Assembly (NCBI RefSeq): GCF_018336815.1
Contig: NZ_CP050497.1
Coordinates: 496,001-560,000 of the forward strand
DNA from: Treponema vincentii
GTDB taxonomy: Bacteria > Spirochaetota > Spirochaetia > Treponematales > Treponemataceae
Reading direction: 5' to 3'
DNA: 64,000 nt
Position 1 is the stretch's first letter, and every line of letters starts with the position of its first letter. The position numbers and the translations under genes were made by a program. Below are positions 1 to 64,000 of this stretch, one piece after another. Below the pieces are notes generated by a model. The model saw nothing but the letters and a program-made list of their open reading frames with translations, was not told where the DNA came from and did not search any database.

Positions 1-498
1 GGCAGAGTAGACTTTGCAATCGGTACCCTGTCCAAAGCAATCGGCGTTGTCGGCGGCTATGTTGCCGGTAAGCAGGTTACCATCGACTGGCTGAAAAACC
101 GCGGACGCCCCTTCCTGTTCTCCACCGGACTCCCGCCCGCCGCTATCGGCGCTTGTATCGAAGCTATCAAAATGCTGATGGAATCAACCGAATACACCGA
201 CCGGCTGTGGAAAAACGCCCGCTATTTCAAAGAGAAACTCTCCCACCTCGGCTTTAACACCGGACACAGCGAAACACCCATTACGCCGGTCATCATCGGA
301 GAAGAGGCAAAAACACTCGAGTTCTCCAAAAAGCTGTTCGATAACGGCTTATTCATCGGACCGATTGTATTTCCCACCGTACCCAAAGGCACCGGACGTG
401 TCCGCTGTATGGTAACGGCAGGGCACACCACCGAACAGCTTGACCGCGCTATCGCTATCTTCGAAAAAGTCGGAAAAGAGATGGGCATTATCGCGTAA
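1..498 (+). CDS. Glycine C-acetyltransferase / 2-amino-3-ketobutyrate CoA ligase-like (3' part)
   Basis: This is the C-terminal 165 residues of a PLP-dependent alpha-oxoamine synthase; the gene begins before the window. The reading frame is open from base 1. The motif GTLSKAIG near residue 8 carries the lysine expected to form the PLP Schiff base. The tail ([32 protein letters not shown]) resembles Kbl enzymes, which interconvert glycine plus acetyl-CoA and 2-amino-3-ketobutyrate in threonine breakdown. BioF (8-amino-7-oxononanoate synthase) belongs to the same family and cannot be excluded from this part alone. It is followed by a long repeat-rich intergenic region. Confidence 0.8.
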
Positions 499-780
499 TA
501 TTTCCTTTTGAAAATATGCATACCGTCTACGGCGTTGCCTTGCCAAAAGTGTACATCCTTGTACACTTTTGGCAGCGAAGGGCTGTCCAAAAACTTCAGT
601 TTTTGGACAGTTTCCTTAGATTTAGATGCGATGTTTAAAATTAAGTCATTACTGTGTAAAGACTTGATTTTAAACTCGCGGGGATGTCGAAAAAGTAACC
701 AACTTTTGAGACATCCCCATCGCTTCTGATATAACCAGCGGCATCCGTGCCGCTACTGAAAAAGCCTCAACGTATCAGGA

Positions 781-1033
781 CGGACAGGGATGTCCGGGGT
801 TATAAGCAACAGCGACGTTTTTGCGCAGCAAAACTCGACGTTGAAAAGTGTACACGGATGTACACTTTTCAACATGCCTGCGGGTGTTTTTTGCTCGCGC
901 CTTGTAGTTTCAGAACGGACAAGGATGTCCGTGGTTCAAAACAGAAGCGATGTTTTTGCGATGCAAAAACTCGCGTCCGGAAGTGTACACGGACGTACAC
1001 TTCCGGACAGGCTATTTTCAAAAGGCTGACGGA
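781..1033 (+). ncRNA. Candidate structured RNA with four GGA-loop hairpins (CsrB/RsmZ-like)
   Basis: Two paired modules lie in tandem on the plus strand. Each has a first hairpin (781-796, 915-932; GGACA-NGGA-TGTCC), a middle hairpin with ends GCGA..CTCG, and a second hairpin (840-873, 975-1008; GTACA-CGGA). The GGA loops resemble the CsrA consensus RUACARGGAUGU. A tail AGGCTATTTTCAAAAGGC follows at 1007-1025 and recurs near 24738. A possible terminator follows at 1055-1080. I see no convincing promoter, so transcription is unproven. The alternative is a non-transcribed DNA repeat. Confidence 0.4.
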
Positions 1034-1054
1034 AAAGTTATTTTCAAAAAAAGA

Positions 1055-1080
1055 GGGGCTACGTAGCAACCCCAATTTTT
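1055..1080 (+). terminator. Possible terminator after the GGA-hairpin cluster
   Basis: GGGG (1055-1058) and CCCC (1070-1073) enclose a TACGTA palindrome and are followed by AATTTTT. The stem is short, so this is a weak candidate. Confidence 0.35.
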
Positions 1081-1099
1081 CCGCGGGGTTGTTGTTCTC

Positions 1100-1178
1100 A
1101 TAAGGTGGTTGCAGTCGGCTTTAATACCCTTTGTTACGACGCAAGCGTCGGGGTATTAAACCCTCCGCACGAATAAAT
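1100..1178. repeat. 79-bp repeat, left copy of an inverted pair
   Basis: Nearly identical, in opposite orientation, to 4998-5075: I count two substitutions and one single-base indel. It contains an internal inverted repeat TTTAATACCC / GGGTATTAAA around GACGC..GCGTC. Shorter relatives occur at about 4150 and 32815-32850. The two copies flank a 3.8-kb segment with three genes. Confidence 0.85.
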
Positions 1179-1180
1179 AG

Positions 1181-1196
1181 CCTGATGCGTTTACTC
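1181..1196. repeat. Orphan terminal repeat (CCTGATGCGTTTACTC)
   Basis: Matches the terminal inverted repeat of the MITE-like elements at 6898-7126 and elsewhere, but no partner end is visible nearby. Probably a solo or degraded end. Confidence 0.55.
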
Positions 1197-1291
1197 TGAG
1201 TCGGCCTCTTTATCTTTATATAAAAAAAGAATAAACTCGACAGCTGTCGAATTATTTGCGGCGCAACTCATTTACTCAAAGAGGAACACTC

Positions 1292-2230
1292 ATGGGAAGT
1301 TTAGACTTTTTATCTAAAGATTATCAATTTAAAAAATATAAGAATGTATATGCAGGAATGCTGCAAGGGTTTTATACGATTTTTCACGTAGATGCCAATG
1401 CGAAGAAATGTATCCTTACCATCGGCGCTTCTAAGGCAGAAAATGGAGAAGACTTGTTCGCCCTCTTGCAGTCGCGGCTTTGTGAAATAAAAAAGGTAAA
1501 AACGCGTATCGATAACGCAACATTAATCTTTGAATATCCTACGCCGGCATTAGGGAACTATAAGAAAACATTTGATTTGCTGAATGATACCGTTATCCCA
1601 TTCCTGATAGAAAATAAGTATAAATCCGGCGGATTTATCTATGGTAAAAATGATGGAACGATACGGTTGTTTCAAATAGGACTACAATACCTGTATCTAA
1701 CCGAAGCTGAGCGGGCGGAAAAAGAAGCCGATCTTACCGCTCAAAAAGAAAAAGACAAAAACACGCAAGAAAATTTTTTACTCGGTACATTGGGCGTTAT
1801 CGGCGTTGCATTAGCGGGAATCTTACTGTATGTTATCGTCGGAAAAATGAACCTCTATGTTTGGGCGATTCCAGTCTTACTCAGCGCAATATCCTATACT
1901 GTATACAAACGACTGGGAAAAAAATTAACCGTAAAAGCCATCGTTATGATTTTGATTGTACTGGGCATAGCGCTCGCAGCGGCAACCGTATTGGAATACG
2001 GCTGGCGTATATACGATGCTGTAAATGAGGGTCCGGATATTGAGCATATCGGCTTTTTCGATGTTTTAAAAGAAACGCCGGAGCTTATAATCACCGAACC
2101 GGACATCGCAAAGCTGGTTAAAAGAGATTTATTGGTAAACGGTGGAATTTTAATACTGGCCTCAATTATTACGATAGTAAGCGCTTACAGACAAGAAGTA
2201 CGGTTTATCAAAATAAAAAGATTGGATTAA
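1292..2230 (+). CDS. Hypothetical membrane protein, four predicted TM segments
   Basis: A 312-residue protein I do not recognise. An upstream in-frame start exists at 1256, but ATG 1292 has a good ribosome binding site (AAAGAGG, 7 bases away) and is preferred. The first ~165 residues are soluble and probably cytoplasmic, ending in a charged stretch (AEKEADLTAQKEKDKN). Four hydrophobic segments follow: LLGTLGVIGVALAGILLYVI, LYVWAIPVLLSAISYTVY, VKAIVMILIVLGIALAAATV and GGILILASIITIV. A loop of about 50 residues separates the last two. It lies inside the segment flanked by the 79-bp inverted repeats. Confidence 0.75.
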   Translation: MGSLDFLSKDYQFKKYKNVYAGMLQGFYTIFHVDANAKKCILTIGASKAENGEDLFALLQSRLCEIKKVKTRIDNATLIFEYPTPALGNYKKTFDLLNDTVIPFLIENKYKSGGFIYGKNDGTIRLFQIGLQYLYLTEAERAEKEADLTAQKEKDKNTQENFLLGTLGVIGVALAGILLYVIVGKMNLYVWAIPVLLSAISYTVYKRLGKKLTVKAIVMILIVLGIALAAATVLEYGWRIYDAVNEGPDIEHIGFFDVLKETPELIITEPDIAKLVKRDLLVNGGILILASIITIVSAYRQEVRFIKIKRLD

Positions 2231-2282
2231 GTATAAAAAGTCATTGCATTATAGCCTATGAGAGCCTTGCTGAATGCGGATT

Positions 2283-2432
2283 TTAAGGATTATGAAGCGG
2301 GACATGAAAATACTTACCGCCCCAATCCACATTGAGCAGTTTCTTAAATCCGTTCTTTTGTAAAATTTCCACAGCTGCACGGCTCCATCTCCCTATTCTG
2401 CAAATAACGATAACATTTTTATCGCAGAAATG
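2283..2432 (-). pseudogene. Remnant of a rhodanese-like domain
   Basis: On the minus strand, 49 codons between two stops read as the C-terminal half of a rhodanese domain: DKNVIVICRIGRWSRAAVEI followed by LQKNGFKKLLNVDWGG. CRIGRWS matches the active-site loop CRxGxRS with its catalytic cysteine. There is no start codon, no N-terminal half and a stop directly upstream (TAA at 2433-2435). It is best read as a decayed gene fragment. Its neighbours are unrelated. Confidence 0.65.
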
Positions 2433-2466
2433 TTATAAGGCAATAATCTGTCAGCCTTTAAAATAA

Positions 2467-2496
2467 TTTACAAAACTATGGTAATTATGCTACATT
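2467..2496 (+). promoter_or_regulatory. Predicted promoter of the beta-helix gene
   Basis: TTTACA (2467-2472), 18-base spacer, TACATT (2491-2496). Transcription would start about 45 bases before ATG 2547. Confidence 0.5.
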
Positions 2497-2546
2497 AAAC
2501 ATAAAGGGAAGCACACAAGCATTCTCCCTTAAATTGAGAGGTGTAT

Positions 2547-3854
2547 ATGAAAAAAGCAATTACAACGTGTTTAGCGGTTTGTCTCGTTTTAGCAAACGTA
2601 ATGGCTGCAGAGTACTACGTTTCAAAAGAGACCGGTAAGAATGGAAACGCGGGTACAAAAGATGCTCCGTTTAAAAACATCGAAAAGGCTGCCGAAAAAG
2701 TGCAACCCGGTGATAAGTTATATGTTGCGGAAGGCAATTATTACGGCGTACGGGACAAAGGTTTTATCATGATAAAAAACCCTGTAGAAATCTACGGAGG
2801 ATATTCCAAAGACTTTTCAAAACGGGACGTTTTAAAATACCGCACGCTCGTTATGCCGCCGGCCTCATCAAACGGAACAGGCCGCGCAAATAAGGCGATG
2901 GAGTTTGATATTAAAGACGGTCAGGGAAAAAAACTTGTCATCGACGGTATCATCTTCGATAAAGGAGCTTCCAACGGTTACCATCCGACAAAAGGCAAAC
3001 CTGCCGGTGTGGAAACCGGTATGCTCATCCTGCCGCCGGGAGAAGGCGTTAATGGCGGTGAAAAATCCATTACAACAGAAAAGGCGATATTCGGCGGCAG
3101 CATTATGAAATGCGATGTGCTTATTCAAAACTGCGTATTTAATAACGCTTCCAATTTTGCCATCCAGTTCGGCGGTTCAGGCGATGTTAAAATTTTGAAT
3201 AATGTTTTTACTGCAAATGCGATGTCTGCTTGCGAAATTTGGGGAAAAGAAAATAAACCGACCGCCATAACGCTGGAGTTCGCATATAATACTGTTTTGT
3301 TTACATGGCCACGCACGCATGCCTTTGAGGATATGGGGTACGGATTCCGCGTTATGACGAAGGTTGAGGTGAATATACACCACAACATTATCGGGCTTTC
3401 TACACTGTCTGCAATCGATCGCTGCCGTATCGACAGCCCTGCTTCTATGGAAAACGGACGAAAGGTACTTGTAGATAACAATCGATTTTTTATGAACAAA
3501 CAAGCGGATGTAACCCTGCCGGGCTTAGGTACATTTGAATACGTATGGGTAAAAGACTTTGAAGACGTTGAACGCTTTAACAGCGCCGAAGGCAACGAGG
3601 AGCTGAAAGACGTAGCTCCGCTTAAAAAAGTTTTAAACCAAGCATATTTGGCAGGTTTCTTAAACGCTACCTATAAAGAAAAAACCGACTATGATCCGAA
3701 TTCCCCCGCTAACGAGTTCAGACGCGCAATGGGAATGAACCAAACGATGAAAGTTCAAACTGATGTGTCGATGTTTGCAAACAGATATCCGCAAGATGAT
3801 GCTGTAAAACTGTTCGGTGCAGTCAAAGGCTTCGGCGCACAGGCGATTAAGTAA
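2547..3854 (+). CDS. Exported parallel beta-helix (DUF1565-like) protein
   Basis: A 435-residue protein with a signal peptide (KKAITTCLAVCLVLANVMAA) and a mature start EYYVSKETGKNGNAGT. That start, followed by APFKNIEKAAEKVQPGDKLY and VAEGNYYG, is typical of DUF1565 / right-handed parallel beta-helix proteins. The middle holds irregular helix rungs (VLIQNCVFNNASNFAIQFGG, VKILNNVFTANAMSACEIWG, VNIHHNIIGLS). Such folds often bind or cleave polysaccharides, but no catalytic motif is visible. ATG 2547 follows GAGAGG; a GTG at 2541 is the longer alternative. Confidence 0.75.
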   Translation: MKKAITTCLAVCLVLANVMAAEYYVSKETGKNGNAGTKDAPFKNIEKAAEKVQPGDKLYVAEGNYYGVRDKGFIMIKNPVEIYGGYSKDFSKRDVLKYRTLVMPPASSNGTGRANKAMEFDIKDGQGKKLVIDGIIFDKGASNGYHPTKGKPAGVETGMLILPPGEGVNGGEKSITTEKAIFGGSIMKCDVLIQNCVFNNASNFAIQFGGSGDVKILNNVFTANAMSACEIWGKENKPTAITLEFAYNTVLFTWPRTHAFEDMGYGFRVMTKVEVNIHHNIIGLSTLSAIDRCRIDSPASMENGRKVLVDNNRFFMNKQADVTLPGLGTFEYVWVKDFEDVERFNSAEGNEELKDVAPLKKVLNQAYLAGFLNATYKEKTDYDPNSPANEFRRAMGMNQTMKVQTDVSMFANRYPQDDAVKLFGAVKGFGAQAIK

Positions 3855-4151
3855 ATGTAATCGCAAGACTGGCGGAAAAGGTTGGCATCTTGTCAGTAGA
3901 AGCGACGATTTGAGAGTATTTCGCTCAAAATTCGTTGTATTGGTAATTAACCTGTTCGAAAACATCGCATTTCAGAGCAGGTTACCCTGAAATGCGATGT
4001 TCAAAATCGTGCTATCTGTGCGATTTTGAACACGCTCGACGGGAATAGCGAAAAAGTAACAAACTCTTGGGACGTCCCCGTCAAGTGTATTCATCGAAGC
4101 TGATTCGAGTTGGGTTGATTCTGTAGAGTCCATATCCTCACGTTATCGGCT
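3855..4151. repeat. Repeat-rich intergenic region
   Basis: No gene is visible. Three strong inverted repeats lie here: ACATCGCATTTCAG..CTGAAATGCGATGT (about 3962-4002), GTTCAAAATCG..CGATTTTGAAC (about 4001-4034), and a hairpin near 4039-4084 whose loop GAAAAAGTAAC also occurs at 689-699. The second has the outer context GCGATGTT..AACACGCTCG, the same conserved ends as the middle hairpins of the paired GGA modules. Confidence 0.7.
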
Positions 4152-4985
4152 TTAATACCCCACATACTGACCGGCCGGATAGATACATCCTGCGCATGCA
4201 ATATCGGCGGAACACCCTGCCTGCACCCATACCGGCTTAAAATAATTTCCGGAAGCCGGTTTGATTTTTTGTATGATGCCGTCGGGACAATGAATTGAAA
4301 CAGGCACTCGTTTTTCCGGTGAATGAGATGAATGTTCGCCGATTGCTGCGGAAGAAAGCAATTCGCACACCCGCGTCAAGAAAGCGATTCGTTCTTCAAG
4401 CTCAAAGATAAAACGGGAATAAAAAGCGAGCACCCCAAAGTCATTGCCGGAAAGTGCACTTTGCTCAAGCTGCTGCAACAAGCCGCTCAATATTAGAAAG
4501 GCAGACTTCGCTTCTTGATAGCGGGCAGCGGAATACTTGCAGCCGTACACCTGTTGCAGCACTGTCTTGAGTGTTTCCGCATCGTTGTATATATGCACAG
4601 TTTTTTGCGTACACTGCCGGAATGCGGTTTCGACGGCAGGGCAACAGCCGTCAAGTACATACATCTTGGAAGAATACAGCAGCGGACACTTTTGCGTCGT
4701 TAAATATATCACCGTACTCTTGATTGCATCGCAGGCAGGATAATCACCATATTTAAAAATAAAGGCGTCCACTCCGACAATCGGCACCGGCACAAGACCG
4801 CAGCCGTAGATGAGCGCCTCGTCGATGACGGGAGACTGAGCTTCCGAATACGCAGAGCCGAACAGCCCAACGATATTATCATCCGCCTGCATCCGCAGCG
4901 TCGCATCTATATATGCCTCCCTACGGAGATCGGGTGCATAGTCAATTATTTCCTGTAATGAAGCATGCTTAAAATCTAATTCCAT
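4152..4985 (-). CDS. Possible 2-hydroxyacyl-CoA dehydratase (HgdB-type) related protein
   Basis: A 277-residue protein. The N-terminal part (VGLFGSAYSEAQSPVIDEAL, then IYGCGLVPVPIVG) and the cysteine spacing (YPACDAIKST, TTQKCPLLYS, LDGCCPAVE) resemble the 2-hydroxyglutaryl-CoA dehydratase D-component family, whose cysteines hold an iron-sulfur cluster. It is shorter than the usual 380-430 residues, and its stop codon lies in repeat sequence (CTTTAATACCCC), so it may be truncated. I see no Shine-Dalgarno; the upstream DNA is the 79-bp repeat. The family call is weak. Confidence 0.45.
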   Translation of the reverse strand: MELDFKHASLQEIIDYAPDLRREAYIDATLRMQADDNIVGLFGSAYSEAQSPVIDEALIYGCGLVPVPIVGVDAFIFKYGDYPACDAIKSTVIYLTTQKCPLLYSSKMYVLDGCCPAVETAFRQCTQKTVHIYNDAETLKTVLQQVYGCKYSAARYQEAKSAFLILSGLLQQLEQSALSGNDFGVLAFYSRFIFELEERIAFLTRVCELLSSAAIGEHSSHSPEKRVPVSIHCPDGIIQKIKPASGNYFKPVWVQAGCSADIACAGCIYPAGQYVGY

Positions 4986-4997
4986 ACGCCGATCGTT

Positions 4998-5075
4998 TTA
5001 TTCGTGCGGAGGGGTTAATACCCCGACGCTCTGCGTCGTAACAAAGGGTATTAAACCCGACTGCAACCACCTTAT
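4998..5075. repeat. 79-bp repeat, right copy of an inverted pair
   Basis: Reverse complement of 1100-1178 with two substitutions and one indel. Immediately downstream (5110-5129) lies a further CCCCGACGC..GCGTCGGGG hairpin of the kind also seen at 32828-32848. Confidence 0.85.
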
Positions 5076-5168
5076 AGAACACACAGTGCGAAACATTGAG
5101 CACTGTGCCCCGACGCTTGCGTCGGGGTTGTTGATTCCTTTTCAAATTCTCGCTTTTGTAATTCACAA

Positions 5169-6596
5169 CTATTCATTCAATTCCCAATATCCGTTATTTC
5201 CGGTACCGATATATCGTAAATTCTCTATCTCTTTTATGGTTCTCTGGATAGTTTTTACACTTACGCCGGCACTATCTGCAATAGCTTGTCTTGTAATCTT
5301 ATTATTTGACCTCACCTTTGCCTTTATAAATTCAATCAGCTCCTTCTTATTGTGAGGGACATTCTGAGGGACATTCTGAGGGACATTCTGAGGGACATTT
5401 TTTTCGCCGACTTTTTCTGTTGCAATCTTCTTGAGTGGAATAATCGTTCTGAATATATCTCCTTCTTCAAAAATAGGATTTTTTCCCGAATACAGTTGTG
5501 TGTACTTATAGGTGTTACGCATACCGGAACCAAGCTCATCGGCAATTCCAATTTCCCTAAAGACTTTAGATATCGACGGATTTTTAGGAAACGGTTCGAA
5601 TTTTTGCAAATCCAATACGCCTATTCTATGTGCTACATTGCTATTTTCGATAGTAATTTTTTCATCATCAATAATCATTTTCGCAGGAAAGCCGCTTGAA
5701 TAATCCCTGTGGGCTAATGTGTTGGAAACTACTTCTCGGAGTATCCTATCTCTTGCATTGACATTAACAATGCCCTCTAAAACAAACAAGTCATTCAAAT
5801 GCTTTCTGCCAAAGTTGATAAGCCTATCATAACTGTCAATCAGATTGGTAATGACGACATCTCTGTCATCATATCGGTCTTTGTTCTCTACTCTAAATAG
5901 TGCATCCGTTTTATGCTGTGATAAAACGGACATAATGGCGTTGTCTTTTCCAAATAATAAAATTGCAGCTAAGGTAATACCTTCTTTGTTTGTTTCCGGA
6001 TCAATTAAAATTAAATTAGCTGTTCTCAGAAGTTCTTCATCATTCATACCCTTCCATAAATGATTTTGATTCCTTGCAATAGCCATTTTTCGTGCTTTTT
6101 CAATTACCGCTGAGTTTAAACAATCTATTCCCAAATTAGGATAGACCTTATTTACAAAATAGGTGCTTTGTTTCCGCGCATAAAGCTTATATACCAGTTC
6201 CGCATTATCGGTAATATTTATATCACCCTCGTAAGACCTATCCCAAATGCGTCCATTGTGCCTGCACACCTGACAGCCTTTTGGTACTCTGATATAAATA
6301 AGCTTCTTGCCTTCCATATCTATTGAAACAGGTGTTAAGTATAAAGGCGGATATATTTTTTGCGAATTATTAATAGCTGTTGTAAATTCCTTTATTATTT
6401 TATCAACCTTGTCAGGATTAACGCCGGTAATTTCCCTTTTGTCGTTAACTCCTAATACTATATGACCGCCGTTTCTATTGTTAAAAGAACAAACGGAATC
6501 ATATACGTCTTTCGATAAAGCATTCTTTGATTCTTTAAATTCAACATCTATTTTTTCACCGTTTTGAATGAGTTTCTTTATTTCTTCTGGTGTCAT
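5169..6596 (-). CDS. AlbA_2 / Schlafen-like transcriptional regulator with HATPase_c_4 domain
   Basis: A 475-residue protein, often annotated as a RecG-like regulator. The N-terminal AlbA_2 domain is shown by EKIDVEFKESKNALSK and NRNGGHIVLGVNDK. A central HATPase_c_4-type region includes REVVSNTLAHRDYSSGFPAK and FREIGIADELGSGMRNTYKY. The C-terminus is a winged helix (TRQAIADSAGVSVKTIQRTI). A linker carries four in-frame copies of NVP(Q/H) from a 12-bp tandem repeat. Its role is probably DNA binding and regulation, target unknown. ATG 6596 follows AAGGAG. It is flanked by repeats on both sides, as expected of an accessory gene. Confidence 0.8.
   Translation of the reverse strand: MTPEEIKKLIQNGEKIDVEFKESKNALSKDVYDSVCSFNNRNGGHIVLGVNDKREITGVNPDKVDKIIKEFTTAINNSQKIYPPLYLTPVSIDMEGKKLIYIRVPKGCQVCRHNGRIWDRSYEGDINITDNAELVYKLYARKQSTYFVNKVYPNLGIDCLNSAVIEKARKMAIARNQNHLWKGMNDEELLRTANLILIDPETNKEGITLAAILLFGKDNAIMSVLSQHKTDALFRVENKDRYDDRDVVITNLIDSYDRLINFGRKHLNDLFVLEGIVNVNARDRILREVVSNTLAHRDYSSGFPAKMIIDDEKITIENSNVAHRIGVLDLQKFEPFPKNPSISKVFREIGIADELGSGMRNTYKYTQLYSGKNPIFEEGDIFRTIIPLKKIATEKVGEKNVPQNVPQNVPQNVPHNKKELIEFIKAKVRSNNKITRQAIADSAGVSVKTIQRTIKEIENLRYIGTGNNGYWELNE
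5353..5400. repeat. 12-bp tandem repeat, four copies
   Basis: Four units of TGAGGGACATTC (the last ends TTT) inside the AlbA_2 gene encode NVPQ-NVPQ-NVPQ-NVPH. Copy-number change would alter linker length by four residues without a frameshift. Confidence 0.9.
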
Positions 6597-6662
6597 AATT
6601 CTCCTTATGCTGATTTTATCACGCCAAGAGCTTATTTTCCATACCGGAATATTTATCGGCAG

Positions 6663-6696
6663 GGCAACCGCATTAAAAATATTTTTAGCGGTTGCC
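6663..6696. repeat. Hairpin GGCAACCGC..GCGGTTGCC
   Basis: GGCAACCGC and GCGGTTGCC enclose ATTAAAAATATTTTTA. A near copy with one arm changed lies at 16893-16926. Both are followed by TTCCTTCTGTGCGAAATTT, showing a shared larger unit. Confidence 0.75.
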
Positions 6697-6721
6697 TTCC
6701 TTCTGTGCGAAATTTCATAGG

Positions 6722-6865
6722 TATAAGGTGAGCGTCTACAATGACGCCGCTCACCTTAACCGTCAAGTTTTCTTTCGAAAACTTGCGTATTGATGTGTGC
6801 GCTTTTCGCGCACGAATGCAACAGTTTCCAAAATTCATATTTTGTTCAACTGTTGCATTTTAAGG
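6722..6865 (-). repeat. Structured repeat, copy A (related to the rpmH leader)
   Basis: Four hairpins in a row match 33091-33230: a first stem AAGGTGAG..CTCACCTT, then GTTTTCTTTCGAAAAC, then GTGCGCTTTTCGCGCAC, then AATGCAACAGTT..AACTGTTGCATT with an inner CAAAAT/ATTTTG. In the other copy the loops and joins are kept while several arms change on both sides (GTTCGC-TTTC-GCGAAC; ATGCGCGTTTCGCGCAT). That is covariation, which suggests selection on RNA or single-stranded structure. Strand is assigned by analogy with the GGA modules and is uncertain. Confidence 0.6.
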
Positions 6866-6897
6866 AAATAAAATTTCGCACATTTTTTTCAACAGGC

Positions 6898-7126
6898 GGG
6901 TAAACGCATCAGGTAGAGTAAATAAAAACCGCGGAAAAATTGAGACTGTGAGACCATTTGAACCATCTTCAACTGTTGTACATCCATGTACATCAGTTGA
7001 AGGCGAGTTTTGTGCACGCACAAAACATCGCTACTATATGGAACCACTGCCATCCTTGGCAGTTCTGGTCGAATAGTATCGATTTTTCCGCGGGAATGTT
7101 AAAAAAACGACCTGATGCGTTTACCC
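6898..7126. mobile_element. MITE-like element E1 with 17-bp terminal inverted repeats
   Basis: Ends are GGGTAAACGCATCAGGT and ACCTGATGCGTTTACCC, a perfect inverted repeat, 229 bp in all. An inner inverted pair CCGCGGAAAAAT / ATTTTTCCGCGG lies inside. There is no transposase. The centre carries a paired GGA-hairpin module. A promoter for the flavodoxin-ABC operon begins 11 bp outside the right end. Confidence 0.8.
6967..7063 (-). repeat. Paired GGA-hairpin module inside E1
   Basis: Read on the minus strand: hairpin 7063-7046 (CTGCCA-AGGA-TGGCAG), a middle hairpin 7031-7003 with ends GCGATG..CTCGC, and hairpin 7002-6967 (16-base arms, one mismatch, loop TGGA, context GTACATGGATGT). The order and spacing equal those of the plus-strand modules at 781-1008 and 24648-24737. 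Confidence 0.7.
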
Positions 7127-7136
7127 TGATTTATCA

Positions 7137-7166
7137 TTTGCATCGGTATCTGAAAAGTAGTACAAT
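7137..7166 (+). promoter_or_regulatory. Predicted promoter of the flavodoxin-ABC operon
   Basis: TTTGCA (7137-7142), 18-base spacer, TACAAT (7161-7166), leaving a leader of about 75 bases before ATG 7250. Confidence 0.5.
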
Positions 7167-7249
7167 CGTTCCATTAAAAACACACGAGTGCCGGATAATG
7201 AGAACACATTGCTCGACATGGAGTTTTAACATTTTTATCGGGAGATTTT

Positions 7250-7708
7250 ATGAAAAAAGCGGCTATTATCTATGCATCGGTTCATCATGGAAATACGGAA
7301 AAAGTAGTTACGGCAATGGCACAAGATATGCCGGTAACGCTGTTTAAAGTAGAGCAAGCTCAAAATATCGATTTTTCGGAATATGATTGTGTAGGCTTTG
7401 CTTCGGGAATATATGCGGGAAGATTTCATAAATCGATATATGCATTTTTGAAACATCACCGGCATAAACTTCCGAACCCTGCCTTTGTCGTATGTACAAG
7501 CGGAATGGGAAAAGGTCGGTATGCGAAAAAATTTGCCGGTTATTTACAGTCAAACGGATTTACCGTATTGGGTGAATTTGAATGCAAGGGATTTGATACT
7601 TTCGGTCCATTCAAGCTGTTCGGCGGCTTAGGCAAAGGACACCCTGACGATAAAGAGCTTGCAGACGGGGTTGCGTTTATTCAGAAGATTATGCTAACGT
7701 CTATCTAA
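7250..7708 (+). CDS. Flavodoxin family protein
   Basis: A 152-residue FMN-binding electron carrier of the flavodoxin fold. The N-terminal IIYASVHHGNTEKVVTAMA matches the phosphate-binding loop (S/T-x-T/H-G-N-T). Later segments YDCVGFASGIYAGRFH, FVVCTSGMGKGRYAKKFAGY and LGEFECKGFDTFGPFK fit the remaining strands and flavin loops. Start ATG 7250 follows GGGAG. It sits 20 bp before a metal-siderophore/cobalamin-type binding protein gene, which suggests (inference) a role in reductive iron release or in low-iron metabolism. Confidence 0.85.
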   Translation: MKKAAIIYASVHHGNTEKVVTAMAQDMPVTLFKVEQAQNIDFSEYDCVGFASGIYAGRFHKSIYAFLKHHRHKLPNPAFVVCTSGMGKGRYAKKFAGYLQSNGFTVLGEFECKGFDTFGPFKLFGGLGKGHPDDKELADGVAFIQKIMLTSI

Positions 7709-7727
7709 GTCTATAAAGGAGGATTCT

Positions 7728-8750
7728 ATGTGTAAAAAACTCTGTTCATTAGCAATCTTGGTTGTGATGCTCGCAGCTTTGCCGGTATGGGCAGGCGGGA
7801 AGCAGGACAAAAAAGCATCGGAAGGTTTTGCAACCGTAACCGATCATCAAGGCAGAACCGTTGTTATCCCAAAAAAGCCGGAGCGGATTGTCGCGCCGTT
7901 TTATATTTTGAGCAACACGGCATTGGCAATCGGCTGTCGGGAATATATCGTGTCGGGCGACGGCGGAAAAAGCGCTCGGCCGTTTATTAAAGAATTCGCT
8001 CCCGAATTGGCGGATAAACCCGCATGCGGCGGCGCAAAGAACTTGAACCTCGAAGCGGTTGCATCTCTGTCGCCCGATCTCGTTTTAGTGCCGTTTAAGG
8101 CCGCACAGCAGCTTCCTCAAATCGAAGCGCTCGGTGTCCCCGCATTGGTGATCGAACCCGAAACGATGAAGAATTTTTTCAGCTATATTGAAATGCTCGG
8201 CGCTGCTTCCGGTAATCGCGAACAAGCGCAAAAACTCCTCACTTTTTATAAGACAATCTTAAATGATGTCGCAGGTTTCGTAAAAGGCGAACCGGCGGTA
8301 TCCGTTTATGTCAGCAGCCGCTCCGATCCTCTGAACGCGCTCAGCCCCAAGATGTTCCAAGCGGAACTCGTTGCGGCCGCCGGCGGGAAATTAGTAAGCG
8401 ATGATATTACCGATGTCTATTGGACAAAAGTATCGCTGGAACAGGTGCAAAAATATGCCCCGCAGGTTATCGTTGCCGCAACGGGATCGAAGGTAACTCC
8501 GACAGAACTCACCGGAAAGGCTGAATGGAAGGGCATTCCCGCAGTGGATAACGGCAAAGTCTATGTATTCCCGTCAAATGTTGATGAGTGGGATTCCCCC
8601 ATTCCGTGCTCATGTCTCGATGTTATCTGGCTTGCCGATAAACTGCATCCGGGAAAAGTTCCTGCCGGTTATTTAGCGGAAAAAACCAAGGCCTTTTATC
8701 GGGACATCTTCGGTAAAGAAAAAGACCTCGCCTCTCTTAATGTAAAATAA
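7728..8750 (+). CDS. ABC transporter substrate-binding protein (iron-siderophore/haem/cobalamin type)
   Basis: A 340-residue exported binding protein of the FepB/BtuF (peripla_BP_2) family. The signal peptide ends near LAALPVWAGGKQ; no lipobox cysteine is present. The N-terminal lobe starts VTDHQGRTVVIPKKPERIVA, the family hallmark, and the second lobe includes AAGGKLVSDDI and the typical VDNGKVYVFP. Start ATG 7728 follows AAAGGAGG. It is followed by permease and ATPase genes, forming a complete importer. The ligand cannot be told from sequence alone. Confidence 0.9.
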   Translation: MCKKLCSLAILVVMLAALPVWAGGKQDKKASEGFATVTDHQGRTVVIPKKPERIVAPFYILSNTALAIGCREYIVSGDGGKSARPFIKEFAPELADKPACGGAKNLNLEAVASLSPDLVLVPFKAAQQLPQIEALGVPALVIEPETMKNFFSYIEMLGAASGNREQAQKLLTFYKTILNDVAGFVKGEPAVSVYVSSRSDPLNALSPKMFQAELVAAAGGKLVSDDITDVYWTKVSLEQVQKYAPQVIVAATGSKVTPTELTGKAEWKGIPAVDNGKVYVFPSNVDEWDSPIPCSCLDVIWLADKLHPGKVPAGYLAEKTKAFYRDIFGKEKDLASLNVK

Positions 8751-8767
8751 AAAGATAAAACCCTTCA

Positions 8768-9787
8768 ATGCAGATGCGGTACCGGACTAAACTGATATGT
8801 GCAGCTTGTATAATGCCTCTGGCGGCGCTGATATTCTCGCTGAGCTGGGGGCGTTATCCGCTCTCTTTCATTAAGATACTTTCGATCCTGTTCCGCACCG
8901 ATGCATTTGCGGCGGTAACTACAGCCGATTACAATATCTTTATGAACATCCGGCTGCCGCGCACCCTCTTTGTCTTTCTTTCAGGAGGTGCAATCGGGTT
9001 AAGCGGGGTAAGTCTGCAAAGTCTATTCCGTAATCCGCTGGTAGCGCCCGATATCATCGGTGTTTCTACCGGCGCTTCCCTCGGCGCGGCAATCGGTATT
9101 GTGCTGCTCCATACAAGTGCGGCAGGCATCCAGCTCTGCGCTTTTGCAGGCGGCATCGGTGCGACATTGCTTGTGTTGCAGCTTTCGAATATCGGCGGAG
9201 AACACAGCCTGATACGCCTCGTGCTTGCAGGCGTCATTATCAATGCGCTTGCCGGAGCAGGCGTATCCCTTATCAAATACATGGCGGATCCGCTCAATGA
9301 GCTGCCTGCTCTTGAGTTTTGGCTGATGGGCTGTTTTAACGTTATCACGTGGAAAAAGCTCGCCGCCTTTTTACCGATTGCCGTTGCGGGATGCAGCTTT
9401 ATTATCCTGTTCCGCAGACAGCTCAATATTCTCTCGCTCGGTGATGAAGAAGCGGCGTCGCTCGGTACGCCGGTTAAAAAGATGCGGCTGCTGTTTATTA
9501 TCACCTCGACATTGTTGGTTGCAAGCGTCGTGTCCGCCGCCGGCATCATCAGTTGGATCGGGCTTATTGCGCCGCATGTTATCCGGCTGCTGTTCGGCAA
9601 TAACAATTACAAGGTTGCCCCGCTGTCTTTTATGTGCGGCGGCGCCCTGCTGCTGTTTGCAGACACCGTTGCCCGCTCCCTGTCCGGCAATGAGATACCG
9701 GTCAGTATTATCACGGCTGTCATCGGCGCGCCGACTCTTGCGCAGCTGATGCTCCGCCGGAACAACGATATTTGGATTGGAATATGA
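8768..9787 (+). CDS. FecCD-family ABC transporter permease
   Basis: A 339-residue inner-membrane permease of the BtuC/FecCD family, with roughly nine to ten hydrophobic segments. Family signatures include NIRLPRTLFVFLSGGAIGLS, GVSLQSLFRNPLVAPDIIGV, SLGDEEAASLGTPV and IGLIAPHVIRLLFG. It forms the transmembrane channel for the binding protein encoded upstream. The 3' end overlaps the ATPase start (ATGA), indicating translational coupling. Confidence 0.92.
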   Translation: MQMRYRTKLICAACIMPLAALIFSLSWGRYPLSFIKILSILFRTDAFAAVTTADYNIFMNIRLPRTLFVFLSGGAIGLSGVSLQSLFRNPLVAPDIIGVSTGASLGAAIGIVLLHTSAAGIQLCAFAGGIGATLLVLQLSNIGGEHSLIRLVLAGVIINALAGAGVSLIKYMADPLNELPALEFWLMGCFNVITWKKLAAFLPIAVAGCSFIILFRRQLNILSLGDEEAASLGTPVKKMRLLFIITSTLLVASVVSAAGIISWIGLIAPHVIRLLFGNNNYKVAPLSFMCGGALLLFADTVARSLSGNEIPVSIITAVIGAPTLAQLMLRRNNDIWIGI

Positions 9788-10578
9788 ACGCGGCTTTTGA
9801 GCTTGACGGCGTTACGGCGGTGCGGGGAACTCAGCCTATTCTGAAAGACCTCCGGCTGCATATCCCTCAGCAACAGGTTATTGCGCTGATAGGCCCTAAC
9901 GGCGCGGGCAAGACCACACTTTTGCGGCTGCTCGCCGGATTGGATAAGCCTGCGTCCGGTACACTCTCCGTATTGGGAGAAAATGCGGCGCAGCTTACAC
10001 GAAAGCGATTTGCCCAAAAAGTATGCTACATTCCGCAGGGACATTCCGGCGTATTTACCTACACGGTACGCGACTTTGTCGTGATGGGACGTAATCCCCA
10101 TCAAACCGCGCTGCAAGCCCCTTCGCAAAAAGATTGGGAATATGTCGACCATGCGCTTGAGGTGTTCGGTTTAACGCAATTCGCCGACCGCTATTACAGT
10201 CAGCTCAGTTCCGGGGAATCGCGGCTCGTGATGCTTGCCCGCGGCATGGTACAGGATGCGCCCATCATCCTCTTGGATGAACCGACCGCCAATCTCGACT
10301 TTTACAACGAGCATAAGATTATGCAGATCACCCGTAAGCTTTGTACAAAAGTGCACAAGACGGTGCTCGTTTCTATTCATAACCCCGCGCTTGCCTTGCA
10401 ATACGCCGATCTTGTCTACTGCATTTACGGTGGGGGCATCGCAGCCGTCGAAGAAAAAAGCAATCCCGATTTTGAACGCAATATCACCGCGATGCTGAAC
10501 GTCATGTACACAGAAAAAGGCTGCGGAGCTATCCATCTGCAACGCATCGATGATATCCCATTTGTGTATTTGAAATAG
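9784..10578 (+). CDS. ABC transporter ATP-binding protein (FecE/BtuD type)
   Basis: A 264-residue ATPase. Walker A is IGPNGAGKTTLLRLLAG, the signature is LSSGESRLVMLARG, and Walker B is IILLDEPTANLD, followed by the H-loop VLVSIHNP. ATG 9784 overlaps the permease stop (ATGA) and is preferred to an upstream TTG at 9772. It completes the importer. No second permease gene is present, so the permease probably works as a homodimer. Confidence 0.93.
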   Translation: MNAAFELDGVTAVRGTQPILKDLRLHIPQQQVIALIGPNGAGKTTLLRLLAGLDKPASGTLSVLGENAAQLTRKRFAQKVCYIPQGHSGVFTYTVRDFVVMGRNPHQTALQAPSQKDWEYVDHALEVFGLTQFADRYYSQLSSGESRLVMLARGMVQDAPIILLDEPTANLDFYNEHKIMQITRKLCTKVHKTVLVSIHNPALALQYADLVYCIYGGGIAAVEEKSNPDFERNITAMLNVMYTEKGCGAIHLQRIDDIPFVYLK

Positions 10579-10690
10579 TTACCCCTGAGGCACTTTATCC
10601 TGATTCTCCCATACCTTTATACTTCTTTGAACACCCCGTATTGGAGATAGCTCAAAGCATTATAACTTCCCTGCCCCCACTGCCCGCGCC

Positions 10691-10719
10691 TTTATAAAAT
10701 CTCCGCTTTCCTGTATACT
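10691..10719 (+). promoter_or_regulatory. Predicted leaderless promoter of the RlmD/TrmA-family gene
   Basis: TTTATA, 17-base spacer, TATACT (10714-10719), then only GCATCCC before ATG 10727. No Shine-Dalgarno fits, so transcription probably starts at or next to the start codon. Confidence 0.5.
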
Positions 10720-10726
10720 GCATCCC

Positions 10727-11869
10727 ATGCGAGTTACTACGGAAAAGATCGTATTCGGCGGGAAAGCCCTTGCGCGAGTAGACGGGAAAACAGTGTTTAT
10801 CCCCTTTGCGCTCCCCGATGAAGAACTCGATATTACCATTACGGCAAATAAGCGCGATTACAGCGAAGCCGTTATAAAAGAAATCATCACCCCTTCTCCG
10901 TACCGGATTGAACCGCCCTGCCCGTATTTCGGGCGCTGCGGCGGATGTAATTTACAAATGGCGGCTAACAGCTATCAGCAAACACTCCGGCAGGCAATGG
11001 TCGCAGAGCTTTTCGACAGAGCGCATATTGCACCTGAACGTCCGCCGGTTTTTATTGCGGGTCCTTCATGGGAATATCGAAACCGGTTTCAATTCCATAC
11101 GGATAAAAACGGAACAATCGGGATGCACGGTTTTGCGAGCAACACGGTTGTTCCCGTCCATGATTGCCCTATTGCAGTACCTGCGTTGCGTACCGTTTTG
11201 CAGCAGGATGGATTGCAAAAGCTTTTCCCCCGCAGTACAAAAATCGCTCAAGATCGTTACCATGTTTTCGCACAAGATGACATATACAGTCCCGTTCATC
11301 CCGACGCTTCGGCACAAGTAAAAGGTACAGCTCTGGACTTTAGCGTATTCGGCTTTTTTCAGTCGAATATTACAATGTTGGAAAAACTGATTAAACCGGT
11401 ATCGGATATCCCCCCATGTAAGCGGGTACTCGATTTTTATGCCGGCGTCGGCACCTTTTCCGCTTTTTTAACGGACAAAGCAGCCGAACTTCACTTGGTG
11501 GAACACAACGAACGGGCGCTGCGGACGGCACAGAAAAACCTCGACCGGATTATTGCAGAAAAGAACAACCCTTGCCGCTGTTTTTTCCATACTGTTTCCG
11601 ATACCGATTGGTCAGACATCCCCGCTGCACAACTTGTCTATGATGCCGCTATCATCGATCCGCCGCGACAGGGCATCCCTGAAAAGGCGCTTACTTATCT
11701 GGGGCAAGCCAAAATACCGCTCATTCATTATGTTTCATGCAATCCTGCAACCTTTGTCCGTGATGCAAAAAAACTCATCGCATTGGGGTATCGATTTATC
11801 GAATACCGGTTGTTCGACTTTTATCCACAGACCCATCACTGTGAACTTTTAGGAATTTTTATACGATGA
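10727..11869 (+). CDS. RNA (uracil-5-)-methyltransferase, TrmA/RlmD family
   Basis: A 380-residue SAM-dependent RNA methyltransferase. Three cysteines in CPYFGRCGGC (C65, C71, C74) plus C147 (VHDCPIA) fit the RlmD-type [4Fe-4S] site. The SAM-binding motif is VLDFYAGVGTFSAF. IIDPPRQGIP and HYVSCNPATF carry the conserved DPPR and the catalytic cysteine (C338). The target is probably a uridine in rRNA or tRNA; the exact site cannot be assigned. No TRAM domain is evident. The stop overlaps the next ATG. Confidence 0.88.
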   Translation: MRVTTEKIVFGGKALARVDGKTVFIPFALPDEELDITITANKRDYSEAVIKEIITPSPYRIEPPCPYFGRCGGCNLQMAANSYQQTLRQAMVAELFDRAHIAPERPPVFIAGPSWEYRNRFQFHTDKNGTIGMHGFASNTVVPVHDCPIAVPALRTVLQQDGLQKLFPRSTKIAQDRYHVFAQDDIYSPVHPDASAQVKGTALDFSVFGFFQSNITMLEKLIKPVSDIPPCKRVLDFYAGVGTFSAFLTDKAAELHLVEHNERALRTAQKNLDRIIAEKNNPCRCFFHTVSDTDWSDIPAAQLVYDAAIIDPPRQGIPEKALTYLGQAKIPLIHYVSCNPATFVRDAKKLIALGYRFIEYRLFDFYPQTHHCELLGIFIR

Positions 11870-13578
11870 AAAAAACAAAACGCTTTTTAGCCGTCTTATT
11901 TACCGCATTCTTTTCATATATGTTTTTGCTGATTCCAACAATGGTTCTCACCGCACAGACTGCGCAAATAGAACAAGCACAATGGTCGGCGGTTATGGCG
12001 GGTGAAACGCTCTGTGATCCGGTTGTACACGGAGAATATCTTTATACATTAAGCTCGGATCAGGCGCTTAACTGTATTGATTACACCGGCTCCTTTGTAT
12101 GGCGGCGGAATATTGAGCGAACAATAAAACCGTTTTTAACCGTATCAAATTCGGGAATATTGATTATTGCAGATGCGTCGAGGATACTGCAAGCTGTTTC
12201 CGGACAGGGGATTTATTTGTGGTCGGTGCAACTGCCGGAGCCAGCGTTGTTTGCTCCCTACAGCACCACTGACGGCAGAATATGCATACTTACAAAATCC
12301 AATCTTTACTGTTTTTCCATAAAAGGGAAGCTCAAGTGGCAGCTCACATTATCCGCTTCACCGGCACGGCAACTGTGCGAAACGGGAGCGGCATCATTGT
12401 TGCTGACGCTGACAAACAAAGACTTTTTAACCGTTTCGCTTACCGGACAGGTGTCAAATACAAGAACCTTAAAAAAAGAAATTGCCACGCTCGCCTCCGC
12501 TCCCGGCGGGTATATTATGAGCACCGGTGACGGCATCCTCACCTATTACCGCAGCGCCGCAGCAGAAGAGAAAGAAACGTCCCCACATGTACCGCAAAGA
12601 GAAACTGACGGATTTGCAGTCTGGCAAACACAGGAAACAGCGCCGCTTTTTATGCAAAACTCCGGCAACGAACTGGTATGCATATATGCCGATGGTACCG
12701 TTTCGGCACGGAATATTACCTCTAATAACATTACTTGGACAGCAAAATTGAACAGCCGCATTACACTTCCGTTATATTACAGCAAAACGGACGGTGAATA
12801 TTACATCGCCTGCAAGGGTATAGCGGCAATTATCAGCGGCGAGGGAACCGTAAAGCGGGAACAAAAGATCATCACCTCAGCTTTTCTGCCGGTTATTATG
12901 CCGAATGGTATCCTTATTGCTGTCGATGATTGGGTTATCAACAGTTGGCGACTGGACACAAAGATTATGCAAAGTTCTCCCCAACGGGAAGCGCCACCGC
13001 AGTATCACATTTTGAAAACACAAGAAAAAACGCAAACGCTGCCCTTCTTTGTTCCCTACGGAGATACGGGAACACTGTTAGCAAGCATCGATGAAGCTAT
13101 TACAAAAGGGACTATCGGCACGAATGAAGCAGCCTACGCACTCACCCTGCAAACTATTTTAGCAAATAATCAGCGGGCAGCGTATTTCCCCTATAATTTT
13201 ACGGTTTATGAACGGGCACGGGCTGCGGAACTGCTCGGTCTATTGGAATCGTTGGAATACCGAACCATTCTACTCGACGAGGCGTCAAAAACTTCCGACC
13301 CTACTTTAGCCGTTGCAATCATCCGCGCATTGGGCTTTATTGCTGCCGACCCTGATGGAAGCTCAATCGAAGCAATTCAACTGCTGCTGCAACACTGCGG
13401 AGTGCGCGCCTATGAACCTGCCTACGCCGCCTGCGACGCCCTTACCGAAATTGCGAAATATGGGGATAAACAAATCGCAGGTTCAGCCGTTAAAGCACTG
13501 TTTAGCATCACGGCAGGCGCCTTTCCCGAAAATATTAAGCAGTATGCAAGACAAAAAATAAAAACTATAGTAGAATAG
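11866..13578 (+). CDS. Exported PQQ-like beta-propeller protein with C-terminal HEAT-like repeats
   Basis: A 570-residue exported protein. The N-terminus (KKTKRFLAVLFTAFFSYMFL) is a signal peptide or anchor. Residues ~45-360 hold repeats of the PQQ/YVTN propeller type (LYTLSSDQALNCIDYTGSFV, VSGQGIYLWSVQLPEPALFA, LYCFSIKGKLKWQLTLSASP). The C-terminal ~180 residues look like alpha-solenoid HEAT repeats (AVAIIRALGFIAADPDG, AYAACDALTEIAKYGD). It may be an envelope assembly or scaffold protein. It is coupled to the methyltransferase by ATGA overlap. Confidence 0.7.
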   Translation: MKKTKRFLAVLFTAFFSYMFLLIPTMVLTAQTAQIEQAQWSAVMAGETLCDPVVHGEYLYTLSSDQALNCIDYTGSFVWRRNIERTIKPFLTVSNSGILIIADASRILQAVSGQGIYLWSVQLPEPALFAPYSTTDGRICILTKSNLYCFSIKGKLKWQLTLSASPARQLCETGAASLLLTLTNKDFLTVSLTGQVSNTRTLKKEIATLASAPGGYIMSTGDGILTYYRSAAAEEKETSPHVPQRETDGFAVWQTQETAPLFMQNSGNELVCIYADGTVSARNITSNNITWTAKLNSRITLPLYYSKTDGEYYIACKGIAAIISGEGTVKREQKIITSAFLPVIMPNGILIAVDDWVINSWRLDTKIMQSSPQREAPPQYHILKTQEKTQTLPFFVPYGDTGTLLASIDEAITKGTIGTNEAAYALTLQTILANNQRAAYFPYNFTVYERARAAELLGLLESLEYRTILLDEASKTSDPTLAVAIIRALGFIAADPDGSSIEAIQLLLQHCGVRAYEPAYAACDALTEIAKYGDKQIAGSAVKALFSITAGAFPENIKQYARQKIKTIVE

Positions 13579-13675
13579 GATTGAACTTTGTTTTACTGAG
13601 AAGCACTCTTCCCTCGGGCTACGCCCTAAGGTTTTGAGATTTCTCTGTATCATCTTCATAGAAAGGGGTTGTTCA

Positions 13676-15454
13676 ATGAAAAGAATAGCGCTTGTATGCC
13701 TCTGTACATTTGCCTTTATGAGTATGGCGTTTTCGATAGAGGTTGATCAAAGTGAACTGAAGCAGGCCGAAAATACGCCGATTGAATTTATCAACTACAC
13801 AGGGCCTCACGCCGAAATCGATACGCTGCGGGCAATCTCCGAAATCGGAGAATCTCTTGGCGGAGCAGCTCAACGCGGACGCGCCGGCGAGATGAATCGC
13901 TACGCCGTTATCCATGCAGTTGATCCGTCGGTAAAAACCGGTCTCGATGCCGATATCATGATTATCGGAAGCGGAGCGAAAGTTGATCATATCAACAATT
14001 TACGAGTTATTATCGCAGGTTATTTACGAAAGGCGTATGGATACTCCGAAAAAGATGCAAAGACCCTTGCTCATTTTGTAACGATCTATAACGCTGTGTA
14101 TCGTGGCGACATGAATATGTTCAAAAGTAAGTACAAAACGATTGTTGTCAAGAATTTAACTGCTGATAAAGCCGGTCTTGCACTGCGCTACGACGAATGG
14201 CCGGGAAAAACACAGATTGTTATTCCGCTTTCCGATCAGAAATACAGCGGTACGTTAAGCGCAATCGACACGAAGTCGCTCTCCGATAAAAACGTTGTTA
14301 ACAAGATGCGCGAGAAGGATGATAAAGATATTGCCACCCGCAAAGACATGATCGACTTGAAAGAACGTGAAAGCAGCACAGCCCGCGATCGTGCAGATGT
14401 TGCACAGAAGGATGCCTCTGCAGCTCGGAAAGATGCCGATGCAAAACGGAATGAAGCTGCGGCGGCACAAAAAGAAGCCGATAAATCAAAAACAGCTGCG
14501 GCTCAATCAAAGCAAGATGCGGAAAAAGCTCGAAAAGAAGCGGAGGCGGCAAAGAAGCAAGCAGCCCAATCCGAAAAAGATGCTGCAGCAGCCCGAAAGC
14601 AGGCTCAAAAAAATCCGAATGACCGCAAAGCTGCTGAAGAAGCCGCAAAAAAACAGCAGGAAGCCGCAAAGAATAAACAAGAAGCAAGCAATAAAGATAA
14701 AGCTGCCGCCGAAAAAGCAAATGCAGCCAAAAAAGCTGGTCAGGAAGCAACGGCAAAACAGAAAGAAGCGGACACAAAACAGAAAGCTTCTGATGAAGCC
14801 TTAAAGCAAGCCCAAGATAAAGAACGGGAAGCTTCTTCTGAAAAGCAGTTTGCCGATACAAAAGAGCAGGAAGCACAAAGCGATCGGAAGGATGTTGCCG
14901 CAGATACTCGGAAAATCATTGAAGAAAAACGAGCTGAACGAAAGGCTCAGGATGAAGCGGCCTTTGCTTCCGCATTACCCTGCACGGTGTTGAAAGTAGT
15001 TGACTCCGGCTCGATGCTTTCGGAAGTGGTATTGCTCGACCTTAAAACGGAAAAACCGCTGAAAACCTCGTCGCTCAATACCGTGCGTGGACGTGTTCTT
15101 ATCGAAGGAGCAGATTCGCTTATCGCGATTGCCGGTTCAAAATCCGGAAATCAGATGATTACACTGATTGGCATTAACCCCCGCACGCTTGAAATGACCA
15201 AGCAGGCTACCGTTCCCGTTGCAGAGCAGAGTCTTTTAATACAGGTTGATGGCAGCTACTATGCGGTCATTGAGCAATCGGGGAAGTATTACCTTGCACG
15301 CTTCAACGATAATCTCGAAATGCAAGCAAAATCGACGGTAACCGTTCTTCCGTACACGGCAATAAGCGTTACGGAAAAAGGCTTGCTCGTACAAGATACG
15401 GCAAACAATATTCGCCTTTTAAAGACAGATAACCTTGCGGAAGCGATAAAGTAA
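13676..15454 (+). CDS. P83/100-family exported protein
   Basis: A 592-residue protein of the P83/100 family, first known as an immunodominant Borrelia antigen and common in spirochaetes. Start ATG 13676 follows GAAAGGGG; the frame is open 14 codons further upstream. A signal peptide (LVCLCTFAFMSMAFS) is followed by the family N-terminal domain (IEFINYTGPHAEIDTLRAI, DADIMIIGSGAKVDHINNLR). Residues ~215-425 are a long Ala/Lys/Glu-rich coiled coil. A C-terminal domain of about 165 residues looks propeller-like (VLKVVDSGSMLSEVVLLDL). The function is unknown; it is probably periplasmic. Confidence 0.85.
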   Translation: MKRIALVCLCTFAFMSMAFSIEVDQSELKQAENTPIEFINYTGPHAEIDTLRAISEIGESLGGAAQRGRAGEMNRYAVIHAVDPSVKTGLDADIMIIGSGAKVDHINNLRVIIAGYLRKAYGYSEKDAKTLAHFVTIYNAVYRGDMNMFKSKYKTIVVKNLTADKAGLALRYDEWPGKTQIVIPLSDQKYSGTLSAIDTKSLSDKNVVNKMREKDDKDIATRKDMIDLKERESSTARDRADVAQKDASAARKDADAKRNEAAAAQKEADKSKTAAAQSKQDAEKARKEAEAAKKQAAQSEKDAAAARKQAQKNPNDRKAAEEAAKKQQEAAKNKQEASNKDKAAAEKANAAKKAGQEATAKQKEADTKQKASDEALKQAQDKEREASSEKQFADTKEQEAQSDRKDVAADTRKIIEEKRAERKAQDEAAFASALPCTVLKVVDSGSMLSEVVLLDLKTEKPLKTSSLNTVRGRVLIEGADSLIAIAGSKSGNQMITLIGINPRTLEMTKQATVPVAEQSLLIQVDGSYYAVIEQSGKYYLARFNDNLEMQAKSTVTVLPYTAISVTEKGLLVQDTANNIRLLKTDNLAEAIK

Positions 15455-15476
15455 AAAGCTTGTAACCGTCAAAAGC

Positions 15477-15517
15477 AAAAAGCCGATTAAACACGTACTG
15501 CGTTTAATCGGCTTTTT
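15477..15517. terminator. Bidirectional intrinsic terminator
   Basis: AAAAAGCCGATTAAAC and GTTTAATCGGCTTTTT form a 16-bp stem with a nine-base loop and flanking A and T tracts on both strands. It serves the P83/100 gene and the converging thrE pair. Confidence 0.9.
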
Positions 15518-15579
15518 AGTACTGCACTATTTAGACTAGGGCATCTCTCGAACACTCAAGGTTTTTAGAGGTTTTTCTA

Positions 15580-16036
15580 CTATATTTTCTTCCTTATATA
15601 GTTTTTGATAGGCCGCCGAATCATGCGAACAACAGAAGTGGAAAGAATGATGCCAACTGCTATCGCGACTGCCATAAAGCACGAATGGACACCCTCCGCA
15701 AGCCCCTTGTCCAGATCGCCCCGCACAAAAAAAAGCATTGAGCGGTAAACGCGGAAACCGGGTACTAAAGGGATAATACCGACAACAATAAAAGAGGTTG
15801 CAGGAGTTTTTTTGAATAACGGCAAAAAGTTCCGCAAGGAGACCGACCACTATCGCAGAAAGCAAATTTGCAAAAATATAGCTGACTTGCGGGATATCAA
15901 GAACTAATAATATTGTCCAACCGATTGCGCCGTTTACCGCAGCAAGCAACAATGTACGCTTTTGGACATTAAAAAGAACGCCAAAACCGAGACAGCTGAT
16001 AAAGGAGAGTATGGTATGGGCATAAATCGGCATCAC
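15580..16036 (-). pseudogene. Threonine/serine exporter small subunit (ThrE_2/DUF3815), frameshifted
   Basis: The gene starts at ATG 16036 in one frame (PIYAHTILSFISCLGFGVLF.., GLLAELFAVIQK) and continues in another (TPATSFIVVGIIPLVPGFRV..) to a stop at 15580. The join is a run of seven T on the plus strand (15807-15813; AAAAAAA in the coding strand). With six A, the protein reads FAVIQKTPATSFIVVGIIPL, matching the family pattern. It is therefore a one-base insertion in a homopolymer: a sequencing error, a real mutation, slippage or phase variation. The intact protein would be about 151 residues with five TM helices, partner of the upstream DUF1212 subunit. Confidence 0.85.
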
Positions 16037-16839
16037 AGTCCTCCTAGAATCGAGTAGAGCATTAAAATACTACCGACACCGAACGCAATGGCAATTGCAA
16101 CAAGAACCGCCTCTCCGATACGTGCGATTCCGGAGAGTAAATCGCCTGAAATAAAGTCTCTAATTCCTGCGGTAAATGCAACGCCGGGAACAAGGGCAAG
16201 TGCGGCGCCGACGATGATATTGTCAAGATTATCAACTAATTTAATTTCAAAGGATATAATGGAAATAATTCCCACAAACATACTTGCAACAAAATTACCG
16301 GTAAAAACGGTACGGGAACGAGCCATTATTTTATCGCTGATAAAAACGGCAATATATGAGGCAAAAAATGCTGCGACAAAATCTCCGAATTTTCCGCCTA
16401 CTAAGACCGCAAAAAGACCGCATCCGATACCGGCAGCAAAGAGAACAAACCTGTATGGATAACCTTTGTATTGATCTATTTTGCGTAAGCAATCCATTGC
16501 TTCGGATATATCAATACGACCTTCCACAAAATTACGGGAAAAATCACTCACTAATGTAATTTTAGCAATATTGTTGCTCCGTTTTTTTATATTTTTTGTA
16601 TAGAGTACGTTTTCGCCGTCACCGTTTGCAATAAACAGTACGGTGGGCGTAACAAACGGAGTAATATCGTGGATGCCTCCCGCTTCGCTTATCCGCACAA
16701 TCGTTTCCTCGGCGCGGTACATCTCTGCTCCGTTCCGAATAAGAAGCTCTCCGGCATAGAGCGCTATCTGCATTACTAAAGCATGCCGAGCGAGGGGATT
16801 GTCCTTTTCCCTAGCTACAATATCCGACTGGGTATCCAT
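16033..16839 (-). CDS. Threonine/serine exporter large subunit (ThrE/DUF1212)
   Basis: A 268-residue membrane protein. The N-terminal cytoplasmic DUF1212 domain includes GELLIRNGAEMYRAEETIVR and ITPFVTPTVLFIAN. About five TM segments follow, with the family signature AALALVPGVAFTAGIRDFIS and GDLLSGIARIGEAVLVAIAI. The family exports threonine and serine, although the substrate here is inferred. It overlaps the small subunit by ATGA. Its promoter (TTGCCA-17-TACAAT) lies so close to ATG 16839 that the mRNA leader would be only about four bases. Confidence 0.88.
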   Translation of the reverse strand: MDTQSDIVAREKDNPLARHALVMQIALYAGELLIRNGAEMYRAEETIVRISEAGGIHDITPFVTPTVLFIANGDGENVLYTKNIKKRSNNIAKITLVSDFSRNFVEGRIDISEAMDCLRKIDQYKGYPYRFVLFAAGIGCGLFAVLVGGKFGDFVAAFFASYIAVFISDKIMARSRTVFTGNFVASMFVGIISIISFEIKLVDNLDNIIVGAALALVPGVAFTAGIRDFISGDLLSGIARIGEAVLVAIAIAFGVGSILMLYSILGGL

Positions 16840-16850
16840 AATAATTGCTG

Positions 16851-16879
16851 ATTGTAATTCTTTTTAACTATTATGGCAA
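16851..16879 (-). promoter_or_regulatory. Predicted near-leaderless promoter of the thrE pair
   Basis: On the minus strand: TTGCCA, 17-base spacer, TACAAT, then 11 bases to ATG 16839. No Shine-Dalgarno is present. Confidence 0.55.
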
Positions 16880-16892
16880 TAAGCCTACTCAA

Positions 16893-16926
16893 GGCAAACG
16901 CATTAAAAATATTTCCAGCGGTTGCC
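16893..16926. repeat. Hairpin related to 6663-6696
   Basis: GGCAAACGC..GCGGTTGCC around ATTAAAAATATTTCCA, followed by a TGTGCGAAATTTT..AAAATTTCGCACA inverted repeat at about 16934-16963. It directly precedes element E2, as the similar hairpin precedes E1. Confidence 0.7.
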
Positions 16927-16979
16927 TTCCTTCTGTGCGAAATTTTGCTTAAAATTTCGCACATTTTTTGGGGGCAGAC

Positions 16980-17125
16980 GGGCAACCGCATCAGGTATAG
17001 TAGATAAAAACCGCTGAAAAATTGAGACTGTGAGACCATTTGAACCGCGAAGAGGTTCAACTCTGGTTGAACAGTATCAATTTTTTCCGCGGGGTTGTTA
17101 AATAAATGCCCTGATGCGTTTATCC
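16980..17125. mobile_element. MITE-like element E2
   Basis: Ends GGGCAACCGCATCAGG and CCTGATGCGTTTATCC are an imperfect inverted repeat; length is 146 bp. Inner arms GCTGAAAAATTGA and TCAATTTTTTCCGC recall E1. The centre holds the segment TTGAACC-GCGAAGA-GGTTCAAC-TCTG-GTTGAAC, also in E3 and E4. Its right end is two bases from the stop codon of the Smr gene. Confidence 0.75.
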
Positions 17126-17127
17126 TG

Positions 17128-17634
17128 TTAATACTTTAGTATTACCCACGTCGACCCTGTCCCTCCGTCGCGTCCTTTGGGGTGTCCCGTTTCACCGGCA
17201 TGGATATTTGTTTCCAAAAACTTTTGTACGAACCGCGCTAATACAGGTCCATTTTGAGAATGATTCCCTTTCCCGTGGATGATGAGAATTTTTTGATACT
17301 CTCTGCGAACGGAATCTTCGAAAAAAGTAACCAGTGCACTGTAGGCTTCTTCAAGTGTCATGCCGTGTAAGTCGATTTCTGCTTGCGGGCGCATTGCCCG
17401 TAACCGCCGTTTTTCGGCAAGAGTATCAGTCTGAGTACTATCTTCAGAACCATTAGAATCTTTATCATAGACACCGTAGCGCCGCAACCAATAATCCATC
17501 GGATTTAAAGTTTGGGTATTTTCAGCCGTATATGCTATGGCTATCGGATTTTTTGCATCGCTTTGCATCCTTTTTTTCCCGTAAGGATGCTGAGTTTGTA
17601 TTTCCCATTGATTAAGGATCGCTTCAAAGTTCAT
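17128..17634 (-). CDS. Smr-domain protein
   Basis: A 168-residue protein with a C-terminal Smr (MutS2-related) domain. AEIDLHGMTLEEAYSALVTF gives the LDxHG motif, and ILIIHGKGNHSQNGPVLARF and STWVILKY complete the fold. Smr domains can nick DNA or cleave RNA; stand-alone bacterial versions have been linked to RNA cleavage in ribosome rescue. The N-terminal half is low-complexity. ATG 17634 has a strong Shine-Dalgarno (GAGGAGG). Confidence 0.88.
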   Translation of the reverse strand: MNFEAILNQWEIQTQHPYGKKRMQSDAKNPIAIAYTAENTQTLNPMDYWLRRYGVYDKDSNGSEDSTQTDTLAEKRRLRAMRPQAEIDLHGMTLEEAYSALVTFFEDSVRREYQKILIIHGKGNHSQNGPVLARFVQKFLETNIHAGETGHPKGRDGGTGSTWVILKY

Positions 17635-17710
17635 GGTACCCTCCTCAGAGGAATGAAAGTAAACAGATAAACAATGAAAGGTATAAAACGTTTCATTGAT
17701 ATTTTATTTT

Positions 17711-19678
17711 TTATAAAGATTCTATATTGACTAAATGAATTCTCCCGCCTTTTATTCCCCATGTTGTATATAGAAAAGAGTCCATTTGCGCAGCAGCCTG
17801 CATAAAACCTGCTGCCTTGGTTTTGCGGATGTATCTGCAAAGTACCGGTTCAGCCGCATTCATTAAATGGAACCATGAAAGCTGTATAAAATATTGTTGA
17901 AGAGAATCACTGCCTTGCTGGAGGATGTAAGCCATAAATTCGTTTTGAAGCAAGTAGTCATCATCAGTGTTATATTGCAGCGACGGATATATTTCAAAAT
18001 AACGGCGCAAAAAAAGCACAGCGCGCGGATCTGTCTGCCGGAAAACTTCCGTTACCGTATCACGGAAGCTTTCTTTCGTAAAATAAATACCATGCAGGCA
18101 TTCGTGGGTAATGAAGCGGTAGCGGAGATAAGCCGGAGATTGGCGGCTTATGGATACGATTGCGCCGCTTCCTGCTTCAATGCCGGTTTCCGTGCGGACA
18201 ATAATGCCGTTATGGAATAGAATTTTACGTAAATGCAGCTCCGATGTATTTAACGGGAAAGTTTCCTCTTCGGCTTTTTGAAAAAAGGCTGCAAGCGTTT
18301 CGGCCCGATAGTCGTGGGCATTAAACCCGTGAAGAGAATGACTCATTTCATCGGAGAGGAGTTTCCCCGTAAAGCCTTTTTTTTCCGCAAAGAACGAGAG
18401 TCGTTTAAGATAGGCATCCTGCACTGCATAGTCGGTAAAGTCGAAAATCAGTACCGAAGGAAACTGTTCCCATGCAAACAGTTCGTAAGACGGTTGCCGC
18501 CATTGTGCCTGCGGCCAATGCAAAATAAGCCCCGGATCGGCTGTGATGGGGGTGAGCAGTGCCGGTGTGTAATATTCGGCGGTAATGCCGCAGACTGTCG
18601 GTGTCGTGTCTGCCTCATTATCGACTTCATCCATATCTGCCTGTCCACTCGTGTCAGGAAGCATATCCGTATTGGATAACCTTTCCGCGCGGGGTTGTTC
18701 ATCAGTTTGTTCAATGCTAAAAACAGCATCGGGAAAGAGGCAGCCGTCAAGCGTAAAGTGAGATATATTCGGTGCACGGTATACGGATATGCGTTTGCCG
18801 CTGCATTGGAACGAAAGGCGCGGTTGTTTTTGTTCCGCCGCGGGTGTAGCCGGTAAGTCCTCGCCAAAATGGATAACGATAGAGTCCCTACCGCCTTTTC
18901 CGGCATATCCCGCCTCTATAACGGTATTTTCGGTATGTATAACGGCTGACGGTTTCGGCAACTCCGTGCGCAAGGGGATGCCCGTACCGGTACATAATTC
19001 AGTCGGGATATTGTCCCCGTCAGCGGTGGCGCCATACCATAATCCGGTACTGCTTTTCTTTAACCAGCCATACCGAACGGGGACGATTGCCGCGCTTTTC
19101 AGTTTCAAAGCCGATTGTGCTGAAACCATAAATCCCCTAATATTCGCTGTTCCTATTGCTGTACCTGCAAAGCCGATGCTGACGGTAAAGGTTCCGTGCG
19201 GCAGTATCTGCGCCGTAACGGGATGTTGCGGCATGACGGTTCCTTTCAATTTTCCAGAGGCGGAAAAATCGCTTGCATACAGTAAACCTACGGCAAATTC
19301 GGCAGAATCCGGTTGAATAGCGCTTGTGTTTATAGGCGCTGTGCCGCTCAATTTTGCGGCGGGCAGGGGCGGTTCAAACTCCAGCTCAAGCGCATACAAG
19401 CCGGAACCGGTTAAACCGAGCATTTCGGGGCTTTTTTCAAAGGCGAAATACATAACATCGGATTTTTCAGGGTTGCGTATTATACCGGTACGGGCATTTT
19501 TATTTAACGCCTTGAGCGGTACAACGCGGATAAGCTGCTCGGAAGCAACCGGTGAGGTTGCAGCTTTCTGCATATCCGTCGGCAAGGCAAGCGATACCGA
19601 CGACAGGGTATCGCTGCAAGCAGTACACATTAAAGAAGTGAAAACAAAAGCAAGAACGCCCCGCAGCAGGATATGCAT
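17711..19678 (-). CDS. Exported protein with HExxH zinc-protease-like motif
   Basis: A 655-residue protein I cannot assign to a named family. The N-terminus (LLRGVLAFVFTSLMCTAC) looks like a lipoprotein signal with a loose spirochaete lipobox. Residues ~40-350 are beta-rich. Later segments include LLSDEMSHSLHGFNAHDYR and, at H525-H529, ITHECLHGIYF, a clean HExxH zinc-binding motif. About 65 residues on, LLQNEFMAYIL could supply a gluzincin-type third ligand (E). I infer an extracytoplasmic zinc peptidase of a divergent family. It begins seven bases after metK on the same strand, so co-transcription is likely. Confidence 0.6.
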   Translation of the reverse strand: MHILLRGVLAFVFTSLMCTACSDTLSSVSLALPTDMQKAATSPVASEQLIRVVPLKALNKNARTGIIRNPEKSDVMYFAFEKSPEMLGLTGSGLYALELEFEPPLPAAKLSGTAPINTSAIQPDSAEFAVGLLYASDFSASGKLKGTVMPQHPVTAQILPHGTFTVSIGFAGTAIGTANIRGFMVSAQSALKLKSAAIVPVRYGWLKKSSTGLWYGATADGDNIPTELCTGTGIPLRTELPKPSAVIHTENTVIEAGYAGKGGRDSIVIHFGEDLPATPAAEQKQPRLSFQCSGKRISVYRAPNISHFTLDGCLFPDAVFSIEQTDEQPRAERLSNTDMLPDTSGQADMDEVDNEADTTPTVCGITAEYYTPALLTPITADPGLILHWPQAQWRQPSYELFAWEQFPSVLIFDFTDYAVQDAYLKRLSFFAEKKGFTGKLLSDEMSHSLHGFNAHDYRAETLAAFFQKAEEETFPLNTSELHLRKILFHNGIIVRTETGIEAGSGAIVSISRQSPAYLRYRFITHECLHGIYFTKESFRDTVTEVFRQTDPRAVLFLRRYFEIYPSLQYNTDDDYLLQNEFMAYILQQGSDSLQQYFIQLSWFHLMNAAEPVLCRYIRKTKAAGFMQAAAQMDSFLYTTWGIKGGRIHLVNIESL

Positions 19679-19685
19679 GTTGTTA

Positions 19686-20852
19686 CTATTTTATAGCAGC
19701 TTTTAAAGCGTCAACTTTATCGGTTTTTTCCCAGTTGAATTCAGGGCGGCCGAAGTGTCCGTAGGCGGCAGTCGCTTGATATATGGGTTTGCACAAATCG
19801 AGTGTTTTAATGATACCGGCAGGACTGAGGTCGAATACCTGCTGAACGGCTTGTTCGATTGCACCTTCCGACACTTTTGCAGTACCGAATGAATCTACCC
19901 GAATCGACACGGGGAACGGTACACCGATAGCGTAAGCGAGCTGCAATTCGCACCGTTCGGCAAGATCGGCAGCAACGATATTCTTTGCAACATAGCGCGC
20001 CATATATGCAGCTGAGCGGTCTACCTTGGTCGGGTCTTTACCGGAAAAGGCGCCCCCGCCGTGCCTACCCATACCACCATAGGTATCTACAATAATCTTC
20101 CGCCCCGTTAAACCGGTGTCGCCGAACGGACCACCGATAACAAAGCGTCCGGTAGGGTTAATAAAGAATTTAGTTTTTGCATCTAGTAAACCGGTCGGTT
20201 CAAGGACGGGTTTGACGATATTTTCGATAATCGCTTCTTTTAGTGAAGCATAAGAAATTGCAGGGTCGTGCTGATGAGAAATAACGACCGTATCGATACG
20301 CACGGGTTTATCGCCTTCATATTCTACCGTTACCTGACTCTTTGCATCGGGACGCAGCCAATCGATCTCTTTTGACTTACGCAGCTGCGAAGCCTTGCGC
20401 AGCAGCTTATGCGCATACATGATAGGGGCAGGCATCAATTCCGGCGTTTCTTTACACGCATAGCCGAACATCATCCCCTGGTCCCCTGCGCCCATTTGGT
20501 TCTGATACTCGCTGAGGCCGGTACCGTTGACCCCCTGTGCAATGTCGGGGGACTGAGCGTGAATCATGCTTAAAACAGCCATAGAATTGCAGTCAAGTCC
20601 GAATGCAGAATCGGTATAGCCGATTTCCCGTGCAATATTGCGGGCTGTTTGCTGTATATCAACAAAGGTACTGGTGGTAATTTCTCCACCGATAAGAATG
20701 AGCGCGGTTGAAGCAAACGTTTCGCATGCAACATGACTTTTAGGGTCGTCGCGCAAACAGGCATCCAACACTGCATCAGAAATTTGATCACAAAGTTTAT
20801 CGGGATGGCCTTCTCCGACCGATTCCGAGGTAAATAATTTATGTTCGTTCAT
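19686..20852 (-). CDS. metK: S-adenosylmethionine synthetase
   Basis: A 388-residue cytosolic enzyme making SAM from methionine and ATP. Signature motifs are [16 protein letters not shown] near the N-terminus, [12 protein letters not shown], and the glycine-rich [22 protein letters not shown] 20852 follows GATAGGAG; an ATG five codons upstream is less likely. I see no SAM riboswitch in the leader; the promoter appears to be at 20892-20920. Length is normal for the family. Confidence 0.97.
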
Positions 20853-20891
20853 TATTACTCCTATCATTAAAAGTGTTATGAAGCAGCCGCT

Positions 20892-20920
20892 ATCATACTG
20901 TTATCGGTCTAAATGTACAA
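20892..20920 (-). promoter_or_regulatory. Predicted metK promoter
   Basis: On the minus strand: TTGTAC, 17-base spacer, TATGAT, about 40 bases before ATG 20852. A terminal repeat of element E5 begins 14 bp further upstream. Confidence 0.5.
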
Positions 20921-20933
20921 GCTACGGGAAGGA

Positions 20934-21126
20934 AGGTAAACGCATCAGACGCTTGTTTATATCTTCCCGTAAAATCAGGTGGCTGTTCAAGCAGAGTAAC
21001 GCCAAGGAATTGCCATCCGTGTCAATTCCTTGGTTGCCGGTTTTTTAAAAACCGGTTTCCGTTTAGCACCACTGCCATCCTTGGCAGTTCTGACTGCAAT
21101 TCAAATGCTTGCCCAACCACCTGATT
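20934..21126. mobile_element. MITE-like element E5, one outer end missing
   Basis: The left end AGGTAAACGCATCAGA (20934-20949) matches the family terminal repeat; no right partner is visible. An inner inverted pair AATCAGGTGG (20973-20982) and CCACCTGATT (21117-21126) encloses a paired GGA-hairpin module and a CCGGTTTTT..AAAAACCGG hairpin (21038-21056). Confidence 0.65.
21002..21088 (-). repeat. Paired GGA-hairpin module inside E5
   Basis: Minus strand: hairpin 21088-21071 (CTGCCA-AGGA-TGGCAG, the same 18 bases as at 7046-7063), a middle CCGG-ended hairpin, then hairpin 21033-21002 (14-base arms, one mismatch, loop CGGA). Confidence 0.7.
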
Positions 21127-21176
21127 GTGCGATTTGTATCTACCGAGAGAGGAAACTTAGAGCGGACATAAAAAAA

Positions 21177-21268
21177 CCGGGAGCACTACGGCACAAGAAG
21201 AATTAATCTACCGCTGCTTCCTTCCGGATCTGACGGGGTTTGAAAAACCTTCTTTGCATAGGTCCCGG
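21177..21268 (-). ncRNA. ffs: Signal recognition particle RNA (4.5S, small bacterial type)
   Basis: The minus-strand transcript starts CCGGGACC and ends GTGCTCCCGG, forming the closing stem. The conserved SRP domain IV is present (GTCAGATCCGGAAGGAAGC followed by AGC). A T-run follows the last stem base and acts as terminator. Only two bases separate it from the upstream tRNA-Ser(GGA), so it must be released by tRNA processing from a common transcript. Its protein partner Ffh is encoded at 43768-45093. Confidence 0.93.
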
Positions 21269-21270
21269 TA

Positions 21271-21357
21271 CGGAGAGAGAGGGATTCGAACCCTCGGTAC
21301 CCTTTCGGGCACACACGACTTCCAATCGTGTACCTTCGACCACTCGGACATCTCTCC
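21271..21357 (-). tRNA. tRNA-Ser(GGA)
   Basis: Acceptor GGAGAGA/TCTCTCC with discriminator G, anticodon loop TTGGAAG, long variable arm, T-loop GGTTCGAATCCC. CCA is not encoded. The 3' end lies two bases from the SRP RNA. Confidence 0.95.
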
Positions 21358-21449
21358 AAAGTGTTGAAAGCACCTGAAAGTATTGAAATTTTCAGGGTGT
21401 TTCGGAAAGTGCATAAAGAAGATGCTTGGCTGCGTTGCTCCGTTAAAAA

Positions 21450-21534
21450 CGGAGAGAGGGGGATTCGAACCCCCGGTACCTTGCGGTACAACGGTTTTCG
21501 AGACCGCCCGATTCGACCGCTCTCGCATCTCTCC
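21450..21534 (-). tRNA. tRNA-Ser(CGA)
   Basis: Acceptor GGAGAGA/TCTCTCC, anticodon loop CTCGAAA, long variable arm, discriminator G. CCA is not encoded. Confidence 0.95.
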
Positions 21535-21541
21535 AGTAGCA

Positions 21542-21616
21542 TGAGACTAGGCGGGCTCGAACCGCCGACCTTCAGATCCGCAATCTGACGCTCTAATCCA
21601 ACTGAGCTATAATCTC
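21542..21616 (-). tRNA. tRNA-Arg(GCG), copy 3 in transcription order
   Basis: GAGATTA acceptor pairs with TAGTCTC, discriminator A. The anticodon loop TTGCGGA gives GCG, and A20 in the D-loop fits arginine identity. Identical to the copy at 21633. Confidence 0.9.
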
Positions 21617-21632
21617 AAAAATAAATAACCGA

Positions 21633-21707
21633 TGAGACTAGGCGGGCTCGAACCGCCGACCTTCAGATCCGCAATCTGACGCTCTAATCCAACTGAGCTA
21701 TAATCTC
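21633..21707 (-). tRNA. tRNA-Arg(GCG), copy 2
   Basis: Identical to 21542-21616, including the flanking AAAATAAATAACCGA spacer; the repeat unit is 91 bp. Confidence 0.9.
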
Positions 21708-21723
21708 AAAAATAAATAACCGA

Positions 21724-21798
21724 TGAGACTAGGCGGACTCGAACCGCCGACCTTCAGATCCGCAATCTGACGCTCTGATCCAACTGAGCTATAATCTC
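21724..21798 (-). tRNA. tRNA-Arg(GCG), copy 1
   Basis: Differs from the other two copies at two positions, one in the T-stem/loop region and one in the D-loop; anticodon GCG is kept. Confidence 0.9.
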
Positions 21799-21872
21799 AA
21801 ATATCCCCGATATGCTTTGTCCATTAATGCATTCTTACCGCTTAATGCACAACAATACCCGGTTTTATCTTA

Positions 21873-21959
21873 CGGAGCAGGGGGGATTCGAACCCCCGGT
21901 ACCCGGATGGGTACAACTCCTTAGCAGGGAGCCCGATTCGGCCACTCTCGCACCGCTCC
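21873..21959 (-). tRNA. tRNA-Ser(GCT)
   Basis: Acceptor GGAGCGG/CTGCTCC with discriminator G, anticodon loop CTGCTAA, long variable arm. CCA is not encoded. Confidence 0.95.
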
Positions 21960-22030
21960 AAAGTTATTGCCTGTCTAAGTTATCGGTTTTATATACGCAC
22001 ATATAAAGGAACGTGCCGCCCTTTATTTTA

Positions 22031-22115
22031 CGGAGCAGGGGGGATTCGAACCCCCGGTACCTCGCAGCACAACGGTTTTCAAGACCGCCGCCTTAAACCA
22101 CTCGGCCACCGCTCC
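22031..22115 (-). tRNA. tRNA-Ser(TGA)
   Basis: Acceptor GGAGCGG/CTGCTCC with discriminator G, anticodon loop CTTGAAA, long variable arm. First gene of the cluster; a good promoter lies 13 bases upstream. Confidence 0.95.
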
Positions 22116-22128
22116 ATAATCGGCTTAT

Positions 22129-22158
22129 ATATTAGCCTAGAATAACGCCGAATGTCAA
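22129..22158 (-). promoter_or_regulatory. Predicted promoter of the tRNA-SRP RNA cluster
   Basis: On the minus strand: perfect TTGACA, 18-base spacer, TAATAT, 13 bases before tRNA-Ser(TGA). No terminator is visible until after the SRP RNA, so the eight RNAs may form one transcript. Confidence 0.65.
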
Positions 22159-22360
22159 GACTATCGCTCAAACCGTATCGATTTTTCTATTTAATAGCCC
22201 ATAACAGCGCATGTAAAAAAAATTATAAATTTTTTTGCAAAAATACCGTAAATTTCCAGCCATTTTTAAATGAATGCTTTATATAACAGGTACTACAAGA
22301 TCAAAAGAGACCGGAACCGCAGCGAGCGGGAATTCGGTTCTCTTATTTTAGGAGGCTATT

Positions 22361-22771
22361 ATGCACAATTTGAATTCGTTGATCATTGAGGGAAATGTGG
22401 TTCGCGATCCCGTGGTAAAGGCAACGCCTAAAGGGACGCCGCTCTGTGTATTCTCTATCGCTTCGAACCGCTTTTTTAAGCAGGAAGATCAAACAACACA
22501 GGAAACTTCGTTTTTTGATGTTGAAACGTGGGCACGCTTAGCGGAACTCTGCGGGGAGAATTGCACAAAAGGCCGCGGAGTACGGGTTGTCGGACGTTTA
22601 AAGCAAGACCGCTGGGTAGGTACCGATGGCAAACACTACAGCAAGATTAAAGTAGTAGCCGAGCACATCGAGTTTAAGCCCTTGTTTAAAAACGGGAAAC
22701 AGCCTGCCGATGCATTAGACGATATGCGTGAGGAGACCGTCCCTGAAAAAGAGGCTGTACCTGCCTTTTAA
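22361..22771 (+). CDS. ssb: Single-stranded DNA-binding protein
   Basis: A 136-residue OB-fold protein. N-terminal NSLIIEGNVVRDPVVKATPK and the central FFDVETWARLAELCGENCTK and VVGRLKQDRWVGTDGKHYSK match bacterial SSB. The tail is short and acidic (DDMREETVPEKEA) and ends VPAF, not the usual DDDIPF, but a terminal hydrophobic Phe is kept. Start ATG 22361 follows AGGAGG. Confidence 0.92.
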   Translation: MHNLNSLIIEGNVVRDPVVKATPKGTPLCVFSIASNRFFKQEDQTTQETSFFDVETWARLAELCGENCTKGRGVRVVGRLKQDRWVGTDGKHYSKIKVVAEHIEFKPLFKNGKQPADALDDMREETVPEKEAVPAF

Positions 22772-22778
22772 AAAAAAT

Positions 22779-22808
22779 GCCGGTGGCTCCATATTTAGAA
22801 CCACCGGC
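22779..22808 (-). terminator. Intrinsic terminator between converging ssb and malic enzyme genes
   Basis: GCCGGTGG and CCACCGGC form the stem; on the minus strand it is followed by ATTTTTTTT. An A-tract before it on the plus strand means it acts mainly on the malic enzyme transcript. Confidence 0.75.
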
Positions 22809-22843
22809 AGATAGTATGTTGCTAACACAAAGTCTCAAAAGTA

Positions 22844-24343
22844 TTATTTGCTACGCTGATTTTTGATTTGTTCGATTGCGTAGTCCATCGCTTGATTAAA
22901 GAAGTCTTGCGGAGGTTCTTTGATAAATCCGCTATCCATCAGCTGCTGCGTCAGCGCTCTGCTTTCTGCAATCTCGGCCTTAGCCTGCTTAAACGCTTCA
23001 TCCCATGTAATGGTGATACGGGCAAGACCTTCTTTTATCGCCTGCATTGCGACATCGGCCGCTTCGACGGCAAAGACATCTTCATCATCCATCTTTACAA
23101 CGATGTTTTCGGGATCAATGCCTTTTTTCTCCGAATAGTCGGCAATGGAGTGCGCACAGCGGATAGCCATACCGTCGGAAATCTTCCGTGCACGAACCAA
23201 CAACGCACCTTTCAAAATTCCGGGGAAGCAGACGGAGTTATTGATCTGGTTCGGGAAGTCTCCGCGCCCGGTACCGGTAATAAAGGCGCCGGCAGCTTTG
23301 GCATCGTGCGGCCAAATTTCGGGAACGGGATTTGCGCAGGTAAACACGATGGGTTTATCGCCCATAGAGGCAATTTGCTCTTTGGTTACCGTGTTGGGAC
23401 CCGGTTTGGACAGAGCGATCAGCACGTCGGCGCCTTTTAGCGCTTCGTTAAAGTCGTTTATCCGGTTGGGGTTTGTCGCTTGACACAGCTCCCACTTGCG
23501 GTAATAACGTGTGTCGGCTTTGATGTCTTCCCTGCCTGCATGGAGCGCACCCTTGGAGTCGCAAATAATCATCTTTGCGGGATCTCCGCCGTCCTGCAGG
23601 ATGAGGCGTGCAATCGTCGTGTTGGAAGCGCCTGCACCGAGAAGTACAATGCGGCAGTCTCCAATTTTTTTACCGGCAAGTTTCAGCGCATTGAGTAAAC
23701 CGGCAAGCGTAATACAGGCCGTTCCTTGAGCGTCGTCGTGCCAAACAGGAATGTCGCATTCTTCCCGCAGCGTATCCAGAACTTTAAAGCAATCCGGCTG
23801 CTGAATATCTTCCAGATTAACTGCGCCGGCGCTCGGTTCCAGCATTTTCACAAAATCGATAATCTTATCGGGGCAATGTTTACCGGCGGGGAAGTTGTAT
23901 TTCTTTTCTTCATTCGGCTTGACGTAGGAATCGATACAGATGGGATAGGCGTCCACACCGCCTAAGTACTTCATCAGCATACATTTACCTTCCATAACAC
24001 CAAGTCCGCCGGAAGGAGAACAATCCCCGTCGCCCAGTACGCGGGTGGAATCACTGACAACCGCTACAAGATTCCCTCGATTGGAAAGCATAAAGGAGCT
24101 GTCGTGATTATCGCGGATACCGGTAGAAACGGCGGATACGCCCGGCGTATACCAAACGTTAAACCAGTTAAATCCGTAAATCCCGCATTTTGGGACGGTT
24201 TGCAGTTTTCCGCCATAAAATTCGTGTGTTAACAGTGAAAGTTTTTTTAAAAACAGCGTTTTCGCCGCCGCTTTTTCATTTTCCGTAAAGTCGGAAGGGA
24301 AGTGTTCCGTAATAGATTGTAAATCTTTATTGATAGTTTTCAT
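22844..24343 (-). CDS. NAD(P)-dependent malic enzyme
   Basis: A 499-residue enzyme decarboxylating malate to pyruvate. Family motifs: YTPGVSAVSTGIRDN, SNRGNLVAVVSDSTRVLGDG, the catalytic/metal region VKMLEPSAGAVNLEDIQ and IPVWHDDAQGTA, and the nucleotide site RIVLLGAGASNTTIARLIL. It is slightly longer than small bacterial malic enzymes because of a C-terminal extension. It supplies pyruvate and reducing power. Its promoter leaves essentially no leader before ATG 24343. Confidence 0.9.
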   Translation of the reverse strand: MKTINKDLQSITEHFPSDFTENEKAAAKTLFLKKLSLLTHEFYGGKLQTVPKCGIYGFNWFNVWYTPGVSAVSTGIRDNHDSSFMLSNRGNLVAVVSDSTRVLGDGDCSPSGGLGVMEGKCMLMKYLGGVDAYPICIDSYVKPNEEKKYNFPAGKHCPDKIIDFVKMLEPSAGAVNLEDIQQPDCFKVLDTLREECDIPVWHDDAQGTACITLAGLLNALKLAGKKIGDCRIVLLGAGASNTTIARLILQDGGDPAKMIICDSKGALHAGREDIKADTRYYRKWELCQATNPNRINDFNEALKGADVLIALSKPGPNTVTKEQIASMGDKPIVFTCANPVPEIWPHDAKAAGAFITGTGRGDFPNQINNSVCFPGILKGALLVRARKISDGMAIRCAHSIADYSEKKGIDPENIVVKMDDEDVFAVEAADVAMQAIKEGLARITITWDEAFKQAKAEIAESRALTQQLMDSGFIKEPPQDFFNQAMDYAIEQIKNQRSK

Positions 24344-24349
24344 AGGATA

Positions 24350-24378
24350 AGTGTAGCACGGTTATACTGTCCCTGCAA
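24350..24378 (-). promoter_or_regulatory. Predicted leaderless promoter of the malic enzyme gene
   Basis: On the minus strand: TTGCAG, 17-base spacer, TACACT, then TATCCT and ATG 24343. No Shine-Dalgarno is present. Confidence 0.55.
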
Positions 24379-24647
24379 GCTATCCTTTTGAAATATACGA
24401 CGCATCTGCGTTGTCGCTTAACAAAAAACAGTCCTCGACGTACAACAAGTACGCCTGCGGGTGTTTTTTGTACGCTCCTAGCATCTGCATCATCTATTTC
24501 AAAAGGCTTACGGAAAGGATGAACAGTAAATGCCGCTACTGCAATAAATGCTCGACGTACAACAAGTACGCCTCCGCTTTATTTTTGTTCGCGCCTTGTA
24601 TCCGGTATCACTATTTTCAAAAGGCTTACGGTGAAAGACTTTTCAGA

Positions 24648-24763
24648 ACGGACAGGGATGTCCGTGAAATTGAGCAGCAGCGAGTTTGCCCCGCAAACTC
24701 GACGTTGAACAGTGTACACGGAAGTACACTGTTCAACAGGCTATTTTCAAAAGGCTTACGGAG
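24648..24763 (+). repeat. Paired GGA-hairpin module with conserved tail
   Basis: ACGGACA-GGGA-TGTCCGT (24648-24665), middle hairpin CGAGTTTGC-CCC-GCAAACTCG, then a 34-base hairpin 24704-24737 (GTGTACA-CGGA, one inner mismatch), followed by AGGCTATTTTCAAAAGGCTT as after 1008. Confidence 0.75.
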
Positions 24764-24795
24764 GGGGCAAATCCTCGACGTATCAAAAACTTGAT

Positions 24796-25989
24796 TTACA
24801 TAGTTTCCGTAGCAGCTTCGATTTTTCCACCGGTGAGGATTTTTGGATACACTGTTATGCCCAGTTTCTTCTCGATGCCTTGCAAAAGGCGCAGCTCGTA
24901 TTCGTCTCCGATGACGATGTTGATACCTTTTCTCCCAGCCCTTCCGGTACGCCCCGCGCGGTGTATAAAGACATCGGCATCCTTTGAAAGCTGCATCTGT
25001 ACGATGTAATCAATGTCGGCAATATCGAGTCCTCGGGCGGACAAATCGCTGGTAATCAATATCCGCGTTTTACCCGATCTGAACCGAGCGATAATTTGTT
25101 TTCGCTCGGAACCGTTCAGTTTACCGTATAGCGGCACGGCATCGATCTTTTTATATTGCAGCTTTTGTGCAAGGTTTTCAACTTCTTGTGCAGGCGCCGT
25201 AAAAATGAGCATTTTTTTGGGGGAATCCACTGTTGCAGTGTTCAAAGCATGAATTAACGCACGTAAGGTATCGGCTTTGCCGCGCCGCTCGCTCAAAAGA
25301 GCCCAATGCTCGATGGACTTTTGCAGTACACCCGTATTTGCAATCGAAATATGATCCGGTAATACAGCGGTTTCTGAACGCCGCAAAAAAACGTTGAGTA
25401 ATGCACTATTTTTTCTGTTAAAAGTTGCCGAACACGCAAGCGCCTGCACATCTTGCGGCAGCGCTGCAAGAACGGTTTGCAGCGCATCTCTGCTTTCCCT
25501 CGTAAGCTGCCGGTCTGCTTCGTCAATCACTACAGCTTTTATTTCTTGCAGCTTGAGCTTCTTTAGTCCGATCAAATCGGAAATACGCGCCGGTGTTCCG
25601 ATGATTACGGCAGGTTTTTCTTTTAATCCGTCTATTTGCCGTTTTAGCGAGCTGCCGCCGACACAGAGCAGCGTCTTAAAACATTTAGTATCAACTCCTT
25701 GTAATTGTGCAGCCGCTTCTTTAATTTGAGATGCAAGCTCTACCGTCGGACTTAAAATAAGAATACGCGGAGCGGTTGACTTTTTCTCTTCCTGCATCAA
25801 CCGAGTTAAAAGCGGCAGCAAAAAGGCAAAGGTTTTACCCGTTCCGGTTTCGGATTCAAAAAAGACGCTTTTGCCTTCTAAGGCAAGCGGTATTACTTTT
25901 TCTTGTATAGGGGTCAAGTGTATAATCCCTCCGGCGGCAAGTGTTTCAACAAAAGGTTTGTACAGCGGCAAATCCAAAAAGTCAGTCAT
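24796..25989 (-). CDS. DEAD-box ATP-dependent RNA helicase
   Basis: A 397-residue two-domain helicase. Motifs in order: LTPIQEKVIPLALEGKS (Q motif), ESETGTGKTFAFLLPLL (I), SPTVELASQI (Ia), IGTPARISDLI (Ib), AVVIDEADRQL (II, DEAD), ACSATF (III), LITSDLSARGLDIADIDYIV (V), HRAGRTGRAGRKG (VI). The start is placed at ATG 25989 (TDFLDLPLYKPF); the frame is open 40 codons upstream, across an inverted repeat, but that part is not protein-like. It probably unwinds rRNA or mRNA. No RNA-binding tail is visible. Confidence 0.9.
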   Translation of the reverse strand: MTDFLDLPLYKPFVETLAAGGIIHLTPIQEKVIPLALEGKSVFFESETGTGKTFAFLLPLLTRLMQEEKKSTAPRILILSPTVELASQIKEAAAQLQGVDTKCFKTLLCVGGSSLKRQIDGLKEKPAVIIGTPARISDLIGLKKLKLQEIKAVVIDEADRQLTRESRDALQTVLAALPQDVQALACSATFNRKNSALLNVFLRRSETAVLPDHISIANTGVLQKSIEHWALLSERRGKADTLRALIHALNTATVDSPKKMLIFTAPAQEVENLAQKLQYKKIDAVPLYGKLNGSERKQIIARFRSGKTRILITSDLSARGLDIADIDYIVQMQLSKDADVFIHRAGRTGRAGRKGINIVIGDEYELRLLQGIEKKLGITVYPKILTGGKIEAATETM

Positions 25990-26043
25990 TCGGCAAGGAT
26001 AGCATATTGTTACGGTAAATGCTATAATCGAGAGTGTATCCGC

Positions 26044-26130
26044 CAGAGCAGTCTCACCGGATGTTTTATATAACCCCGCAGAATAATCGAGGCTGCGATT
26101 TTGATTCATTTATCCGGTGAGACTGCTCTG
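26044..26130. repeat. Perfect 19-bp inverted repeat
   Basis: CAGAGCAGTCTCACCGGAT (26044-26062) and its exact reverse complement (26112-26130) enclose 49 bases containing CCCCGCAGAATAATCGAGGC. It lies between the divergent helicase and glycosyltransferase genes and recalls the MITE centres (GAGACTG, CCGCGGGG) without the terminal repeats. Confidence 0.85.
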
Positions 26131-26161
26131 AGATGCTTAAAAATAAAAAAAGAGGCTTATT

Positions 26162-27289
26162 TTGAAAATAGGGATTGATACGCTCGGATGCGATCATGGC
26201 AGATCGGGGATCGGGGCATACATTCTTTCATTAGTACATAACTTGCCAAAAACCGAGCACAGTATTCAGCTTTTTGGGCACGAATTGGATAAATATACCT
26301 ATACGTCGGGTGTTGAAGGGGTCAAATACACCTGCGTCTCCGTCGGGGATTCTGCTTTTGCCGAGCAGACATGGCATCATCTCTCTTTTAATAGCTTTGC
26401 TCGTAAGCAGCAATATGACATTGTTTTATTCCCGTCGGGCACAAAGCTTTTACCTATGCGTTTTGAGGTTCCTGCGGTACTGGTTATGCAGAATATACTT
26501 GGGGATAACTCCCAAGGGTATTTAAAAAACATATCATCACTTGTATCAAAATTAACGCTCAGAGCTATCAAAGGTATCATCAGCCCCAGTAATTATATCA
26601 AGAATAATCTGCTTAAAAACGGTCTTACGGAAGATAAAATTAGGGTTATCCACAACGGAATCGACACCGAGCTGTTTCATCCGCATAACCTGCAAGCGCA
26701 GGAAGCGCTGATGATTAAGCCTTTTGCTATTCGGCGTCCATACATTATTTATGCCTCGCGGATTATTCATCCTGAAAAACGGCATATCGAGTTGATAAAT
26801 GCTTTTTCTATCTTTAAGCAAAAAACAAAGGCGCCGCATCGGCTGGTAATTGCCGGAGCGGACGGTGAACAGGCGGAACAGGTGCATCAGGCTGTTCTTC
26901 GCTCTCCCTTTGCATCGGACATCTTGCTTACCGGATATTTCCCGCACGAAAATCTTCCGCTCCTCTATTCTGCAGCGGATCTTTGTGTGTTTCCGTCGCC
27001 CGTCGAAGGAGTCGGCTTGCCGGTAATCGAAGCGATGGCTTGCGGTATTCCGACCGCCTGCGTCCGTGCAGGTGCACTACCGGAAATTGCAGGCGACTGC
27101 ACCTGCTATTTTGAACCCGATAAGCCGGAAGAGATTGCCTCAGTCATCGGCAGCCTTATCAACGATACCGCCGGTGCAAATAAAGAGCGGCGGCAAAAAC
27201 TGATTGATGCAGGAATAGAATGGGTAAAGCAATACAGCTGGAAAAAAACGGCGGAAGAAACGCTTGCCTATTTGGAGACTATTAGATAA
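26162..27289 (+). CDS. Glycosyltransferase family 4 protein
   Basis: A 375-residue GT-B fold, GT4 (group 1) enzyme. KIGIDTLGCDHGRSGIGAYI begins the N-terminal domain; KIRVIHNGIDTELFHP and the C-terminal PSPVEGVGLPVIEAMACGIP carry the retaining E-x7-E pattern for nucleotide-sugar binding. It probably adds a sugar to a glycolipid or surface polysaccharide. The start is TTG 26162 after AAGAGG; no ATG fits better. It is monocistronic. Confidence 0.88.
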   Translation: MKIGIDTLGCDHGRSGIGAYILSLVHNLPKTEHSIQLFGHELDKYTYTSGVEGVKYTCVSVGDSAFAEQTWHHLSFNSFARKQQYDIVLFPSGTKLLPMRFEVPAVLVMQNILGDNSQGYLKNISSLVSKLTLRAIKGIISPSNYIKNNLLKNGLTEDKIRVIHNGIDTELFHPHNLQAQEALMIKPFAIRRPYIIYASRIIHPEKRHIELINAFSIFKQKTKAPHRLVIAGADGEQAEQVHQAVLRSPFASDILLTGYFPHENLPLLYSAADLCVFPSPVEGVGLPVIEAMACGIPTACVRAGALPEIAGDCTCYFEPDKPEEIASVIGSLINDTAGANKERRQKLIDAGIEWVKQYSWKKTAEETLAYLETIR

Positions 27290-27301
27290 TTGATGATAAT
27301 T

Positions 27302-27340
27302 AGGGTAAATGCATCAGGCTGTTTTTTTTAAACCCCGCGG
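27302..27340. repeat. Solo MITE end
   Basis: AGGGTAAATGCATCAGGC followed by TTTAAACCCCGCGG, equivalent to one end and inner arm of E1/E2. It is truncated at the 3' end of the DUF4015 gene. Confidence 0.65.
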
Positions 27341-27345
27341 AAACT

Positions 27346-29367
27346 TTATTTCGGTAGCGGGAGACCGTCGGGGCGGATGTCGGCGTATCGGCCGGAATTA
27401 TTCCAATAGGCATAGCCTTCATCAATGGAATCCTTGATGCCGATAATCTGCCGCTGCACATAATCTTCATTATAATACTTTTTGTCGTAGGATACGGGAA
27501 TGTAAAACGCCTGTGTCCACGGTCGGATAATCACTTTATTGTGCGCAATAATCTTGTTCCGGTAGGAGCCTTGCTGATAAATACGGTACGGGCGTTCCTC
27601 AGCGGGTTTTTGCGCAAGAAAGCTTTGCCGGAAATGGCTGGGATAAAACATCGGGCATATCACATCAACGTAGTCGGCAAGTACTTCCACCTCCTGCCCC
27701 GTGCGCGCTCCGGTGCGGTACCATCCGTTCGCCCCGTAAATATCGATTGAAATCGGCGCGTGAATTTTTTCCCGGGCATAGGCAAGAAAGGACATGATTG
27801 CACTTTCCTTATCCATACCCTGTTCTTGCGCAGGGTATCGCGCCGCATAGAGATTCTCTCCATCGGTAGGGAAGCGGATATAGTCGAACTGAACTTCATC
27901 AAAACCTCTCCGGATCAGCTCTTCCGCAATAGCCGTATTGTACTTCCACACATTTTCGTTGTAGGGGTCTACCCAATATTCTTCAATCGGCTCTGCCGTT
28001 TCGTCAACGGTTTTATAACCCTGCCACGGGTTACCGTTTTTATCCTTTACCGCATATACATTTTTTCGGTATCGATACAGCTGCTTATCTTTGAACACGA
28101 CGATGCGGGCAACGAGGTAGACGTTACGTTCTTTCGCTTTTGCGGTAAAATCTTCAAGCTGAATAAAGGGGCGCACCGCTCCCACTGCCTGTATTTCTTC
28201 ATCCTGCGAATCGTAGCGGACAAAACCGAAATCATCTTTCATATCGATAACGAGCGTGTCGAGCTTATTTTGTTCAAGCAGGTCAAAGTAACGCTGCAAA
28301 CCGGCAGCCGTCCTTGCCTGATACGCCGGTAGATACACTCCTTTCCGTCCCGTAGCGCGGCGGAGATATTCCGTTTTCCGTGTTTTTTCTCCTTCGTCGA
28401 ACAGCCACAATTCCGAAAGACTGACTGCTTTGCCGAGCCGCGTCATCCGTTGCGGTATCCACGCCGAAAGAGGCTGTGAGGCAATACGTTTCAGGCTGAA
28501 TTCTATTCCTTTTAGTCGGTTGGGAGCGGGTGCTGGCAGCATCAGCGGTATTTCAAACAAGCCGCCGTTTTTACAGCCGATGATGGATACCGCAGCAGGG
28601 CTGAGTCCGTCGATGCAGCGTGCAGCTGTAATGCTGTCCGTCCACTCCGCGACAGCATAGAAGCGTTTTGCCGTCCAATCGAGCTGGTACAGTTTGCCGG
28701 TAAATGTTTGCGCAGCATACACCTCCTGTTTTTGCTGATGGGTATACACAACAATATCTGAAATTTCTTCATCGCTTTCCGGTCCGGGGATAAGTCCCTC
28801 GCTCAAAGGTTGCCATTTGTCGGAAACGGACGGCTGTTTCCATGCCACGCCGTAGATGGAGTGGGAGGCAAGGACGGTTAGCTGCGGATTTCCCTGCGCA
28901 TCCGGCAAATCGAGCACGCAGACAGCTTTTAATCCGTTGACCTGAGTATGGCAGCCGAGATTGCACCAATGCCGTCCGCCGTCTTCGCTTAAAAATACGG
29001 CGCTGTTTGTTGCGGTAATAAGGGTATCGGGGCGGGACGGATGCGCTTCCAAATCTTTTAACATCTGAGGCTTTTTAATAAAGGATTTTTCCCCATCGGG
29101 TATCTTTTTTATCACTTTTATCGGAAGGCCATTGTTGATATAGTCAAACCGTATTAAATCATTTGAGCGTGCAATGCCGTTATCGGTGAGGAAAAACCAT
29201 GTATTCCCGCTTCTGATAATTTTACGCACCGCAGCCGTATCCCAAATCTTTTGTGTGGACACCGAGGTAAGTCTATATAATCCGTCTTGCGTACCTGCCA
29301 GAAGGAAATCCTGCGCATGAACCGACATCGCAGTAACAAACAATAAAACAATCAACAGCCGTTTCAT
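27346..29367 (-). CDS. DUF4015-type putative glycoside hydrolase with N-terminal propeller-like region
   Basis: A 673-residue exported protein. A signal peptide (RLLIVLLFVTAMSVHAQ) precedes ~300 residues with repeat units of the sialidase/BNR propeller kind (LLAGTQDGLYRL, AVFLSEDGGRHW). From ~345 to the end lies the DUF4015 TIM-barrel domain: GVYLPAYQARTAAGLQRYFD, LDTLVIDMKDDFGFVRYDSQ, YWVDPYNENVWKYN, FDEVQFDYIRFPTDGE, ISIDIYGANGWYRTG. The acidic residues after strands fit a glycosidase, but the substrate is unknown. ATG 29367 lies eight bases from a TATAAT box. Confidence 0.8.
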   Translation of the reverse strand: MKRLLIVLLFVTAMSVHAQDFLLAGTQDGLYRLTSVSTQKIWDTAAVRKIIRSGNTWFFLTDNGIARSNDLIRFDYINNGLPIKVIKKIPDGEKSFIKKPQMLKDLEAHPSRPDTLITATNSAVFLSEDGGRHWCNLGCHTQVNGLKAVCVLDLPDAQGNPQLTVLASHSIYGVAWKQPSVSDKWQPLSEGLIPGPESDEEISDIVVYTHQQKQEVYAAQTFTGKLYQLDWTAKRFYAVAEWTDSITAARCIDGLSPAAVSIIGCKNGGLFEIPLMLPAPAPNRLKGIEFSLKRIASQPLSAWIPQRMTRLGKAVSLSELWLFDEGEKTRKTEYLRRATGRKGVYLPAYQARTAAGLQRYFDLLEQNKLDTLVIDMKDDFGFVRYDSQDEEIQAVGAVRPFIQLEDFTAKAKERNVYLVARIVVFKDKQLYRYRKNVYAVKDKNGNPWQGYKTVDETAEPIEEYWVDPYNENVWKYNTAIAEELIRRGFDEVQFDYIRFPTDGENLYAARYPAQEQGMDKESAIMSFLAYAREKIHAPISIDIYGANGWYRTGARTGQEVEVLADYVDVICPMFYPSHFRQSFLAQKPAEERPYRIYQQGSYRNKIIAHNKVIIRPWTQAFYIPVSYDKKYYNEDYVQRQIIGIKDSIDEGYAYWNNSGRYADIRPDGLPLPK

Positions 29368-29375
29368 AGGGGGCA

Positions 29376-29404
29376 ATTATAACTTATATAATAACGGGGG
29401 TCTA
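29376..29404 (-). promoter_or_regulatory. Predicted leaderless promoter of the DUF4015 gene
   Basis: On the minus strand: TAGACC, 17-base spacer, perfect TATAAT, then eight bases to ATG 29367, without Shine-Dalgarno. Confidence 0.55.
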
Positions 29405-29412
29405 TGGAAATC

Positions 29413-29441
29413 TTGCTTATTTACTGCAAATTGAATACACT
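29413..29441 (+). promoter_or_regulatory. Predicted leaderless promoter of the CAP lipoprotein gene
   Basis: TTGCTT, 17-base spacer, TACACT, then eight bases to ATG 29450, without Shine-Dalgarno. Divergent from, and only nine bases away from, the promoter at 29376-29404. Confidence 0.55.
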
Positions 29442-29449
29442 GTGATATT

Positions 29450-30115
29450 ATGGAAAAGAAACTGTTTGTTTTACTGATGACGTTTGTGCTCTTTTTGTTT
29501 TCTTGTACTACCGGCAATAATATGATGGTGCCGGATATGCCGTCAAGCGAGACGAGAACACTTGCAGAAGAAATCGTAAAAGAGCTGAATTTCGTACGGA
29601 CAAATCCTAAGCAGTATGCGGCGGAAGTATTGGAACCGCGGCTTAAATACTTTGATGGGAACATGTATGCCGAACCGGGAAAAGTCCGGCTTTTGACCCA
29701 AGAAGGTATTGCACCATTACAGGAATGTATCCGGGTACTAAAGACTACGGCTGCTGTGGAACCTTTAACCTTGGAAACGGGGCTGTGCCGTTCGGCACAA
29801 TGGCTTGCGGATGATCAGGCGCGTACCGGAGAGATGGGGCATACGGGGAGCGATGGTTCCGACCTTGCTACCCGCATCAACCGCTATGGTACATGGGGTG
29901 TGCTTTGCGGCGAAAACTGCGCTTACGGCAGCGTTACGGCACGGGAAATCGTTGTTCAGCTTTTGATCGATGACGGAGTTCCGAGTAGGGGACACCGAAT
30001 CAACATCCTAAAACAGGAGTTTAAGAAGGTTGGTATCGGCTTTAACGAGACCGGAAATGCACCGTATGGCGCCGTTACCGTAATGGATTTTGCGGGCAGT
30101 TATATTTCACAATAA
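29450..30115 (+). CDS. CAP (SCP/PR1)-domain lipoprotein
   Basis: A 221-residue lipoprotein: signal LLMTFVLFLFSC with the lipobox cysteine, then a CAP domain. ELNFVRTNPKQYAAEVLEPR, GEMGHTGSDGSDLATRINRY, VLCGENCAYGSVTAREIVVQ and the signature DGVPSRGHRINILKQEFKKV are all present. The H..E..E..H arrangement of the CAP cleft appears intact (GHTGSDG, GENC, GHR). Bacterial CAP proteins are extracytoplasmic and mostly of unknown activity. It has its own promoter, divergent from the DUF4015 gene. Confidence 0.88.
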   Translation: MEKKLFVLLMTFVLFLFSCTTGNNMMVPDMPSSETRTLAEEIVKELNFVRTNPKQYAAEVLEPRLKYFDGNMYAEPGKVRLLTQEGIAPLQECIRVLKTTAAVEPLTLETGLCRSAQWLADDQARTGEMGHTGSDGSDLATRINRYGTWGVLCGENCAYGSVTAREIVVQLLIDDGVPSRGHRINILKQEFKKVGIGFNETGNAPYGAVTVMDFAGSYISQ

Positions 30116-30121
30116 ATTTTT

Positions 30122-30240
30122 AGAGATGCCCGACGAGTTTTACTTTAAGTCTTTATATTGTAATGACTTAAAGCAAAACATCGCAAGTAAATCTAAGGAA
30201 AACCTCTAAAAAACTGAGGTTTTTAGAGGTTCCCTCTAGA
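30122..30240. repeat. Intergenic hairpins before the SpoIIE gene
   Basis: On the minus strand, GCGATGTTTTGC-TTTAAGTC..GACTTAAA-GTAAAACTCG at about 30138-30184 is a middle-module hairpin with the conserved ends. AACCTCTAAAAA / TTTTTAGAGGTT (30201-30231) is a 12-bp stem like the secF terminator but without a T-run. Confidence 0.6.
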
Positions 30241-30361
30241 AATACTAAAAGTTTTTTTGTTAAAATTTTACTTATTTTTTTATGAATACCCTCTTTTTTT
30301 TGTGGGATATTTACGATATAATATTCTTTATTCAAAATCAAGCATTTTACCGGGAGTGAGC

Positions 30362-32587
30362 ATGGACGCAAGCAAAGAGGCAGTTGACAACACAAAAAAA
30401 TATAAACCGACAGTACATTTATGGAGTAGTGTCCGTATAAAGTTCGTAGTTATTATTGTTATTATTTTGCTTGTCGTTATTTCAAGTGTTGCCACATCTC
30501 TTGCCATTACCATTATTCGCCCATATAAAGATTTACTTTCGAACAGTCTCTTGTTGCAAACAAAAATATTGCTCGATAACCTTGAATTACGGGTTCAAAC
30601 TCATTTTTCGGATCCCAATCAGGAAGATTTTGATCTTTTGTTATTGAATCGCGTTACTTTTCCCGAAGCAAAATATGTCGTTGTTACAGGCAGGAGCAAT
30701 CTTCCCGGGCGGACAGGGCTTCATTATGTCCTCGCGACCGACTATCAGGATATCACTAAAATGATTAATACTCATCGGTATATTCCCGGAGAATCTCAGT
30801 TTTATCCTGAAGGAATCGAAGAAATCTTACAAAAGCTGACGCATATCAATAACGAGGCCTCAATAATCGTTCAGCAGTACATCGACTCGCTTCAACTACT
30901 CACGAATGAGATGGATGAACTGAATATACATCGTGATCCATATATGCTTAAACGCCAAACTGAAATTCAGGCAAATATCAGACATCTGGAAGCAAAGCTG
31001 CAAGCTAATCTTTCGGCGCTGGCCGATCAAGGTTTTGGTTCATATCCTGACTATTCAATGCAGAATCTTTCAAAAAAACGAACCGAGTATTTATTTTACG
31101 AACCTATTATCTATTATAATCCTGCAAATCCGCAAGAGAGCGTGCAGGGTATCGTATTTGTTGATGTTTCGGTAGAAAATCTATTGAAAAAAATAAACGA
31201 ACAGCAAAACCGATTGATTCGCCTTATTGTCAAAATCTCATTGGTTGTGTTGATTGCAGGTATCTTTACCGCATGGATCCTTAGCTCATTATTTGTACGT
31301 CCGCTCGGTCTATTGGCAGCGCATGTTGCATTAATTCGCGATACCGAAGATAAAGAGAAATTGGCCGGTAAGTCAGTTCAAGTTACTTCACGAGACGAAT
31401 TTGGAATGCTGGGAACAACGATTAACGATATGACTGAAAGATTGGCCGCCGCTGCTGCTATTTCTAAAGATTTAAAGGTTGGGAAAGAAATACAAAAGAT
31501 GTTTATCCCGCTGGATCTCAGTTCCTCCGGCAGAAAGCTGACAACGGGTAGCCATCGCGACCTCTATTCCGAGTTTTTCGGGTACTATGAAGGTGCGCAC
31601 GGTGTTTCGGGTGATTATTTTGATTATCGGAAATTGGATGCTTTCCACTATGCTGTTATAAAGTGCGATGTTGCAGGGAAGGGGGTTCCTGCTGCCCTTA
31701 TTATGGTAGAAGTTGCGACTTTGTTTCAAAATTATTTTCAAAATTGGAACTATAAACGCGATGGCTATAACCTCAGCAATATCGTTATGCGGATTAATGA
31801 CGTTATCGAATCGCACGGATTTGTGGGACGTTTTGCTGCATTCAGCCTTTGTATTATCAATATGCGTGTCGGCGATGCGTATTTTTGTAATGCCGGCGAT
31901 AATATTGTTCATATCTACGATAAGCAGACACGGCGTTTGAAAAGCTATACATTGCGTTCAGGCTCAGCAGCCGGAGCCTTTTCTTCAGAGATGATAAATC
32001 TTAATGGCGGATACCCTGTTGAAAAAATACACTTGAATTGTGGAGATATACTGTTCCTTTATACTGACGGTATTGAAGAATCGAAACGAAAGCTTCGTGT
32101 GCCGATTTTGAAGTCGAAGGATGGTTCCGATCCTATACTGTTGGAGGATAATGGCGATAGTAGTCATCTGCTGGGTACCGACAGCGAAACATTGGGAAAA
32201 GATAGGGTTGAAGCGATTATTGAGGCTGTTTTTGCCCGAAAAAAATTTACGCTCAAAAAACGGCAGAGTGATTTTATCTACGAACAGATGGATTTTGATT
32301 TTTCTTCGTGTAATGGAACGATTGAAGATGCTGTTTTGGCACTTATTTCCGTTGAAAAAGTCTTTAGAATGTATAAAGACAGCTCCGCGCAATCCTTTGA
32401 TTGTGTCCAAGTGGATAAAAAAATTGATGCATTCTTGAGTAAGTGCTTCTTGCAATATGATATTTACTGTTGCGACAAGGCGCCTCATCCTATTTACGAT
32501 GAATATGTTTACTACCAACAAATAAAGGAAGATATTCAATACGATGATTTAACCATCCTCGGCATTGCACGGCGCGTACCGGTGTAA
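30362..32587 (+). CDS. Membrane-bound SpoIIE-type serine phosphatase with HAMP domain
   Basis: A 741-residue sensor phosphatase. TM1 (~24-50, FVVIIVIILLVVISSVATSL), an extracytoplasmic sensor of ~260 residues, TM2 (LIVKISLVVLIAGIFTAWIL), a HAMP linker (FVRPLGLLAAHVALIR..) and a PP2C/SpoIIE domain follow. Metal-binding motifs are HGVSGDYFDY, IKCDVAGKGVPAALIM and ILFLYTDGIEESKR. The phosphatase domain carries an insertion of ~100 residues near the end. Such enzymes dephosphorylate STAS anti-anti-sigma factors; no STAS gene is here, but a HATPase protein is at 50672. The start is ATG 30362 after GGGAG. Confidence 0.9.
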   Translation: MDASKEAVDNTKKYKPTVHLWSSVRIKFVVIIVIILLVVISSVATSLAITIIRPYKDLLSNSLLLQTKILLDNLELRVQTHFSDPNQEDFDLLLLNRVTFPEAKYVVVTGRSNLPGRTGLHYVLATDYQDITKMINTHRYIPGESQFYPEGIEEILQKLTHINNEASIIVQQYIDSLQLLTNEMDELNIHRDPYMLKRQTEIQANIRHLEAKLQANLSALADQGFGSYPDYSMQNLSKKRTEYLFYEPIIYYNPANPQESVQGIVFVDVSVENLLKKINEQQNRLIRLIVKISLVVLIAGIFTAWILSSLFVRPLGLLAAHVALIRDTEDKEKLAGKSVQVTSRDEFGMLGTTINDMTERLAAAAAISKDLKVGKEIQKMFIPLDLSSSGRKLTTGSHRDLYSEFFGYYEGAHGVSGDYFDYRKLDAFHYAVIKCDVAGKGVPAALIMVEVATLFQNYFQNWNYKRDGYNLSNIVMRINDVIESHGFVGRFAAFSLCIINMRVGDAYFCNAGDNIVHIYDKQTRRLKSYTLRSGSAAGAFSSEMINLNGGYPVEKIHLNCGDILFLYTDGIEESKRKLRVPILKSKDGSDPILLEDNGDSSHLLGTDSETLGKDRVEAIIEAVFARKKFTLKKRQSDFIYEQMDFDFSSCNGTIEDAVLALISVEKVFRMYKDSSAQSFDCVQVDKKIDAFLSKCFLQYDIYCCDKAPHPIYDEYVYYQQIKEDIQYDDLTILGIARRVPV

Positions 32588-32606
32588 ATAATTTGTTTTG
32601 ATACGC

Positions 32607-32635
32607 TTGACATTTTTCCGATTGTGGTTTATCTT
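32607..32635 (+). promoter_or_regulatory. Predicted promoter of the initiator tRNA
   Basis: Perfect TTGACA, 17-base spacer, TATCTT, 13 bases before the tRNA. Confidence 0.7.
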
Positions 32636-32648
32636 AGGCGCCGTACAT

Positions 32649-32721
32649 CGCAGGGTAGAGCAGTTGGCAGCTCGTCGGGCTCATAACCCGGAAGTCGTAG
32701 GTTCAAGTCCTACCCCTGCTA
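32649..32721 (+). tRNA. Initiator tRNA-fMet(CAT)
   Basis: CGCAGGG pairs with CCCTGCT except for a C1-U72 mismatch, and the anticodon stem has GGG/CCC around CTCATAA. Both are initiator features. Discriminator A; CCA is not encoded. Confidence 0.95.
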
Positions 32722-32727
32722 GGTTTG

Positions 32728-32760
32728 AAAAGGCATCCTTATTTAAGGATGCCTTTTTTT
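32728..32760 (+). terminator. Terminator of the initiator tRNA
   Basis: AAAAGGCATCCTTA / TTAAGGATGCC followed by seven T. Confidence 0.9.
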
Positions 32761-32765
32761 GGATT

Positions 32766-32860
32766 CTCAATGCGCGAAGTTTTAAATAAAATTTCGCGCA
32801 TTTTTTTATTCGTGCGATGGTTTAATACCCCGACGCTTGCGTCGGGGTTGTTTATTGAGC
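32766..32860. repeat. Hairpins upstream of E3
   Basis: ATGCGCGAAGTTTT..AAAATTTCGCGCAT (about 32770-32803), followed by TTTATTCGTGCG..GGTTTAATACCCC and CCCCGACGC-TT-GCGTCGGGG, partial relatives of the 79-bp repeat. Confidence 0.65.
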
Positions 32861-32876
32861 CCTTTTTTCAGTAAAA

Positions 32877-33021
32877 GGGGGAAAACGCATCAGAGAAATA
32901 AATCAAATACCACAGAATAAAGAGGCTGTGAGACCATTTGAACCGCGAAGTGGTTCAACTCTGGTTGAACAGCCTCTTTATTCTGCGGGCGTGTATTAAA
33001 GGATCTGATGCGTTTTACCCC
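32877..33021. mobile_element. MITE-like element E3
   Basis: Ends GGGGGAAAACGCATCAGA and TCTGATGCGTTTTACCCC; 145 bp. A long inner stem AATAAAGAGGCTGT / ACAGCCTCTTTATT encloses TTGAACC-GCGAAGT-GGTTCAAC-TCTG-GTTGAAC. No transposase. It ends 11 bp before the rpmH promoter. Confidence 0.8.
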
Positions 33022-33032
33022 GAAGCGATAGA

Positions 33033-33061
33033 TTGACTTTTTTATAGTGCTATAGTATAGT
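33033..33061 (+). promoter_or_regulatory. Predicted promoter of the rpmH operon
   Basis: TTGACT, 17-base spacer, TATAGT. A start near 33068 would give an unusually long (about 245 bases) structured leader before rpmH. Confidence 0.65.
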
Positions 33062-33087
33062 CGTCTGTCTAGTATATTGAGGAAGGT

Positions 33088-33232
33088 TTATTTTCAGCCG
33101 CTAAAGATAGCGCGGCTGAAAAACACGGCGAGTTCGCTTTCGCGAACGTCGCTTATTGACGTATGCGCGTTTCGCGCATCAATGCAACAATCTCCAAAAT
33201 TGATATTTTGTTCGGTCGTTGCATTTTAAGGA
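33088..33232 (+). promoter_or_regulatory. Structured leader before rpmH (structured repeat, copy B)
   Basis: Four hairpins: TTTTCAGCCGCTA..TAGCGCGGCTGAAAA, GTTCGC-TTTC-GCGAAC, ATGCGCGTTTCGCGCAT, and AATGCAAC..GTTGCATT with inner CAAAAT/ATTTTG. The same order, joins and loops occur at 6722-6865 with changed but still pairing arms. Here it would be part of the operon leader. Whether it regulates rpmH or is a passenger repeat is open. Confidence 0.5.
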
Positions 33233-33312
33233 AATTTGGCTTTCCTCGCTATCCCGATATCTTTTAGGCGGATAATGCGCCTGATAACTATATATAGAAG
33301 GAGTCTAGTTTT

Positions 33313-33468
33313 ATGAAACGGACATTTCAACCGAGTAGAACGAAACGTTTGCGCCGTCATGGATTTCGTGCGCGTATGGCAACACGCGGAGGGCGCGCTG
33401 TTTTAAAAAGCCGCCGTGCAAAAGGACGCTATAAGCTTTCCGTATCCGACGAAAAAAAGAGTTACTAA
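33313..33468 (+). CDS. rpmH: 50S ribosomal protein L34
   Basis: A 51-residue basic protein, [20 protein letters not shown] followed by [20 protein letters not shown], the near-invariant L34 sequence with a short C-terminal extension ([10 protein letters not shown]). The start follows AGAAGGAG. First gene of rpmH-rnpA-yidD-yidC-jag, the order often found near the replication origin, although no dnaA is in this window. Confidence 0.97.
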
Positions 33469-33480
33469 GAGTTTTAACAC

Positions 33481-33837
33481 ATGGAGCGCTCTTGTTTACC
33501 TAAAGAAGAGCGCCTTTGCGGCGCCGTGCGGATACGGGAAATGTTTAAAATAGGACACCGCTATAGCTGCGACGGCGCGAAGTTGTTCGTTTTACCGAAT
33601 AAATTACCATATAATCGTTTTGTTTGTACATTTAAGCGACATTACGGTTCTGCTGTACAAAGAAATAAAGCGCGCCGTTTATCTAAAGAGGTATACCGGC
33701 AAATGAAATCCCAGCTTGTAATAGGGAAGGATATTCTTTTGCTTATATTTCCGGGGCACGATACTTTTTCTCTACGTATGGCTCAGCTGGACTGTTTGTT
33801 TAAAAAAGCGGATATGTTCTCTATTCGATCTCAATAA
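33481..33837 (+). CDS. rnpA: Ribonuclease P protein component
   Basis: A 118-residue basic protein assisting RNase P RNA in tRNA 5' processing. [20 protein letters not shown] and [10 protein letters not shown] carry the family RNR-x-KR-x-x-R/KE motif in a diverged form. It starts 12 bases after rpmH and is followed directly by yidD. Confidence 0.92.
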
Positions 33838-33838
33838 T

Positions 33839-34084
33839 ATGAAACACAATTATCTGAAAACGATTGAGCGTATTTTTACGTCTTTATTATGTGCGGGGGT
33901 AAAGGCATACCAAAAGTGTATTTCTCCCTTGTTTCCGCCTTGTTGTAGATATTATCCCACCTGTTCTCATTACGCCCTTGAAAGCCTGACCAAATACGGG
34001 CCTGTTAAGGGAGGGTATTTAGCGGTAAGACGAATCCTTAGATGTCATCCTTTTCATAAGGGAGGGTATGATCCCGTTCCCTAG
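33839..34084 (+). CDS. yidD: Membrane protein insertion efficiency factor YidD
   Basis: 81 residues. [20 protein letters not shown] and [20 protein letters not shown], then [18 protein letters not shown], match the short, cysteine-rich YidD family. It helps YidC-dependent insertion. ATG 33839 starts one base after the rnpA stop. Confidence 0.96.
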
Positions 34085-34095
34085 GAGATTCGTTT

Positions 34096-35853
34096 ATGAA
34101 TAAAAATACCGTTATTGCAATGGTCCTTTCCGGTCTTGTCATTGCAGCTGCGATGTTTGTGCAATACAAATTTTTTCCTCCTGCACCCGTACAGCAACAG
34201 CCGTCTACCACCGCTTCTACAACGGAGCAGCAGGCAGAAGTTCCGCAAAATACCTTTGTAGCGGAGACCGCTCCCGCCGATTTCGGAGTGCTGGAAACTC
34301 CTGACGAAACCGTTATCGGTGAGCAGACTGTTACCGTTAAAACCGATATTGCGGAAATCACGCTTACAAACCGAGGTGGCGATATCATTTCGTATAAGCT
34401 GTTGGAGCACAGCAGTTCCAAAGGCGATTCTTATGTGGAATTGGTAAAAAACCTAACCGATCGGAATAGAGCATTCTCGATTGCGCTGGGCGGTGCTCAG
34501 GCTTCCGCTTTAAATCAATTCTTTAATGTCAAAGAAGAAACGGTAAATGGAAAGCAGATTGTCGGCTTTTTTAAGACAATTTCGATAAAGAACCAAGACG
34601 GTTCCGTATCTTCATTTACGCTTGCTAAAAGATATACCTTTCTGCCTGATGACTATATGTTTGAACTTGCCGTTACAATAAGCGGCGATGCCGATATGAA
34701 AGGGCTGAATTTTGATAATGCAGGGTATACGCTGAGGACAATGCCTCAAATCGGTCCCGACTGGGATGCAAAAGCAGACCGTTACGAATACCGGCGCTTT
34801 TTTTCTTACATAAACGGAAAGAAAAAAGACACTGCATTAAAAGCCAACCAGACCAAAGTGATTACGGATTCCGTTCCGTGGGCGGGAATTTCAGGCAAGT
34901 ATTTCAGCCTTATCGTTATTCCTTCGATTCCCGCACAGCAGATATTGTATTCCGCTGCACAGCCTAATGCGGATACGGTACAAGACGGCCAGCTGTTTTT
35001 TTCGCGGCCTGTGATTACCGGCAATAAGGCAACCGACGTATACCGTATCTACCTCGGCCCTTGTTCCGAAAATATTTTAAGTACTTACAATATTCCATCA
35101 AAAAATAACTACAACTATGATAATCTGCGGATTGATACGGTCGCCGTTTCCAGCGGGATTTGGCGTCCGCTTGAGGTATTGCTTAAATGGCTGTTGCAAT
35201 TCTTCTATAAACTTATTCCGAACTGGGGTGTTTCGATTATCCTTGTAACAATTTTGATAAAGGTTATCTTTTTCCCGCTTACCAAGAAAAGCTCGGAATC
35301 AACGCAGCAAATGCAAAAAATGCAGCCTAAGATTCAGGAATTACAGGCGAAATATAAAGGAAAACCGCAAAAGCTGAACGAGGAGATGGCTAAGCTTTAC
35401 AAAGAAGCCGGTTATAACCCTCTTTCGGGTTGTCTGCCTTTATTGATCCAATTGCCGATCTTGTTTGCAATGTACCGGCTGTTTAATAACTATTTTGAAT
35501 TCCGCGGTGCAATGTTTATTCCTCATTGGATACCGGATTTGTCTGTCGGTGATAGTGTTTTGCAGTTTCCCAATCCCATTCCCTTCCTCGGATGGACGGA
35601 GCTGCGTATTTTGCCGATTGTCTATGTGATTTCGCAGATGGTGTTTGGAAAGATAACGCAAACTCCCACAAGCGATCAGCAGCAAAATAGCACAATGAAA
35701 GTTATGCTCTACGGTATGCCGTTATTCTTCTTCTTTATGTTCTATAATGCGCCGTCAGGATTGCTGCTCTATTGGACAAGCACGAACTTCTTGATGCTCG
35801 TTCAACAGCTCATCATTAAGGCAATGATGAAGAAAAAGGAGGGTCGGAAATGA
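34096..35853 (+). CDS. yidC: Membrane protein insertase YidC (Oxa1 family)
   Basis: 585 residues. An N-terminal TM anchor (VIAMVLSGLVIAAAMFVQYK) precedes a large periplasmic P1 domain with a low-complexity Thr/Gln linker. The conserved C-terminal 60KD_IMP domain follows: VSIILVTILIKVIFFPLTKK, a cytoplasmic loop MQKMQPKIQELQAKYKGKPQ, then YKEAGYNPLSGCLPLLIQLP and three further TM segments ending SGLLLYWTSTNFLMLVQQ. It inserts membrane proteins alone or with SecYEG. It overlaps jag by ATGA. Confidence 0.96.
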   Translation: MNKNTVIAMVLSGLVIAAAMFVQYKFFPPAPVQQQPSTTASTTEQQAEVPQNTFVAETAPADFGVLETPDETVIGEQTVTVKTDIAEITLTNRGGDIISYKLLEHSSSKGDSYVELVKNLTDRNRAFSIALGGAQASALNQFFNVKEETVNGKQIVGFFKTISIKNQDGSVSSFTLAKRYTFLPDDYMFELAVTISGDADMKGLNFDNAGYTLRTMPQIGPDWDAKADRYEYRRFFSYINGKKKDTALKANQTKVITDSVPWAGISGKYFSLIVIPSIPAQQILYSAAQPNADTVQDGQLFFSRPVITGNKATDVYRIYLGPCSENILSTYNIPSKNNYNYDNLRIDTVAVSSGIWRPLEVLLKWLLQFFYKLIPNWGVSIILVTILIKVIFFPLTKKSSESTQQMQKMQPKIQELQAKYKGKPQKLNEEMAKLYKEAGYNPLSGCLPLLIQLPILFAMYRLFNNYFEFRGAMFIPHWIPDLSVGDSVLQFPNPIPFLGWTELRILPIVYVISQMVFGKITQTPTSDQQQNSTMKVMLYGMPLFFFFMFYNAPSGLLLYWTSTNFLMLVQQLIIKAMMKKKEGRK

Positions 35854-36530
35854 TCTATGAATTCGAAGGAAAAACCGAACGTGATGCTATAGATAAAGCA
35901 ATCGCCGAGCTTGGCGTAGAGGCGGATCAGTTCGATGTGGAAATCGTCGAAATTCAAAAAAACTCGCTTTTTAAGAAAGGCTATGCCAAAATTCGCGTGC
36001 ATATTGACGATAAAGCCGCTGCGGGGAAGCCTATTGTTGATACTCCCCATCAACCGGCGCCTTCACACGAGGTCGCTACGGATAAAAAAGCTGAGCTGGT
36101 GAAATTTATCGGCGAGCTTATTCAGGCAATGGGATATACCGCAAATATCGAAATCCTTTCACACGAAGAACATAAGCTGCTTATACGGCTTTCATCCGAA
36201 GATTCCGCTATTTTAATCGGAAAGAAGGGAAAAAATCTGGATGCGCTCCAACTGATCGCCAATGTGTATGCCGGCAAAATCGGCATCTCTGAGCGGATCA
36301 TGCTTGATTGTGAAAATTATCGGCTTCGCCGTGAAGAATCGTTGGTACGGCTTGCCTATACCACCGCCGATCAAGTTGTAACAACGAAGGCTTCAGTGTT
36401 GCTTGAACCGATGAATCCCTATGAACGCAGACTTATTCACAGTACGCTTACCGATATTCGGGATGTCGATACAAAGAGCGAAGGGGAAGGTTTATACAAG
36501 CAAGTGCGTGTATTGTATAAAGGGCTTTAG
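35850..36530 (+). CDS. jag: RNA-binding protein Jag/KhpB
   Basis: 226 residues. Jag N-terminal domain (MIYEFEGKTERDAIDKAIAE, SLFKKGYAKIRVHIDD), KH domain (LIRLSSEDSAILIGKKGKNL with the GxxG loop as GKKG) and R3H domain (MNPYERRLIHSTL, the RxxxH signature). It binds RNA and is typically co-encoded with yidC. Confidence 0.94.
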   Translation: MIYEFEGKTERDAIDKAIAELGVEADQFDVEIVEIQKNSLFKKGYAKIRVHIDDKAAAGKPIVDTPHQPAPSHEVATDKKAELVKFIGELIQAMGYTANIEILSHEEHKLLIRLSSEDSAILIGKKGKNLDALQLIANVYAGKIGISERIMLDCENYRLRREESLVRLAYTTADQVVTTKASVLLEPMNPYERRLIHSTLTDIRDVDTKSEGEGLYKQVRVLYKGL

Positions 36531-36533
36531 TGA

Positions 36534-37337
36534 ATGAGGCGGTGTCTTGTTCTTCTTGCTCTTTTGGCAGGCTGTTCTCTTTTTGCGCAGGATATCGGTA
36601 ATGTACCGGATTCGGTGATTTCGGCGCTGGATTCATTTTTATCCGCTGAGCAGCGGATAGAATTGCTTAAGCAAGGACATCTTTTCCGCTCAGTGTATAA
36701 TAAAGAAAACGCTGTGCCGCGGCTCGTGCCGCTTTTTGCTGTGCCCCAGACATTTGCAGAAAATTGGGATAAGGGTAATCCCACTTTTTTAATAGAGGCG
36801 TTGTATTTGCATAAAAAGACGCAAGGCAGCATAAAAGATGTAGAGAAAATATCCTGTATTCTGCGTTCCGTTTCAAAATTGGAAGGACTGCAATATTATT
36901 CGAGCAGTCGAAAAAAGATGCGGACGCTCTACGAAGCATCGTATATTATCGACGATCCTAAAACGGAAGGGAGAGTTGCCGATCCTGTTGACAATCCTTC
37001 CACGGATTTTTCGGTCTATGTGGTGCAAAAGGATTTAACCTTCGATAAAAATATTTATCGTTATCGGTTTTGCTCAGATTTCGATTCTGCAGGGTTCATT
37101 TCTACAAATATCGGTGTATTAAAGTATTCGATATTTAAAGCGATTGAACCTGAAAATTTAGAGGCGTCGATTGCCGTAACCGATCTTGGAGAATATCTGC
37201 TGATACACATGTTGACACGCGCCGATTTTACCGCCCCTTCCGTTTTTCGGGAGCGAGTGCAAAATTCGTTTAGAACACGGGGAGAAGCTGTGTACGGATG
37301 GTTCATTGCACAATATGAGAATAGCGCAGCATCTTGA
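36534..37337 (+). CDS. Exported hypothetical protein (possibly DUF6675)
   Basis: A 267-residue protein with a signal peptide ([17 protein letters not shown]); it may be a lipoprotein, since LAGC could be a lipobox. The sequence ([58 protein letters not shown]) suggests a family known mainly in treponemes, perhaps DUF6675, but I cannot confirm this. Start ATG 36534 is three bases after jag, so it is probably co-transcribed. Function unknown. Confidence 0.65.
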
Positions 37338-37347
37338 TGGAGGAACT

Positions 37348-38418
37348 ATGCGGGTGAATAAAATTGCGGTATTGGTTTTACCGATTACTTTTTTGATTAT
37401 TGCGACAGCAGCTGCTGCTGCGATTATTTTAACGGGAGATTCTGAAAAAGGAAGAAAAATGAACGCAATAAGTGCAGAATTACAAAAGGACGGCGTCTAT
37501 GCCGTTATCGATACGAATAAGGGCGATATCGTTTTGGAATTGTTCTATAAGGAAACGCCCATGACGGTATGTAACTTTGTCGGATTGGCAGAAGGAACAT
37601 TGGACGCTGCAAAGGGAAAGCCTTTTTATGACGGCTTAACCTTCCACCGTGTCATCGCGAATTTTATGATTCAGGGCGGCGACCCCGACGGTAAAGGAAC
37701 CGGCGGGCCGGGTTATCGCTTCCCTGATGAGTTTGTTGACAACCTCAAGCATAATACCGCCGGTATCCTTTCGATGGCAAATTCGGGACCGGGAACAAAC
37801 GGGTCGCAGTTTTTTATTACCCACGTACCGACCCCGTGGCTTGACGGAAAGCATACGGTATTCGGCCGTGTTGTAAAGGGACAGGATGTTGTAAACAAGA
37901 TCGTGCAGGGCGACCGTATGAATTCCATATCGATTATCCGCAAAGGCTCTGAGGCGCAAAAGTTTACCGCAACCCAGAAAGATTTTAACGCTTATCTTGC
38001 AGGAGCCGAAGAACGGGCAAAACAGCGTACCACTTTAAGACGTGAAAAGAATGAGGCTTTGATAAAACAAAAGTTCCCCAATGCCGTTAAGAATGAAAAC
38101 GGTATCTTCTATACCATTATAAAAGAAGGTAAAGGAGTTAAAGCTCAAGCAGGTAAAACCCTGACTATGAAATATAAGGGATCTTTGCTGGACGGTACGG
38201 TGTTCGACGATTCCGATATGCATGAACCGCTGAAATTTGTTGCGGGAGCGGGGCAGCTCATTGCCGGCTTCGACCAGCAAGCCATGCAAATGGCTGTCGG
38301 TGAAAAACGAACGATTGTTATTCCGCCGGAACTTGGATACGGTTCACGCGGTGCAGGCGGAGTTATCCCTCCCGACAGCTATTTGGTATTTGAACTTGAG
38401 TTGCTGTCGGTAAAGTAA
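37348..38418 (+). CDS. Dual-family peptidyl-prolyl isomerase: cyclophilin-FKBP fusion
   Basis: 356 residues. An N-terminal anchor or uncleaved signal ([20 protein letters not shown]) is followed by a cyclophilin domain (~45-205: [40 protein letters not shown]) and a C-terminal FKBP domain (~265-356: [40 protein letters not shown]). This is the cyclophilin-first order (CFBP) that I recall as reported for Treponema denticola. It probably helps fold envelope proteins. ATG 37348 follows GGAGG; the longer frame from 37306 overlaps the previous gene. Confidence 0.92.
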
Positions 38419-38438
38419 CCGTCAGAATAACCTGTGAA

Positions 38439-38467
38439 TTGACTACGCATTTTTTTTGTGCTAGTAT
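38439..38467 (+). promoter_or_regulatory. Predicted promoter of yajC-secD-secF
   Basis: TTGACT, 17-base spacer containing an eight-T tract, TAGTAT; about 30 bases of leader before ATG 38503. Confidence 0.6.
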
Positions 38468-38502
38468 TTTAAGGATATTTATCATAAATAAGGATGTAAA
38501 TA

Positions 38503-38940
38503 ATGAATGCGATTCCATTGTTGCAGCAAGCCGCATCGGGGGGTAGTTTTATTCCGCTTCTCGCTCTCGGTCTTATCTTTGTAATTTTCTACGTTTTTAT
38601 TATCGGCCCTCAAAAAAAGGAGCAGAAAAAAACGCAAGAAATGATAGCCTCCGTTCAAAAGGGTGACAAAATTATCACAATCGGCGGTATTCACGGTGTT
38701 GTGTCTTCCGTAAAAGAAACGACGATCATTCTGAAAGTTGACGATAATTGTAAGCTTGAAATGAATCGTTCCGCAATCGGGAGCGTTATTTTGGATGAAA
38801 AGACAAAAGCAAGCCGTCTGGCAAATGTGCCGGAAAAGACTTCTCCGTTTGCTACTCTCTTTAAAAAGAAAGAAAAGAAAGTTGAAGATTCCAGCTCCGA
38901 AAAACCGCAGCCGCCCGATTTTTCCGGCGAAGCGGAGTAA
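38503..38940 (+). CDS. yajC: Sec translocase accessory subunit YajC
   Basis: 145 residues. One TM helix (IPLLALGLIFVIFYVFIIGP), then the family motif PQKKEQKKTQEMIASVQKGD and KIITIGGIHGVVSSVKETTI. The C-terminal tail is longer than usual, lysine-rich and acidic (FKKKEKKVEDSSSEKPQPPD). It works with SecD and SecF, encoded next. Confidence 0.94.
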   Translation: MNAIPLLQQAASGGSFIPLLALGLIFVIFYVFIIGPQKKEQKKTQEMIASVQKGDKIITIGGIHGVVSSVKETTIILKVDDNCKLEMNRSAIGSVILDEKTKASRLANVPEKTSPFATLFKKKEKKVEDSSSEKPQPPDFSGEAE

Positions 38941-39034
38941 AAACGTACCGTATAGGAACGTATCGGCTGATAAGCGTTCATGCTGTGCATAACCGCAGTA
39001 TGAACGTTTATTTCCGTTAGATGAGGAGATAGAC

Positions 39035-40780
39035 ATGAGAAAGCGAACTCGATTCGTGATTGTGCTGGCTGTACTAGGCCTCTGCTTTGCATTTTTATAT
39101 CCTACCCTTAAATGGTATTTTTGGACAGATAAAGACGATAAGGCGCTGGCTCTCGGCTCCAGAGAAAAAATTAAAGATTATGTCATAAATATGACAAAAA
39201 CGGATATCGACGCATTAATCGCATCTGCGAAGCAAGGCGATTCCAATCCTGTTCCGGCAAAATATGATCCGCTTATTAGTGCTGCAAAGAAGAATTTAAA
39301 AAGTCTCGGCAAAGAGCAGCCTTCCGTGTGGACGGCAGGCGCATTGCTTGCGGCATTCCCTGAAAATTCTGAGGATAAAGCACGGGCTGCAATGAGTCCC
39401 GTAATGGAAGATTCATACCGAAATAAGATACTCGGTATCAAAAATGCACAGGCAAATGCGGTAAAGCTCGGACTTGACCTTTCCGGCGGTATGAGCATCA
39501 TCATTAAGGCCGATTTAAGTGCGGTAACCGGCGATAGCGGCGATACGACTACTTCGGCAAAAAAAGAGGCGATGAATTTAGCCATCGATACCATTTCAAG
39601 CCGCATCGATAAATTCGGTCTGACCGAACCCGTTATCAGACAACAGGGTGATGACCGTATCTATGTTGAAATCCCCGGTGCAGCCGATGCCGATAAGATC
39701 AACTCGATTATCATGGGGCGCGGCTTGCTTGCATTCCATATCGTAGACGACGATGCAACTCAAGCTTTTTATTCCTATTATAATGCTAACCCGACGCATA
39801 CGTTTGATGCGGATTATAATCTCATCAATCCTTCGATTATTCCTGCAGATACCAAGGTACTCGGCGTATATAGCAAGGATGCGTACGGTTTGGATGAACG
39901 GCAGGGCTTCCTTGTTATTAAGAAAGAGGCTGCTCTTGAAGGCAGACACCTGCAGCGGGTAAGCACGACGACTAGCCAAACCAATGAGCCGTTGGTTGTA
40001 TTCGAACTCGATAAGGAAGGTGCGGAAATCTTTGCAACCGTTACGACTGAAAACCAAGGCAAACGGCTGGCTATTGTATCCGATGATAAAATAAAGTCGG
40101 CGCCGAATATCAAGGAACCGATTACCGGCGGTACGGGAACCATCAGCGGGTTCAGTGCAGACGAGGCGGAAAACCTTAAAACAATTTTACGTACTGCATG
40201 GCTTAATGTACCGCTTGAATTGGAAAACCAGCAGGTGATAGGCGCCAGCATGGGTGAGCAAGCGATCAATCAAGGTTTAATGGCGCTGCGATGGGGGCTA
40301 ATTGCTGTTTTGGCGTTTATGCTGATTTGGTATCGCGCTGCCGGCATTAATGCCTGTGTCGCACAGATATTGAACCTTTATATCGTGTTCAGCGTACTTT
40401 CCGCATTTAACCTTACGCTCACGCTGCCGAGTATCGCGGGTATGATTTTGACCATCGGTATGGCGGTTGATGCCAACGTTGTTATCTTTGAGCGAATTAA
40501 AGAAGAACTTGCATTGCATAAGAGTAGGGAGGCTGCTATTCAAACCGGTTTTGCTCATGCATTCTGGGCGATTATGGACTCCAATATCACAACCTTTATT
40601 GCAGCTCTGTTCTTGTCGATACTGGGAACCGGACCGATCAAAGGATTTGCTTACAGCTTGACAATCGGTGTTGTTTCTTCCGTATTTACAGCTCTTTTTG
40701 TTTCACGGTTGATCTTTGATTTCGGCACGGAAACATTACATCAGAAGAAGCTGCATATTACTTGGAGGTCACTCGTATGA
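39035..40780 (+). CDS. secD: Protein translocase subunit SecD
   Basis: 581 residues. TM1 (FVIVLAVLGLCFAFLYPTL), periplasmic P1 domain (KLGLDLSGGMSIIIKADLSA, ISSRIDKFGLTEPVIRQQGD) and a bundle of five C-terminal TM segments (WGLIAVLAFMLIWYRAAGIN, MILTIGMAVDANVVIFERIK, GFAYSLTIGVVSSVFTALFV). Uses proton motive force to complete export through SecYEG. It overlaps secF by ATGA. Confidence 0.96.
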   Translation: MRKRTRFVIVLAVLGLCFAFLYPTLKWYFWTDKDDKALALGSREKIKDYVINMTKTDIDALIASAKQGDSNPVPAKYDPLISAAKKNLKSLGKEQPSVWTAGALLAAFPENSEDKARAAMSPVMEDSYRNKILGIKNAQANAVKLGLDLSGGMSIIIKADLSAVTGDSGDTTTSAKKEAMNLAIDTISSRIDKFGLTEPVIRQQGDDRIYVEIPGAADADKINSIIMGRGLLAFHIVDDDATQAFYSYYNANPTHTFDADYNLINPSIIPADTKVLGVYSKDAYGLDERQGFLVIKKEAALEGRHLQRVSTTTSQTNEPLVVFELDKEGAEIFATVTTENQGKRLAIVSDDKIKSAPNIKEPITGGTGTISGFSADEAENLKTILRTAWLNVPLELENQQVIGASMGEQAINQGLMALRWGLIAVLAFMLIWYRAAGINACVAQILNLYIVFSVLSAFNLTLTLPSIAGMILTIGMAVDANVVIFERIKEELALHKSREAAIQTGFAHAFWAIMDSNITTFIAALFLSILGTGPIKGFAYSLTIGVVSSVFTALFVSRLIFDFGTETLHQKKLHITWRSLV

Positions 40781-42015
40781 AAAAAACGATAAAATTCAGC
40801 AAGCTTTTCGGTGTTATGGTTGTCGTAAGCTGCGCACTTATTATTTCCGGTATTGTAGGTCTTTTTACTAAAGGAATTAACTTCGGTATTGACTTTCAGG
40901 CAGGATTTATCGAGAAAGTACGGTTCGCGCCTTCTGCATTCATTTTAACGTATAGCGGCGAGAAAAATATACAGGTAGCACAAAATTCCCAAGGGATTGA
41001 TATTACCGTTATTTCGGTGGATGCTGAAAATAAGGTTGTGTCCTTTAAGTATGCCGAATACCCCACCGTTGGACAGTTTATCGAAGCTGTACAGCAGCAA
41101 ATTGATGGTGTACAGGCAAAAGTGCTTGCAAAGACCGATACCGCATTACAAAGCGTGTTTATTACTTCGGAGATTTCCCGTCTTACAACGGAGCCATTCC
41201 GCGTTCATTATATTCCTGATCAAATACAGCCGATCGATGCAGATGAAGTGCGCCACGCACTTGCATCCGTCCCTTCGGTTTCGGTACAGCAGGTCGGCGA
41301 ATCACGCGACCGTGTGTTCCAAATTCGATTACCTGATAACGGCACATACACCAATGCAAATGCCGAACTGCGGGCATTGATAAACACTGCGTTGGTAGCA
41401 GCTTATGAAGCGGATAATTTTGCCGTATTGAGTACCGATTTTGTCGGCTCTCGCTTTTCCGGTTCGCTTGCTCGCCAAGCGATACTTCTGGTAATTGGCG
41501 CATTATTCTTAATCTTCATTTACGCTTTAATCCGTTTCCGTTGGACATTTGCATTGGGCGCCGTACTTGCGCTGGTTCACGATGTTTTGATTATGATTAC
41601 CTTCATCGTGTGGACGCAGATGGAGTTTAATTCCACCACCATTGCAGCAATTTTGACAATTGTCGGATACTCAATAAACGACACGGTCGTCGTATTCGAC
41701 CGTATCCGCGAAAATATCCGGCTGAATCCGAAACTTGCATTAGTTGATGTTTTAGATCTTGCACAAACGGAAGTATTAAGCAGAACGATTATCACAACCG
41801 TTACCACAATGCTTGCCGCTATTTCGCTTTACATCTTTACATCCGGCAGTATGAAAGACTTTGCGCTTGCCTTATTGGTAGGTATGATAAGCGGTGTATA
41901 TTCGACAATCTACATTGCCGGCGCTTGTATCACCTTCTTTTCCGGTAACAAACGGGCAGGTGAGTTGGCGCTCGGCAGTGAAAAAAGAACTCCCGTTCCC
42001 GAAGTAACGGTGTAA
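40777..42015 (+). CDS. secF: Protein translocase subunit SecF
   Basis: 412 residues, longer than many SecF proteins because of an enlarged periplasmic region (~55-220). FGIDFQAGFIEKVRF begins P1. The membrane part has FALGAVLALVHDVLIMITFI, TIVGYSINDTVVVFDRIREN and FALALLVGMISGVYSTIYIA. ATG 40777 follows GGAGG and overlaps the secD stop. Confidence 0.95.
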   Translation: MKKTIKFSKLFGVMVVVSCALIISGIVGLFTKGINFGIDFQAGFIEKVRFAPSAFILTYSGEKNIQVAQNSQGIDITVISVDAENKVVSFKYAEYPTVGQFIEAVQQQIDGVQAKVLAKTDTALQSVFITSEISRLTTEPFRVHYIPDQIQPIDADEVRHALASVPSVSVQQVGESRDRVFQIRLPDNGTYTNANAELRALINTALVAAYEADNFAVLSTDFVGSRFSGSLARQAILLVIGALFLIFIYALIRFRWTFALGAVLALVHDVLIMITFIVWTQMEFNSTTIAAILTIVGYSINDTVVVFDRIRENIRLNPKLALVDVLDLAQTEVLSRTIITTVTTMLAAISLYIFTSGSMKDFALALLVGMISGVYSTIYIAGACITFFSGNKRAGELALGSEKRTPVPEVTV

Positions 42016-42041
42016 TTACTAGACACGCCTCTAAAATTGTG

Positions 42042-42078
42042 AACCTCTAAAAACTGTTGGTTTTTAGAGGTTTTTTTT
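42042..42078 (+). terminator. Terminator of yajC-secDF
   Basis: AACCTCTAAAAAC / GTTTTTAGAGGTT with loop TGTTG and an eight-T run. A similar stem occurs at 30201-30231. Confidence 0.92.
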
Positions 42079-42082
42079 CCTT

Positions 42083-42865
42083 TTAGTCGAAAAAAAGGCA
42101 AAGTCCGTAGACGTTTTTGCATCCGGCAGCTTTTAATATATGAGCACAGGCTTCGAGCGTCGCGCCGGTGGTCATTACATCATCGAGCAAGATGAGCGTC
42201 TTAGGAACGGTCTTTGCTGCAAGTTTTATTTTTCCCTGCAAATTCACTGCGCGTTCTGTCTTGGACAGTTTTTTTTGCGGAGTGCTATCCTGCCGTCTTA
42301 AACACCGGTATATTGCTGGTTTTGGATAAACCGATAAATCCTTTACAAGATCTTCAATTTGATCCCAGCCTTTTTCTCGCAATTTTTTGGGGCGTGGCGG
42401 TACCGGTACGAGTGGAATACTCATAAGTTTCGGATGTTGTGTGAGAAAACTGTGGATAAGCGGTGCAAATGCGGTGGAAAAACTGCGAATATTATTATTC
42501 TTCCAAACAGGTAGTAATTTTTGCCCAAGTCCGATATAGGGAAAAAGCGTAAAAATACGATCGCAGGCAGGTTTTTGCTTTTCCACCTTTTCGTCATCGG
42601 ACGGTCTACAGCGGGTACAATACTCATGTTCGGAAATGAGGATCTTTCCACAATGTTTGCAGCGGGATTCAGCTTTTTGTGACTGCTTCTCCGCATCAGT
42701 AGCGGCAATATACGGTATGAATTCGGTTTGAATGCAATGATTACAGAGCGGTAATCCCGCTTCGCTTATGTTTCCGCAGAGACGGCACGGTTGCGGAAAT
42801 AAAAGATTGCTATAAAATTTACGCGCTATATTTTTTGCGTGATGTAAAAATGCTATACGCTTCAT
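42083..42865 (-). CDS. comF: ComF-family phosphoribosyltransferase-like protein
   Basis: 260 residues. Two N-terminal zinc-ribbon pairs (CRLCGN..CNHC; CKHCGK..CTRC), then a PRTase domain with IPLVPVPPRPKKLREKGWDQ and the PRPP-binding loop LILLDDVMTTGATLEAC. ComF proteins take part in DNA uptake in competent bacteria, but the family is widespread and the role in spirochaetes is unclear. The start ATG 42865 follows AGGAG, which directly follows a hairpin at 42876-42906. Confidence 0.88.
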   Translation of the reverse strand: MKRIAFLHHAKNIARKFYSNLLFPQPCRLCGNISEAGLPLCNHCIQTEFIPYIAATDAEKQSQKAESRCKHCGKILISEHEYCTRCRPSDDEKVEKQKPACDRIFTLFPYIGLGQKLLPVWKNNNIRSFSTAFAPLIHSFLTQHPKLMSIPLVPVPPRPKKLREKGWDQIEDLVKDLSVYPKPAIYRCLRRQDSTPQKKLSKTERAVNLQGKIKLAAKTVPKTLILLDDVMTTGATLEACAHILKAAGCKNVYGLCLFFD

Positions 42866-42875
42866 ATAATCTCCT

Positions 42876-42906
42876 ATAACAAGGCTGATTTTTTCAGCCT
42901 TGTTAT
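42876..42906 (-). terminator. Hairpin between the lipoprotein gene and comF
   Basis: ATAACAAGGCTGA / TCAGCCTTGTTAT, 13-bp perfect stem, five-base loop, no T-run on the minus strand. It abuts the comF Shine-Dalgarno, so it may be an attenuator, processing site or mRNA-stabilising end. Confidence 0.55.
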
Positions 42907-42942
42907 AGTCTTATATAGCACGAGAAAGAAAATGGCTTGTTT

Positions 42943-43674
42943 TTATTGATCTTCGACAGAAGTTTCTTCAGAATTTATCATAACATCAGTGTTTTCGTTT
43001 TCCGTTTTTGCTGCCTTTCTCTCTTTTTCAGCTTGCTTTGCTGCAAGGGCGATTTGCAACTGCTTTTGTCGGTTTTCTTCAAGCTGCTCCGTATCGTTAA
43101 AAAAGTCATACGCCTTTTTTATATCGTCATAATGGAATGGAATGCTGTCGATATAGTCGTCGATTGCTAATTTTCCATCGAGCGTTTGTACCTGAAAACC
43201 TTCAAGCAAGAGATATTTTTTCCCATCTTTCAGCAAAAAACTGAATCGTACATGGTTTGCAATTTTCCCTTCAGCAACAAGTCTGCTTATTGTCTCTGCA
43301 GATGATGCATAAGCATAAAGAGTTGTTTCACCAAGGTACCGATGACCGTTCTGTCTATGCTGGGAATCGGCAAGAGTGCTTATGCTGAAAAAACGGTCGA
43401 GTATAGCCTTCATTCCGGTATTTACGGAAAAATCGAGCCGATAGGTATACAGCATCGTATCGACTTTGAAACTAATAAAATCGTCTTTTGCTTTGGGCAT
43501 TACACAGCAGTTAATAGCGTATACCACGTCAAAATGGTTATTTTCCGTATTAACCGTAACACCGGTAACTGTCGGTTCCGTATACAACGCCTTAGCCGGC
43601 AATGTCGTACAAGCTGTAAGGCAGAATGCACAAACAGCCGCCGGAATCAAAATGATTTTTAATATAGTATTCAT
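42943..43674 (-). CDS. Hypothetical lipoprotein
   Basis: 243 residues. Signal peptide with lipobox LTAC (IILIPAAVCAFCLTAC). The mature part is mixed alpha/beta (TVTGVTVNTENNHFDVVYAI, VRFSFLLKDGKKYLLLEGFQ) with a C-terminal charged coiled coil (KQLQIALAAKQAEKERKAAK) and an acidic tail. I do not recognise the family. Start ATG 43674 follows AAAAGGAG. It may be co-transcribed with comF. Confidence 0.7.
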   Translation of the reverse strand: MNTILKIILIPAAVCAFCLTACTTLPAKALYTEPTVTGVTVNTENNHFDVVYAINCCVMPKAKDDFISFKVDTMLYTYRLDFSVNTGMKAILDRFFSISTLADSQHRQNGHRYLGETTLYAYASSAETISRLVAEGKIANHVRFSFLLKDGKKYLLLEGFQVQTLDGKLAIDDYIDSIPFHYDDIKKAYDFFNDTEQLEENRQKQLQIALAAKQAEKERKAAKTENENTDVMINSEETSVEDQ

Positions 43675-43743
43675 AGAAATCTCCTTTTAGAACACACATT
43701 GTTATTTGGATTCTATATTATTCTGCGTGGATATCCAAAAAAT

Positions 43744-43760
43744 ACCTGATGCATTTGCCC
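43744..43760. repeat. Solo MITE end after ffh
   Basis: ACCTGATGCATTTGCCC, preceded by TATTATTCTGCGTGG, equals the right end of E3. It lies seven bases beyond the ffh stop. Confidence 0.6.
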
Positions 43761-43767
43761 TACAGCG

Positions 43768-45093
43768 TTATCCCATCAGTCCCATAAGCCGCGCTTGAAG
43801 CCCCTTGCTTTTTGCGACCTTCCGCATTGTTTGACGGGTCTTTTCAAACTGCTTTAACAGTTTGTTCACTTCGGCGACGGAGGTGCCGGAACCTTTCGCA
43901 ATACGCTTGCGGCGGGGCGGCCCGATGATATGGTGATTTTCCCGCTCTTTAAGCGTCATCGACTGGATAATCGCCTTCTGCCGCTTAAAGCCCGCCTTAT
44001 CGATATCCTCGGCGGAAATTTGACCGGCAAGCCCCGGCATCATATCAAGCATAGATTCAATCGAACCCATCTTTTCGACATTTTCAAGCTGGTCGAGCAT
44101 ATCGGAAAGGGTGAAGGTTTCCGACGCCATTTTTTTCTGCAAGCGGGCTGCTTCTTCCGCATCGATGTTTTCCTGCGCTTTTTCTACGAGCGAAACAATA
44201 TCACCCATACCGAGAATTCTGCCGGCAATACGGTCGGGGTAGAACGGTTCAAAATCTTCAATTTTTTCACCGACACCGACATACAGGATAGGCTTGCCGG
44301 TTACGGTTTTTAACGATAATGCCGCACCGCCGCGAGCATCGGAGTCGAATTTGGTTAAAATAACACCGGTCAGACCCGCCTGTTCATCAAAGGCTTTAGC
44401 AACCTCGGCGGCATTTTGTCCTGTCATTGCATCGGCGACGAGGAGGGTTTCTACCGGATTAACCGCCTTTTTTACCGCGGCAATTTCCTGCATCATCGCT
44501 TCGTCGATTTGTAGCCGTCCCGCCGTATCGACGATAACGGTATCAAAGTCGTTTTTCCGTGCGAATGTAACCGCATTTTGCGCAACCCGTACCGCATCCT
44601 TGGTGTCTTCTTTATATACGGGGACGTCGATACGCTCTCCTAAAGAGGAGAGCTGCTCCACAGCGGCGGGACGGACGAGGTCGCAGGCAACGAGCAGCGG
44701 CTTACGGCCTTCTTTCTTTAAACGAGCCGCCAGTTTCGCTGCGGATGTCGTTTTACCGGAACCCTGCAAACCGAGAAAGAGGATAACCGATTGCGTGTCG
44801 GGACCTTTCAGTTGCAGGCTTTTCTTTTCGTCGCCTAAAAACGAAAGGATTTTATCGTGGACAATCTTGATAAACTGCTGACCGGGATTAACCGATTTTA
44901 ATACGGTTTCTCCCTTTGCTTCTTCGATTGTTGCATTGATAAAACGGCGCACCACGCGGAGGTTGACATCCGCTTCAAGCAGCGCAATTTTTATTTCCTC
45001 TACCGCTTCTTCAATATTTTTTTCGGTAATAGTTGCCTTGCCGCTTATCTTGCGGACAATGCCGCTAAACGTATTGGTAATTTTTTCAAGCAT
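43768..45093 (-). CDS. ffh: Signal recognition particle protein Ffh
   Basis: 441-residue SRP54 GTPase. N domain, G domain with G1 FLGLQGSGKTTSAAKLAARL, VIVDTAGRLQIDEAMMQEIA, LLVADAMTGQNAAEVAKAFD and LTKFDSDARGGAALS. The C-terminal methionine-rich M domain includes MGSIESMLDMMPGLAGQ and GSGTSVAEVNKLLKQFEKTR, binding signal peptides and SRP RNA (encoded at 21177-21268). Start ATG 45093 follows AAGGA. Confidence 0.97.
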   Translation of the reverse strand: MLEKITNTFSGIVRKISGKATITEKNIEEAVEEIKIALLEADVNLRVVRRFINATIEEAKGETVLKSVNPGQQFIKIVHDKILSFLGDEKKSLQLKGPDTQSVILFLGLQGSGKTTSAAKLAARLKKEGRKPLLVACDLVRPAAVEQLSSLGERIDVPVYKEDTKDAVRVAQNAVTFARKNDFDTVIVDTAGRLQIDEAMMQEIAAVKKAVNPVETLLVADAMTGQNAAEVAKAFDEQAGLTGVILTKFDSDARGGAALSLKTVTGKPILYVGVGEKIEDFEPFYPDRIAGRILGMGDIVSLVEKAQENIDAEEAARLQKKMASETFTLSDMLDQLENVEKMGSIESMLDMMPGLAGQISAEDIDKAGFKRQKAIIQSMTLKERENHHIIGPPRRKRIAKGSGTSVAEVNKLLKQFEKTRQTMRKVAKSKGLQARLMGLMG

Positions 45094-45211
45094 TTTTCAT
45101 CCTTAATCAAATATTTAAAGGAAAGTTCTAAAAACTTCGATCTTTTTAACGATATTCCAAATATATCCAAAGGTAATCGGCTAAAGCGATCGGGCTGGAT
45201 GTCCGTTTTCG

Positions 45212-45656
45212 TTAGAACCAGTCCTTATTACCGTCTTCCCAGCTGAAAAATTCTTCCGGCTGAAAAAACAGGCTAAGCTCCCGTGCGGCGCTTTCGGCGG
45301 AGTCTGACGAATGGACAACATTGATATTGGTATGCAAGGCATAATCGCCCCTGATGGTTCCCGGCTCCGCATTCAAAACCTTTGTCGCTCCGCAGAGTTT
45401 CCGCACAATCGCAACAGCCTCATCGCCTTCAAAAGCCATCGCAACTACGGGGCCGGAGGTGATATACTGCACCAATTCACCGAAAAACGGTTTATCGGCA
45501 TGTTCGGCATAGTGTTTTTTTGCAAGTTCGGGACTGATACGCATCAGTTTTAAGGCAACCAGTTTGAGTCCTTTTTTTTTCAAACCGGCTGAGCACTTCT
45601 CCGGCAATCCGCCGCTGAACTACACCGGGCTTCATCATTACAAATGTTCTTTCCAT
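45212..45656 (-). pseudogene. ndk: Nucleoside diphosphate kinase, frameshifted
   Basis: Starting at ATG 45656 (after GGAG) the frame reads ERTFVMMKPGVVQRRIAGEV and LSRFEKK, then leaves frame. A second frame continues GLKLVALKLMRISPELAKKH to a stop at 45212. The join is a run of nine T on the plus strand (45572-45580); eight would give RFEKKGLKLVALK, the standard Ndk sequence, and a 147-residue protein of normal length. The C-terminal part lacks the usual NxxHGSDS form but has NVVHSSDSAESAARELSLFF, with the active-site histidine in TNINVVHSSD. Sequencing error, slippage or true mutation cannot be told apart. Confidence 0.88.
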
Positions 45657-45721
45657 AATTTATTTCTCCAAGATATAAAATAATTAATAATTAAAAATTC
45701 GTAATTTTTCTTAATTCTTAA

Positions 45722-48172
45722 TTACTGAACAATGACTTTTTCCAGCTTCCAGATATCCCGCACATAGTCTTCGATGGTACGGTCTGAACTGAACTTACCC
45801 GATCGGGCGATGTTCAGAAGGCACATTTTAGCCCATTTCATCGGGTCGCGGTAGTATTCGACAATCCGCTCCTGCGCCGCCGCATAAGCATCGAAGTCCG
45901 CCAGTACGTAATAGACGTCCGGCCGCTGACCTTCCACGCCATATACCAGCGAATCATACAATTCTCTAAAACTGTTGTCAAAGGGCGGCGTATACGTCCC
46001 GTCGATAAGCTGGGTCAATGCCCTCGCCAGTGCGGGATTGCGGTTCAGGTATTCTTGCGGATTATAGCTGTGCTCGTGCTCAATCGTGTGAATCTCATCG
46101 GCTGTGATGCCGAAAATGACGGCGTTTTCCGCGCCTACTTCTTCCACAATTTCGATGTTAGCGCCGTCCAGTGTTCCGAGTGTGATGGCTCCGTTCAGCA
46201 TAAACTTCATATTGCCGGTTCCCGACGCTTCCTTACCCGCGGTGGAAATCTGCTCGGAAATATCCGAGGCGGGGAAAATCTTTTCGGCAGTTGAGACGCA
46301 ATAGTTTGCTGCAAACACCACCTTTAATTTTCCCCGTACGCGGTGATCGTTGTTGATGCGGTCGGCAACGGTATTGATCAGCTTAATGATGAGCTTTGCC
46401 CGCCGATAGCCCGACGCCGCTTTTGCACCGAAGATAAAGGTGTGCGGAATAGGATCATACGTCGGGTCTTCGATAATTCTGTTATAGAGTGTCATCACAT
46501 GCAGGATGTTTAAGAGTTGGCGTTTGTATTCGTGGAGCCGTTTTATCTGTACGTCAAAAATCGAGTTGGGATCGATCACAACTCCCTGCGTCCGTTTGAG
46601 GAATTCCGCAAGCCGCTCTTTATTGTGTTTTTTTATTGCGATTAGTTCCTGTAAGGCTTCCTGATTATCCGCCAGTTTTTCAAGCTGCCGCAGCTGGGTA
46701 AGGTCTTTAATCCAGCCGTCGCCGATATGCTTCGTAATAAAGGCCGAAAGCGCGGGGTTCGCAGTTAAAAGCCAGCGGCGCTGCGTAACGCCGTTTGTCT
46801 TATTGTTAAATTTCTGCGGATACAGATTATACCAATCGGACAGCTCTTTGGTTTTAAGGATTTCGGTGTGCAGCGCCGCGACACCGTTGACCGAAAACGA
46901 ACCGGCAATCGCGAGCCATGCCATACGGATTTTCCCTTCGCCGATAATGGACATCTTGTTGTGTTTTTTCCAATCGTTCGGATATTTTTCCCGCAGCTCC
47001 AGCAGGAAGCGGCGGTTTATCTCTTCTACAATTTGATACACGCGCGGCAGTAAGCCTTGGAATATCTCGATCGGCCATTTTTCCAAAGCTTCCGCTAAAA
47101 TCGTATGGTTTGTGTATGCAAAGGTTTGAGTAACAATCGCCCATGCCGCATCCCAGCCGAGGTGGTGTTCGTCCATCAAAAGGCGCATCAGCTCGGGGAT
47201 TGCCACGACGGGGTGCGTATCGTTTAGCTGGATAACGTTATAGCGCGGAAAATCGGCGAAATTTGTACCGTGCTTATGGATGAACGAACGCACCAAATCC
47301 TGTAAACTTGCGGAAGTGAAAAAATACTGCTGCTTTAAACGGAGCGCTTTTCCCGATGGACCGGTGTCGTTGGGGTATAGTACGCGGGAAATATTTTCTG
47401 CGGAGTTCTGCTTTGCAACCGCAGCGGTGTATTCCATATTGTTAAAGAGCTGGAGATCGAAGCCGTCGGGAGAGGACGCTTCCCAGAGGCGCAGGCGGTT
47501 GACGGTTTTGGTACCGTAGCCGATGATTGCCATATCATAAGGGGTTGCGATGACCTCTTCGGCGTTTTCCAAGCGGTAGAGGAGCGTACCGTCTTCTTGT
47601 TGTGTGCATATCGGGGTTCCGCCAAAGCGCACCGTTACTGCTAAATCGTCACGGCGTATTTCCCATGGATCGCGGTAGCGCCGCCAGTTGTCGGGGTACT
47701 CTACCTGATACCCGTTTTCAATCCGTTGTTCAAACATACCGTATTGATAGCGGATACCGTAGCCGTGCCCGGGATAGTCGAGCGTAGCAAGCGAATCCAA
47801 AAAACAGGCGGCGAGTCGGCCAAGGCCTCCGTTTCCAAGCCCTGCATCAGGTTCTTCATCCTCGATGTCCCGATACGTGGCGGAAAGTTCCGTTAAAAGT
47901 TCTTCCATTACGGCACGCATACCGGTGTTGTTCAGATTATTCGAAAGCGCCCGTCCCATCAGAAATTCGGCGGAAAAATAATACATCTGTCGCACATCGG
48001 GCTGCTCTTGCGCATTCCGTGTTGCGGATATATTGGGTTGAATGCTATCCATGATACTGCTTGCCACGGCATCATACAGTTCCCGTTTTGTTGCTTCGAA
48101 TAAGTCCTTGCTGAAATTCCGTTTCAGCTTACCTAAGATGCTTGCCCGTAAAGTTCCTTTTAACTGAGACAT
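45722..48172 (-). CDS. glgP: Glycogen/maltodextrin phosphorylase
   Basis: 816 residues. Releases glucose-1-phosphate from alpha-1,4-glucans. N-terminal GLGNGGLGRLAACFLDSLAT and YGMFEQRIENGYQVEYPDNW; C-terminal VQIKRLHEYKRQLLNILHVM; the PLP site is EASGTGNMKFMLNGAITLGT followed by LDGANIEI. Length is normal. It begins ten bases after glgX ends on the same strand, so the pair forms a glycogen-breakdown operon. Confidence 0.97.
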   Translation of the reverse strand: MSQLKGTLRASILGKLKRNFSKDLFEATKRELYDAVASSIMDSIQPNISATRNAQEQPDVRQMYYFSAEFLMGRALSNNLNNTGMRAVMEELLTELSATYRDIEDEEPDAGLGNGGLGRLAACFLDSLATLDYPGHGYGIRYQYGMFEQRIENGYQVEYPDNWRRYRDPWEIRRDDLAVTVRFGGTPICTQQEDGTLLYRLENAEEVIATPYDMAIIGYGTKTVNRLRLWEASSPDGFDLQLFNNMEYTAAVAKQNSAENISRVLYPNDTGPSGKALRLKQQYFFTSASLQDLVRSFIHKHGTNFADFPRYNVIQLNDTHPVVAIPELMRLLMDEHHLGWDAAWAIVTQTFAYTNHTILAEALEKWPIEIFQGLLPRVYQIVEEINRRFLLELREKYPNDWKKHNKMSIIGEGKIRMAWLAIAGSFSVNGVAALHTEILKTKELSDWYNLYPQKFNNKTNGVTQRRWLLTANPALSAFITKHIGDGWIKDLTQLRQLEKLADNQEALQELIAIKKHNKERLAEFLKRTQGVVIDPNSIFDVQIKRLHEYKRQLLNILHVMTLYNRIIEDPTYDPIPHTFIFGAKAASGYRRAKLIIKLINTVADRINNDHRVRGKLKVVFAANYCVSTAEKIFPASDISEQISTAGKEASGTGNMKFMLNGAITLGTLDGANIEIVEEVGAENAVIFGITADEIHTIEHEHSYNPQEYLNRNPALARALTQLIDGTYTPPFDNSFRELYDSLVYGVEGQRPDVYYVLADFDAYAAAQERIVEYYRDPMKWAKMCLLNIARSGKFSSDRTIEDYVRDIWKLEKVIVQ

Positions 48173-48182
48173 AAATTACCTC

Positions 48183-50327
48183 TTATTTCAGAATTAACAC
48201 GACGGCAGTCGCTGCCAACGCGACATATTTTTGCTGATTTTCCAAAAGCGGCGCCTGTTCGGGTGTGGTAAAATCTTCTCCAGCCGGATAGGATGTATCG
48301 ATCAGCCGGTACCAATGCTTTCCTTCCGGCGGTGGGCAGATTGTTGCGGTAACGTCAAAACTGCCTCCGTTCAATATGATATAAAAGCTGTTATCATCGC
48401 GTTCGGCTCTCGTTTCCGCCGTGGAACCGTCAAGAAAATATGCCAAAAAAGACGAAGGCTGGTTCCAATCGGGAGCGCCGCCCTGCGCGTCGTACCAACT
48501 AATATCCGGTTTACGCCGGTCGTCCGATTGCGTTCCCGTTAAAAATTCCGAGCGCGAAAACACCGGATGCTGCTTACGCAGGCGGATCAGTTTTTTCACA
48601 AATGTTAATATATCGGCATTGCTTTGGGTGAGCGACCAGTCGAACCAGCTGATCTCGTTGTCTTGACAGTAGGGGTTGTTGTTCCCCCCTTGCGTTCGCA
48701 ATACCTCATCTCCGGCAGTCAACATCGGAGTACCCAGTGATAAAATAAGCGTCAGCAGAATATTCTTTGCTTTTTGCTTTCGCAAGGTCTCAATGCGAGT
48801 GTTTTCGGTTTTTCCTTCAAAGCCGTTGTTATAGCTGCAATTAAAATCGGTACCGTCCCGATTGTTCTCTCCGTTCTCTTCGTTGTGCTTTTTATCGTAG
48901 CTTAATAAATCGTAGAGGGTAAATCCATCGTGGCTGGTAACAAAGTTGATGGAATGGAAGGGCTTGCGTCCGTTGCCGGAGTACAAATCGGCGGAACCGG
49001 TTACCCGTGTCGCAAGTTCCTTGGCATGGAAAGAATCCCCGCGCCAAAAGAGCCGCACATCATCACGGAAACGGTCATTCCATTCAGCCCACCTGCCGCC
49101 GGGGAAATTTCCAACCTGATAGGCGCCGCCCGCATCCCACGCTTCGGCGATGATCTTTGTTTTTCTCAATATGGGGTCTTCGGCAATATGCTCAAGGGTC
49201 GGCGGATTATCCATCAGTTTTCCTTTTTGATCTCTACCCAAGATGGAGCCGAGGTCGAATCGGAAGCCGTCGACGTGCATTTCGATAACCCAGTACCGCA
49301 GACAGTCTAAGATAAAGGTCTGCACAATCGGGTGATTACAGTTGAAGGTGTTGCCGCAGCCTGAGTAGTTGCGGTAATAACGTGCATTATCTTCCAGTAT
49401 ATAATAGATGGTATTGTCCAAGCCGCGGAACGAAAGGGTCGGGCCGAATTCGCTCCCCTCCGCCGTATGATTAAATACGATGTCCAGAATCACTTCGATG
49501 CCGTTTTTATGCAGTTCGCGCACCATCCGTTTAAACTCGAATACCGCCCCTATACCTTCACGTTCGGAGGCATACGACGATTTTGGCGCAAAAAAAGCGA
49601 TGGTGCTATATCCCCAGTAGTTTTTTAATACCGTGCCCGTCCGCGGGTTGATTCCGGTGAGTTCATGCTCGTTAAATTCCTGAATAGGCAATAGCTCAAG
49701 GCTGGTAATGCCCAGTTCTTTTAGGTACGGAATAGTATCGATAATACCTTGATACGTTCCTTTATGCTGCTGCGGCGCATTGGGATGGCACGAAAGCCCT
49801 TTTACATGCGCCTCGTATATGATGCAGTCTTTCAGCGGATAATTGAGCGGATGGTCGCCCTGCCAGTCAAAATCATCGTGAGCTACTGCGATGCACTTGG
49901 GAAAAGGAGCAGCTGACTGTTGGGTTAAAAAAGCAAGGTCGCCGTCTATATGCGGCGGAGGTGTTTGTGTAGAAAAATTTCCGCTAAAAGATTCCGTATT
50001 AGCAAGCCCCTGTGCGTATGGGTCGAGCAGATAATTGCCGGCATTAAAGCGCATTCCTTCATAAGGAGCAAAGGGACCGTCGACGCGGTAAAGGTATAAG
50101 GCGTTTTTCGGTAAGCCTGTGATAAAAACGTGCCAGATATCCCCTGTTTTATTCGTATGAGGGTCAAAAGTGTATGAGCAACAAGGCGCAGAATCTTCGG
50201 GATTTACAAAGATATCCAACGTTACCGAAAAGGCATGGCGGGAAAAGATACTGAAATTCACACCGTCGCTATAGACGGCAGCGCCGGCAGGAAGCGGACT
50301 CCCCGGCAAAAATGATAGGGTTTCCAT
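48183..50327 (-). CDS. glgX: Glycogen debranching enzyme (isoamylase type)
   Basis: 714 residues, GH13 isoamylase/GlgX family. An N-terminal CBM48 domain (PLPAGAAVYSDGVNFSIFSR) precedes the barrel with VILDIVFNHTAEGSEFGPTL, the nucleophile region HVDGFRFDLGSIL, the acid/base region TKIIAEAWDAGGAYQVGNFP and FVTSHDGFTLYDLLSY. It removes alpha-1,6 branches left by phosphorylase. The start is put at ATG 50327; the open frame extends further into element E4, but that part is not protein-like. No Shine-Dalgarno is seen. Confidence 0.93.
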   Translation of the reverse strand: METLSFLPGSPLPAGAAVYSDGVNFSIFSRHAFSVTLDIFVNPEDSAPCCSYTFDPHTNKTGDIWHVFITGLPKNALYLYRVDGPFAPYEGMRFNAGNYLLDPYAQGLANTESFSGNFSTQTPPPHIDGDLAFLTQQSAAPFPKCIAVAHDDFDWQGDHPLNYPLKDCIIYEAHVKGLSCHPNAPQQHKGTYQGIIDTIPYLKELGITSLELLPIQEFNEHELTGINPRTGTVLKNYWGYSTIAFFAPKSSYASEREGIGAVFEFKRMVRELHKNGIEVILDIVFNHTAEGSEFGPTLSFRGLDNTIYYILEDNARYYRNYSGCGNTFNCNHPIVQTFILDCLRYWVIEMHVDGFRFDLGSILGRDQKGKLMDNPPTLEHIAEDPILRKTKIIAEAWDAGGAYQVGNFPGGRWAEWNDRFRDDVRLFWRGDSFHAKELATRVTGSADLYSGNGRKPFHSINFVTSHDGFTLYDLLSYDKKHNEENGENNRDGTDFNCSYNNGFEGKTENTRIETLRKQKAKNILLTLILSLGTPMLTAGDEVLRTQGGNNNPYCQDNEISWFDWSLTQSNADILTFVKKLIRLRKQHPVFSRSEFLTGTQSDDRRKPDISWYDAQGGAPDWNQPSSFLAYFLDGSTAETRAERDDNSFYIILNGGSFDVTATICPPPEGKHWYRLIDTSYPAGEDFTTPEQAPLLENQQKYVALAATAVVLILK

Positions 50328-50382
50328 GAACAAAACGAAATGTAGCACGAAAAATAAAATTATGCTATACTCATCCAAAGTT

Positions 50383-50523
50383 AGGATAAACACATCAGCT
50401 TTTTTATAGTACCCCGAAAAATAAAGAGGCTGTTCAACCAGAATTGAACCTCTTCGCGGTTCAAATGGTCTCACAGCCTCTTTATTTTTCGATATTTGAT
50501 TAATAACCTGATGTGTTTATCCT
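50383..50523. mobile_element. MITE-like element E4
   Basis: Ends AGGATAAACACATCAG and CTGATGTGTTTATCCT, a perfect inverted repeat; 141 bp. The inner stem AAATAAAGAGGCTGT / ACAGCCTCTTTATTT encloses the GAACC..GGTTC segment shared with E2 and E3, here in opposite orientation. The same A substitution in both ends (ACACATC / GATGTGT) shows the ends change together. Confidence 0.82.
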
Positions 50524-50537
50524 GCTTCTCAAAATAA

Positions 50538-50606
50538 AATGTGCAAAATTTTTAGCAAAATTTTGCATGAAAGGCAGCGCTTAAACTATTTCTGATGCGT
50601 TTGTCC
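50538..50606. repeat. Hairpin and solo MITE end
   Basis: TGCAAAATTTT-TAGC-AAAATTTTGCA at about 50541-50566, then TCTGATGCGTTTGTCC (50591-50606), one terminal repeat without a partner. Confidence 0.55.
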
Positions 50607-50622
50607 GTCTTTCCTAAAAGTA

Positions 50623-50656
50623 GTGTGAAATTTTGTATATCTACAAAATTTCACAC
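50623..50656 (+). promoter_or_regulatory. 15-bp perfect hairpin abutting a ribosome binding site
   Basis: GTGTGAAATTTTGTA-TATC-TACAAAATTTCACAC lies directly before AGAAGGA and ATG 50672. It could be an operator, an mRNA-stabilising stem or another repeat of the TGTGCGAAATTTT family seen at 16934. Confidence 0.6.
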
Positions 50657-50671
50657 AGAAGGATAAAAGTT

Positions 50672-51970
50672 ATGAAGAAGATACCGATTGTCAGTACCGT
50701 TGCAACCACCGTAGATGCGATGGAGCAGGCATGTAAACAGTCTAATTTCAGTATTATTTCGCAACAATTACATGATTACGCCGAGGTGCTTTCGGCTTTC
50801 CGATACGAAATGCCGGAGATCAAGATTATCGATTTCGGTGATCCGGCGGTTCATGCGGAAAAATGCCTTAAAGTAGTAAAGGATGATCCGTGGCTGCTGT
50901 TTGGAGGAGTTATTGCAATTACCGATTCGCAGGAACAAAAAGCGACACTGACACAACGGAAAGAGCCTAACTTTTTATTTGTTTTAACGCGCAAGGAATT
51001 TGAACAGTATGTTGCGCAGATTATTAAAATCTTAAATCATCATGAACATTTTTTAGTCAACCGTGGAATGAGTCATCCGGCAAACGAGCTTGAACACGGC
51101 AGTTTTACCAGTGAGACCGATCCGTTTGAAATTATGTTCTATGCAAATCTTATCTCTACATACCTTTATAATACCGATCGTGTGAATGAAGCGGAACGGA
51201 GTGCGTTTCAGGGCGCGATGATGGAGTTGCTGCTGAACGCTGTAGAGCACGGTAATTGCAATATCAGTTATGATGAGAAAACCGAATGGCTTAAACAGGG
51301 AAAGGATGTACTTGAGCTTATCAGAATAAAGCAGATGGATCCTGCTGTCGGAACGAAAAAAGTTCTCATCACATACAATATTTCTCCTGAACGCACGCGG
51401 ATTACCATCAAAGATGATGGCCCAGGGTTTGACTGGCGTTCCGCGCTCGATGCGCCTTTTGAAGCAGGTTTACATGGGATGGGCATTAAGATGAGCCAAA
51501 GTTTTGTAAAAGAACTGTATTATAATGATGCGGGGAACGAGGTTTCATTCGAGGTTCCAAATCAAAAAAACAGTGCAAACCTCACACCGGCAATTTTGCG
51601 GGAGCAGGAAACCTTTCATTTTAATCACTTGCAGGTGGTATGCCGTCAAAACGATGAATCAAGCAATCTTTTTTATATTCGCTCCGGCCGCTATGCTGTT
51701 TATGTCGACAATACGCTGTTAACGGTGCTGACTCCCGCGGATATTTTTATCGGAGAGATGGCATTTCTCACTAATGATAGACGGTCGGCAACGGTTGTCG
51801 CAATCGGAAATGGTACGTTAGTTAAAGTGCCTAAGATGAAATTTATGAAGCTGATCGAATCTTACCCGCATTACGGTATTTTTTTGTCGCGGCTTCTTGC
51901 TGACCGCCTTGCTCGCCAATCACGCGAAAGCGCCTCGCTCAAGACCGAACTGAAAGCCTTGAAAGATTGA
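50672..51970 (+). CDS. Regulator with HATPase domain and C-terminal cyclic-nucleotide-binding domain
   Basis: 432 residues. N-terminal ~130 residues resemble a degenerate receiver fold (PEIKIIDFGDPAVHAEKC, NFLFVLTRKEFEQYVAQIIK). The middle is a HATPase_c domain of the RsbW/anti-sigma kinase kind: FQGAMMELLLNAVEHGN (N box), IKDDGPGFDWR (G1), GLHGMGIKMSQSFV (G2). The C-terminus is a cNMP-binding fold: NLFYIRSGRYAVYVDNTLLT, DIFIGEMAFLTNDRRSATVV. It could couple a small molecule to serine-kinase signalling and is a candidate partner of the SpoIIE phosphatase at 30362. ATG 50672 is chosen for its Shine-Dalgarno. Confidence 0.82.
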   Translation: MKKIPIVSTVATTVDAMEQACKQSNFSIISQQLHDYAEVLSAFRYEMPEIKIIDFGDPAVHAEKCLKVVKDDPWLLFGGVIAITDSQEQKATLTQRKEPNFLFVLTRKEFEQYVAQIIKILNHHEHFLVNRGMSHPANELEHGSFTSETDPFEIMFYANLISTYLYNTDRVNEAERSAFQGAMMELLLNAVEHGNCNISYDEKTEWLKQGKDVLELIRIKQMDPAVGTKKVLITYNISPERTRITIKDDGPGFDWRSALDAPFEAGLHGMGIKMSQSFVKELYYNDAGNEVSFEVPNQKNSANLTPAILREQETFHFNHLQVVCRQNDESSNLFYIRSGRYAVYVDNTLLTVLTPADIFIGEMAFLTNDRRSATVVAIGNGTLVKVPKMKFMKLIESYPHYGIFLSRLLADRLARQSRESASLKTELKALKD

Positions 51971-51986
51971 GCTTAGGGTAAACACA

Positions 51987-52015
51987 TTTACAAAGATACG
52001 CCGGTTCGCTATACT
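51987..52015 (+). promoter_or_regulatory. Predicted leaderless promoter of hprK
   Basis: TTTACA, 17-base spacer, TATACT, then seven bases to ATG 52023. The -35 box overlaps a partial MITE end (GGGTAAACACATTTAC, 51976-51991). Confidence 0.6.
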
Positions 52016-52022
52016 CGCGTAT

Positions 52023-53012
52023 ATGCTTTCTAAGAGTTTAACGGTACTTGAGTTACTCGATCTCGACCTAACGGAGCACGATGCGCTTCACCTGCATTGC
52101 GTGTGCGGACAAAAGGGATTGACGCGCAGCATTACCGTTGCGGATTTAAATCGTCCCGGGCTTGCGCTTTCAGGTTTCTTTGATTCCTTTGCGTATCAGC
52201 GCGTTCAGTTGTTTGGCAGGGGGGAATGCGCGTATTTACAAAAACTCATCGAAAGCAATACCGTCGAAAATATAAAAAAAATGATGACCTACGATATCCC
52301 TTGCTGTATTTTCTCTCATAATATCACTCCGCCTCCGGTATTTCTGGAACTGGTACAGGAAACCGGCTGCCCCGTGCTGCAAACGGATCTTTCTTCCAGT
52401 GCGCTTTCCGTGCGGTTGATGCGTGTTCTCTCTAACGTGTTCGCCCCGACGGTGGCAATCCATGGTGTTCTGGTAGAAGTGTACGGACTTGGTATTCTTA
52501 TTTTAGGTGATTCTGGGGTCGGCAAAAGCGAAACGGCGCTTGAGCTTGTGGAACGCGGACACCGATTGGTGGTTGATGATGTGGTCGAGATCACCTGTAT
52601 CAACGGGAATAGCTTAATCGGGCGCGGCGCCAATAAGATGATCGGTCACCACATGGAAATACGGGGGCTGGGCATTATCAATATCATGCAGCTGTATGGT
52701 GTCCGATCGGTGCGGGAACAGAAGCAGATACAGCTGGTGGCAAAGTTGGAAGAGTGGGATTCGCACAAAGTATATGACCGCATCGGTACTGAAGAGCTTA
52801 CCACCGAGATACTGGATGTAAAACTACCGCTTTTGGAAATACCGGTAAAATCGGGGCGGAATATTCCGATTATTTTAGAAACGGCCGCAATGAATGAGCG
52901 GCTTAAAAGTATGGGCGTTTATTCTGCGAAAGAATTTAATCAAAATATTCTGCGCTGGATGGAAAGCGATACAAGCCGTGTACCTTATTATTCGGCGGAT
53001 GATACCTACTAA
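52023..53012 (+). CDS. hprK: HPr kinase/phosphorylase
   Basis: 329 residues. Phosphorylates and dephosphorylates HPr on serine. The C-terminal catalytic domain has the P-loop LILGDSGVGKSETALELVER, the metal/active-site region RLVVDDVVEITC and the signature MEIRGLGIINIMQLYGVRSV. It is followed 11 bases later by HPr. Such pairs without sugar-PTS permeases are known in spirochaetes and suggest a regulatory role. Confidence 0.95.
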   Translation: MLSKSLTVLELLDLDLTEHDALHLHCVCGQKGLTRSITVADLNRPGLALSGFFDSFAYQRVQLFGRGECAYLQKLIESNTVENIKKMMTYDIPCCIFSHNITPPPVFLELVQETGCPVLQTDLSSSALSVRLMRVLSNVFAPTVAIHGVLVEVYGLGILILGDSGVGKSETALELVERGHRLVVDDVVEITCINGNSLIGRGANKMIGHHMEIRGLGIINIMQLYGVRSVREQKQIQLVAKLEEWDSHKVYDRIGTEELTTEILDVKLPLLEIPVKSGRNIPIILETAAMNERLKSMGVYSAKEFNQNILRWMESDTSRVPYYSADDTY

Positions 53013-53023
53013 GGAAAATATCT

Positions 53024-53290
53024 ATGGTAACAAAGAAGATTATTGTGCAAAATCGCGCCGGCATCCATGCGCGTCCTTCATCGTTGATTGTACAAACGGC
53101 AGCTAAGTTTCAGTCGAATATTATGTTTGAAAAAGAAAACATTACCGTGAATGCAAAATCCATTATGGGTGTAATGACAATGGCAGCAGGGTATCAAACC
53201 GAACTGACCGTTTCCGCAGACGGCGCCGATGAAGCCGAAGCCATCGCAGCGCTTGAACAGCTTTTTGCCTCGAAATTTGAAGAGGAATAA
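53024..53290 (+). CDS. ptsH: Phosphocarrier protein HPr
   Basis: 88 residues. NRAGIHARPSSLIVQTAAKF holds the active-site histidine (GIHARP), and VNAKSIMGVMTMAAGYQTEL holds the regulatory serine (KSIMGVM) phosphorylated by HprK. No EI or EII gene is in the window. Confidence 0.95.
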   Translation: MVTKKIIVQNRAGIHARPSSLIVQTAAKFQSNIMFEKENITVNAKSIMGVMTMAAGYQTELTVSADGADEAEAIAALEQLFASKFEEE

Positions 53291-53299
53291 CGCAAAAAG

Positions 53300-54304
53300 A
53301 TGAGTGCTCCTTTATGGCTTTTTACCGGCCCCGAGTTGGGAGAGCGGAACGATGCGCTTGAAGCGCTGCGAAAAAGCGCGGAAAAAAAATACGGACAGCT
53401 CGACAATCATCTCTTTTATGCAGCGGATACTTCAATATCGGTTGTTTTGGATGCCGTGCAGAACGGCTCCCTGTTTGCGGAAGCTCGGTTTGCCGTTGTC
53501 AGAAATGCGGAAATAATCAAAAAAAAGGAAGATATACAGGCGCTTACGCAGTGGGTTGAGCAGACTCCTTCCGAAGTCGGCGCTTTTTTAGTCCTGATCT
53601 CCGATGAAATCGGCATCGATAAAAAAATTGAAGCGCTGGTTCCCAAAGATCATAAAAAAATATTCTGGGAGCTTTTTGAAAATAGAAAGCAGGATTGGAT
53701 CCGCCGTTTTTTTGCGCAGTCGAAGATCAGTATTGAGCAGGATGCTATCGAGGTACTGCTGGAGTTGGTAGAAAATAACACCGAAGCGTTAAAAACTACC
53801 TGTGCGCATATCAGCCTCTTTTTTGAACAGGGTGCAACGCTGACTGCGGAAACCGTTGAACACCTGCTTGCGCATAACAAAGAAGAAACGCCGTTTACGC
53901 TTTTTGACGCGCTGAGCAATGCCAATCTGGAATATGCGCTGAATATCCGCCAAAAGCTGACCCTTTCCAAAGAATCCTCTCCGGTACAGCTGATTGCGGG
54001 ACTTACTTACTGCTTTCGGCGGCTGCGTGACTGGCACAATCTTGCGCAAACCGGCGGGCTTGACGATTTCAGCTTAAAAAAAGCAGGCTTTACCTCGAAA
54101 AAAGCAATCGACCAATATCGCCGGGCGAGTAAACAGTGGAGTGAGCAGACCGTATACCGCATTATATCGCTCTTAAATAAAACCGATATGCAAATCCGCA
54201 CGATGGGGCAAGAACTTTCGGGTGTGTTGCTGGACACCTGCCTTTACAGCATTATTTATAATCAAGGGCGTGAATTGGCGGCGTACAGCAACGCTGCACG
54301 GTAG
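53300..54304 (+). CDS. holA: DNA polymerase III delta subunit
   Basis: 334 residues. Clamp-loader delta subunit: N-terminal PLWLFTGPELGERNDALEAL, then SLFAEARFAVVRNAEIIKKK; the C-terminal part LSNANLEYALNIRQKLTLSK and SPVQLIAGLTYCFRRLRDWH matches the HolA lid/collar region. It opens the beta clamp. It starts nine bases after ptsH. Confidence 0.9.
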   Translation: MSAPLWLFTGPELGERNDALEALRKSAEKKYGQLDNHLFYAADTSISVVLDAVQNGSLFAEARFAVVRNAEIIKKKEDIQALTQWVEQTPSEVGAFLVLISDEIGIDKKIEALVPKDHKKIFWELFENRKQDWIRRFFAQSKISIEQDAIEVLLELVENNTEALKTTCAHISLFFEQGATLTAETVEHLLAHNKEETPFTLFDALSNANLEYALNIRQKLTLSKESSPVQLIAGLTYCFRRLRDWHNLAQTGGLDDFSLKKAGFTSKKAIDQYRRASKQWSEQTVYRIISLLNKTDMQIRTMGQELSGVLLDTCLYSIIYNQGRELAAYSNAAR

Positions 54305-54315
54305 TGCATTTTCAA

Positions 54316-54344
54316 TTGACACAATCGACTGCGCAGTATACAAT
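54316..54344 (+). promoter_or_regulatory. Predicted promoter of lysS
   Basis: Perfect TTGACA, 17-base spacer, TACAAT; leader about 75 bases. Confidence 0.7.
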
Positions 54345-54428
54345 TCCGCAATATTTTTCGAATAATCACTAAAACACGACCTTTCGAGCCTGATTGACAG
54401 GGGCGTTTGAGTTCAACACAAGGACAAC

Positions 54429-56030
54429 ATGAGTAAAGAACAAAACAATCAGAAATTAGTACATTGGGCGGATCAAACCGCGGAGAAGATTATACGCGAG
54501 CGCGGCGATTTGGATTCTTATACGTGCGCTTCGGGGATTACGCCGTCGGGAACCGTTCACATCGGTAACTTCCGAGAAATTATCTCGGTCGATTTAGTTG
54601 TACGCGCGTTGCGCGACCGCGGCAAAAAGGTACGCTTTATTTATTCTTGGGACGATTACGATGTGTTCCGCAAAGTACCAGAAAATATGCCCGGAAAGGA
54701 AACGCTGCAAAACTATCTGCGGTATCCTATAACGATGGTTCCCGATACAACCGGTCGCGACACCTCGTATGCGCGCCATCACGAAGTGGATGTAGAGCAG
54801 ACGCTGCCGCGCGTTGGTATTTATCCCGAGTTTTTATATCAGGCTGAACGGTACCGCAGCGGTATGTATGCCGAGGGGATGAAAAAAGCGCTGCAGAGCC
54901 GCGACAAAATAAAAGATTGTTTAAACCGTTACCGCGACGATGAGCATAAAATTCCTGCAACGGAAGAATATTGGCCGGTCGCGGCTTTTTGCTGCAAGTG
55001 TAATAAAGACACTACGGAAATAATTTCTTATGACGGCGAATACGGATTGGAATACCGCTGCACAAGCTGCGGGCATCAGGAAAAGGCTGACTTGCGTACT
55101 TCAAAGGAATTAAAACTTGGATGGAGAGTCGACTGGCCGATGCGCTGGCAGTTTGAAAAAACGGTTTTTGAACCTGCCGGAAAAGACCATCACAGCCAAG
55201 GCGGCTCATTCGACACGGCGCGGCTTGTCGCGGATGAAATTTATAACTGGCCTGCTCCCGTCAGCTTCCGCTACGATTTTATCGGCATTAAAGGCTTGCC
55301 GGGTAAAATGTCGTCGTCGAAAGGGAAGGTTATCAGTCTGTCCGATGTCTTGAACGTGTATCAGCCTGAAATTGCGCGGTACCTGTTTGCCGGAACGAGG
55401 CCGAACACGGAATTCTCCATCAGCTTCGACTTGGACGTTATCAAAACCTATGAGGATTACGATAAAACCGAGCGCATCGCATGGGGTGTCGATAAAGCGA
55501 AAAACGATGAGGTATATGCAAAGGAGCGCCGCATCTATGAACTTTCACAGGTTGAGGGAATGCCGCCGTGCATATCCTATCAAATTCCGTTCAGACACCT
55601 CTGTAATTTATTGCAAATTAACGCAGGAGACATCGCTGCAGTCATGAAGCTTTTGCCGGATATGAAAGAAGAACAGCGGGAGCGTTTTGAAGCGCGGGCG
55701 AAGTGCGCATGGTATTGGATTACTGAATGTGCGCCGGAAGATTTCCGGTTTGCGCTGCGTACTGACGGCGGCAAGGCGGCTCTTTCCGCAGCCGAAACCG
55801 CTGCGCTCTGCAAAATCCGCGACGAGCTGTTACCGCAGATGGACGCGCTTGATGAAAAAGCTTTTTCAACTGCGCTGTATGATGTAGCTCATGCGTGCGA
55901 AATCGAACCGAAAGCGCTGTTTACCGCTGTTTATCAGGCGTTGATTGGGAAAGACCAAGGACCGCGCCTTGCCGGTTTTATGAAGATAATCGGAAAGGAA
56001 CGGCTTGCACAATTGCTTTCATTCTATTAG
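54429..56030 (+). CDS. lysS: Lysyl-tRNA synthetase, class I
   Basis: 533 residues. The class I form, found in archaea and a few bacteria including spirochaetes. The HIGH-type motif is SGTVHIGNFREI and the KMSKS-type motif is GKMSSSKGKVISLSD. A zinc ribbon (CCKCNKDTTE..YRCTSCGHQE) lies in the middle. The C-terminus is the alpha-helical anticodon-binding domain. Start ATG 54429 follows AAGGA. Confidence 0.96.
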   Translation: MSKEQNNQKLVHWADQTAEKIIRERGDLDSYTCASGITPSGTVHIGNFREIISVDLVVRALRDRGKKVRFIYSWDDYDVFRKVPENMPGKETLQNYLRYPITMVPDTTGRDTSYARHHEVDVEQTLPRVGIYPEFLYQAERYRSGMYAEGMKKALQSRDKIKDCLNRYRDDEHKIPATEEYWPVAAFCCKCNKDTTEIISYDGEYGLEYRCTSCGHQEKADLRTSKELKLGWRVDWPMRWQFEKTVFEPAGKDHHSQGGSFDTARLVADEIYNWPAPVSFRYDFIGIKGLPGKMSSSKGKVISLSDVLNVYQPEIARYLFAGTRPNTEFSISFDLDVIKTYEDYDKTERIAWGVDKAKNDEVYAKERRIYELSQVEGMPPCISYQIPFRHLCNLLQINAGDIAAVMKLLPDMKEEQRERFEARAKCAWYWITECAPEDFRFALRTDGGKAALSAAETAALCKIRDELLPQMDALDEKAFSTALYDVAHACEIEPKALFTAVYQALIGKDQGPRLAGFMKIIGKERLAQLLSFY

Positions 56031-56166
56031 AATACTGCGCAAATGGCAAAACATGGTTGCACTTCGGCATTGGATGTAAATTCTGTACTCGAAAAAATGG
56101 GGAAGGTATTCCGCTGTTGTTGCCTTTCCCTTTGCAGCCGGTGTTTCATTTTAGTGAATTTTTTTT

Positions 56167-56196
56167 AAACGCTCTTTTTTAAGGGCGTTTTTTTTT
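56167..56196 (+). terminator. Terminator after lysS
   Basis: AAACGCTC / GGGCGTTT with a G-T pair, followed by a long T-run. The preceding 130 bases show no gene. Confidence 0.8.
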
Positions 56197-56298
56197 GTGA
56201 ACACGGATGTCTTAGATGTCTTAAAAGGCCGGCCGTATTTATGATCATCTTCGTATTGTGCCGAATGCTTCGTCCGTGTTTATATGGAGGAGTTTGAT

Positions 56299-57366
56299 AT
56301 GAAACAAGTTATTATGGAAGCGGAATCGCTTCAAGGGTATTTAACATCGAAGGATACTGCATACCTCAAGAAATTGGATGAATTGTATAATCAGACAATG
56401 CAACAATTTACACGGCTCGATGCTGCCGCGGATATAAAAGAAAAAGATACGGCTGAAACTGAGATTATCGCATTATATGATAAAATGGGAAAGATTTTGC
56501 AGGAAATCTGCAAAGAAGTACCTCAGCTCAAGGTCTATTCATTCAATACCGATTTTGCAAGCCATGCGGAAGCCTCCCGTGTTATAGCAAAACTGCGTAG
56601 TAGCGAAACCGGTCATAATGAATTCATCTATTATACGCAGCGTGCTTATGAGATGCTGTTTAAACTTGCATATAGCGGAAGCCACGAGGACAGCAAAAAC
56701 TACCTTATTTCCAAAACGCCGGTTACCGTCCCCGTACAGAACTATGCCGTGCATAAGATCTGCGACATCGATCACAAAATAGAAAACACCGTCATGTGCG
56801 TTATGCTGCGCGGTGCACTCCTTCCCTCGATGATTATGTCCAAGGAGATTGAAGAGTATTCTTCGCACGGCTATGTAACCCCGTTTGCACTGTTTAAGAT
56901 TAAACGGGATGATACAAAAAAAGTCGATGATATGCAGTACGTTCTCAATTTGGATATGTCGTATTTTAATCTGGACGACTTAAACGGAAAGGATCTTATC
57001 TTTGCCGATCCGATGAATGCAACCGGCGGCAGTTTGATTACCGTTGTCAAATACCTTGAACGGCAGGGGGTAAAACCGAAATCGATCAGCTGTTTCCATG
57101 TCATCTCCTCGCTCAAGGGAGCCCTTTGTGCCGCCCGCGCCTTAAAAAACTGTACGGTATACACGCTATGGATGGATCCCGCATTGAACTCCGCCGCCTA
57201 TATCCTTCCCGGGCTGGGAGACGCGGGCGATAGAATCAACGGCATCGATGAGGCTGAGCATCCGCGGAATATGATTCAGCTTATTGCAGATTATGGCGCG
57301 ACTATTGCAGGCCTTTACCGGCACCAGTTGAGAGCGATTGAGAATGTGGTACTTCAAAATAAATAA
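56299..57366 (+). CDS. Uracil phosphoribosyltransferase-like protein with long N-terminal extension
   Basis: 355 residues. The C-terminal ~220 residues resemble [28 protein letters not shown] loop [20 protein letters not shown], and the uracil-binding [18 protein letters not shown]. The N-terminal ~130 residues are helical ([20 protein letters not shown]) and not part of normal UPRT (~210 residues). The enzyme would make UMP from uracil. ATG 56299 has GGAGGAG seven bases upstream and is preferred to ATG 56284. It starts an operon with the TPR and NSS genes. Confidence 0.8.
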
Positions 57367-58315
57367 GCGTATTGATGAGAGAGCTGTGCAATTGACGGCG
57401 GGAGCGGCGATTCAACAGAGTACAGCTGTTAACTCCGCCGAGGCTGTCCGCAATAGTGCCGATCGGGTACCGAAAAAAATCATACTGTTTTGCTTACTGC
57501 TTTTTATAACCGCTGCAGGCACGTTTGCAAAGGGTAATGTCGACTCCGAAACGGCGAAAGCCTATTTTGAGATTGCCCAAGCCTATACCGAAGTATCAAA
57601 GTACGATAAAGCGGTGGAGTTTTATCTAAAGGCGGCAAAGGATCCTGCACATAAAAATGCGGCGGAATATAATTTGGCACGGGTGTACGGGCTGCAAGGC
57701 GACTGGGGGAAAGCAAAGAATATCCTCGAACGGCAATATAAAGACGCACCCGGCAATGTGCTGATATTAAAAGCATACTCCTATAGCCTTGCAGCAACCG
57801 GCGATGAATCGCGCGCCTGTGAAATGTATAAAAAACTGTACGATGAGGATTCGGAAAATCCCGATGCAGCGCTCAATTATGCCCGCATACTGATTCTTTC
57901 CAAACGCTATGATGAAGCAACGGCTTTTATTACAGAGCTGAAAACCCGATTTACCGAAAGCAGCGAGAACAAGGCCTTAGCGGAACTTGAAGAAAAAATC
58001 AAAAAAGCGCAGGAAGAGCCGGAAAAACAGGAAAACGAAAGTCAGGATAAAGACGGTAAAATGCAGGATCAGAACGATAACATGAAGGATAAGAAAGATA
58101 CGGCAGACGCCGCCGAAAGCCAAGCGGAAAAGGCCGATTCCCATTCTAAGAGCGGACAAGATGCTGCGAAACCAACCGAGACAGGTACGGTAAAAGATGA
58201 GAACTCACAGACGAAACCGTCAGCTGATTCTAAAACGTCGTCGTCAACGCCTATAAAACCGGCGACAGGAACCGAAGCCTCAGATGTAAAGGTAAAAGAT
58301 GGAAAAAAAACATAA
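57344..58315 (+). CDS. Exported or anchored TPR-repeat protein
   Basis: About 323 residues. A hydrophobic segment ([20 protein letters not shown]) lies 40 residues in, so the true start may be GTG 57386. TPR units follow ([60 protein letters not shown]). From ~225 on the sequence is low-complexity Lys/Asp/Glu/Ser, probably disordered. It overlaps the UPRT-like gene upstream and the transporter gene downstream. It probably acts as a periplasmic scaffold. Confidence 0.75.
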
Positions 58316-59648
58316 CAGGTTTGTCAGCAACATAGGGTTTATTCTCGCCTGCGTCGGCTCAGCTGTCGGTATGGCGAATGTGTGGGGCTTCCCCTACAAG
58401 CTCGGAAGCAACGGCGGCGGCGCCTTTTTGCTCATCTATGTCTTATTTGTTATCCTTTTCGGGTATGTCGGGCTTTCCGCGGAATACGCAATCGGCCGCC
58501 GCAGCGGTACGGGGACGCTCGGTTCCTATGCCTATGCGTGGAAACACGGCCGTAAAGACCTCGAGAGCATCGGTAAGATAGTCGGATGGCTGCCCTTGGC
58601 GGGTTCAATTACAATCGCTATCGGGTATGCCGTTATCATCGCGTATGTACTAAAAGCTTTTACGCAGTCCGTATTTGGCAATATTATGACGGTAGAACCC
58701 GGACAGTGGTTTGAATCCTTTGCCTTTAAGCAGTTCAGCGTTGTACCCTATCACGCGGTTATTATTATTGTAACGCTGCTGACTATTGTGCTCGGTGCAC
58801 ATACGATAGAAAAAACAAATAAAATAATGATGCCGCTCTTTTTCATATTGTTTGCAGCATTGGCAGTTCGTATGGCATTTTTGCCCGGCGCTTTTGCAGG
58901 GTATACGTTTTTATTTACTCCCGATTGGAGCCATTTAAAAAATCCGTCTGTATGGATAACCGCGATGGGGCAGGCCTTTTTCTCGCTCTCCATTACCGGA
59001 TCGGGGATGATTGTCTACGGCGCTTATTTAAGTAAAGATCATGACTGCGTAGCGGGAGCAAAAAATACCGCACTGTTTGATACCATCGCGGCGGTTGTTG
59101 CAGCCCTTGTGATGATCCCCGCGTGTTTCGCTTATCGGATGGATCCCGCAGGCGGCCCCGGTTTGCTGTTCGTTGTCCTCCCTTCTATCCTTCAAAAAAT
59201 GCCCGGCGGCAGAATATTCGGTATCATCCTGTACCTTGTCGTCGTGTTCGGAGGAATTTCGTCCTTGCAGAATATGCTTGAAGTTGTCGCCGAATCGCTG
59301 ATGCACACGTTTAAAGGCTTAAAACGCACCGCAGTGATTATTGTGCTCGGCATAATCACCTTCGGCATTGGTGTATTTATGGAACCGATCGCAGAAACTA
59401 AGGGCGCAATTCTCGGCGGATGGGGCGCATGGATGGATTTGGTTTCCACATATATTATTCCGATCGGGGCAGTGCTCGGCGCCGTTTCGTGGTTCTGGGT
59501 AATGAAAAAAGATGAGCTGTTGGACGAAATCAACACCGGAGCAAAGAAACGCTACGGCAACGGATGGTACTACCTCGGCAAATACGTATACACGCTCTTT
59601 GCACTGTTTTTGTGCGTTGTCGCATTAGTGCGCGGCGAAGGGTTCTAG
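58299..59648 (+). CDS. Neurotransmitter:sodium symporter (NSS/SNF) family transporter
   Basis: 449 residues, about 11-12 TM helices of the LeuT fold. TM1 NIGFILACVGSAVGMANVWG and FPYKLGSNGGGAFLLIYVLF are the family signature with the substrate/Na+ site. SLSITGSGMIVYGAYLS matches TM6. Bacterial members import amino acids with sodium; the exact substrate is unknown. Start ATG 58299 overlaps the TPR gene. Confidence 0.93.
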   Translation: MEKKHNRFVSNIGFILACVGSAVGMANVWGFPYKLGSNGGGAFLLIYVLFVILFGYVGLSAEYAIGRRSGTGTLGSYAYAWKHGRKDLESIGKIVGWLPLAGSITIAIGYAVIIAYVLKAFTQSVFGNIMTVEPGQWFESFAFKQFSVVPYHAVIIIVTLLTIVLGAHTIEKTNKIMMPLFFILFAALAVRMAFLPGAFAGYTFLFTPDWSHLKNPSVWITAMGQAFFSLSITGSGMIVYGAYLSKDHDCVAGAKNTALFDTIAAVVAALVMIPACFAYRMDPAGGPGLLFVVLPSILQKMPGGRIFGIILYLVVVFGGISSLQNMLEVVAESLMHTFKGLKRTAVIIVLGIITFGIGVFMEPIAETKGAILGGWGAWMDLVSTYIIPIGAVLGAVSWFWVMKKDELLDEINTGAKKRYGNGWYYLGKYVYTLFALFLCVVALVRGEGF

Positions 59649-59706
59649 GAAAACGGCACCCCTGTGAAAAAACGCTGTATCCGTCGATTGACTTAGTTGG
59701 GAAAAT

Positions 59707-60204
59707 CTAAACACCTGTATTTATGTATGTAATAGCTGCCGCCAGCGCATCGGCGGCGTGGTCGGGTTTCGGTATCGCTTTAAGGCCGAGCAGCAGCTGG
59801 ACGGTGAGCTGCACTTGCTGTTTTTCCGCCTGTGCGATGCCGGTAACCGCTTTTTTAATAGCGTTCGGCGCGTATTGAAAGACGGGAACTCCCGCCTGCG
59901 CTAAGGCAAGCAGGGTTACGCCGCGCGCTTCCGAAACACTCAAAGCGCTCGTTACGTTTTTTGCAAAATAGAGCGTTTCGATACCGGCGGCGGCGGGTTG
60001 GTATGTGCGGATAAGCTCCGTGAGCCGGTCAAAGACAATGAGCAGCCGGTTTCCCTGTACCTGTCCCGCCTCCGTTTGAATAACACCGTAATCGATACAG
60101 CGCATCCTGCTGCCTGACACAGCAATAATGCCGTAGCCGGTATGGGCAAGCCCGGGGTCAAGCCCCATAATAATCCGTCCTGCAGCTGTCTGCTGTTCTG
60201 CCAT
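59707..60204 (-). CDS. ruvC: Holliday junction endonuclease RuvC
   Basis: 165 residues. RNase H-like fold with catalytic acids in IIMGLDPGLAHTGYGII (D), AAGIETLYFAKNVTSAL (E) and PKPDHAADALAAAITYI (D...D). It resolves recombination junctions. ATG 60204 begins one base after the pepP stop; last gene of guaA-glucosaminidase-pepP-ruvC. Confidence 0.95.
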   Translation of the reverse strand: MAEQQTAAGRIIMGLDPGLAHTGYGIIAVSGSRMRCIDYGVIQTEAGQVQGNRLLIVFDRLTELIRTYQPAAAGIETLYFAKNVTSALSVSEARGVTLLALAQAGVPVFQYAPNAIKKAVTGIAQAEKQQVQLTVQLLLGLKAIPKPDHAADALAAAITYINTGV

Positions 60205-60205
60205 C

Positions 60206-61963
60206 TTACAGCGCCCGTGTTCGCTCTTTTAAGAAGGCGCGATGTGTTTCATCCAAATGAGGTTCCAGCGCCGTGCGAACCGCTTGATTATAATCGTTCA
60301 GCCACTTGAGTTCTTCGGGGAGTAACAGCTCCTTCACTACCGGCCGTGTGTCGATCGGGCAGAGCGTCAGCGTTTCAAACTCCAAGAAGGTGCCGTACTC
60401 CGTCGTTTTCCATTCCTTTGTCAGTGTGAGATTTTCGATGCGGATACCGTGACTTCCGGCGCAGTAAAAACCGGGTTCGTTGGAGGTAATCATTCCCGCC
60501 TTCATCGGAGTATCCGTATAGCGAAGTCCGATATTCTGCGGCCCTTCGTGAACGGCCAACACATACCCGACGCCGTGTCCGGTACCATGCTTATAGTCCT
60601 TGCCGTATTTTCGGAGCGGATTGCGGGCGAGGATATCGAGCTTATAGCCGGTGGTGTTTTCCGGGAAGCGGGCTAAAGCAAGCTGGATATGCCCTTTGAG
60701 CACCAGCGTATAGTCCTCTTTTTCTTCTGCGGTGAGCGGGCCAAGCGGAATGGTACGGGTAATATCCGTTGTTCCGTCTTTATATTGTCCGCCTGAATCA
60801 AGCAATAAAAAGCCTTTGGGCTGTAAGGTTGCGGCCGTTGCTTTTTTAGGTCCGTAGTGAATAATCGCCGCATTCGCCCCGTATCCTGCAATCGTGGTAA
60901 AGCTCGCCTCGATAAAGTCGGGCTGTTCGGCACGGAAGCGCAACAGCTGTTCGGAAACATCCCATTCGGTAACGCCGCTATCGGCATGATCTTCCGCCCA
61001 TTTAAGGATTTTGACCATCGCGATACCGTCTTTAAGGAACGCATGCCGGTAGTTTTTAATTTCGATTTTGTTTTTCACCGCTTTCATCGAAGAGGTGATA
61101 TTAAGACCTTCTATTATATCCGCTTTAATCTTGTTGCGTAAGAAGATATTTGTCCGTGCGGGATCAAGGTAGACCGTACCCTGCAGCTTTTCGGCATCGG
61201 CGAAAATCGCTTCATACGGTGCAACGGAGACTCCTTCGTTTTCCAGCGTCGCCTTTACCGTATCTGTCATTTGCCGCGCGTCAATGTAAAGCCGTGCGTT
61301 CTGCATATCAACCAAGGCGTAGGCGGTAACAACCGGCGTGCATTCAATATCGTTGCCGCGGATATTAAAGAGGTAACAAACATCCTCCAAAGCCCCGATA
61401 ACCGTTGACTCCGCTTTCTTTTCCCGAAGCGCTGCGCGGACTTCCTCGATTTTCTCGGAGGCGGATTTTCCCGTATAGCGGACATCGAGTATAAAGGCGG
61501 CGCTTAATACGGGTGCAGGGCGGTCAGTCCACATTTCCCCGATAAGATCACGGTCAGTAACAAACTTCATATCGGGAAGCGACGAGTTAAACTGTGCGAA
61601 CGAATTGACCGACATCACTTTCCCGTCCATGCCGATCGTACTTCCCGCAGGAAGCGTTTGCGCAAGATATTCAAACACAGTCGGTACATTCGGCTCTCCG
61701 CTTTTTTGCAAGAGGATACCGCTTCCCTCCAATTCTTTTTCAGCCTGTAAAAAATAGCGACCGTCAGTCCATAAAAAGGCCTTGTCTTTTGTAACCAATA
61801 CGGCGCCCGCAGAGCCGGTAAAGCCGGAAATAAAGACGCGGGTCTTATCGTGTTCGGCAAGATATTCACACTGATGCGGGTCGGCGGTTGGAATATAATA
61901 CGCGTCAAATCCGCATTCCGCCATTTTATTGCGCAATACGTTAATACGTTCAGCTATTGTCAT
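60206..61963 (-). CDS. pepP: Xaa-Pro aminopeptidase (M24B)
   Basis: 585 residues, the long three-domain form. Two creatinase-N-type domains (~1-300: FDAYYIPTADPHQCEYLAEH) precede the pita-bread catalytic domain with metal ligands in LLDSGGQYKDGTTDITRTIP (D, D), GTGHGVGYVLAVHEGPQ (H) and MITSNEPGFYCAGSHGIRIE (E), plus a C-terminal glutamate in FLEFETLTLCP. Cytosolic, removes N-terminal residues before proline. Start ATG 61963 follows GAAGGAG. Confidence 0.93.
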   Translation of the reverse strand: MTIAERINVLRNKMAECGFDAYYIPTADPHQCEYLAEHDKTRVFISGFTGSAGAVLVTKDKAFLWTDGRYFLQAEKELEGSGILLQKSGEPNVPTVFEYLAQTLPAGSTIGMDGKVMSVNSFAQFNSSLPDMKFVTDRDLIGEMWTDRPAPVLSAAFILDVRYTGKSASEKIEEVRAALREKKAESTVIGALEDVCYLFNIRGNDIECTPVVTAYALVDMQNARLYIDARQMTDTVKATLENEGVSVAPYEAIFADAEKLQGTVYLDPARTNIFLRNKIKADIIEGLNITSSMKAVKNKIEIKNYRHAFLKDGIAMVKILKWAEDHADSGVTEWDVSEQLLRFRAEQPDFIEASFTTIAGYGANAAIIHYGPKKATAATLQPKGFLLLDSGGQYKDGTTDITRTIPLGPLTAEEKEDYTLVLKGHIQLALARFPENTTGYKLDILARNPLRKYGKDYKHGTGHGVGYVLAVHEGPQNIGLRYTDTPMKAGMITSNEPGFYCAGSHGIRIENLTLTKEWKTTEYGTFLEFETLTLCPIDTRPVVKELLLPEELKWLNDYNQAVRTALEPHLDETHRAFLKERTRAL

Positions 61964-61975
61964 TCTGATCTCCTT

Positions 61976-62593
61976 CTATAGTCCTGCGTACATGCGGCGC
62001 AGGAGCTGGTCTATCTTATGCCCGTAAGCGGGATCCGATGCCCACGTTCCGGCAAGGTTGTAAATATACGGCGCCTTGCCTTTTGGGTTTACATAGCGAT
62101 AACGCGGATCTACGGACGGAAGGTTGAGCGGTTCGGCACTGGCATACGCCTTTAAATGCTGAATATGCGCCCTGACTCCCATTTGTTCGTCGGGGAACGC
62201 CAAGCCCGGGTTTTCTGCGTTGACGGCGCCGAGTCCGCAAAAATTGTTCATGTCTGCGGTTACCAATCCGCCGAACCGTAAAAAGCCGGTTTCCAAGCAC
62301 ATCTGCACAAAAGCGATATCGGCATTTATCCCTTCGGCGGCGGACTCTTCCAGATAATACCCTGCTAATCGTTTTACTTTTTCCTGATCGGCTTCGGCTG
62401 CTTGCGCTAAGGCGGTTTGCGTTAAAAAAAACGAAACAAGTTGCTCCTGCGTCATGCGTCCGGTTCCCATAATCGCTTTAGGAATGGATGGCGGAACCGA
62501 CCGGCATGAAAAACAAAGCAATACCGCAAGCATGGTAATAAGGGTAAAAGGATGGTTTAAAAAACGCTTTATGCGAAAGTGGGAAATGCTCAT
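61976..62593 (-). CDS. Glucosaminidase-domain (GH73-like) lipoprotein
   Basis: 205 residues. Signal peptide with lipobox-like LLCFSC. The domain has AGYYLEESAAEGINADIAFV with the catalytic-type glutamate, QMCLETGFLRFGGLVTADMN, NNFCGLGAVNAENPGLAFPD and GVRAHIQHLKAYAS, matching mannosyl-glycoprotein endo-beta-N-acetylglucosaminidase-like proteins acting on peptidoglycan. Probably periplasmic cell-wall remodelling. Confidence 0.88.
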   Translation of the reverse strand: MSISHFRIKRFLNHPFTLITMLAVLLCFSCRSVPPSIPKAIMGTGRMTQEQLVSFFLTQTALAQAAEADQEKVKRLAGYYLEESAAEGINADIAFVQMCLETGFLRFGGLVTADMNNFCGLGAVNAENPGLAFPDEQMGVRAHIQHLKAYASAEPLNLPSVDPRYRYVNPKGKAPYIYNLAGTWASDPAYGHKIDQLLRRMYAGL

Positions 62594-62602
62594 ACGGTTA
62601 TG

Positions 62603-64000
62603 TTACTCCCATTCAATGGTTGCAGGAGGCTTGGGCGTAATGTCATACACCACACGGTTGATGCCTTTTACTTCGTTGATGATGCGGAGCGTAATCTTTT
62701 GCAGCAGCGGATATGGGATTTCTGCGACCTCAACCGTCATCGCATCGACGGATGTTACCGCCCGTATTGCTATCAGGTTGTCATACGTTCTGCCGTCGCC
62801 CATGGCGCCGACCGTGCGGACATTGGGGAATACGGTAAAATACTGCCAAATAGAATCCGCCAAGCCCGCCTGCGCAATCTCTTCTCGGAGAATGGCATCG
62901 CTTTCGCGTACCCAATGTAGTCGTTCGGGAGTGATTTCTCCTAAGATACGCACCGCAAGTCCCGGGCCGGGGAAGGGCTGCCGCTTAACCAGTTCGTCGG
63001 GAATACCGAGCGCCGTGCCGAGCGCCCGTACCTCGTCCTTAAACAGCATCCGCAGCGGTTCAATCAGTTCCTTAAAGTCGATATGTTCGGGAAGCCCGCC
63101 GACATTGTGATGGGATTTTATGACCGCCGCCTTTTTGCTGCCGCCGGATTCAATAACATCGGGATAGATGGTTCCTTGTACTAAAAAATCGACGGTGCCG
63201 ATCTTTTTTGCTTCTTCTTCAAAAACACGGATAAATTCTTCACCGATAATCTTCCGCTTGCGTTCGGGTTCGGTTACTCCGGCAAGTTTTTTTAAGAACC
63301 GCTCTGAGGCATCCACATGGATGATGTTAAGACCGAGTGTTTCACGGTATGTTTTTAATACCTGTGCCGCTTCGTCTTTGCGTAAAAGACCGTGATCGAC
63401 AAAAATACAGGTAAGCTGATCGCCGACGGCTTTATGCACCAGCACCGAAGCGACGGAGGAATCAACTCCGCCGGACAGAGCCGATATAACCTTTTTGTTG
63501 CCGACCTTTCGTTTTATTTCCTGAATAACCGTGTCGGCGGCGGTTGCGGCGTTCCAGACTTCGGTACATCCGCAAATACCGCGCACAAAGTTTTTGAGCA
63601 TTTGTGTGCCGTATACGGAGTGTAATACTTCGGGATGGAATTGTACGCCGTAATATTTGCGCTCGGTATTCGCCATTGCGGCGATAGGACAGTTATCCGT
63701 TTTCGCAATAACGGTAAAGCCTTGGGGAAGGGCGGATACGCTGTCGTTATGGCTCATCCACACGATGGAGTCTGCCGGGCAATCTTTCCAGAGCGCTGCA
63801 CCCGCTGCATCTCCGCCGGTGTACAGCTTCGTCTTACCGAATTCGCTTTTTTCTGCAGGCTGCACTTTTCCGCCGAGCAAATAGGTCATCAACTGCATTC
63901 CGTAGCAGATACCCAACACCGGTACTTTTAAGTTGAATATTTCAGGGTTACAGGTTGCCGCATCATCGGCATATACCGAATCGGGCGCTCCGGTTAAAAT
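62603..64000 (-). CDS. guaA: GMP synthase (glutamine-hydrolysing), N-terminus outside window
   Basis: 466 visible residues; the frame is open through base 64000, so the N-terminal ~50 residues are missing. GATase domain: [15 protein letters not shown] (nucleophile Cys) and [13 protein letters not shown] (His-x-Glu). ATP-PPase domain: [21 protein letters not shown]-terminal dimerisation domain ends [18 protein letters not shown]. Converts XMP to GMP. Confidence 0.97.

Follow-up and report, generated by a model that had tools for sequence, protein, structure and literature searches.

Between positions 541 and 24737 of the analysed window, a 64,000-nucleotide stretch of the Treponema vincentii genome, lie twelve hairpins that a first-pass annotation had put forward as transcribed CsrA-binding modules. 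All twelve were recovered in place by reading the sequence, and the repeat list contains the longer hairpins as well. The strings quoted for the minus strand of 541-574 (GTACAAGGATGTAC) and the plus strand of 840-873 (GTACACGGATGTAC) were exact. The earlier reading missed that the sites pair into units of ~98 nt (Table 1), each a two-site module that is spreading as a repeat. Four of the six units belong to the Rfam family TD-2 (RF03162, type Gene; sRNA, in clan CL00124 with TD-1), with 66.5-75 bits against the gathering cut-off of 48.7 bits of the curated covariance model, and only TD-2, TD-1, SRP RNA and tRNAs were matched at cut-off in the window. In the minus-strand units 541-754 and 20998-21092 the twin loops are kept but the middle is changed, and neither unit passes the cut-off. 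The former gave a weak match of 30.8 bits at 537-642 on the minus strand, its middle (583-718) being replaced by other hairpins, and for the latter no TD-2 match up to E 1 was obtained within 20900-21160. The middle hairpin of unit 780-877 differs from the predicted optimum fold, and in the four TD-2 units both strands fold about equally well. A promoter consensus scan of 490-1320 returned two matches, not clearly above shuffles (mean 1.1). The system had been thought undescribed in spirochaetes; most of the hairpins belong to a catalogued RNA family, but full-text literature searches for TD-2 returned no paper and no CsrA link.

Table 1. Hairpin units in the window (coordinates in window positions).
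Feature	Coordinates	Strand	Hairpins and loops	Evidence
P3-like 3' hairpin of minus-strand twin unit	541..574	-	AAGGAT	14-bp stem in hexaloop frame
P1-like 5' hairpin of unit 541-754	737..754	-	ACGGAT	
TD-2 unit	780..877	+	P1 781-796 (AGGGAT), middle hairpin, P3 840-873 (ACGGAT)	Rfam RF03162 75 bits; alignment; fold
TD-2 unit	915..1012	+	P1 915-932 (AAGGAT), P2 ~947-974, P3 975-1008 (ACGGAC)	Rfam RF03162 70.6 bits; fold z -7.86
TD-2 unit	6964..7063	-	P1 7046-7063 (AAGGAT), P3 6967-7002 (ATGGAT)	Rfam RF03162 66.5 bits; fold
TD-2-like twin unit, unrelated middle hairpin	20998..21092	-	P1 21071-21088 (AAGGAT), P3 21002-21033 (ACGGAT)	sequence; fold
TD-2 unit	24648..24741	+	P1 24648-24665 (AGGGAT), P2 ~24681-24701, P3 24704-24737 (ACGGAA)	Rfam RF03162 71 bits; fold

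The loop had been described as an invariant four-base NGGA. While the GGA was borne out, the constant part proved to be a six-base frame, A-N-GGA-N, rather than a four-base unit, because the A is kept in 975-1008 and 24704-24737 even though the outer A-U pair is broken in both. Rfam's TD-2 consensus likewise has two six-base loops, AuGGAu and AcGgAU. A scan for hexaloop hairpins with perfect stems of at least 5 bp and A.GGA. on one strand found 14 in the window, compared with a mean of 0.45 and a maximum of 3 in 100 dinucleotide shuffles, making this the most frequent hexaloop pattern (runner-up 6). These 14 comprise 11 of the twelve hairpins and three others; stem mismatches occur in 6967-7002 and 21002-21033, the latter being absent from the scan for this reason. 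The three others (16487-16502, 27057-27072 and 34864-34879) are isolated and short and may be due to chance.

Genome-wide, 150 of 699 TD-2 candidates were scored, which gave at least 136 matches above the cut-off, some of them in clusters of up to six; relatives with altered middles escape the Rfam model. We read 133 of the 150 scored matches, the other 17 lying outside the fetched stretches, and placed the hairpins by stem alone, leaving out those with odd loop length or weak stem (P1, 30/133; P3, 7/133). In the 126 P3 hairpins from these 133 copies the loop was ACANGGANGU, with the A present in 126/126, the whole GGA in 121, a closing C in 124 and a closing G in 125, while both N positions showed all four bases. 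P1 was of the CANGGANG type, with A.GGA. in 93 of the 103 hairpins kept; P1 loops lacking the N (AGGAT, AGGAA; 10/107) are in line with an A(N)GGA rule. With strict stems, two or three sense A.GGA. hairpins were present in 79 of the 133 copies, one in 45 and none in 9, and an antisense one in only 5. The best-stem loop lacked GGA in 27 of 266 own-genome hairpins, several of them in fused or degenerate copies.

Freely varying loops in other copies, which would have spoken against the first-pass annotation, were not observed in a census of 843,554 bases, made up of stretches picked for TD-2 matches and not a random genome sample: TGTAC-N6-GTACA enclosed A.GGA. in 68 of 70 cases, and so did 99 of 110 perfect stems of at least 13 bp. 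Other fixed arms gave TTGAC/GTCAA 8/8, CGGAC/GTCCG 14/14, GCGGC/GCCGC 25/28 and CGCC/GGCG 37/50. Across 33 rows, 18 of 20 stem pairs had changed on both sides with 98.3% of cells paired, a covariation reached by 0 of 500 shuffles, and the loop columns A, G, G, A had an entropy of 0 in both hairpins.

The published CsrA site is given in PMC7652899 as RUACARGGAUGU from SELEX with an ANGGAN hexaloop, and PMC4894983 states CANGGANG in apical hexaloops as the CsrA binding rule. The hairpins conform to this CsrA/RsmA rule, having a CANGGANG hexaloop with N free and stem letters free, and at the level of sequence the TD-2 loop is the published CANGGANG or SELEX site of CsrA/RsmE. That they are CsrA-type sites is well supported by sequence, because the loop is near-invariant where CsrA reads it and free elsewhere. 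At 14 bp, the P3 stems greatly exceed in length those of most SELEX winners, and the two GGA motifs are 60-68 nt apart, at or above the reported bridging limit of 63 (PMC7652899). Scans of the genome collection with TGTACANGGANGTACA were mostly at chance level for 14 fixed bases among the matches listed and provide no evidence.

Both csrA and fliW are present in the T. vincentii genome, and CsrA retains the position that aligns by eye with R44 of E. coli CsrA. FliW is the antagonist of CsrA usually named in these bacteria. The leaders of two adjacent flagellin genes in this genome both carry the CsrA-type hairpin, one flaB leader containing CTGAAAAGCACGGATGCTTTTCAG plus CATTTCATGGAGGAAATG, with the second hairpin covering the Shine-Dalgarno sequence, and the other containing CCGGCATGGATGCCGG; these hairpins are not TD-2. 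A third flagellin match, which is split, lies at C1:944959-945370. According to PMC4894983, the Campylobacter flaA leader contains two ANGGA hairpins, of which the second covers the ribosome-binding site, and flaA mRNA titrates CsrA; CsrA sites have been proposed for the T. denticola flaB1/flaB2 leaders (PMC9481697). TD-2 differs from such flagellin-leader sites in being mostly intergenic, in its gap of ~65 nt instead of 21 nt and in its more than one hundred copies.

We consider it likely that TD-2 units are dispersed twin-site CsrA-binding RNA modules, which probably titrate CsrA. Judged from its anatomy, a unit of ~98 nt with P1 CANGGANG and P3 ACANGGANGU held ~65 nt apart by the middle hairpin would, if transcribed, offer two high-affinity sites to one CsrA dimer. 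Collectively, the many units would draw CsrA away from its mRNA targets, above all the flagellin leaders, and could thereby serve alongside FliW as a CsrA reservoir or sponge dispersed over the genome. Weighing against this reading are the repeat-like behaviour of TD-2, the orientation, strand-fold and G-U pair results, the stem length and GGA-GGA gap, the hairpins lacking GGA and the distribution across genomes. CsrB/CsrC and RsmY/RsmZ similarly carry several GGA hairpin loops per RNA and can titrate CsrA (PMC7652899). Unlike these, TD-2 is a dispersed repeat rather than one or few sRNA genes and resides in a spirochaete; compared with CsrB/RsmZ it has two GGA hairpins per unit, and clusters of up to 6 matches would put more of them on one RNA if a cluster were transcribed as a whole. 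The TwoAYGGAY RNA motif resembles TD-2 in its two hairpins with GGA loops. It appears by name in a table entry of Weinberg 2010 (PMC2864571), and TD-2 differs from it in having A, C, G or T before the GGA; no TwoAYGGAY was found at the gathering cut-off in the window, which counts only if the Rfam library includes this model.

A somewhat doubtful alternative is that TD-2 binds CsrA in cis and marks its host mRNA for stability, termination or translation control instead of acting as a free sponge. Most copies are intergenic, 6 of 133 overlap called ORFs, one of them in frame and in sense (C1:139876-139969), and Campylobacter CsrA is reported to bind within coding regions as well as between genes (PMC4894983). 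Cis action agrees poorly with the arrangement at tandem genes, where 20 regions had the same and 20 the opposite orientation, and with an enrichment between convergent genes (16/54 compared with 40/261 regions, p 0.018). These tests relied on home-made, approximate gene calls, with a stricter score in a second pass. Of the 133 copies 112 could be classed, 15 lying at stretch edges and 6 overlapping ORFs; TD-2 was co-directional with the upstream gene in 61/112 (p 0.40) and with the downstream gene in 48/112 (p 0.16). As a test for read-through transcription, orientation showed no significant bias among the classed copies.

TD-2 behaves like an inserted, mobile-like repeat, which raises the unlikely option of a selfish palindromic DNA repeat whose loop is read by a mobility protein as single-stranded DNA or a cruciform tip, the likeness to CsrA sites being coincidental. 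The in-frame copy is missing from the homologue in G006 (flank identity ~75%), and array length at 1518303-1519101 differs between the T. vincentii genome (G000) and G006; this comparison covered 20 stretches of G006, and of 97 clusters 80 were tested, 4 of which proved usable. The in-frame copy gives the one filled/empty pair for a MITE-like reading. The lack of orientation bias and the excess between convergent genes would also fit a selfish repeat, as would the scarcity of G-U pairs (23 compared with 14 A-C mismatches in 102 P1 and 118 P3 hairpins from the 133 copies; p 0.19, excess not significant), which is odd for a purely RNA-selected stem. A selfish repeat sits poorly with a loop that obeys the CsrA rule both where letters are fixed and where they may vary and that keeps its A without a partner, and with the same hairpin in two non-TD-2 flaB leaders. 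REPINs, mobilised by RAYT, are short dispersed intergenic hairpin pairs like TD-2, but TD-2 has both of its GGA loops on one strand, and the Y1_Tnp/RAYT transposase (PF01797) had no match in G000 while 5 of 14 control genomes matched, which speaks against RAYT mobilisation. That the elements are merely structural hairpins (terminators, cruciforms) with no role for CsrA is very improbable: despite strong stems on both strands and 7 terminator-like sites in 490-1320 (shuffle mean 1.0), at least six T in 12 bases around the P3 end occurred in only 2/133 copies, and the loop letters, which should vary, are A.GGA. in 99 of the 110 long perfect stems.

TD-2 occurs in several genera, with 105 matches in another genome, and twin same-strand GGA loops recur in other genera, as read in loci picked from the best listed matches (20 of 105 matches in G003, 20 of 44 in G034 with stretch L234 cut short, 14 of at least 54 in G021 and 5 of 20 in G015). 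In G009, from a genus with csrA, repeats of the same architecture had GGA loops in 0/15 loci, and such a sister repeat with other loops would suit a selfish element. A few loop pairs hinted that the non-GGA repeats of G009, G020 and G023 form kissing loops, but this was not upheld when further copies were read by eye. TD-2 was present in 22/51 genomes with csrA and 2/8 without (p 0.45, no significant association), a co-occurrence that is uninformative because csrA was found in 51/59 genomes. G005, of the same genus, has csrA and fliW and lacks TD-2. G014 and G032 have TD-2 at E <=0.001 without csrA or fliW; both have three strong flagellin matches and lack the weak third-class Flagellin_N match, taken for FlgL, of G000 and G033. 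Since this gene, fliW and csrA are neighbours in G000, an assembly gap is likely in G014 and G032, the completeness of which is listed as 99% and only 63%, respectively.

With CsrA, a catalogued family for which no function was seen gains a specific candidate partner, and an RNA antagonist of CsrA is suggested in bacteria where FliW is usually named. If the reservoir reading of the twin-site modules is true, each chromosome would carry some two hundred CsrA sites or more, and an orphan RNA family would take the place of the missing RNA arm in the spirochaete Csr system. Tentatively, a mobile-like repeat may have made the flagellin-leader CsrA site into a genome-wide reservoir, its species-varying copy number setting the CsrA-FliW balance and motility. 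A repeat would then carry the sites of a regulatory protein by the hundred, and spread of the element would therefore tune a global regulator directly.

All twelve GGA-loop hairpins of the first-pass annotation were present as described in the sequence, the long ones also in the repeat list; they are not single hairpins and group into units of ~98 nt with the layout (5' to 3') short P1 hairpin, linker, middle P2 hairpin and long P3 hairpin. Among hairpins with perfect stems of at least 5 bp, A.GGA. (ANGGAN, N free) was the top hexaloop pattern in the window with 14 occurrences, compared to 6 for the runner-up and a mean of 0.45 (maximum 3) for A.GGA. in 100 shuffled windows.

Units with GGA-loop hairpins in the window (cut-off, Rfam gathering threshold of RF03162)
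Feature	Position	Strand	Basis
TD-2 RNA (RF03162, type sRNA)	780-877	+	Rfam match
TD-2 RNA (RF03162)	915-1012	+	Rfam match
TD-2 RNA (RF03162)	24648-24741	+	Rfam match
TD-2 RNA (RF03162)	6964-7063	-	Rfam match
Twin-loop unit, different middle	541-754	-	Below Rfam TD-2 cut-off
Twin-loop unit, different middle	20998-21092	-	Below Rfam TD-2 cut-off

Between its two GGA hairpins, the minus-strand unit 541-754 holds three more strong hairpins (583-610, 633-675 and 680-718). TD-1 RNA (RF03155, of TD-2's clan) was found on the plus strand at 6755-6864 and 33120-33230, with TTTTAAGGAAAT coming after it; on visual inspection, none of its loops forms an ANGGAN hairpin. Segments 6700-7120 and 16930-17130 resemble paralogues: in the former, TD-1 (6755-6864) lies within a TGTGCGAAATTT hairpin and TD-2 within a second palindrome, and in the latter the same outer sequences have short inner loops between them and look empty. 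Copies of GTAAACGCATCAG and of its complement CTGATGCGTTTAC stand next to several units (6908, 7110, 1175 and 20935), a possible outer repeat.

In the whole genome (one contig, C1, of 2,711,688 bases, with the window at C1:496001-560000) at least 136 TD-2 matches exceeded the cut-off, among 150 scored of 699 first-look candidates. These 150 matches (78 on the plus and 72 on the minus strand) form 97 clusters, the biggest consisting of six. TD-2 matches occurred in 24 of 59 related genomes, in 19 of them above the cut-off; T. vincentii and six other genomes each carried at least 48-56, and G003, a related genome, at least 105 in a wider listing. A search of G005 (1.1 Mb, same genus as T. vincentii) gave no TD-2 match.

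Loops and stems were compared in 40 stretches (779,554 bases) that were selected for TD-2 matches and are not a random genome sample; with the window, 843,554 bases and 133 of the 150 matches were covered. Hairpins were located by their stems alone, which retained P3 in 126 and P1 in 103 of the 133 copies. The loops are nearly invariant, as the first-pass annotation had seen in the window, and not free to vary in the other copies of the genome: the whole GGA was intact in 121 of the 126 P3 loops, and TGTAC/GTACA arms around any six bases enclosed A.GGA. at 68 of 70 sites (843,554 bases). Position by position, the P3 loop kept A in 126, G in 123, G in 125 and A in 125 copies and its closing C and G in 124 and 125, and the second N was T in 71, C in 31, A in 18 and G in 6. 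The P1 loop kept A, G, G and A in 96, 98, 99 and 95 of 103 copies (full A.GGA. in 93); 10 of 107 P1 hairpins had no N altogether (AGGAT or AGGAA). Four other fixed arm pairs around any six bases gave A.GGA. in 8/8, 14/14, 25/28 and 37/50 cases, and among all hairpins with a six-base frame in the 843,554 bases A.GGA. accounted for 99 of 110 with perfect stems of at least 13 bp and 121 of 321 with at least 7 bp. With strict perfect stems, two or three sense A.GGA. hairpins were present in 79 of the 133 copies, one in 45 and none in 9; an antisense one was present in 5.

Thirty-three copies were aligned, namely the 30 best-scoring (780-877 among them) and the window's three remaining Rfam units. 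Of 20 stem pairs, 18 had changed on both sides; pairing held in 98.3% of cells, and none of 500 shuffles matched this. The A, G, G and A columns had zero entropy in both hairpins, and the N columns were the most variable of the loop. In TD-2 the loop is constrained and the stem letters are free. Despite the covariation, stems in this genome are nearly pure Watson-Crick (mismatches 23 G-T vs 14 A-C, p 0.19), and the near absence of G-U pairs suggests that copying at the DNA level also keeps them perfect.

One TD-2 copy is inserted in frame in the ORF C1:139574-141286 (minus strand) and missing from the homologue in the related genome G006, the flanks being ~75% identical. The array at 1518303-1519101 measures ~838 bases in T. 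vincentii vs 463 in G006, with flank identity of 94-96%; in a copy common to both (1947125), stem letters and loop N differ and A.GGA. is kept in both hairpins. Among regions of at least 100 bases, TD-2 was denser between convergent genes (16/54 vs 40/261, p 0.018). Orientation relative to neighbouring genes showed no significant preference (20 same and 20 opposite in tandem regions), nor did co-direction with the upstream gene (61 of 112 copies), and Y1_Tnp gave no match in the genome.

Loci of other genera, chosen from the best listed TD-2 matches, had at least one A.GGA. hairpin, on unrelated stems, in 20/20 (G003), 11/14 (G021), 14/20 (G034) and 4/5 (G015) cases; where at least two were present, they shared a strand in 33 of 34. 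Of 53 best-match loci drawn from 24 genomes (weak matches counted too), 36 contained one A.GGA. hairpin or more; 23 contained two or more, in every case on a single strand. The exception is G009, a genome with csrA, whose repeats share TD-2's middle hairpin and differ in their loops: A.GGA. hairpins were absent from the core of 15 loci and from 13 further (28 of 29 matches read), and a laxer scan gave one within the 299 bases of locus L188. In this sister repeat (for example L046, L106, L178 and L188-L202) the middle hairpin is CGAGTTTTCG..AAAACTCG as in TD-2, and the 3' loop resembles GCYATTTYAG, replacing ANGGAN. Desulfosporosinus loci L330, L332 and L337 carry hairpins of the TGTACAAGGACGTACA type, for which Rfam gave no match up to E 0.01; L330 has another ANGGAN hairpin directly after the first. 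One Acidobacteria MAG (JAJYIU; L281, L298, L318, L331 and L333) has TGTACATGGACGTACA or a near form with similar flanks on several contigs. The viral contig IMGVR_UViG_2648501186_000011 (L398) contains TGTACAAGGATGTACA three times in 90 bases on one strand (5900-5987), a possible CsrA decoy.

Judged by sequence, the TD-2 loop obeys the published rule for CsrA sites, an ANGGAN hexaloop (PMC7652899, PMC4894983), both where the rule fixes a letter and where it leaves one free. csrA and fliW gave one match each in the genome, adjoining at C1:937773-938314. Its CsrA (73 residues) keeps an arginine at the position corresponding to E. coli R44, as aligned by eye. Outside Rfam TD-2 matches lay 55 of the 246 A.GGA. 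hairpins (stem at least 5 bp; 843,554 bases), and since 30 of these have another within 250 nt, many are probably unrecognised units. Seven of the 55 were located at called gene starts, three of them at two neighbouring flagellin genes: the first leader carries CTGAAAAGCACGGATGCTTTTCAG and then CATTTCATGGAGGAAATG, with part of the Shine-Dalgarno in its loop, and the second CCGGCATGGATGCCGG about a dozen bases ahead of the Shine-Dalgarno. By eye, an ANGGA hairpin was seen in three of five flagellin leaders of related genomes (L138 in G014 and L139 in G032, whose loops have seven bases, and L140 in G033) and none in L142 and L143. In T. denticola, CsrA has been proposed to be linked to flagellin; there csrA adjoins fliW and sites lie near the flaB1 and flaB2 Shine-Dalgarno (excerpts of PMC9481697). 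The TD-2 hairpin thus belongs to the type seen in the flagellin leaders.

The family itself is not new, because TD-2 is catalogued in Rfam; our literature search (top matches, by title and abstract opening) found no paper tying TD-2 to CsrA, an earlier link being possible. The main text of a periodontitis ncRNA paper (PMC7160235) contains neither TD-1, TD-2 nor CsrA, and that of a 2010 motif paper (PMC2864571) neither TD-1 nor TD-2. New here is a putative CsrA-binding RNA in the form of a dispersed repeat. Within a unit the two GGAs lie 60-68 nt apart (median 65, 93 copies measured), near the upper end of the 10 to 63 nt over which CsrA bridging is reported (excerpts of PMC7652899). As weak points of a CsrA-binding mechanism we count the long P3 stems, which exceed most of those of the CsrA SELEX winners (same excerpts), the few G-U pairs, and the two strands of the window units, which fold alike. 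Most likely, each TD-2 unit would, if transcribed, bind CsrA, and the many units would jointly titrate it away from flagellin and other mRNAs.
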